A stretch of DNA of 64,000 bases from Bolinopsis microptera. Taxonomy: Eukaryota > Ctenophora > Tentaculata > Lobata > Bolinopsidae. The notes under the pieces are model-generated. The model ran no database searches and was not told the DNA's origin. It saw only the letters and a list, made by a program, of their open reading frames with translations. Of this stretch, positions 1 to 64,000 are shown one piece after another. Where the stretch lies: the NCBI RefSeq assembly GCF_026151205.1, contig NC_087072.1:2559375-2623374 (forward strand), read 5' to 3'. A program made the position numbers and the translations under genes. The stretch's first letter is position 1, and each line of letters starts with the position of its first letter.

Positions 1-1856
1 AATTTGTCGGGAATGTTCACCGGAACTAATAATTGCATTTCACGGAAATCAAATCAGAATCATATCTAGTGATCCGTATGCTCTAATTCAGCAGTTTATT
101 GTTTTTCCTACGTAATACATAATATTATATCCTATGAGTACATCCATCTATGAATGATGGGATTTTATTTATTCACAAGCATTATCTTTGAATACTGTGA
201 TCAATTAATATAAAACTCTGCATAGCGACCTCCCTATACTTCATATGCAATTAGTGTATTTACCTAATTTACATCCAAAGATTATCTTATTCTGTCACGC
301 TCTTTTAGTTTTCTTTGTTTCAGTTTTGTAGCGCCAGCTGGTGACTCCTCTTCTCCTAGGCTTTTTTAAAATTAGATCTACATCTCGGCCGGCTCCTTTC
401 TAGCTTAGCATATCGTACATTTTCGAATTTCTTATTCTACCATATTTTATTACTTCAGCGTTATAGTTAATATTTCTTTTACAGCCGTTAGTCGATGATT
501 TTATATCGTCGTCGACCGAAAGTACAAACACGAAACTTTTAAGCTCTGACTCACGATATATAGTATCAGGTGCTCTGGAATGCAGAGCTTCAGCTCAAAA
601 TATTTGGAATTTTACGAGCCAAATTTACTATGTTTTCTAATCATTCTTTAACGATTATTATTGTTTCCAGGCGCATGCTTTCTTTATTATTTATCAAGCC
701 TGTCAAGTAAAATCTTTGTTACGGTAATTTATATGGCAAATTTTAATACGCACAGCAGCCCGTTCCTTGATATAAATTAAAAATAGCGATAAATGTTCTT
801 TGTGTAACTTTTTAAACACTTCTTTAAGTTTTAACAGCGCAATAATATTTGTATTTCAAGAATTTTTTTGAAAACTCTTTCTGTCTTTATACACACAACT
901 TGATGTTGGGTCATTAAAAATATAGCTGTGATTTAAGTGAAAATATTGGTTTGTCATTAGCGAGGTCGGACTAAAGCTCAACCACCTGGCATATTTATAT
1001 TTTGTGTTAAATTGTCTGATTTATTTAATGGTCATTTTAACGTTACCATTTTAATAACATTTATATCGTTACGTGTACCAACTGTTACATAATCGCCTCA
1101 TGACGCCGTTTCAATCTTTATGTTCCGCAGAAGATGATGAAAACAGTATTTTAACTTGTATTACGTTGTTCCTTGTCGATACATGCGAAGTGACGTGACG
1201 CTACTGTTTTAGCATTGCTATTCAACAATATTAAACATAAAGTTTATTAGACAGGGGAAATTTTCTGTTACAATAGTAGGTTTTCGGTAAATGTTACTTT
1301 TGTTTGCGACGTTACTGATGTAATTCTCTTTCGACTCAGTATCAGTCGGCCATAATGAGCCATTTGTGATAAACATTTTTACAAAGGTCAAACTGTTAAT
1401 TTGTCTGTTATGTATTTGTTCACATAAAGCTGTAAGGCGCCTCACGCAATTTTAGGTAAAGAGATCGAAATCAATATTCCTTTCAAACGCGCGCGTCTTC
1501 TCTTCATGACAAAGACTTGTTTGAGCGCGAATCCGCTACCACGTGACCGATTTCATACCAATCTCATCGATCACGTTTCATCGATTCCTTCCGTTAATTG
1601 GATTCTACCTTTTAACATTAAGTTGTAACTTCTCATGTGAAACCGAATATGTCGACTTAGACTCTAAAATTAGATTTGAAAAATTGTGGCTATCCGTTAA
1701 GTTAACGGCGTTAACCTGTTAACAAATATTTGCGTTTAGGTTCATACATTATATATTATTTTTCACTGTCATGTGAAACGATAAATTACTCCGTAGACTT
1801 ATATTAACACTTGCTTATGTTGCTAATTGTTATTGAATATCGTTTTTTTCTCAGGA
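1..1856. other. 5' flank / upstream intron of the AT-hook gene, no gene recognised
   Basis: AT-rich sequence without a convincing coding region on either strand. It ends in a pyrimidine-rich acceptor (tttttttctcag, ending at 1854) immediately before the first visible coding exon of the AT-hook gene. At least one 5' non-coding or short coding exon and the promoter probably lie here or further upstream. I could not identify them. Confidence 0.6.
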
Positions 1857-4800
1857 ATGACCTCAAGTCGACTAAGAACTAAAGCATACGAAGCAGTCAG
1901 AGAAAAGACAATATTCCCCCTTATTGCCCGTGTCCGGCAGCAAAGTCAAAACATGGACCAGATGAAGTTAGACGAAAGCGCCAGTTCCTCCGGAGAAGGA
2001 AAGATTCCAGTTCTCACATACCACAAAGATGAAGAAAAGGAAAACTCGTGCTCTACTCACGTCACAGACCAGCCAGGCAGCGCTCCAGCCGTTGAGGGTT
2101 CCAACGATCTAGTCATAGAAGAGGAGCTTGATGCTGGAGTGGTACCGAATGTAGATGTCCTTATGACAGAGAGTGAGCCATACGACCCCGAACCTACTAT
2201 TGATGTGACGTCACCTCACGATGACATGTTATCACCCACCCCTGATAATATAATAATCCAGACCCCCACCGCCTCGTCCAGCTCTCCAGCTTCCCAACCA
2301 GCAAACTCAAAAACCTTCAAATTTCACGACAACACTTTCGAGACCATGAAGGCATTGGAGCAAATACAGGGACAGTTTAAACAGAGCCAAAGTTGGCAGT
2401 CAACAGAACAGTCTCCGTCGAACAACTCCAGTTCTAACACTTCATTGAGCAGCAGCCCCAAAGTAGAAGGCTACCTGAACCAGACCCCAACTATTGTACC
2501 TAGAAAAAGAGGCAGACCCAAAGGCTCTACTACCAAGAACAGGAAGATTAAAAATATCGGCGGACTAAATTTGTGGGCTCCTAAATCCTCCAAATCTAAA
2601 CTCTCAACACTGGAGTTATTGGCAATGTCTGCTCAACGACAACACACTCACCAACAATCTCACACTCAACAGAACGACTCCCAGGCAATGCTAGCTCTCC
2701 TAATGCAGCAACAACTTCAGCAGCAGATGATGTCTGTTAACTCTACACAAGATGCGATGCAACTTCTCATGGCATGTGATGCCTCCTTCCAGCAGGCCTA
2801 CTCAGAGCAGCAGCAACACCAAGCCCTCCTAGCTCAGCAGCAGCTCATGATGAACGCTCAGAATGAGCAGAAAATGAACAGTGCACAAACCAATCACTTG
2901 CTGGAGATGCAGCTTCAGCACGAGATTTCAAACCTGGAGAAGATTCTGGCAAACCACGCCGCGGAACACAAGATCAATCCATCACTCGCTCCGCCAAAGG
3001 TTCCGCAAACTATGGATCTTGGAATGTATCAGTTAAGCAACATAGCATCGCACAGCCCGGTTCAAGCCAGTTTGAGCGGTGTTTCCAATCCTCAAGTTTT
3101 AAAGTTTAACTCTGTTCCAAGTGCTGATCAATTCCAAAGTTCTGTCTCCGAGTCGTTACAAAAAGAAGCTCAACAGAACGCCCTGCTACGTGAAACAATG
3201 ATGAAACTTCAAGGACAATCCCTCCAAAGCTCAAGCTCTCACATCAGTCCAAACGGGATATTCTCCACAGCTAACAATGGTCTTAACCACTCCGTGCCGC
3301 AAAGTGTGAGCAGTTCTGATCAGAACCACCATATCATGGGATATTCTCCATCATTACCGCACAGCGTGTGGTCGAGTTCAACTTCTCTAGAGAACATTCC
3401 AGCTGCACCCGTCCAGACTGCAGCTGGAACCATATCTCCTCCCATCATTCAAAACAACACGCTTCACCACAAGATGCCCGCTGTCAATAGCAGGCCAGGT
3501 GACGTAAGTGATGACGTAACCAAACAGTTCCTGGAACTGATAAAGTCACTTGGAAATGATCCTGTCCAGACAGAGCAATTACTGCAGTTGCTTGCCGGAC
3601 AAGTTACCAACAATTCTCAGCACCAAGCACCGGGTGTTTCCAGTGCCGCCTCCCATGTCCCGACCATATTCTCTCAAAACCGGCCATTACCTAGTCAAAG
3701 TGTACCTGCACCAGCTCAACTAGCTCCAGTCCAACTAGCCCCAGCCCAACTAGCCCCAGTCCAATTAGCTCCAGCCCAACTATCTCCAGTCCAGCTATCA
3801 CCGGCTCCAGCTCAACTAGCACCGGCACCACCTGCCCAGCCAACTCCCACCACATCGCACAGTTCACCAACTAAATCTGGTGCTCAAGCTAAGATGTCCG
3901 ATCTTGAGCAACTTATATCGTGTCTTAAATCTCCGAATCAACAGAAAGTATCTCAATCCATCTTCACACCCAAGATAAAGAGTGGAGCTGATCTGGATAA
4001 TCTGCTGCCCAAGACGCGAGGCCGACCTCCTGGCACCTCTAATGGGACCCCCACCAGTCTGGTTAGTTGTGATCATTGATATTTTGTTTTATGATAATAA
4101 CTGTTCTTAAAATATATAAATTCGCCTTTTAAAATCAGCTCTAATCTCAAATCAATTTAAAAACTTAAGTTTAGAAATAAAATCTGGTCACGTAGTTTCC
4201 GTTATTGTGATTTTTAAGACTCTAACTTTTGTTTGCACCGTGTAATCAAAAGTTTTAAAATACCAAGTATCGGTGATTGAAGATCATTTTTATTTTCAGA
4301 AACAGTCAGAGGGTAAGAGACACAGAGGTCGACCAAGAAAGTACCCTGAACACTTTTACAACGTTGTTAACGGCAAGATGAAATACCCCGGGGCTAAGGA
4401 AAGGGTTAGTTGATTTGTTTAAAAACTTGACATTAAAACTTTCTGCTATTAAAACCATTCACTCCTGTTTTTACAACGATATTTTAGCGCAATGACCGTA
4501 ATTCTGGTGCCATGTGCCCAGTAAAAGTTACTTTTAAAATTCTATCGTTTATCTAATGCTGTCCCGTAAACTAACGTTTCTGACCTATTCCAGCGGATGT
4601 TTTTCCCGTTCGAAGAGACGAAGTATAATAACAGCAGTTCGACAGCTGGCTTAACCCAACTTAACCAGGCAAATGTAAGTTATCTAATTAATTTAATATT
4701 AGAAGGTCATGATTGGTCCTACTATCTGAGCCGTAATTATGTGCAAAAAATACTCATTGTTGTAAGTACTAACTCGTGGCTGGAAAATCTTTGTAATAAC

Positions 4801-5132
4801 AGACTTCTTTCTCCCAGTTTGGAAGTCTGACAAGCTCAACGGAGGAGCAGACCGGGTCCACTTCTGGGCAGGAGCAGTCTCCTGTGCCCCCCACTGACAA
4901 CACCCTCACGCCCCCGCCTCCCCCTGCTAAGAAACGAGGCCGTCCCAAGGGATCCAAGAACAAGCCCTGTCTGATAACATCGCCTCAGCAACTTCTCGAC
5001 CTCAGAGCTCAGTATCCTGAGAGTTCCCCCGTCTGGGCGGGAATGCCCGACTGCAAGCAAGCCCAAATAGCGGCCGTTTTGTCCGGACTAAACCACAAAC
5101 TCTTTAGACAGAATCCAAGTTTTACTGTGTAG
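1857..5132 (+). CDS. Gln-rich AT-hook DNA-binding protein, 4 exons
   Basis: Exons 1857-4061, 4300-4404, 4594-4674 and 4818-5132 join in phase 0 at every junction and give 901 residues. Four AT-hook cores (GRP flanked by basic residues) are visible near residues 216-222, 719-725, 742-749 and 834-842. AT-hooks bind the minor groove of AT-rich DNA, so a nuclear chromatin or transcription role is inferred. The N-terminal third is acidic and Ser/Pro-rich. Residues about 260-370 are Gln-rich. A 15-bp repeat encoding QLAPV/QLAPA units lies near residues 618-660. The last exon ends with a compact conserved-looking C-terminus after the fourth hook. The ATG at 1857 sits two bases after a splice acceptor, so a 5' exon probably exists and the true start could be further upstream. 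I do not recognise the orthologue group. Confidence 0.8.
3717..3835 (+). repeat. Coding 15-bp minisatellite in the AT-hook gene
   Basis: About seven to eight imperfect copies of a 15-bp unit (core caactagccccagtc) keep the frame and encode alternating QLAPV and QLAPA pentapeptides, decaying into SPVQL and APAQL variants downstream. It lies inside the first large exon and changes protein length without breaking the frame. Confidence 0.85.
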
Positions 5133-8100
5133 ATCCGAACTATTGCTTATCGAGACACTGTACCGGTGCCAAGACAGATTTCGTAACTTTTTTTGATTTT
5201 TAGTAATTTCTTGATCATTGCAATTATTTTAGGTCAAGTATTTGTAAATTAATATTTTAACTCTTATCTATTGCTAACTATTTAAGAGTATTTTTGCTAT
5301 CAGCTAATTTTACAGCTCTCTTCCCATTTTATTTTAGTTAAATAGATGATTGGATTATTTTTCACCTTCTCTTATAATGATAACTATATAAGTTACCATG
5401 AAAACTGCAAGTATTTATCAATTTGAAAATTACTTGGGTTAATTTACTGCAAAATATTCTTGGTTATATTTTGGCTGTTGACCATGGCACATTACATGAA
5501 CAGCGGTAATTGGTTTTGAGTTTTGCGAGGAGACGTTCCTGGAAGTAGCATTTTGTAGATCTAAATACAGCAGGCTGTTTGAGTTATCAAATGAAAATAT
5601 TTGATCCGTAGATTATATGTACAAGTCACAGTTTTATTTGAAGTTTTACATTAATCTGGGACCTATTCGATTTTAACGTTATCTGTTGAAAAGAAACGTT
5701 ATATTTTGGCTTTATATTATTTGTATTTTTACCTGTAATTCCGCAGGCTACTTTACGCTATCATATATGTGTACTTCTTTGTTTATAAATATAAATATTA
5801 ACGAAATAAGCCCCCTCTCCAAACCCCCTCCCGGCCTCCCTCATTGGAAAATCAAAATCTTCTATGTTCTTACTGATAATTTGTCTGGGATTCTCAAACA
5901 AAATTATCCTTGCAGTCGTAATTTTTGACCATATTTTTGGGTATTCGTGAGAAAAGGGCTTCAGAATCTCGGTTTGATAATTCATTCAACCGTTTGAAAT
6001 AAGACCGACTTTCCGCTGATAAAGTTCTCCCCGTCTTAATTAAAGACCCGTGGTAGGAGGTAGTGACGTCTGGGAGGATAATTACATTTAAAAATCAGAA
6101 CATTTAAATGAAGACAAATCATTATGATCTAAATGATCTAGAAAAATGTAGAGAAGTTTGTCATTAAATTCGGACTTACTGACCAGAACAAACCATGTCT
6201 TTGTCTCATGAAAATGTAAGGACGTAAATTCTGCATTCTGATGATGGTGGATGCGCTGGCGAAACATTTCCATTTCCCTGAGTGGTTCCCATATCATAAA
6301 TCCGACGTTTAATTAGCTATGGTACCTCCCGAAGAAAAAATTACGAGGATCCTGGGAGTTTCACTCCACTAACAGGAACTATGGTATAACTAACTACTAG
6401 TACTTTACACACTACACAGGCAAATGATCTTCAGCTAACCCTTTAATACCAAAATAACTATCGTGAAAGTAAACGGGCACTTGCCCGGGCCCGAAACGTT
6501 TATCTGAAAAACGACAGTGAAAGCTACCAGAAGCTTCTTACTAATACTACTTCAAAAAAGATTGATCATGTTCATATATCTGCCGTTTTCTGACAATTTT
6601 AAATCCGTTTCTAAAAGAGTTGAACTTGAAATGAATGGGACTTTTTCGTTAATTCTGCAAAAACGTCCGGATTTTAAGAAACGACCCCCTTTCCCCTGTC
6701 CGGAGTTGTCCGAAATTCCAAAACCACCCCCTCCTATTTGCCGGACGTCCTAAGTAGATGGCCCGTAATATTTTTAGATCATATTCCACATTTATTGGGC
6801 GGCGCTCAGCCTGCCAATGCCATTCTACCATATCTTCATTCGGTAGATAAATTCCACATTATATAAACTATCGCAATATTTTAAAATGTTTATAGCATGT
6901 TCGCAAACACGAGTATGAGCTATTGTATTTGTACTGACTTATCAACTTATAATCCCACTTTCGCATTTGGCCTCCTCCCCCCTGTAGTATGTATATGCTC
7001 CCTATAGGGGAGATCACTTTGCCATGAACCTTGATTGTTGAAAAGTAGTACGTGTATTAGTACTAGTAGTATATGCTCTCGACTCTCTCATGAGCCGCAC
7101 ACTAAAGGGCTAATATTATACTCCCTTGAATCACATAACGAACAATATACTTACCTCGTGCTATACTAAAAGCAAGCGATTAAAAATGGCAAAACAATTC
7201 AACAAATCTCATGACTCATGAGCCTAGCTCTCGCTTTGCATCATGCTCTGCCTGTCCTTACTCTCGGTCACTTTAGAACCCTGTTCTTTAAATCGTTTGC
7301 TTTGAGACTCAAGAATCAAGAAACATTCTGCTAAACGATCGATCGTTTTAGAAAATATCTCTTCATTCTTGTGTGTCAAAGCTAATCCCATGTCGTCCGA
7401 GAGCTTATAATCCTATCGCCACTCGGAATTACTAAGTCATTTTCCTGCTAGGATCTGCCCTCCGATCAGATCGGATCCGGAATCCCATAGGATTCAAATT
7501 TCCTATCGGGTCCGAGAGCAAATTGTATCGTCTCTCGGAAATAACAGATCCAGGATCTTAACGCCGCTCGAGATAGGATTTTATTGCCGGTATCACTATC
7601 ATATCCTAATTCCTAAGGGAGTCCGATCGGTGTTAGGATTGATAAAATCTGAGCTATCTCGGACGCCTGGCTAGAAGTTGTAGTATGATAAATCCGAGGG
7701 TAATCCTATCTGATTGAAATTGCGGAAATCACCCTTTTGAAAGGCATTGGGTCACCACATCGAGGCCAAAATTGCTTATATTGCATCTCTCTACTTCTAG
7801 TTCTAGCGCTAGATAAGGAGTTTTTGATAAATAGGTTCCTTAGAGTTGGAGCTCATCAAAGCTCAGGTAAGCCCCTTCCGAAAGAAGCTCCTTCGGATGG
7901 AGGCTCATACCACTTGCAACTTGAGACTTCGGAACTTCTGCTAAAGTTCCTCTTTGTCGATTACAACCCATGTAACCGTGAGTTGGAACACCTTAATAAT
8001 AAACCTAGCCCAATTTAAAAGTTTTCTCTCGTGTGTGAACATGAAACAAGATTTGGTAACTCAATTAAGAAGTACAAATTAATGACTGAGAAGGACACGT

Positions 8101-9689
8101 TGTGAAAGTGAAAGTGGAAATGCTAGCTATTAGCTGAATATTATATTGAAAAATGGTGGCGAAAAATGTTGACCAGTATCGTTTTAGCCTTTTCAAGACT
8201 AGGTCAGAATTCACACATTCTCACTAGTGATTTGTGGTATTTATTATTTTCCCATTCAACTGTTCATCACCAGTGGTTCCTCTGGTGTAGCATAGTAAAC
8301 ACAGTACACACGTGTGTACTGTGTATAACAAACCATGTACTAGAAGTAGAATGCCCCGTTACGGAATTTGTTTGAATACAAAATTGTTTGAGAGGGTCCT
8401 ACACAGTAGTGCAACCTCTAACTATCTACCATTTATGTATTGTTTGTATCTATGAACAATACGCATGCACAGCCATAAGTAGCAGTAATTCCAAGAACTT
8501 TTATTTCATAAACATCTCGCTGCGTTATCCACTAACGCTCGCGCGGCCAGGTGCGCGCGCCCTCACGCATGGGCGAAATCCGTCAAACAAAATGTCTTTT
8601 GAGAGCATTTTTACATTATTAACGTTTCGCGCCCTTCGTTTATAATTTTCGCAAAATGTGACAGATCGGCACACTAAATGAGGTCCACGACATATTGCAC
8701 TTTGTGAAGGCTTTGGTCGAATTCTACTCCAAGGTAAAATCACTCGTAATCATTTTACGGACGGGCATATAAATTATACTACACCAAGTAGTGTCTGTTT
8801 TTATTGAGGTCATGATTATCATGATTATGATCAGGAACGAGCCAGTTAAAGATATTTATCAAATATACTATTTTAGGGATATCACGTCATGGAATTTGTT
8901 GTCCCTCATATTTACAGCTGAAACCCGCTTCCTTAGACCAAAACCGAAAAAACAGGTCTGTTTTTTCAGGTTTTTTATCAGTCCCATCTTCGCTTTTAAA
9001 ATATCGATACAAATGGTGCACATACTCTAGTTCGACACGTGTGTCGAAATAAAGTACGTGAATCGAGAACATATGACTTTAGCTGATTTTTCAGAGAGGG
9101 CTGTGAGCTGAGATTAACTAATAATCTTCAAACCTCTGAGCCAGCTACTCAGATCAAATTTTGTAGACATCAGTGCCACCTTCATAACGAGGTTATTTCG
9201 CTTAAAACTCTAATTTGATAAGATTGTTCGTGGGGCAGATAACGGTACTACAGACACGAAATATGTAATCATATTGGGTTGGTCTCCAGATTCAAAATAG
9301 AAGGACAGTGAAACCTGGAGACCCCGATAATGAACAAGTCATTCACCGATTGTCAAGGCGAATTTATCAATCAAGGTAGCCGATCTCATTAATAGAATTT
9401 GCACATCTTCAGAAGGCGGAGGACTGTGGACATTTCCGTTAATAATAAAGTTTGGGGACCGTTAACACGGTTACCGATATTGTAATACAATTGTACGGAT
9501 TGGAAATTATAGCGTTTTCTTTGAGCTCTAGAAATTATGACGTCATCATTAGTGATCTAAGGCGTGTTTGTTTGTAAAAATTAGACAATGATAAATATTT
9601 CGTCTCTACATAAATAGATATATACAGTTTTATAACATTCTTTACTGTGGAATAATGTGATAAGGCATGTGATTCCGTTAAAACATTTT
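5133..9689. other. Intergenic region, no gene recognised
   Basis: 3' flank of the AT-hook gene followed by non-coding sequence. Short open frames are present, but none has recognisable protein content, splice-site support or codon structure. Notable small items are a cluster of TAGGAT/ATCCTA words at about 7400-7710 and a perfect 26-bp palindrome at 8299-8324. Confidence 0.6.
8299..8324. repeat. Perfect 26-bp palindrome centred on CACGTG
   Basis: The sequence reads identically on both strands across 26 bases with no spacer (half-site acacagtacacac). The centre is a CACGTG E-box core. A regulatory role is possible but not shown. Confidence 0.8.
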
Positions 9690-10452
9690 CAGTCATGATA
9701 CTCACGTTTTAAACCTAGCCAAAAAATAAACAACACATACGCCTAATAAAGGGTCGTTCACATATTACATAATCAATATTTTAGCAATTTTTAATCAAGA
9801 CCCCCCCCCCCCCCCCCCGTATTCATTTGGGAACCCCCTCCCCCCTCGGCTGATTACGTAATATGTGAACGACCCCTAAGTCATGATACTCACGTTTTAA
9901 ACCTAGCCAAGAACTAAACAACAGATACGCCTAATAAAGTAATAAGGGGTCGTTCACATATTACATAATATGTCCAAACCCAGGATGCAAGACATGAAGA
10001 ATTTGTTTTAACTTTGTAAGAAAAGCATCAATAATCAATATTTTAGCAATTTTTACTCAATTTTTTATCAAGACAGCAAAATTACGTAATCATGGCCTGA
10101 CCCATGAGCCGAAATCATTGTTATGATATCCGGTCAAGCACTAATATTAATTACTTTAGCAGCCGATTACCCCGATACCCGATCCATTCCTAAAATTGTA
10201 TCACTTTTACAGTGAAATTGAGTGGAATTTGAATTAAAATATTGTCAAATTGTAATTATTCTAAAGGGTAAAAAGACAATTTTGATTACGTAATCAACAG
10301 CCAAACAACCCCCCGCCCCGTAATCAACCGTAATCATTCGGGAACCCCCTCCCCCCTCGGCTGATTACGTAATATGTGAACGACCCTAAGTCATGATAGT
10401 TGATACTCACTTTTAAACCTAGCCACAAACTAAACAACAGAAACACCTAATA
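9690..10452. mobile_element. Two MITE-like TIR elements embedded in a duplicated flank
   Basis: Two elements (9751-9875 and 9947-10386) begin with gggtcgttcacatattac and end with its reverse complement, gtaatatgtgaacgaccc. Neither has coding capacity. Both contain C-rich stretches and share gggaaccccctcccccctcg before the right end. The host sequence around them (tcatgatactcac through gcctaataaag) is present three times, at about 9692-9750, 9880-9940 and 10390-10452. Insertion site and element were therefore duplicated together. A non-autonomous DNA transposon family is the likely source; the transposase type cannot be told from the ends. Confidence 0.75.
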
Positions 10453-11682
10453 TATGTCATGTTTATTGTTAACGGAAATTTTAATGTTTTTGTTTGTAGT
10501 CGACCTTCGTCTACAAAAAATTATATTACCTTAAATAGGGTTAGATTTCAAAGTAGTCCTGACTTAATTACCTTGTAACAAGTCATTTTTATTCGTGAAA
10601 AATTACAGAAAATATTTATTCCTAACATAACTCACATTGAAGTAACTTTTAACCTTGGAAAATCACAAGAAATATTTAACCGTAGGATACCTAATCATGC
10701 TAACATTAAAAGTCACTATCAGTCGCGAAAAATCACAAATTTAGTAAAATTAAATCTTTTAAAGTTGGAACCATTCCAATTGGAAGCCTGATTTTTATAA
10801 ATTCATGAGTTTGAGGTGCAAAGGTTCTAATCCCACTTATAGCGACAGTCACTCAATACCATATAACTTAATCCAATTTCAGAGTTTTATCGTTAATTCT
10901 TAATCAGTGATTTTGGAAAAACCAATTCAGGAATTATAGCCTAACAACAAGGGTAAAATCAGGTCGCTTCACTTATTATATGGTCATCCTGCAACCTGCA
11001 ACCAACATGTCGGTAACATCCGGTTTAGATGTTTCAAATCCCGTTAATTTAAATTTAATCACATAATTCAGTGTTCGTGCTTGCGTAATTCACAATTCCC
11101 GTATTTATATCTAGAAATTTTAATGTTCATATTTAGTGATAAGAATTGCCAATACCTACTTCACGTTAAAAAAATTGTGAAACGTCAAAAGTCATGAAAT
11201 GAACATTAAAAAACTGGTGATGTTATAGATAAGTCTAATTTCGTCAATGCCAGTCTCTAAAAACTCGTGATTCAGCAAGTCAGCCCGCTGTATATTAAAA
11301 TTACCGTTATAAAATGTATAAAAATCGTTATAAATTTCATCTACATGGTAGCATTAAAAACCTAATTAAAACTTTTCTTTTACTTTAAATACATTTTAAT
11401 ATTTTCGTTACCTACTTCAAAAATGTGTCTATAGTAAAACTCTAAACTCCGGACTAGTATAGCATATAATCTCAGATCAAATTACACCAGATCTCCAGAT
11501 CTCTACGCTCCCACTTTATTTAATGAAAATGCCCAACTGTTTTTCCTACTAGCGGCAAAATTTACAACCTTTTGTCCTCAAACTGGTGCGGAGTTCAGAG
11601 TTTAAATGAACCTATATTTCAAAACTACATTTCGACTCTAATTTTGTGATTTAATCACCGTTTCTCCTATCAAATAAAACTC
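10453..11682. other. Intergenic region 3' of UNC93A
   Basis: No coding region is seen. An AATAAA on the minus strand (tttatt on plus at 11515-11520) lies about 165 bases downstream of the UNC93A stop and is a candidate polyadenylation signal for that gene. Confidence 0.5.
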
Positions 11683-14600
11683 CTAATGATCCTGCTCTAC
11701 GGCTGTAGTCTTGCCGCCATCACACAGGTAGATGCTGTAGTGACCGGTTCTCTTGTACTCCAACACTTCTATGATGATGTATCCCACGAAGGAGACAGAT
11801 AGCCACCCCACTAGTATCCACATGAACGTCTGAAAAGGAGGGGTTTAGGGAGGGGCTATCTAATACCTTTAGGAGGGGCTATCTAAATTCTAATACCTTC
11901 AAGCGCAATTCCGGTATTCTTATCGAAAAGCGGCTTCATTTAATTTTTACGCGAACTGCATACCAATGACATACAATCATGCATATTTTGAAAGTTTGCT
12001 CTTACAATTCAGCCCGTGCCACGTATTATCAAATATTCAATTATTGCATATATTAATATATAATATACAATATACGTGGCAAAGAAACCTGTCAATTATT
12101 ACCAGGGTCTGTTAGACGGGCGATCAGGGGAATTGGTTTGGAAATTGGTTTAACTGATTACTAAGCTAAATCAAATAAACCGTTAACATTTCATCACTTT
12201 TAACACTGCATTAACCCAAGAGCAGAAAGTTAAATTACCACTTTTACTTTTTATTATTAATAAATTCTGTTCCACCGGAACGATATATAAAAACGGAAAG
12301 CTTAAACAGCGTGATATCTAAAGAATCATTTTGAGGCTGATGTAATAACTCACACTCAGCGTAAACAGCGTAAACAGCGTGATATCTAAAGAATCATTTT
12401 GAGGCTGATGTAATAACTCACACTCAGAACGATGTTGTTGCCGATCAGATAGGCTGCCAGGAACCCGAGACTTTCCCAAAGACGGTAGTTGGAGAAGGCT
12501 GGCTCCTCTTGGCCCGGGAAGATCACTCCGTAGAAAGCTGTAAAAATATCGTTTTAATTTAAAGAATTTTAAAACTTTCTGAAAATTCTTTTCTGTACAT
12601 ATTTACAAACTCATTGTTCAATATTTGATATGATCCTCAAAGGAAGTTAAATTTACAGTTAAACTTAGGCTGACAAGGCTTCTTTCTAGACAAGTTTTAA
12701 ACATTTTCCAAAGATTAGACAGATCAGGGAAATTGTTGTATTTATTATATTTCTATTTTCTTGTCATCTAATCTGTGCTGCCGCGTGCCAGGAATCCTTA
12801 GAAACCCCTTTCAGATGACCTTACCAAGGGGTCATTGGTCGAATTGAGGGGACAGGGAGTTGGTTTAGTAGACTAAAGCAACACTTTAACATACTCACAT
12901 ACGGTTCTGTAGGAGACACGCGTAAAGCTCATGACAAACACGCGAATCATTAAAATGAATAAATACAAAAGTTTATTACTGTATTGTTCTCTACTGTTAA
13001 CCGACATTCTTTTGGATTTCCTTTCGACAAAATTAGATATTTACATCAAATTTGAATAGAACATAGCCAGCGCACATTCCATAGGTCGCGTAGGTCACGT
13101 TTAATGTCTAAACACTGATGTGGTACATAATGGGGGAGCCACCTGGAATTGGATAAGGGGGGCGGGAACTATTTATAGCTCTATAGAGATTCGGAGATCA
13201 AAACATCGTGAACCAGAGAATGCTCAAATGAACTACTTGAGTATGGATAATAAGGATGAACAATATTTCGAGGCAGACGTGATTCTCTACCTAACTAGAT
13301 CTACCAAAGATCTGTTTTCTCTGCTTTACTAGAGAGACCCGTAATGGCCCTTCTCGCTGGGTCAACAGACCCTGCATTAAAACTGTCTGAATGAGCACAC
13401 ATTGGTGTCACTTTGTATCACATTTAGCACATACTGACTTTTATCAGTTCGCACTAATAATCTACTTCTACTGGGTAGGCGTTATGCCAGCTGCATTGTT
13501 AAAAATGTCGTTGTCGGTGCAAAAAGTTTAGAAAAATATACTGATGATCATACCAGAAAGTACGTGTTATCAAGTCTCTGGGGCAAGCCAACTGTAGACT
13601 GCTTTCGTAGAGTAGGAGACAGTCGGATATTAAGTTATATATAATATAGTCCATTACTCACCGACTATCAGGATATGCTGAGTATTATCATTCAATTTCT
13701 TTTTCAAATTCCCAAGATCCTTTATCGAAATGTTCTATGTGCTCGATAATGCTTGGAAATCGAATGAAGCAGTGTGTCCAGTCGATAATAAATTACCCCG
13801 AGTGTCGGCCGTAAATGGTGTCGGCCATTGGTCCTATAGGACTTCTTTAATATTTACGAACTTAATGACAATAACTACTCGCTACATGACCACTTCAGCA
13901 ATATGTTTATAAAATCATGCAAAAAAATAACCACAAAATTTTCAAATTTTCTTTAAAAATAGAGAGATCTTTTAAAAACAATGCTTTAGCCGATCACTTC
14001 CCCGGTATGATGTATTTAGCAAGTTATTTGGACGTTCTGTACCTTTATGATTGTTGATATCAAACTTTTGATAAGACTTTTCACTTGTTAGACGTTAGTT
14101 TACAGTTCATTGTACCCACAAAGGTTCTCCAGATCGGAAAAAATAAATTCATTCGCTATCCACTTTTCTGCCTCCCACGTTCGTGTTCACTTGCAAACAG
14201 ATGAACATATTCAATTGTTTAGGTAAATACTGATATCTGGATATTATCCGGTTGGAAGAGACAAGGACAAGTGAAACAAGGAAGTTAGGAGTAAGGGCAA
14301 ATTTTCGGCGTCATGATGTTTAGGTAAACGTAGGAATTTCCATCTCCAATCCAGCTTTATTGAGAACCTTCGTTCAGTTCATTATAAACTAGGGGTCGTT
14401 CATATATTACGTAATCAGGATGTGGGTTCCCAAATGATTACGCTAGTGTTATTTTGACACAATAGCTATGACGTATAAAACTGATTACGAAGGGGGGGTG
14501 TAAAAATTGTTCAAAAAGTGATTACGTAATATGTGAACAACCCCGTAGGAGAAAGTTATCCTCCTCCGCGGCAGTATGACCTAGACAGATCCTGTCGTGT

Positions 14601-17600
14601 TCATTTGACCTCCCAGACAACTGCCGGTGAGGATACGTTAGTAGTTTCAGCTTTATATGTTTCTACTCATGTGACTTCTGGCCAATAGAAAGAAGGAACT
14701 GGACACCTAATAATATAATGGTTATTCTAGTATTTCCTAAATTTATTCGGGAATTCTATTTTGATCTAGTATTGTGTAATAATATAATAAAATATAATGA
14801 CTTCAAGGCTTTGTAAAGTTACTGGGCTTATAACTCAGTTTGTAACACGTACTGTAATATGGTTCAGACTTTTGAAGTTGACCGTGAAACTTCTAGAATG
14901 ATCTTTATCAATAAATTTCATAGAAAAATGCATTAACCATGTCTGGTACCCATGTCTCAGTCACGTTAACGCATGATGACGTTAACACATAATGACGTTA
15001 ACGCGTGATGACGTTAACACATAATGACGATAACACATGATGACGTTAACAACGCATAATGCTATTACCAACCTTATAACTTTGTTTGTGATATACAGAC
15101 GGTAATATTATCCAGACTACAAACTTCGACGTTATTCTAGAATATTCTAGAATAATCTTTATCAATAAGTTTGGAAGCTTCATGAAAACATTCAAGTCTT
15201 GGAAAAATGCAGAACCCAAAACCTAATCGATATGTCTCATATGTTATTTAGTTACTCTTTAGTTACCAGGCCTCGAGTAATTTATAAATTCTCGGAGAAT
15301 ACTTATTTAATTTGTTTATGGGAGAGATACCGCTGGAAGGTGCAAAGTGTTCTCGTAGGTTCATTTCAGATTCCTTATACTTTTTGGCCATGGCATCTTT
15401 GAAAATCATGCATGGTTTGATTATGTAAAACATTTTTTTTAATACAGAAGAGCTTTATCTAAGAATATATAATAATGATAAGAATATATTTAATATATTA
15501 CGTTAAAATATTAATACAGCTGATGATTGACAAGTAAGTAATGAAATAAGTTATTTACTTAAAATAGCTTAAGTTTTATTCACAGACTTGAGTACATATT
15601 GCTTTACAGTTATCAACTTATGCGAAAATGTCCGGATTTCGCCTAAATCACCTGCCACCACCAACAATTACTTCACCGTTTAGCTTTGTTGAAAACTATA
15701 ACTATACTTTAACCAGAACATAACTTCCCTTCACTAAATTCCAGTAATTTCAGCTCGGTTAGTTCGATTACTTCATAATTAAATCACAATTTGGTTTAAG
15801 TGAAAACGGTTTGTTTAGCTATGTTTGTTAGCTGAACTCATCTTAAAAACACTGGAGTTCTAGAACAAATTATCGTTTTAATTCCTATTTGTATTTACCC
15901 AGAACAGTACAGATAATTCAGACAATCTGCAAAATTAACTTCTAATTTCCAAGTGCCACGCAATAGCCCGACTGATAAAATCAACTTGTCTTCCAGTACC
16001 GACAGGTGAAATTATAATAATTATTTTTATAATTCCTTCCATTTTTCTACCCCATCACGTGTAGCGAATAGTCTGGAGGAAGTAACAACTTGCCATTCAT
16101 TAATCTCAGATACACTTCAAGAAAGAGAAAAGGGGAACTTCTCCTTGAAAAATGGAACTAACGGTTAAAAAAGGAACTAACCGTTGAAAAAGGGAACTAA
16201 CCGTTAAAAAAGGAACTAACCGTTGAAAAAGGGAACTGACCGTTGAAAAGGGGAACTAACCGTTGAAAAAGGGAACTAACCGTTGAAAAAAGGGAACTAA
16301 CCGTTAAAAAGGGAACTAACCGTTGAAAAAGGGAACATACCGTTAAAAAAGGAACTAACCGTTGAAAAAGGGAACTAACCGTTAAAAAGGAACTAACCGT
16401 TGAAAAAGGGAACTGACCGTTAAAAAAGGAACTAACCATTGAAAAAGGGGAACTAACCGTTGAAAAGGGGAACTAACCGTTGAAAAAGGGAACTAACCGT
16501 TGAAAAAAGGGAACTAACCGTTAAAAAGGGAACTAACCGTTGAAAAAGGGAACTAACCGTTGAAAAGGGAACTAACCGTTGAAAAAGGGAACTAACCGTT
16601 GATTTGTGTTTGCCAAACAGCGTCGCCCATACCCCAGAGAATAGCAAAGAGGTAAAGGTAAGCTTTGTGTTCCACAGTTGGAGTCCAGTGTAACAGAATC
16701 AATATAACCGACATGTTGAACACCGCCGCTGAAAAAACATAGGTACTCAGAATTTAAAGCTATTTTTATAAATAAATTCCTAAGATGGATTATTTCTTAA
16801 GCGTCTGGCTGCACAAAATGCCAGGTATCGAATTGATTTGAATTTAGGACAATTTGGAAAATTCCTGTGATGGTTACTATAATCGATCCACGAAACTATT
16901 TAGCGTACCCATGAGGAAAACAGGAATTCTGCCAATTCTCTTGAGAATCCAGCCGAACAGGAAAGAGCAAATGGCATCAGTTGAGGCGTACACGATTATG
17001 ATGTATCCAATATTGTGAACTCCGATAGGACATGTAATGAACGCCTGGGGATGGGAAGTGGGATGAAATGTGGAGGGGATTAAGTTTATATAACAATCAC
17101 TCAATACACAGACTATTACCTAAGTTTGAGCCTTAAAATAAAGAGAAGATGACTAACAGCTGTGAAAGAAGCCCCAAACCATCCTTGCTCCAGCCCGCTC
17201 CAGATGGTGATGGGCATGATTAGCATCTGGTACTTATTCTTAGCAAAGTGGGAGAAGGTAGCCATCAGCAACTGTACTCCTGACTTACCCTGGGTAGTAT
17301 TAGTGAGTGAGGTAGTTCAAGTATTGAATAGAAATTTTAGTAAAAAACATAGATATGCTGACCTATTTTGGATTTGCGGTAGGTGCGTTGACAAACGCAA
17401 AATGTTCGTGAGAAAAAGTGATTATATTTGTAAATATGTTTATATCCTTCTTGAATTAGGATTTTGTCTCTACATGTTGGTCTTTGTTACAGTCCAAGTA
17501 GTAAAATGTATTATTTATTGACAACTGAGACGACAGTCTTCTTCTTGGTATTGACATAGAGTCGTCATGCTTAGGTTACAACTATCTTTTTAAAACTCTT

Positions 17601-20600
17601 TCTTTTTTGTGGTTATGATAAAGTATATAGTTTGTAACTTGTCGGGGTATAATCATATCTTAATCATCAACACACAACTTTGACAGCACTTTTCTGCCCG
17701 CAGTTTAACTATTCAGTTGACATGCTAGGGCCCAGGGGGTCTGAGCCAGTCTGCTAAGTATACCTATGCCTTTTGTTTTTCATCAGTATCCGGTCAAAAA
17801 GGGCGTGGAGATTGTTCATTTAAACGACATTACTTTATTATTGTCATTTAAACATAATTATAATTTAATCATAATTATCAAATTTTTTCAATAGTTGCTT
17901 TATAATCAACATTTCTTTACTATAATGCTAATAGATATTATATATTCGGCAACCTACTCATATACAACAGTTTATTTTTCGTAATAGCCTCGACAACCCT
18001 GTCCAAACAGGGTCAGTATCTATTATCTTATCATATTTTACTACAAATGCACGCTTCATGCCACTTTTGTTCGTTTGCTTCAAACCTTTTGTTCTTTTCG
18101 TTCGTCCTCCCCGTATTTAGATAGAGGATCTAGAAAGAAGAATATGATGGTAGGACCGATGATAGCGAAGACGAGGTAAATCCCTGCCAGCATGTAGACT
18201 TGTTCCTTAGCAACACCAGCCTCTTCCACCTCCCCTCCCTTGTCTGTAACCTCGGCTACCACGTCGTGTACTACCTTAAAGTTAGCTCCACACTGAGCTA
18301 GTCCTGCTGCATCAGGCTCCATCCAGTCGCTCTTTGGGGCTAGCACTAAGGGCACATTGTTTATCACTATAATTAAAGTTATGTATTCTCTTACATTAGT
18401 AAAAACAGGTAAACTCCGATTCATTGCACCTGATTAACCGTAAACCCTGATTTACCGTTACACCCTTTTGCTTTCAACCAAACATTTGGAAAAATTTATT
18501 TTTGTACTCGAACGGTATGAAACCTGTTTCAGCCCATCCCTATACGGAAAATGTTTCAATCCTATCTAATTACACATTACACAACGCATACACTCAATAA
18601 CGGAGATATACGACTTCTCGATAGTTACACGTCACTAACAAAGCTGCTCGTCATTTTCTCGTGGTCTGAGTCGCCGGTTACGGATATATTACCTCACCAT
18701 TTCGGGTATCATGAAAAAACGATTGGTATTTTCTGACGTCAAATAGCGGGTACTTTGTAAATGAACCTACATGTAAAATTAAAAGTGCGCAGTTAAATTA
18801 AATATAACGGGTAGATTCCGTGCTAAGTTGATATCCCCCAAAATCTGGTAATACGCCAAACTAAGTGATATGTGTTATATTGCTCTGCATAGTTGACAGT
18901 GAGCGCACAAATTTATCCAATATTCCCACTTTACTTGTCATGGTTTAGATATTGCCCCAGATGCCCCATTTTACTTGTCATGGTTAAGATATTGCCCCAG
19001 ATGCCCCACTTTACTTGTCATGGTTAAGATATTGCCCCAGATGCCCCACTTTACTTGTCATGGTTAAGATATTGCCCCAGATGCCCCACTTTACTTGTCA
19101 TGGTTAAGATATTGCCCCAGATGCCCCATTTTACTTGTCACGGTTAAGATATTGCCCCAGATGCCCAACTTTACCTGGGGAACCCTACACGAGGGCGTAG
19201 GACACAAGGGCGTTAGTTTCCTAAAAGAGTGAACATGAGGGCGAATCACAGGACTCACTTAAACATGGACACGAGGGCGGTACCAAACACCGTTTCATTT
19301 TAACTATTGTCTATAAGTGTCCACCTAATTTTACACACACAAATGATTAATTAATATATTTTAGCTTTTAACATATAGCCATATTCAATCATTTAATTAC
19401 ATCTTATGAAACTTTACTGGCAAAACATAAGATTAAACGGGTTTTTTTGATGTTCTCAACCGTCAGGTTGAGGTAAAGCTTAGCTCGAACAATTGGATCT
19501 ACTCACGTGTAAATTTGAAACAAAACGTACTGATGTGACAAATAATCACCCATATTTAAACGAGCCAAAAATTGAGAGATTTTCCTAAAATATCTCAGCC
19601 AACTCAGCAGCAGATTTTGGGGTTTGGTAACGTGCTTAAACCAATCAAACACTGCTTAAACGTTCATCAGTTCATGTGACAAATTCGGTCTTGTGATTGT
19701 CGCAGTCGCTATCAGGGGTAGCACGTACCAGGACGGGTATTCACTTTGGGCAGTCTAATTTTACTGAGGTGTGTTCACTCCATTTCAAACCATCAGTTCT
19801 CCCATTTAAAACGGCCATTAGTACTTACTTCCTCTCAATAAATTTGTAAACTACTAAATAGGCCTGCTGATAATAAGTTATCACATATTAGTATTACGCA
19901 AGCCAGATATTAGTAATTTAATTTGATGTTTTTCATCATAATCATACAAATGACCAAACCGTTGAGTGAACGATTGTCAAATTGATTTAGGCTTTTATTT
20001 GTTTGCCTAACCGTCTTTGCTTCAGCCTTTTTGGTTTTAATCGAGTTGAATGATTGAATATTGCTATATGGTAACAGCTAAAATATATTAATGTGTATAA
20101 AAGTAGGTTGACGCTTTTTTTTTTTTTTTTTTAATCTAGACACTTATTTTACTTCGGTGTATTCCAACAGCCACAATGTTACACAAGTGCAACCAGCCAA
20201 TTACAGGAAGCCGAAGGATCTTTTTTGGCCAGTGACGGTTAAGGTAGTGTGTACCATACTTTCTTCGTCCGAGACTTTGCTGCAATGTGCAGCTCCTCAT
20301 TTAACCCTCACACCCGATTTCTCGAGTATTCGGCTGAGTAGACCGGGGGGCTGCATAGACCACTCATGATCCTTAGCTGAACGTCGACGACGCTCACCCC
20401 ACGACCAGGCAGTCAGTGGGTTTCGAACTCGCAACCTAACGATTGTAAGACAGGCGTTCTAACCAACTGCGCTACCTGGCCGCTTATTTATAAACAAAAG
20501 TTAAAATGAAATTTTGTGATGTTACAAGTTTATTACTAGTTCATCATTTAGGACGGTGTTTGGTTTTGCCCCCCCCCCCCCCCCCCCCCCCATGTTAAAG

Positions 20601-23600
20601 TTACTCATCTGATTCGCCCTCATGTTCACCCTTTTAGGAAAGTAACGCCCTTGTGTTTTACACCCTCGTGTCCTCCGTTCTTGTCTCCTCCACCTCGTAT
20701 CTACCGCTCTTGTCTCCTTTACCCATTTACCTGTTGTACTTACAATATTGCCCCAGATGCCCCACTTTACCTGTTGCGGTGACGATGTTGCCCCAGATGC
20801 CCCATGTCTGGAACATGCAGAAGAAGATCCCAAAGAACCGGTTAATCAGGACCTCCGAGCTAGTCCCCTTCACTTTGGCGACGTAGGTTCCCATCTGCGA
20901 CAGGTAGGTGCACTTTGCAGACCACATTGGGGCCGCCGCCAATCCTGCAAATTATCTCCAATTAGACATGACGGGCAAAGGAAGATTAATAATTCCTGAT
21001 AATCGTAATTAGGACCCTTTTCGGGGCACAAGTTCAGGACCACAGTGGAGATTATTCATGAGTACAGCGTAATTTGTGGAGTAAGATTTTGCAGCCTACT
21101 ACACGTGCCCTAGTTTGACAAGAACTTTAGTTGTCGAAATAAAGCACGTGAATTGCAGCCTACTACACTTGTCTGCACTCTGCAGGCCTGTGAAAACGTA
21201 TTTAATTGCCGGCCATACTACAGGTCGGACTTCTGGCCGGACTTCTGGTCGGACTTCTGGTCGGACTTCTGGTCGGACTTCTGGTCGGAATTCTGGTCGG
21301 TCTTCTGGTCAGACTTATGGTCAGACTTATGGTCAGACATCTGGTCGGACTTCTGGTCGGACTTCTGGTCGGACTTCTGGTCGGACTTCTGGTCGGACTT
21401 CTGGTCGGACTTCTGGTCGGACTTCTGGTCGGACTTCTGGTCGGACTTCTGGTCGGACTTCTGGTCGGACTTCAACGGAAAACCAAATATGGAAAGTGAA
21501 TAATCTCTCAACTGTAAAGTCATTGGAGTCCAGTCTCTGGTCTATGTCTCCGGCTTCTATTAACAATAATGATGTCTACTCACTTCTCACTATTCATCAT
21601 CGTTATTGACTCCTCTATAACGTATAAGGTAACCTGCTATCATGACACACAATAGATATTTAGAGCTAGCTATTCTCATTCCTTGTTTTGACACATGACT
21701 GATTAACAAAGCGTATGGCGTACTATTTGATGAATAATGAGTAATGGCATGTTTAACTACGAACGATATAAACTCTAGCACCTACCTCTACCTATCGTTT
21801 CTGGATTTTTGTAACGGTCGAAATGAAAGGAAAAAATTACACATCATGATCCATCAGGCAGTAGCTTTGATTTATTCTATTCACTCCGAAAAACTAAATT
21901 TTGATGCGGTGTCATTAACTGTTCAAAAAAGAGTGTATCAATTTTCATTTTTGTGAAGTCTAGTTTGAGTCAAAGTCGCCGGAGCCTGCAGGAGTCGCGA
22001 AAAATCCAGCTGAATTGAATTCTTGAGATAAAAGACCCATTGTTACAATTTTAATTAACAAAAGACATTGATTTGCAGCTCAGCTCAATTACCATTTATT
22101 ATTTTGTTAATCACGTTATCTCTTCACCCTGCTGTGAATTAAGGTAAATTAATTAAATCTGTACTCTGTAGGTGAACTAAAAGCTGTTGTAAGTGGCACC
22201 CATGATTAGATTTAGATTGGGGCAGTGGGTACCTTATACCGAATACCGATGTTAAACAATTTACAGAAACTGAGTGTTTTAAATCATTTATCGAGTTTTT
22301 GTAGCCTAATAATAATAAAAAACAGTCCCACACATTACCGAGAAGAATGGAGGACGGGATGAGGGTTCCCCATTTAGGGTAGAATTGAGCGGCGATGTAG
22401 AGAGTATACATAGCTTGACACACCACTAAAGACAACTTCACCTTCAACCTGGCATATTGGACATTGGGTGATTTAAAACTGAAATCAATTCGAATTTTAA
22501 TAATTAAATTTTTGACCTACAACGTAATGGCCAAAATGGTTAAATATCAAAATATGAACTCTTCGGGTTGTTCGGGTGAATGGTTGATTTAGACGCCGTG
22601 ATTCCATATTAGTATCGAAGTATATTAATACAGGCATATTGGTGTCCTAAGTCCTTGATGATTTGTCTTTTAATATTCGGCAGAATAAATTAATAAATTA
22701 TGCTAAATACTCCCAAAATGCAGTCCCCCTCTCATTAACTTACTAATTAGCCGATATCAGCCACTTTCCAGATGTTTATTTGATTCACAAGGATATAAGT
22801 ATATGGACAACTGTAGGGTGTGGCTATTAAGTTGCAGTCCTACCACCCAGGTATATCTTTACTAGCACTTTGGAATTTCAAACTTGGTCAGTTTAATTAG
22901 GTGATGGTATCTACCACACTGGAAATTCCAGTTTTAATTTTTGGGCTAAGGAATTTGTATCATTAATTTGTATCATTTTGTTGACTCAAGTTGTCAAACA
23001 GTATAAGTTTAGTTGTCTCACCTCGGGCGTCCCCTACTTACGTTTTAATGAATATGGTAGGTAAGAAGAATAATGAGTAATGGCATGTTTAACTACGAAC
23101 GTAACCAGGTAACCAGGTAACCAGGTAACCAGGTAACCAGGTAACCAGGTAACCAGGTAACCAGGTAACCAGGTAACCAGGTAACCAGGTAACTACTTAC
23201 GTTTTAATGAATATGGTAGGTAAGAAGAAGCAGCTCAGGATGATGGTTGCGTAGATGATAGCTAACGTGTAGACCCCTATACCGTCACTCGGGTTCAGAG
23301 AAGACTGGAGGGCTGCCATGTTCTGCAACAGGGCCATTGTTTACGGCATCATGTACAATTATACCTACTTAAAATTCTAACAATATCAGAGGTTACTAAC
23401 CACACTGCAGTTACCTAACCACTGTGGTTAGGTATGTTCGCTATGTAGATACTGTTAGTTAGTATGGTCACAGTGGCTCTGATCTCATTAAAGAAAATTC
23501 TGCTGTGTGTAGAGGAATAATACCTGGAATGCGGTGAACAGGAACATGAAACCAAATCCAATGACCATGACATTCTTCCACACGTTAAGTTCATCTCTCC

Positions 23601-24343
23601 GCGTCCATGTGTTCTGAAAATATGAAATTATTACAGCATTCGCCAAAAATCAAAATCTTCTTCATCAGAAAAGCCTTATATCTGGCTGCAAGATGAACCT
23701 TATTTGTTTTGACAAGTGAGCACCTAAAATTTAGTGTGTATATTTAGTGTGTATATTTAGTGTGTATATTGAGGAAGAGTTCATCCGCAACTTAGTTTTT
23801 TAGTGCTACGAGTGCGCCTGTCCGCTAGTAAAACTAGACAGCAGCAGGAAGGTATTAAAATAGGAATCCAACCTAGCTGTTCTCTTGTTTGCTGGTTCTC
23901 TTGTTATTTAGATTTTCCATCCATCCAGGCTCCAACCTAATCTCATCTTCATAATCGTATAAATATATATAAGGCAAAGGGAGTCTTAGTCTTACTGTGC
24001 CATGACTTGTTTACTGAATATGCAATAGGTTGCCAACTACTATGCGGAGGAAATTTCCATTTTCACACGGAGAGGACTTTACGAACATGTCCCTGAGGAG
24101 AGGACCTAAGTTTATCTCGTGTGATGTCCGTGATGTAAGCGTGATGTCCGTGATGTAGGAGTCAGATGAGGCTACTCAAGACTACATATTCATATCTTGA
24201 TGGCACATACCCGTAGTAAACCAAAAGTCGACGCGTAAAGGTTTTGACGCATATTTAGCTCATCGCAAATCAAAACGGGTTGATATTTTTGCAGCTGTTA
24301 CGTCCAACTCCGATTCAGAACTCACTTGCTTGATGGTAACCAT
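11683..24343 (-). CDS. UNC93A: UNC93A-like major-facilitator membrane protein, 11 exons
   Basis: Exons in order of transcription are 24326-24343, 23524-23613, 23201-23322, 22339-22448, 20771-20944, 18086-18345, 17158-17271, 16909-17044, 16597-16728, 12422-12537 and 11683-11829. Phases agree at every junction and the total is 1419 nt, or 472 residues (human UNC93A is close to 457). Family hallmarks include GFMFLFTAFQ, LQSSL, then SILLG, AAPMWSAKCTYL, NRFFGIFF, QTWGIWGN, IWSGLEQGWFGASFTAAF and NYRLWESLGF. Many hydrophobic segments fit a 12-TM fold. UNC-93 proteins associate with membrane channels or receptors; the biochemical activity of UNC93A is not settled. The ATG has good context (accATGG) and a GTGAGT donor six codons later. 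Four of its ten donors are associated with tandem duplications. An alternative acceptor for exon 17158-17271 exists eight bases upstream, but its phase does not fit. Confidence 0.93.
12303..12427 (-). repeat. 68-bp two-copy tandem duplication of a UNC93A 5' splice site
   Basis: Two near-identical copies with a 68-bp period. The copy next to the exon contains the real junction (on the gene strand CTGAGT|GTGAGTTATTAC), and the second copy repeats the same donor in the intron. This is the smallest of several junction-spanning duplications in this gene. Confidence 0.85.
14392..14544. mobile_element. MITE-like TIR element, third copy of the 9.7-kb family
   Basis: The left end ggggtcgttcatatattacg and right end gtaatatgtgaacaacccc are inverted copies of each other and match the elements at 9751-9875 and 9947-10386. 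It is about 150 bp long, non-coding, and sits in the long UNC93A intron. Confidence 0.7.
14965..15062. repeat. Short 16-bp tandem array in a UNC93A intron
   Basis: About six imperfect copies of a unit such as acgttaacacataatg, with alternating acataatg and gcatgatg forms. It is intronic and not near an exon junction. Confidence 0.7.
16138..16600 (-). repeat. 20-bp minisatellite made of a UNC93A 5' splice site
   Basis: Roughly 22 copies of a 20-bp unit (plus strand aactaaccgttgaaaaaggg). On the gene strand each unit reads TTTTTCAACG|GTTAGTTCCC. The real junction of exon 16597-16728 is AAATCAACG|GTTAGTTCCC. The array therefore begins at the authentic donor and repeats the last five exon bases plus the donor into the intron. 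Variants differ mainly in the length of the A/T run. Reading frames across it are repeat artefacts. Confidence 0.9.
18927..19171 (-). repeat. 40-bp minisatellite derived from a UNC93A exon end
   Basis: About six copies of a 40-bp unit. On the gene strand the unit contains ATCTGGGGCAATATC and then a donor-like ACAAGTAAAG. The end of exon 20771-20944 reads ATCTGGGGCAACATCGTC, and its 40 bases up to and across the donor (ACAG|GTAAAGTGGGGC) align with the unit without gaps. A further partial copy directly follows the real donor at about 20715-20770. This array lies about 1.6 kb into the intron. Confidence 0.85.
20280..20482 (-). mobile_element. tRNA-derived SINE, copy A
   Basis: On the minus strand the element starts with a tRNA-like head containing an A-box-like stretch (TAGCGCAGTTGG) and a B-box-like GAGTTCGAAAC. 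Acceptor-like ends GGCCAGG and CCTGGTC can pair, but extra bases sit between the T arm and the 3' acceptor strand, so it is not a functional tRNA. The body shares GAGGGTTAAATGA, ACTCAGC and CTATGC blocks, in the same order, with the element at 39660-39845. It lies in a UNC93A intron and ends near a C-run. Confidence 0.65.
21225..21475. repeat. 12-bp minisatellite
   Basis: About 20 copies of ggacttctggtc, with a few tcagacttatgg variants. The unit is a multiple of three without stops, so long frames open on both strands (for example SGRT repeats). They have no start or splice context and are not genes. It lies in the UNC93A intron between exons 22339-22448 and 20771-20944. Confidence 0.9.
23040..23232 (-). 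repeat. Duplicated exon end flanking an 8-bp array in UNC93A
   Basis: The end of exon 23201-23322, including its donor (gene strand CCATATTCATTAAAAC|GTAA), is duplicated about 159 bases into the intron at 23040-23073. Between the two copies lies an array of the 8-bp unit ggtaacca at about 23101-23192. The stretch aataatgagtaatggcatg at about 23069-23100 also occurs near 21731-21763, which indicates further local shuffling. Confidence 0.8.
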
Positions 24344-24792
24344 GGTAACATAGTCCCTGTCGTTACTAGACTACTGTGTGTGATCGAGCTTCTGGAACTA
24401 GACAGTTCACATCACGTGATTTGTTGCACAATGGTGTACAGACCATCTGAATAGGGTCTCGGACCCTATTCAGATGGTCTGTACACCATTCAAATTAACT
24501 TTGTAGAAGCATGATGCTAACACATTTTGTGATGCTTTAGTATTACATGTATTACAAATTCGCACGATATCTGTCAATCGTTTATCGTAAAACTTCATGA
24601 AGACTATACAGTTTACACAATGTTCGTGTTCCGTGAGAGATTACTGCTTACAACGAAATATCTCCCGATTTTATGCAATTCTATCACGGAAATCAATATA
24701 AATCCACTCATTTAAATGATTCGAATGTTTTTACTTTCTAAAAGTTCCTTTTCGTTTCAATCTCATCATGAAACTGTTTTAGTGTTTTAGAA
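24344..24792. promoter_or_regulatory. Head-to-head intergenic region between UNC93A and the CCP-domain gene
   Basis: The start codons of UNC93A (minus, 24343) and of the secreted CCP gene (plus, 24793) are 449 bases apart and point away from each other, so this must hold both promoters and 5' UTRs unless further 5' exons exist. No clear TATA box is seen. The main feature is the perfect inverted repeat at 24430-24490. Confidence 0.6.
24430..24490. repeat. Perfect 29-bp inverted repeat with 3-base spacer
   Basis: Arms 24430-24458 and 24462-24490 are exact reverse complements around the trinucleotide tcg. As RNA this would be a very stable hairpin; as DNA it could form a cruciform. It lies about 90 bases upstream of the UNC93A ATG, so it could fall in that 5' UTR, and about 300 bases upstream of the other start. 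Confidence 0.95.
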
Positions 24793-27700
24793 ATGATAGC
24801 AAGAACATTGTTGAAAGCACTGGTTATCTCAGCAGCTGTCTCACTGATACAGGGTACTACTTTGTTTTGTTACTTTTGTCCAAACATAAAATATATCGGA
24901 TATTTCCATAATCCACTTGGTTGAAAAGATAGCAAGATATCAGTCTATTTTATGGTACCACCATCTAAAACGACATGAAGTTATAAAAATTTAAATTTCA
25001 TCGTTGAGATCAAGTCAGCGCACGGACTATGTAATTAATTAATGTTATTTTCAGGGTGGACTTCAATTTCTGCCGGAACGACGATAACCGCTGAAAGCGA
25101 TGAGGTTCAGTCACTCCGATTGAAAACTGTAGGCTCAGGACACTTTGATATCCATTTCTCTCCAAGTGTGGCTTTCGAATGTGAGCTGACGAGCAGCACA
25201 ACCTACATCATGTTTGACCTCCACCCTTGTACAGATGGACCGGAAAACTGCTGTATGATGAGGAACATCCCCACAGGCAACACAAGAATCTGGACCTTCT
25301 CTATCTCCAAACTCTCCAACGAGCTGTACCTGGAATGTGAGGCCAATGGAGTGAGCAACAGGGTAATGTCAGTGTCACAATCTACACTCAGCAGCTGTCT
25401 GACTGTGGAGCAGTTCCGCAACCTCCTCACCCAAGTGGAGGTGTACAGTGACGACGCAGTGACAAGGGAGTACAGTATAACATGTAAGTAACATCTGACA
25501 AGGGAGTACAGTATAACATGTAAGTAACATCTGACAAGGGAGTACAGTATTACATGTAAGTAACATCTGACAAGGGAGTACAGTATAACATGTAAGTAAC
25601 ATCTGACAAGGGAGTACAGTATAACATGTAAGTAACATCTGACAAGGGAGTACAGTATTACATGTAAGTAACATCTGACAAGGGAGTACAGTATTACATG
25701 TAAGTAACATCTGACAAGGGAGTACAGTATTACATGTAAGTAACATCTGACAAGGGAGTACAGTATAACATGTAAGTAACATCTGACAAGGGAGTACAGT
25801 ATTACATGTAAGTAACATCTAACAAGGGAGTACAGTATTACATGTAAGTAACATCTGACAAGGGAGTACAGTATTACATGTAAGTAACATCTGACAAGGG
25901 AGTACAGTATAACATGTAAGTAACATCTGACAAGGGAGTACAGTATTACATGTAAGTAACATCTGACAAGGGAGTACAGTATAACATGTAAGTAACATCT
26001 GACAAGGGAGTACAGTATAACATGTAAGTAACATCTGACAAGGGAGTACAGTATAACATGTAAGTAACATCTGACAAGGGAGTACAGTATTACATGTAAG
26101 TAACATCTGACAAGGGAGTACAGTATTACATGTAAGTAACATCTGACAAGGGAGTACAGTATAACATGTAAGTAACATCTGACAAGGGAGTACAGTATAA
26201 CATGTAAGTAACATCTGACAAGGGAGTACAGTATAACATGTAAGTAACATCTGACAAGGGAGTACAGTATAACATGTAAGTAACATCTGACAAGGGAGTA
26301 CAGTATTACATGTAAGTAACATCTGACAAGGGAGTACAGTATTACATGTAAGTAACATCTGACAAGGGAGTACAGTATAACATGTAAGTAACATCTGACA
26401 AGGGAGTACAGTATAACATGTAAGTAACATCTGACAAGGGAGTACAGTATAACATGTAAGTAACATCTGACAAGGGAGTGCAGTATAACATGTAAGTAAC
26501 ATCTGACAAGGGAGTACAGTATAACATGTAAGTAACATCTGACAAGGGAGTACAGTATTACATGTAAGTAACATCTGACAAGGGAGTACAGTATAGCATG
26601 TAAGTAACATCTGACAAGGGAGTACAGTATTACATGTAAGTAACATCTGACAAGGGAGTACAGTATTACATGTAAGTAACATCTGACAAGGGAGTACAGT
26701 ATAACATGTAAGTAACATCTGACAAGGGAGTACAGTATTACATGTAAGTAACATCTGACAAGGGAGTACAGTATAACATGTAAGTAACATCTGACAAGGG
26801 AGTACAGTATAACATGTAAGTAACATCTGACAAGGGAGTACAGTATTACATGTAAGTAACATCTGACAAGGGAGTACAGTATAACATGTAAGTAACATCT
26901 GACAAGGGAGTACAGTATTACATGTAAGTAACATCTGACAAGGGAGTACAGTATAACATGTAAGTAACATCTGACAAGGGAGTACAGTATAACATGTAAG
27001 TAACATCTGACAAGGGAGTACAGTATAACATGTAAGTAACATCTGACAAGGGAGTACAGTATTACATGTAAGTAACATCTGACAAGGGAGTACAGTATAA
27101 CATGTAAGTTACATCTGACAAGGGAGTACAGTATAACATGTAAGTAACATCTGACAAGGGAGTACAGTATAACATGTAAGTAACATCTGACAAGGGAGTA
27201 CAGTATTACATGTAAGTAACATCTGACAAGGGAGTACAGTATAACATGTAAGTAACATCTGACAAGGGAGTACAGTATTACATGTAAGTAACATCTGACA
27301 AGGGAGTACAGTATAACATGTAAGTAACATCTGACTTAGGACTGTTATTACCTCGTGTGTCTAGCTTACATCCAATCAATCTATATCTACTATCGGTTTA
27401 GCATAATATCCAAACTGTTTACTGTTTAGTCGGGGGTAATGATGGGGAGGTGGTCAAATTGTATTTAACACGTGACAGAGAAACTGGGATCTGATTGGTT
27501 AGTAGTGCTGGCTGATTGGTTAGAAGGTGTAATGCTGGGATCTGATTGGTCGGTAGTGCTGACTGATTGGTTAGAAGGTGTATTGCTGGGATCTGATTGG
27601 TCGGTAGTGCTGGCTGATTGGTTAGAAGGTGTAATACTGGGATCTGATTGGTCGGTAGTGCTGGCTGATTGGTTAGAAGGTGTATTGCTGGGATCTGATT

Positions 27701-28278
27701 GGTCGGTAGTGCTGGCTGATTGGTTAGAAGGTGCAATGCTGGGATCTGATTGGTCGGTAGTGCTGACTGATTGGTTAGAAGGTGTAATGCTGGGATCTGA
27801 TTGGTCGGTAGTGCTGGCTGATTGGTTAGAAGGTGTAATGCTGGGATCTGATTGGTCGGTAGTGCTGGCTGATTGGTTAGAAGGTGTAATACTGCGATCT
27901 GATTGGTCGGTAGTGCTGGCTGATTGGTTAGAAGGTGTAATGCTGGGATCTGATTGGTCGGTAGTGCTGGCTGATTGGTTAGAAGGTGTAATACTGGGAT
28001 CTGATTGGTCGGTAGTGCTGGCTGATTGGTTAGAAGGTGTAACTTGTGCTATATCAAGTAGTTGTAGTGAGATTGACTTTAAACCCTTACAGACAGATGC
28101 ACGGGGCTAGATGAAACGTGGGATAGGGTGCTGACTTCAGCTACTTTCCCGATAGTCGCCCAAAGTCAGATAACCCTGACCTGTGGACCTGGCTATATCA
28201 AATCAGGAGATAACACAGTCACGTGTCTCGGGATCACTTCCTACACTTATACCGCTACTCCTACTTGCTCCAAACCAG
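24793..28278 (+). CDS. Secreted or surface protein with signal peptide, Cys-containing domain and sushi/CCP domain
   Basis: Exons 24793-24853, 25055-25483 and 28093-28278 join with matching phases. Exon 1 encodes a hydrophobic signal peptide (MIARTLLKALVISAAVSLIQ). Exon 2 encodes about 143 residues with several Cys and alternating strand-like segments (GHFDIHFSP, RIWTFSISK, LYLECEANG); I do not recognise this domain. Exon 3 encodes a sushi/CCP module: RCTGLDE, ITLTCGPGY, NTVTCLG and PTCSKP give the four-Cys pattern with the typical GY. CCP modules mediate extracellular protein recognition. The last exon ends in phase 1 with a GTAAGT donor, so the protein continues. Possible further exons are listed separately. 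The intron after exon 2 is mostly minisatellite. Confidence 0.75.
25461..27337 (+). repeat. 36-bp x52 minisatellite repeating the exon 2 donor of the CCP gene
   Basis: Fifty-two copies of a 36-bp unit run from the last 23 bases of exon 2 across its GTAAGT donor. Each unit contains gtacagtataacat|gtaagt, so every copy is a complete potential 5' splice site. Copies differ almost only at one position (ataacat or attacat). Use of any downstream donor would add TGT AAG TAA in frame and truncate the protein. The long minus-strand frames (CQMLLTC repeats) are artefacts of a unit that is a multiple of three. Confidence 0.95.
27486..28040 (+). repeat. 51-bp x11 minisatellite in the CCP-gene intron
   Basis: Eleven copies of a 51-bp unit containing gggatctgattggtcggt and ctgattggttagaaggtgt. 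It is open on both strands because 51 is a multiple of three, but there is no evidence that it is coding. It lies about 50 bases upstream of the acceptor of the CCP exon (28093). Confidence 0.9.
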
Positions 28279-28334
28279 GTAAGTGTTACACTTCATGCAC
28301 ACTGCATAATATACAGCGCATAACTAATCTACCC

Positions 28335-29107
28335 CATCATACTATCAGCAGATCAACCCCACCATATTATCAGCAGATCAACCCCACCATATTATCAGCA
28401 GATCAACCCCACCATACTATCAGCAGATCAACCCCACCATACTATCAGCAGATCAACCCCACCATATTATCAGCAGATCAACCCCACCATACTATCAGCA
28501 GATCAACCCCACCATACTATCAGCAGATCAACCCCACCATACTATCAGCAGATCAACCCCACCATACTATCAGCAGATCAACCCCACCATACTATCAGCA
28601 GATCAACCCCACCATACTATCAGCAGATCAACCCCACCATACTATCAGCAGATCAACCCCACCATACTATCAGCAGATCAACCCCACCATACTATCAGCA
28701 GATCAACCCCACCATACTATCAGCAGATCAACCCCACCATACTATCAGCAGATCAACCCCACCATACTATCAGCAGATCAACCCCACCATACTATCAGCA
28801 GATCAACCCCACCATACTATCAGCAGATCAACCCCACCATACTATCAGCAGATCAACCCCACCATACTATCAGCAGATCAACCCCACCATACTATCAGCA
28901 GATCAACCCCACCATACTATCAGCAGATCAACCCCACCATACTATCAGCAGATCAACCCCACCATACTATCAGCAGATCAACCCCACCATACTATCAGCA
29001 GATCAACCCCACCATACTATCAGCAGATCAACCCCACCATACTATCAGCAGATCAACCCCACCATACTATCAGCAGATCAACCCCACCATACTATCAGCA
29101 GATCAAC
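28335..29107 (+). repeat. 25-bp x about 31 minisatellite after the CCP exon
   Basis: About 31 nearly identical copies of a 25-bp unit (cagcagatcaaccccacc plus atactat). None of the three frames of the unit has a stop, so a continuous frame runs from the CCP exon through the array. That does not imply translation, since a strong GTAAGT donor lies before the array. Each unit contains an acceptor-like actatcag. Confidence 0.9.
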
Positions 29108-29967
29108 TTCCAACTGTTGTGCCCCAATACTTCCAACTGGCGAGGTATTTGCCAAAGTGGGAGTCAATAAGGGCGCGGTTATCTTATTGTCTCGAAATCT
29201 TTCATATAATCAATCCACTAATTTATTGATTGTGGCTATGAAGAATGAATATATGTACATTGCATGTGCAGGAATCGTGCGTACATGCATGACACTATCG
29301 TTCGTTCACTAACACGTTCACTAACTATTGAGCCAACTTTTAGCTGGCAATTATTTCTCAAGAGGAATAAATGGAGTGTTATCATTTAACAATATGTAAA
29401 TTTGACGGTCTGAGTTTCTGATCAAATCTTCTGCTCAGCGTTATAAGTCTGATTTGAAGGTAAGGATGGAAACTTTGGGGCCAAAACATTACAGTCTCTT
29501 GAAAATATGATCTCAAAATGATTTCAGGATGTCTGTAGACTTATCTAGAAAATAGTAGCACGTGAGAAGTGAGAACCTACCGTCTTTGGTCTGATAACAC
29601 ACATGTAAACGATCGACCTACGGACTTGACTTTAGACAAGATACATTTCCCGGGCTCCAGAAATAATTAGTCTCAGACCAAAGTGTGCCTGGTTTATGTG
29701 TACTAATGGATAACAGACTTGAGCACTCTTAACTGCAGAGTGCAGCGTTTCGTGATCTAACTTTAAATCTAACCACCTCAGATTGACGTAGATTGGTATA
29801 AGTACAGCTAAACCCCGATCTTAGATTTACCGTGCAGTTTGGGGAAAGAATCAATGTACGGTAAATCAAGGTCTCGTTTATAAGCTGTTTATAAGCAGCT
29901 TTATCAGGATCACACGAAAGAACCTCAAAATTTTGATGCTTTTCAAAAATTTTGAAGGGAAATGGAA

Positions 29968-30075
29968 AAGGTACGGTAAATTGGGGTACGCTAAATCGGG
30001 GTACGCTAAATCGGGGTACGCTAAATCGGGGTACGCTAAATCGGGGTACGCTAAATCGGGGAACGCTAAATTGGG
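29968..30075 (+). repeat. 15-bp minisatellite
   Basis: About seven copies of ggggtacgctaaatc, with degenerate copies at each end. It lies in non-coding sequence downstream of the CCP gene array. Confidence 0.8.
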
Positions 30076-30213
30076 CAAATAACTTAATGATTGTTGGGGA
30101 AGCATGTATTTATAATTGTTAACATTCGCCAGATATCACTGCATTGGTTATGACACATCTCATCCTTGTAAAAGATCAATTTCCTTAACAAAGATATCGA
30201 ACACTCACACAAG

Positions 30214-30657
30214 TAGATACGAGTGGATCAGAATCATCCTTATCTTTTGGTACAAGTTCATTAGACTCATCCTTAGCTTCCTCGATCATTACGAAAAAAA
30301 GGAACCAACAAGAACTAGATCCTGAACTGGTATGAAGTGGAGCCAAATATCAAGACTTGTAAGTACATATTATTGAAACGACTAACGAAAGCAAAGTGTA
30401 CTGTAGTTTAATGATGAGCAGCCGTGTGTATATTGAGGTACATTGTTCGAAGTATACACAATACACTATGACTAGCACACTTAACGAAGAATAAATATTA
30501 ATTAAAGCTTGTTGTATCTTGTATCTTGTACATACCTCCTTTTTGAGTACAACACCAAATAAGTCCGTCTGTGCTAGGCTATTATTAACAACATTCATTT
30601 CAGGTAAAAGTTGAAGAAAAAGGGAAAGAAAAGAGTAAAGAACATGCTAGATCGTGA
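30214..30657 (+). CDS. Possible last exons of the CCP-domain gene (tentative)
   Basis: A candidate exon 30214-30329 starts in the phase left open by the CCP exon and encodes a Ser-rich stretch (DTSGSESSLSFGTSSLDSSL) ending in ELDPEL before a GTATGA donor. A candidate terminal exon 30604-30657 after ttcatttcag continues in phase with VKVEEKGKEKSKEHARS and a stop. Together they would form a charged C-terminal tail without a membrane segment. The acceptor of the first candidate has a weak pyrimidine tract. The second starts with a 12-base word that recurs inverted near 30984, so it could instead belong to a repeat. Treat as a hypothesis. Confidence 0.3.
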
Positions 30658-32639
30658 CAACAATATGGTTAGTGGTTCTATACCATTCGCTTTTAAGTAA
30701 CATAGATTTAATTTTAGTTTCAAGATGTAATGATAATTTATAATTTTGACGCTTTCTATTCCATTTCTAACATTCTTACGTAGGTTTAAACCAACAACCA
30801 GCGTCCCAAGTGCTGGATCATTTGATAGATAGCAACCTGATCACATTCCTTCCATCCTCAATCTTGAACATTCTTGATTATATTTTTAAGTGTTCTATCT
30901 ATCAAATGAGTGGGCGAGGGAACCTAATGCAAACTATGATTCATTCTTCCAGTGTTATCTTTAACGGTATATTCTTGACAGTGGTTCAACTTTTACGAGT
31001 CCGGGCCATCTCAAAAGAAAAGCCGAGATGCACTTAGGAGAACACTACAACTGGATGGAAAAGAATGTGAGGTATTTATTTGTCTAGCTAGACTGTTCTA
31101 GATGTTCACTGAGTCTATTAGTAGGTGCTGTATTATACTATAATAGTAGACGATAGGATAATCTTGTAGTTGTCCAAAATTTATTCAAAGATGTTCTTTG
31201 AAGCTGTAATGGCCTGTGATAAGATGAAATTTCTCTGTTTCTTCCGCTTCCTAGTTTGGTGCTAAGATTTGTTGTGAATATCATAAACCATGCAATAAAA
31301 TTGCTAAACCAAAGTTTCCAAATTTCATTTTAAGCCAGGACATAAAAAGAGCTTTTTATTTTACATTTCAGTGCAAGAAGTAGTGCAAAAGTAAGATATG
31401 TACATGCATACATACATACATACATACGACAGAATAATTAAAGAATAAAGATAAAATTACCATGCTTACTGGTGCTATCTTAGAAGATTTAAGTTCGCCT
31501 TTACCAGCTTCCTGGAGGATTTTCAGTCATTTGTTTGTTCTTATTGCTTAATAAGAAAAGTGTTAAACATGCATAGACAGAAGTCTAAGTAAGCTGGTTA
31601 TGCACCAATGCTGCACATCATGAAGCGAATACAAATTGCAAGCTAATTAGTGATGTGATCTTACCAGTTTGCTGCCATCAACTTCTAGGTCATCTTTAGC
31701 ATCGGAAGACCCAAGGAATACATCAGCTTTATCCGTGCTCATAGTTTGGTTATTGCTAAATAAAGTTATTGAGCAACCTTTTTATTGCATTGTGTTCCTT
31801 CAAGAGGACACAGACTCTTAATTGCATACAATATATACTACTAGTTTATTCTAATACAGAATACGATGTCTGAGTGTGCAAGCCTTCTCTCAGTTAATAC
31901 CACCATAGGTGTAAAAAGTTAATCTCATAAACCATAAACTGCAAGAGATAAACGATTGAAATTTTTTTGAGCAGTATGGATAATTAAAAAATTAAATTAA
32001 ATAGATAAATTAGTTAGACAAATACCTGCTAGTAAAATTTAAATACTATTTCAAAAAATAAAACGTAATTCATTAAAATTCTATATGCAGTAGAACCCTG
32101 ATTTAGCACACCCAATTTACTTCGCCAGCTCTCCAATATCCACCTTGAAGCATTATAACCATTGATACAAAGGCCAGTGGCGTAACGTTGCCTGTTGCCC
32201 CCCCCCCCCCCACGCCCCCCTGTTGGCCCTCCCCTTTTAGCTCCCCTCCCTAAAATTAAACAAATTAGGTGATTTTAGAGCGTACGCCGGTAAAATCTCT
32301 AAAAAAGTGTGTTTCTAGAGCAAAACGCGCAGTTTTGCTAGTACCTCAGCTTTTGTCCCACATTCAAACGACAATTTTGCACCCCCCTAAGATGGCGCCC
32401 AAATTTTAGCAAAAGCTAACCTATTTTTAAACAGTTGGTTACAGTTTGTGACAGTACTGGTAGGACCAATACTACAAAACAACCAACCCACTAATGACAA
32501 TTATATTATCAAATAGCCCATAGCTCGTTTTTTCAATGATCGAGTGGAAAATCGGACAAACAAGACATAATGTAAAGCTAAGACAGAAAAAAGGAGGAGT
32601 AACAGTGTTTACTAGACGGCATTCAGTCTAGCCTGTCAC
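30658..32639. other. Non-coding region with scattered low-complexity sequence
   Basis: No gene is recognised. It contains 14-bp inverted arms at 30819-30832 and 30895-30908, a short catacatacata microsatellite near 31405, and a C-run near 32200. Confidence 0.5.
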
Positions 32640-34650
32640 TTCACATAGCCATGGATTACACAGGATTACACAGGATTGGATTACACAGGATTAAAATTAA
32701 ATTATAGATCCATTATCATGGACCGTCATAATTGTACAGAGATTAATGAAAACAATCATCTCTGCTTGAAGTCAAGGCCAGGGTTATCCTTAAATCTTAA
32801 TTATGACTAATTCGCGAGGTTCTCACCAAATTGATAGTAAAATTGTTTAAGTTTCGTGCATTTGAATTACGCTGACGCATATCTTCGGTGAAGCTATTTC
32901 GCTCTTCGGAGCAGCGAAGGAAATAAGTGCACACACAGTTGACAGCATAGGAGCGCCTTTCTTGAAATTGAATATACTGTGGGGTGTTTGGTTGAATATC
33001 AAGTGAGCGGTGGCAGTGAATATGGAGGCTCTGGTGATTTTGAGGAATTACAGTTGAGTAAGGAGACAAAATTTCCATGAGATGATCTTTGAGATTTGTT
33101 TCATTGATATTGCTGGAGTCGGTGATTTCATTGCTTATTTCAATGATTGGCATTTGAGAAAGATTTTTGACTAATTTCGACCTCTGTTTTGAATACAAGT
33201 CACATATGTAAAGAACATGCGACTCGTCTTCGATGGTCTCAACGCCCATACTTGATTGGCACCAACCACATAGTCTTTGCTCACGGGGTGTGTTGGAGTA
33301 TCTGCCTCTTTCAATATGGAGATCATGGGCGCTGATTCTAAGTTTTGTGGTGCTGTAACGACGAGAAAAGCCTTTGCATAAGTATAAGTAGGGCTCTCGG
33401 TTGAAGGTGTGTTTGATTGAGTGATAGAATGAGAGTTTAGAAGAAGTAGATTTTTGGTATTGCCAACATTTTTTGAATTGATTGGTTAGAGCTTCGATGA
33501 TTTTAGGAATTCTATATTTTTTGCTGCATAGTGGTTTGATGGATTGACTAAAATTTGACTGATTTATGAGGGAGTCTTTTAATAATTTGTGATCACTTAC
33601 AGGGTTGGGCGCGGCTTTGTTAGCTGCATTTGTATTGAGAATTCGGTGCGCAGTTACGTGATCTAGTTTGTAAATTTCATCTAGTTCAAGGAGTGGTTTT
33701 ATGTATCGATACCAAGGTAAGTTTAGTGATTTTTGTTCTTTTACGGCTGCAGTGACAAACGAATTCGACTTTGATTTTGTATTTAGCCTTTTGAAGTAAT
33801 TTAACGTTAAGCGAATTGATTGATAAATCAGAGGAATTCTTCCTGTTTCTCCCCAAACACCTACATTTGATGCTTTACGATGGACTCCCAATGCCCATTT
33901 TAGGAATGAAATATGCACTCTTTCTTGCAGAGAGGCGCTGATTTTTTTAAGTAAGTTATTAGGCTACAAGCGGCTACAAGCTTGAAGCTAGGCAGCTGCA
34001 GAAAAAACGCCGCGCGCGTTCACAGTTCAGCGTACGGCTTTTCGTTTTTGATTTTACAAATGACAAAGCAACTTTTAATGATTATTAATGTAATTATCGG
34101 ATATTTATAATTCAATATGTATTGATTCTTCTGTGGAAAATAAAAATTGTATTTTACTTAAAAATTGTATTTTACTTAGCGGTTGCTTCTGTCGAGTTAA
34201 TCGTTTTGCAAAGAGATTTATTGATCGTACTAGTGGGTGTCCATATCGGAGCACCATATAATAAAATGGGCTTGATAAGAGAGTCGAACAGTGTAAGGAG
34301 TGCTTTAAAAGATAACTTTGAACGCATGACAACCATTTTCAGGCCAAAAAATGCACGCATTGCTTTGGTTTTAAGGTTTTGTTGAGCGATCTGTACTTGA
34401 CCCGATTGATGAAGTTCAAAACCAAGGTAACAATAACTGTCAACGATTTCAAGATTAGATCCGTTGAGTGTAAATTTGATGTTTTGTATGTCCTGTTTTA
34501 ACGTTTTCTTACCAAAGATGACTGCTTGAGTTTTGAGTTCATTGATTTCAATGCCCCACTCCTTACAAAAATTACCGAGAATATTAAGTTGCTTTTGAGT
34601 GGTTTCCTGGTCGAGTGAAAGGAGTATAAGGTCGAGTGAAAGGAGTATAA
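32640..34650 (-). mobile_element. 5'-truncated LINE with interrupted reverse transcriptase, copy 1
   Basis: Reading down the minus strand from 34650, frames encode the C-terminal part of a reverse transcriptase: LILLSLDQETTQKQLN (position of the YADD region), IEINELKTQAVIFGKK, YCYLGFE, LIKPILLYGAPIW. A post-RT C-terminal domain follows at 32797-33960 with LKWALGVHRKASN and a Cys/His cluster (CGWC, HVLYIC). The RT and C-terminal parts are split by about 220 bases of unrelated sequence (about 33956-34178). The 3' end carries repeated tgtgtaatcc words near 32650-32690, as in LINEs with microsatellite tails. The 5' half is missing, so it is a dead fragment of non-LTR retrotransposon type; the clade is not assigned. 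Confidence 0.8.
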
Positions 34651-35199
34651 GGCCATGTGTATACGCGTACTGCGTGACGCGCTTGTTTCGGCGGCATTCA
34701 GTCTAGCCTGTCACTTCACATAGCCATGTGTGATGTGTATACGCGTACTGCGTGACGCTCTTGTTTCGGCGGTCGCGCGCTACTGCAAGCGAGAGGGCTC
34801 TGGTTAGAGCAAGCCTGTCACTCCTCTGCATCTTCAATCGGTAGTGTTTTTAAACACCAAGCCTGGGGTCTCCGTGTAATAAAATGTTCAATATAATGGG
34901 TACATATTAATATTATGATGTCTCAATAAAATGGCTGGTAAATTTTACTGTGTCTAAAGCTCACAAAAACAGAGTTTTCAGAAATGTTCAGCATCAGATT
35001 GTGTGCATGTAGTGTGGACTATTCATCGAAATTTGCAAATTTTATAATTCAACTGGAATAATACCAATATAATATAACATTGCTATTTAACACAAATTTA
35101 AGCATTTGATATAAAACTGTGTTACTGGTTACAAACCCATTTTATACGATACCTGGTATATATAATATACGCAGAACAACGTTTTTTAATGATTATATA

Positions 35200-36030
35200 T
35201 CTCTACTATAATTCAGAGAATTATTTCTGCTGTATGTATGTACGACCGCCCACGTGGAAATTGGGCGCGAAATAGGAAGTTACATAGTAACCGTGGTAAC
35301 GAGGGTTATTACACGCACGTGCACGTGCATTGATTTTTTTAACGTCATTTTGATCAGTTTTGTTGATATTACGCTGTGTTTAGTACGAGCAACATAATTG
35401 GCTGTATCTTCAGTTGTGTACTTGTGTAGGATATTTTTGACACGATTTAAACTTACTAACAAAAATACTATTAGTTTCCTCCCTTACCACGGGTTTTCTA
35501 GTCTTACTTATAATTCAGAGAATTCCCTTTGTATAATGTTTGTACAATGTTTGTACGACCGCCCACGTGCAAATTAGGTAAAAAGCATAAGGTTGCAAAG
35601 TAACCATGGTAACGAGGGTTATTACACGCACATGCACGTGCAAAGATTGGCGAACGGCATTTTTATCGGTTTTGTTAATATTACGTTGACATACGTTGCA
35701 TGCCACTTTTCGCGCGCCGCCGAAGGCGGAAATATATCTCTGATATTTGGGATACGTAACATGTATCAAATATTACGTTGTGTTTCAGTTTAGTGCGAGC
35801 AACATTTTAATTTGTAGCGCGATGCACTACTGGGTCGCGCGCGCATCAAATAATGCTTCTCGCAACCACATATGTATGCAGATCGGCGAGATGCGAAGGA
35901 TTGACATCGTGAATCAACATTTTAATTGGCTGTATCTTTGGTGGGAATGAATACTTTTTGACACGATTAAAACTGACTGCCAACGAATACTTTTAGGTTC
36001 CTCCCTGTGACCACGGATTTTCTAGTAATA
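35200..36030. repeat. Complex GC-rich repeat cluster, tandem copies
   Basis: Blocks starting with attcagagaatt and containing cgaccgcccacgtg, a gtaaccatggtaacgagggt-like stretch and cacgtgca occur at about 35212-35510 and 35517-35700, roughly 317 bases apart. The second is followed by a block with gcgatgcactactgggtcgc and gcgagatgcgaaggattgac. That block recurs inverted at about 36346-36424 and direct at about 38056-38177. The stretch tgacatacgttgcatgccac at about 35687-35730 recurs inverted at about 46990-47053. These look like pieces of one or more non-autonomous elements. Confidence 0.65.
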
Positions 36031-36494
36031 TAGAATTTGAAAATATGTATGAAATTATGAACTTGCTGCGCAGCGCGTGTTGTTCAAATTCTACAAATTT
36101 GTTAAAAGTTTGCTTTGTCATTTGTGCATTTTCCTAAACCAGTATAATTTTTGATTTATTAATTTTTTAATTTATTTGTATGCGCTTAGCTTCTCTCAGC
36201 AGTTCAGGTGTAAAAATTGAGAAAATGAAACAAATGTGCGCAAATTAGGAAATGGGCGAGCAGCTGTAATTCATTGCTGGGGTTTGTGGTAAGTTTTCGA
36301 TTTACGATGACTGTTGACGGATGATTATAATCAATGATACTTTTGATTGACGATGTCAATCCTTCGCATCTCGCCGATCTGCGAGAAAATGCGCGGCGCG
36401 ACCCAGTAGTGCATCGCGCTACAATGATACTCGTCCAAATTTCTTCGAAGTAGCGCGCGCCGCTTTTTTCTCGAAATATTGTGTAGCTCTCCAA

Positions 36495-59000: not shown

Positions 59001-62000
59001 AAGAGCAGGTAGGTTAGGGTCAAGTATGGGGGGGGGGGGCACAGTACACGTCCTGTTAACAGCAGGTAGGTTAGGGTCAAGTATGGGGGGGGGGGGGGCA
59101 CAGTACACGTCCTGTTAAGAGCAGGTAGGTTAGGGTCAAGTATGGGGGGGGGGGCACAGTACACGTCCTGTTAAGAGCAGGTAGGTTAGGGTCAAGTATG
59201 GGGGGGGGGGGCACAGTACACGTCCTGTTAAGAGCAGGTAGGTTAGGGTCAAGTATGGGGGGGGGGGGGCACAGTACACGTCCTGTTAACAGCAGGTAGG
59301 TTAGGGTCAAGTATGGGGGGGGGGGGGGCACAGTACACGTCCTGTTAAGAGCAGGTAGGTTAGGGTCAAGTATGGGGGGGGGGGGGGACACAGTACACGT
59401 CCTGTTAAGAGCAGGTAGGTTAGGGTCAAGTATGGGGGGGGGGGGGGCACAGTACACGTCCTGTTAAGAGCAGGTAGGTTAGGGTCAAGTATGGGGGGGG
59501 GCACAGTACACGTCCTGTTAAGAGCAGGTAGGTTAGGTTCAAGTATGGGGGGGGGGGGGGCACAGTACACGTCCTGTTAAGAGCAGGTAGGTTAGGGTCA
59601 AGTATGGGGGGGGGGGGCACAGTACACGTCCTGTTAAGAGCAGGTAGGTTAGGGTCAAGTATGGGGGGGGGGGGGGGCACAGTACACGTCCTGTTAAGAG
59701 CAGGTAGGTTAGGTTCAAGTATGGGGGGGGGGGGGCACAGTACACGTCCTGTTAAGAGCAGGTAGGTTAGGGTCAAGTATGGGGGGGGGGGCACAGTACA
59801 CGTCCTGTTAAGAGCAGGTAGGTTAGGGTCAAGTATGGGGGGGGGGCACAGTACACGTCCTGTTAAGAGCAGGTAGGTTAGGGTCAAGTATGGGGGGGGG
59901 GGGACACAGTACACGTCCTGTTAAGAGCAGGTAGGTTAGGGTCAAGTATGGGGGGGGGGGGGGGCACAGTACACGTCCTGTTAAGAGCAGGTAGGTTAGG
60001 GTCAAGTATGGGGGGGGGGGGCACAGTACACGTCCTGTTAAGAGCAGGTAGGTTAGGGTCAAGTATGGGGGGGGGGGCACAGTACACGTCCTGTTAAGAG
60101 CAGGTAGGTTAGGGTCAAGTATGGGGGGGGGGGGGGCACAGTACACGTCCTGTTAAGAGCAGGTAGGTTAGGGTCAAGTATGGGGGGGGGGGCACAGTAC
60201 ACGTCCTGTTAAGAGCAGGTAGGTTAGGGTCAAGTATGGGGGGGGGGGACACAGTACACGTCCTGTTAAGAGCAGGTAGGTTAGGGTCAAGTATGGGGGG
60301 GGGGGGGGCACAGTACACGTCCTGTTAAGAGCAGGTAGGTTAGGGTCAAGTATGGGGGGGGGGGGATACATTACACGTCCTGTTAAGAGCAGGTAGGTTA
60401 GGGTCAAGTATGGGGGGGGGCACAGTACACGTCCTGTTAAGAGCAGGTAGGTTAGGGTCAAGTATGGGGGGGGGGGACACAGTACACGTCCTGTTAAGAG
60501 CAGGTAGGTTAGGGTCAAGTATGGGGGGGGGGGCACAGTACACGTCCTGTTAAGAGCAGGTAGGTTAGGGTCAAGTATGGGGGGGGGGGGGATACAGTAC
60601 ACGTCCTGTTAAGAGCAGGTAGGTTAGGGTCAAGTATGGGGGGGGGGGGACACAGCACACGTCCTGTTAAGAGCAGGTAGGTTAGGGTCAAGTATAGGGG
60701 GGGGGGGGGGACACAGTACACGTCCTGTTAAGAGCAGGTAGGTTAGGGTCAAGTATGGGGGGGGGGGACACAGTACACGTCCTGTTAAGAGCAGGTAGGT
60801 TAGGGTCAAGTATGGGGGGGGGGGACACAGTACACGTCCTGTTAAGAGCAGGTAGGTTAGGGTCAAGTATGGGGGGGGGGGGGGACACAGTACACGTCCT
60901 GTTAAGAGCAGGTAGGTTAGGGTCAAGTATGGGGGGGGGGACACAGTACACGTCCTGTTAAGAGCAGGTAGGTTAGGGTCAAGTATGGGGGGGGGGGGGA
61001 CACAGTACACGTCCTGTTAAGAGCAGGTAGGTTAGGGTCAAGTATGGGGGGGGGGGGGCACAGTACACGTCCTGTTAAGAGCAGGTAGGTTAGGGTTAAG
61101 TATGGGGGGGGGGGGCACAGTACACGTCCTGTTAAGAGCAGGTAGGTTAGGGTTAAGTATGGGGGGGGGGGGCAGTACACGTCCTGTTAAGAGCAGGTAG
61201 GTTAGGGTTAAGTATGGGGGGGGGGGGGACACAGTACACGTCCTGTTAAGAGCAGGTAGGTTAGGGTTAAGTATGGGGGGGGACACAGTACACGTCCTGT
61301 TAAGAGCAGGTAGGTTAGGGTTAAGTATGGGGGGGGGGCACAGTACACGTCCTGTTAAGAGCAGGTAGGTTAGGGTTAAGTATGGGGGGGGGGGGGGCAC
61401 AGTACACGTCCTGTATGGGGGGGGGGGCACAGTACACGTCCTGTTAAGAGCAGGTAGGTTAGGGTCAAGTATGGAGGGGGGGGGGGAACAGTACACGTCC
61501 TGTTAAGAGCAGGTAGGTTAGGGTTAAGTATGGGGGGGGGGGGGGGGGCACAGTACACGTCCTGTTAAGAGCAGGTAGGTTTGGGTTAAGTATGGCGAGC
61601 ATTCCAATCCGCGCGTGCAAGAAAAATCTACTCAGTTACCGACGATAATTGAACTCGTGACCCCTGGTTTGCAAGACCAGTGCTCTAACCACCGAGCTAC
61701 GGAGGCACTTACTGCTCTGTTAAGGGTCCTATTAATAGATAAAATCCATCTGATTCTCTTGCCCTCTAATTCAAATTCGAGAGTTTTTTGACGTTAAAAT
61801 GCTTATGCGGAAAAGAACCACCACTATAAGACACCTCTTTACACTTCACCTTGAGAGAATCCATCATGAGAGGGAGACCAGCGTCAGGGCCATCTATATG
61901 TAGGGGTAACTGCATGGCTCCCTTGTTGAGTACCACCGAGGGGTCCGTTGCTTCTGCTTCCAGGACAGTACCACGCTTGCAGAACAGATTTAGCAGACTG

Positions 62001-63915
62001 TAACCTACTGTTGTCAGCTGTCCTGAACATCTAGATTAAATCTCCTTGTATTTCCACTGACGTAACCGGTAAAACATATTGAAAAGTAACTCATGAAATA
62101 AGCCAGGATGGTACAGCCCGTAATCAGTTATCAGCTCACAGAACTTACCTGTTATAGCGTGTAGAGTGTATAACTTCAGCACTGTGATACTAGTTTTTGG
62201 CAGGTCTCCAGGAAGCTTGACGCTGTACTTGTAGATTGGGTTGTAGATATCACTGTCCAGCACCACACTGGATGAGATCTGGGGTCCCAATATGTTGAAG
62301 TCCCGGTCGAATATCCTACCAGTTACTCGTGAGATTGTCACACAGGAGGGTAGGTAACGTGCCCCGTCTGTTTTGGGGGGAGATGGGGCACACTGGTGGG
62401 GGAGATAGCTGTTAGTAACAGGTGGGGCACACTGGTGGGGCACACTGGTGGGGCACACTGGTGGGGCACACTGGTGGGGCACACTGGTTGGAGCACACTG
62501 GTGGGGACCAACAAGGATTACCGGTGTCAGAGGGGGGTGGGGATGGATTATGGTCGACTATGTCAGGGGGGGGGGGGGGGGTGGATTATGTCACTATGTC
62601 AGGGGAGTTAGGATAATAAGTATAGATCCGTAGGGTAACAGATATGTTTCTACTCAAAATACTTGATACATAGCTGCAGAAGTTAGTAGGTATTAATTAA
62701 AAATGGTGAGATATTTTTTATAAACGACAAATCTTAGTATACCTATTATCAGAGTTATTGATCTGTTTTTGTCATGTACCGTAAAGTTTGGTTTCGGTTC
62801 CACATGTCTGAATGCCCCTGAAGTTAGATTCCAATTATTCTAAAATCACATTTATATTCTCCTATCAGTCTTGGACGAATCCAAGCTTCGATATTCTACA
62901 CCCTATTCAATTACAGTATAGTTCTTACCTGAATCAGGAATCAAGTACAGATATCGAACTTAAGTATTTAATGGCTGACTACATAGCTGCTGACCAGTAG
63001 GTAGTCTTGGTTGAGGGAGGAGGAAATAGTCATCTGGTCGGTCAGGGAAACGAGGCGTCCACTCTTTAGAGTCGTAGTACCTGACCAGTAATCCGCTGTT
63101 AGCAATCCTAGTGAACTCCTCCTCAACAGTGGCAATGTCGTTTGTCTCAAGCTCTTCCAGCCACTGGGAGAGCATATGGGTGATTTTATCAACAAAAAAA
63201 TAGGTTTAAGTTTTGAGCGCTGAACGATAAGAGATCAATAAAAACTTTGAACACAATTTTCTCACCTGAGCGAGTTTGGAGAAGGAGGGAATAGGAGGTT
63301 TGAACACCTCCAGCTCCAGCCTCTTATCTGAATAGAGCGCCCAGCTCCACCCAACTACATTGCTCTCTCCATCCTTGTAAGTAAATATCAGCACTATCTC
63401 CTCCTGGTTCCAGGCTAGCTCCAGTGTCTTGTAATCTAAAGAGTACTGGTTGAGAAGGGTTGTGCGACAGGCTGAGAAGAGGAGGGGAAGGAGACACTGT
63501 TCTTTATGTTATACTCCTCATCAATCTCACAGTACTGCACGTGAACAGAGAGTGAGGGTGGTAAAGAGGGCTGGTTGAGGATCAGGGTGTGGTAGTGTAG
63601 TCCCTTGATTCTTTCGGGGGTTTCAGTTGGTTCAGGTGGCTCTGGAACTGGAAGCAGTTCAACTGCAGGTGTCGCGGTTTTAGCAGGGGCTGGCATCGGT
63701 CTGATAGGTGTCGATTTGTTGCCTTTTCGGAGTATCTAGGAATGTTTTGTTAGAAACGATGAGATTGAAGGCTACAGAGAGTGAGGGGAAATTTCAATGA
63801 ATTGAAATATTTTGATAACGACTGGGGGCGAATAAGGTAACAATTTTAAACCTTGATTGGGTCGAAGTCGTCAGGAGGGCCGTAGGTTTCAGTTACTTTC
63901 TCTTGCGATTGGTTT
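53071..63915 (-). CDS. C-terminal 11 exons of a large unrecognised protein (5' end outside window)
   Basis: Exons in transcription order: 63852-63915, 63531-63735, 63266-63471, 62995-63163, 62149-62367, 61850-62022, 55784-55980, 55199-55457, 54565-54765, 54183-54395, 53071-53205. They join in phase to 679 residues plus one partial codon, ending QQMSESRDFIQ. A Pro/Glu-rich linker (VPEPPEPTETPE) is followed by alternating beta-strand-like segments such as LSVHVQY, IVLIFTYKDG, VVGWSWALYSDKRLELEVF, LLVRYYDSKEW, RYLPSCVTISRVTGRIF, YKYSVKLPGDLP and MVGWVQIQIFSHAGP. These suggest C2-like or other beta-sandwich modules, but I cannot name the family. Membrane segments are not apparent. The small intron 63472-63530 (59 bases) is inferred from a frame change with good GTGAGA and TTCTCAG sites. 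The acceptor of exon 55199-55457 was chosen by phase. Confidence 0.78.
53464..54177 (-). repeat. 31-bp minisatellite repeating a 5' splice site of the large gene
   Basis: About 22 copies of a 31-bp unit. On the gene strand each reads CACAGTGGTAGAG|GTATAACACG. The real end of exon 54183-54395 reads TGCAGTGGTAGAG|GTATAGCA. The array therefore repeats about 12 exon bases and the donor into the intron, starting at the exon edge. Both outermost intervals carry an extra gttataatattt spacer. A shift to any downstream copy would add 31 bases per copy and change the frame. Confidence 0.93.
55981..61590 (-). repeat. 5.6-kb array of about 95 copies of a complete 3' splice site
   Basis: Units of about 56-64 bp vary mostly in a homopolymer of 8-20 G (plus strand). 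On the gene strand each unit reads C-run, atacttgaccctaacctacc, tgctcttaacag|GACGTGTACTGTG. That is a polypyrimidine/C tract, a CTAAC branch-point-like word, an AACAG acceptor, and the first 13 or so bases of exon 55784-55980, which begins GACGTGTACTGTGTCCCC. The unit next to the exon is the functional site. The plus strand carries one TTAGGG and one long G-run per unit. All open frames in the array on either strand are repeat artefacts. Confidence 0.95.
61635..61706 (-). pseudogene. tRNA-like sequence with TGC anticodon, degenerate
   Basis: The minus strand folds into a recognisable tRNA: GCCTCCG acceptor 5' strand, D arm with GCTC and GAGC, anticodon stem CTGGT/ACCAG with loop CTTGCAA (anticodon TGC, Ala), and a T arm ACGAG TTCAATT ATCGT. 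The 3' acceptor strand CGGTAAC pairs at only four of seven positions and one T-stem pair is lost. It is most likely a tRNA pseudogene or a SINE head. It lies between the 5.6-kb array and exon 61850-62022. Confidence 0.6.
62393..62505 (-). repeat. 13-bp minisatellite just upstream of an acceptor
   Basis: About seven copies of ggggcacactggt, some truncated. The array ends roughly 25 bases upstream (gene sense) of the acceptor of exon 62149-62367, so its C-rich gene-strand sequence (ACCAGTGTGCCCC) adjoins that acceptor's tract. Unlike the other arrays, it does not include exon sequence. Confidence 0.8.
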
Positions 63916-64000
63916 CTAACAATTTTCTAAGGAAATTGGCAATTGGCATTACGATATCGCTGATTCACAAAAAAACTTTTACAGACATCAGCATTTTACG

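Follow-up and report, generated by a model that had tools for sequence, protein, structure and literature searches.

How often do tandem repeats lie across the boundaries between exons and introns, and why? The question is raised by a 64-kb stretch of the Bolinopsis microptera genome (hereafter the window), for which the initial annotation listed eight tandem repeats containing or derived from a splice junction. At seven of the eight sites (five donors and two acceptors) the predicted or inferred junction does lie within a duplicated unit, reached at 54183 via a degenerate outer copy; at the eighth, donor 23201, the array is intronic, 8 bp from the junction. The reported copy numbers of 2 to about 95 agree with our measurements, which run from duplications of 1.9–2.1 copies to a 57-bp unit repeated 95 times. 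Units of up to about 160 bp were not recovered; the measured range is 8–68 bp.

Four of the sites are donors of UNC93A, on the minus strand. TRF, the sequence and the gene finder agree on a 68-bp ×1.9 duplication over donor 12422 (12299..12427), with 5–6 bp of the exon at 12537-12422 inside the duplicated unit, and on a 20-bp ×24 array that includes donor 16597 (TCAACG|GTTAGTT; 16127..16602). A 40-bp ×2.1 duplication (20722..20805; TRF and sequence) takes in an exon end, with about 34 exonic bp covered, and donor 20771, a donor read by eye where the gene finder missed it and extended the exon to 20731. In the same intron, separated by 1.5 kb of other DNA, is a 40-bp ×6 array (18925..19174; TRF and comparison) built from a divergent version of the unit at the 20771 junction. 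The 8-bp ×11.6 array near donor 23201 (23101..23193; TRF and sequence) does not include the junction, its edge lying at 23193, inside the intron.

The remaining sites fall in three other genes. On the plus strand, a CCP/Sushi gene donor carries a 36-bp ×52 array (25460..27335; TRF, sequence and gene finder). Its unit joins 24 exonic and 12 intronic bp, the donor GTAAGT is present in each copy, and the authentic donor follows 25483. On the minus strand, two identical 42-bp copies with a spacing of 47 overlie a saposin-gene acceptor (51664..51752; sequence and gene finder); they are missing from the TRF list, and the exon start is 51672 by the gene finder and 51679 by the initial annotation. The last gene, also on the minus strand, has two arrays, each seen with TRF, sequence and gene finder. 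The first is a 31-bp ×21 array plus degenerate outer copy over donor 54183 (53500..54195). The TRF array itself (53500-54150) ends 33 bp before the junction, which is reached only via the outer copy, a 16-bp exact copy at 54178-54193. The second is the 57-bp ×95 array (55963..61414), whose units contain an AG acceptor and exon start, and from which the gene model uses acceptor 55980.

Exon boundaries here come from homology and gene models built on the genome sequence alone. Window exons were called with a gene finder trained on kinesin and myosin exons of the B. microptera genome, which masks array interiors beyond one unit and is thereby biased toward exon-proximal sites. Its exon edges were exact at 12422, 16597, 23201, 25483, 54183, and 55980. 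The hand-joined UNC93A exons match Pfam UNC-93 (E = 2.9e-25, residues 21-398) and UNC93B1 in PDB (E = 1.6e-18). For the gene carrying 54183 and 55980, searches found zero relatives in PDB to E = 1 and zero families in Pfam to E = 0.01. A second haplotype or paralogue, sought in the assembly for two window stretches, was not found.

With hand-edited gene models, the 33 introns of the window hold 18 arrays, of which six span a junction (seven with 54183); the 18 and the six each include the saposin duplication, a manual addition. Uniform single-seed placement would give 1.86 spanning arrays (P = 0.004), or, for TRF arrays alone, 1.73 against five of 17 observed (P = 0.016), in both cases for a window picked for this feature. 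The statement that about half of the repeats touch a junction holds for intronic arrays (8/18, including 54183 and 23201) and fails for all 30 merged arrays in the whole window.

Junction-spanning arrays are dispersed across the genome and are not peculiar to one locus. In a blind sample of 102 kinesin and myosin introns, whose 204 junctions were fixed through Pfam hits, seven junctions (five donors and two acceptors) are spanned by tandem arrays. These junctions were sought within 45–60 bp of the end of the Pfam hit, which partly builds in the exon-proximal choice, and the counts keep four introns that stem from recent gene duplications. In 20 fixed 10-kb pieces, six predicted junctions are spanned, three of them doubtful (two in L002 and one in L009); homology supports the L015 acceptor exon only, and the gene finder may favour arrays.

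Tandem repeats of this kind have a precedent. The ‘mirages’ of amphioxus are minisatellite-like tandem duplications of exon–intron boundaries (PMC3087553), described in the available portions of two papers from Adh3, the globins BflGb6 and BflGb9, troponin C, and PGBD5 (PMC3087553; PMC3902484). As in Bolinopsis, those accounts cover both types of splice site, donor and acceptor, in several genes, with units some tens of bp long and many copies with intact AG/GT. The unit includes the exon–intron boundary at the seven window sites and seven blind junctions given above, and both 5′ and 3′ boundaries are duplicated in the window and in the kinesin/myosin sample. The Bolinopsis cases differ in phylum, in copy numbers of up to 52 and 95, and in having a blind frequency. 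They are also known only as genomic DNA, whereas the accessible text on amphioxus reports both undisturbed splicing and length instability (PMC3087553). We place the Bolinopsis arrays among the mirages, a type of repeat already described and here found in another phylum; in the parts of the literature available to us, mirages appear in lancelets only. Introners, as far as the available text describes them, are likewise intron-related repeats, but consist of copies inserted in many genes (PMC9860276), whereas all 28 exact matches of the CCP unit genome-wide lie inside its own array. For this unit, the only one so tested, and by exact matches only, a dispersed element or introner is not supported.

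We think it likely that the arrays are mirage-type minisatellites that began as duplications of an exon edge, were tolerated through proximal-site splicing, and then expanded within the intron. A local tandem duplication would happen across the exon edge, leaving in the intron a duplicate of the exon end together with its splice site. Splicing would stay with the exon-adjacent copy (the 5′-most donor or the 3′-most acceptor), and because of this the protein would be unharmed. The chosen site would be the one nearest to its partner across the exon, as exon definition would favour. Surplus copies would be roughly neutral intron DNA, and could expand and homogenize like other minisatellites, to about 95 copies. 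Two-copy cases (kin19, kin59, 12422, and 51672) occur alongside arrays of 25–95 copies.

Reading through from the exon-proximal donor, a stop is met within 19 codons at all 11 sites examined (ten junction arrays and 23201; the L004 and L015 donors lie outside this set). The stop falls inside the first unit at nine sites and just beyond it in kin10 and 20771, whose 53-bp and 40-bp units shift the frame. Given these early stops, only the proximal site is expected to yield normal protein. The suggestion in the initial annotation that selection tolerates repeats at junctions fits this result.

The splice-core columns of the copies are less variable than other columns (8/63 versus 76/300 across ten arrays, P = 0.03). 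This runs against pure neutrality, on variants that are few and non-independent. In acceptor arrays, up to 94 upstream acceptors would be bypassed, which would require a strong proximal preference.

Each array sets nearly identical splice sites, as many as about 95 in a row, in natural competition with one another, so that RNA from the animal would reveal the copy chosen by the spliceosome and test for exon definition. Arrays at some 3% of the junctions sampled in this ctenophore suggest a general route of intron growth.

How far junctions attract such arrays bears on two further readings. In the first, minisatellites form uniformly along introns that are short enough for many to overlap junctions by chance, with tolerance alone and no attraction; we give this an even prospect. 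Introns of the kinesin/myosin sample have a median length of 265 bp, and 17% of interior intron points fall within arrays versus 20/13,077 exon points, with 0/196 points 40 bp into exons covered. Because introns are this short and array-rich, the order-of-magnitude excess implied by the initial annotation is too large. Two controls fixed beforehand and run last found no excess. Arrays scoring at least 50 cover 7/196 junctions versus 12/188 points 100 bp inside introns (8/196 versus 12/188 at a score of at least 40), and 5/174 junctions of the fixed pieces are covered versus 14.7 under circular shifts.

In both controls a long array is scored anew wherever it covers a point, and because they thus compare present coverage and not births, we also used a null in which each array is collapsed to one unit. 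This null was picked after the data were seen, and excludes units below 8 bp and low-complexity units in all three datasets (kinesin/myosin, window, and fixed pieces). Its first form, on 400-bp pieces that arrays filled, expected 8.5 against the seven observed, and its second, for which our own finder allowed no gaps and so broke up gapped arrays, expected 11. The third form (TRF, whole introns, with long introns 18, 27, 64, and 100 left out and none of their junctions spanned) expected 3.4 (P = 0.04), or 1.9 for a strict class defined after the fact (P = 0.0005). For the fixed pieces the expectation is 2.1 against six (P = 0.012), or against three minus the doubtful cases. Depending on the null, junction enrichment over introns at large ranges from no excess to about two- to fourfold.

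The excesses, that of the ascertained window included, count against chance and tolerance alone and are what speaks for the second reading, in which junctions are mutational hotspots and breaks tied to splicing or transcription (R-loops, paused polymerase, nascent RNA structure) set off tandem duplication at exon edges. This reading would be an addition to the mirage-type explanation and not an exclusive rival. A GC preference of seeds was rejected as the source of the strict excess, which survives it (expectation 1.9 to 2.6). The interior-point and circular-shift controls, the first two forms of the null, the reduced count in the fixed pieces, and the post hoc strict class all weigh against a hotspot. 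The controls without excess led us to lower it from a tentative possibility to an unlikely one, and to raise chance with tolerance from tentative to its present standing. They likewise lowered, from doubtful to unlikely, a broader reading in which Bolinopsis junctions are duplication hotspots, thousands of introns carry junction-born arrays as a mark left by splicing or transcription, and the arrays display exon definition genome-wide. A junction excess, if confirmed, would link splicing to mutation. Reuse of AG/GT words, offered earlier as a cause, is not supported, with donor-like words in 3/26 interior units versus 2.2 in random intron windows (26 of 43 non-spanning arrays, hand-picked and mostly with longer units).

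It is very improbable that the arrays are makers of introns. Intron gain by tandem duplication has a published model and cases (PMC4974935; PMC3087553, as far as their available text goes), and the array units do include exon sequence. The gain described in the accessible part of PMC4974935 likewise involves tandem duplication of DNA that includes both exon sequence and splice signals, but in Bolinopsis existing junctions are duplicated and introns lengthen. In 7/7 blind junction arrays the array holds only one intron end, and the duplicated unit does not supply both splice sites. Positions common to other kinesins were found for 1–2 of seven array introns versus 12–25 of 52 others, depending on tolerance, in what is a weak test that leaves room for some young introns; in profile coordinates, the kin11 intron matches one of another kinesin in both position and phase. 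Retention of the copies for a function, such as redundant or regulated splice sites, would fit the lower splice-core variability but is highly implausible, as inner-donor use leads to stops or frame shifts at 11/11 sites and the variation test is built on few, non-independent variants.

In a pair of duplicate kinesin introns, one is longer by about 940 bp. This extra length is no junction array; it is an inserted element whose ends are inverted, accompanied by an 8-bp target repeat.

Repeats built from exon-intron junctions are real and widespread in the B. microptera genome. We studied an assembly of 264.65 Mb in 232 contigs, in which the window lies at C1:2,559,375-2,623,374 (C1 is 26,206,493 bp long). 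Exons were called with an exon-chaining gene finder whose splice matrices and codon scores were trained on the kinesin and myosin genes of the same genome, and TRF returned fifty-eight rows at a score of at least 40 in the window. The initial annotation had listed eight repeats that contain or derive from a splice junction, and reading of the individual sites together with the gene finder bears out most of them. At the CCP-gene donor (25483), the unit consists of 24 exonic and 12 intronic bp including GTAAGT and is present in 52 copies. At the acceptor at 55980, approximately 95 units each carry the acceptor and the start of the exon. The duplicated unit also contains the junction at the UNC93A donors 12422, 16597, and 20771 (the last read by eye from the sequence; the gene finder placed it at 20731) and at the saposin-gene acceptor (51672-51679). 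At 54183, a donor of the same gene as 55980, the main array ends 33 bp before the junction and a degenerate outer copy extends over it. The UNC93A donor at 23201 does not belong in the list, as its array begins 8 bp within the intron and leaves the junction outside. One array (18925-19174) derives from a junction from which it has since become detached: its unit is a copy, now diverged, of the unit at 20771.

The joined UNC93A exons yield a protein matching Pfam UNC-93 (E = 2.9e-25) and UNC93B1 in PDB (E = 1.6e-18). The CCP and saposin genes have Pfam matches to Sushi and SapB, respectively, while Pfam and PDB searches found no relative of the gene containing 54183 and 55980. Downstream of a CCP exon, a 25-bp array of 31 copies (28327-29107) may be an additional junction array, because it runs a few bp into an uncertain predicted exon that starts at 29099.

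Two samples outside the window, kinesin/myosin introns and 10-kb pieces, were fixed prior to inspection. The first comprises 102 introns, each between successive kinesin or myosin exon matches. GT/AG junctions were assigned to all 102 with the frame kept, the latter by construction; the offset across the intron equals the profile gap in 73/102 and is at most two codons off in 92/102. TRF arrays (score at least 50) span 5/102 donors and 2/102 acceptors, and a score of at least 40 adds one weak donor case with a 13-bp unit. In one example the unit is 26 exonic bp plus GTAAGTG (approximately 53 copies), and in a second it is 30 exonic bp plus GTAAG (25 copies). One further intron holds a spaced copy of approximately the first 57 bp of its own exon. 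The twenty 10-kb pieces, at set positions on C1-C10, contain 87 predicted introns with 174 junctions, of which six are spanned by arrays. The exon 3' of a spanned acceptor in piece L015 matches PDB 2vxg (CG6181; E = 6e-4), presumably the decapping factor Ge-1. The spanned donors in L015 and L004 appear sound in sequence but are based on the gene finder, and the spanned junctions in L002 and L009 are doubtful.

Repeats of this kind are already known; what is striking here is the copy number and the host. In the mirages of amphioxus, to whose genes PMC3902484 adds PGBD5 and troponin C, the unit likewise includes an exon-intron boundary, and both 5' and 3' boundaries are duplicated. The boundaries in the present genome come from homology and a gene model. 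Searches of open-licence papers, judged by titles and the start of abstracts, turned up nothing that looks like a report of such repeats in ctenophores. The part of the Hormiphora genome paper that puts tandem repeats at 13% of that genome does not mention junction-related repeats alongside that figure.

Whether junctions carry more repeats than chance depends on the quantity counted, coverage or arrays. The two controls set beforehand measure present-day coverage of points, not array counts. Among the kinesin/myosin introns, arrays cover 7/196 junctions (8/196 at a score of at least 40), 12/188 points 100 bp within introns, and 0/196 points 40 bp into exons; in the 10-kb pieces, five junctions are covered versus 14.7 under circular shifts. 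Given the interior-point and circular-shift results, junction coverage is not above that of introns at large, and it is far above that of exons. The coverage measure gives long arrays heavy weight. In a further count every array, reduced to a single unit, entered once and was positioned uniformly along the introns, which are short (median length 265 bp, quartiles 165 and 864). By this count, 7/50 kinesin/myosin arrays span a junction versus 3.4 expected (P = 0.04), and in a class picked after the fact, with units of at least 20 bp and scores of at least 100, 7/18 do so versus 1.9 (P = 0.0005). The window, itself selected for its junction repeats, gives 6/18 versus 1.9 (P = 0.004), or 5/17 with TRF arrays alone (P = 0.016). 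The 10-kb pieces give 6/40 versus 2.1 (P = 0.012), with three remaining when doubtful cases are dropped. Two earlier versions of this null showed no excess. Neither GC preference nor splice-like words explain the excess in the class picked after the fact. An excess at junctions is possible but unproven. The duplication mechanism that the initial annotation offered as one of two options may operate; the coverage controls speak against it and the once-per-array count for it, and its evidence is weaker than was thought. With three doubtful cases removed, the spanned junctions of the three samples comprise 12 donors and 5 acceptors, and this surplus of donors is not significant (two-sided binomial approximately 0.14, calculated by hand).

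A tandem duplication over a donor would produce the order exon-donor-copy-donor, and one over an acceptor the mirror image. Splicing would then use the exon-proximal site and thereby preserve the protein. Reading beyond the first donor reaches a stop within 19 codons at 11/11 donor sites examined, so an intact protein is expected only with the exon-proximal site. This predicted choice fits exon definition, an established concept, because for donors and acceptors alike the exon-proximal site is closest to its partner across the exon. Copies tolerated in this way could then expand within the intron; cases with 2 and with 95 copies are both present. The CCP unit was most likely born in place, since all 28 of its exact genome matches lie inside its own array. 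Across ten arrays, 8/63 splice-core columns are variable versus 76/300 others (P = 0.03, with variants few and non-independent), a hint of lower variation in the splice core.

Several other features were observed at these loci. An identical 21-bp minisatellite flanks one exon on either side in kinesin introns 45 and 46 (L076, L078) and adjoins a spaced copy of roughly the initial 57 bp of the exon. In kinesin intron 61 (L096, L159, L097), an acceptor-born 21-bp array is split by inserted DNA that has inverted ends, is bordered by TTAA at both sides, and resembles a piggyBac-type element. Two near-identical kinesin duplicates on C13 (L086 versus L089, L157, and L090) differ in the length of one intron. 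The extra DNA of approximately 940 bp is an inserted element that shows inverted ends together with an 8-bp target repeat and carries a minisatellite of its own. In the window, a coding tandem repeat (3711-3830, PAQLAPVQL-like) lies within a long open frame whose protein presumably resembles the AT-hook type. An open frame at 36351-37421 resembles reverse transcriptase, with a Pfam RVT_1 match under the cut-off, and is a retroelement remnant. Homeodomain matches in the genome number 72 at E <= 1e-8.
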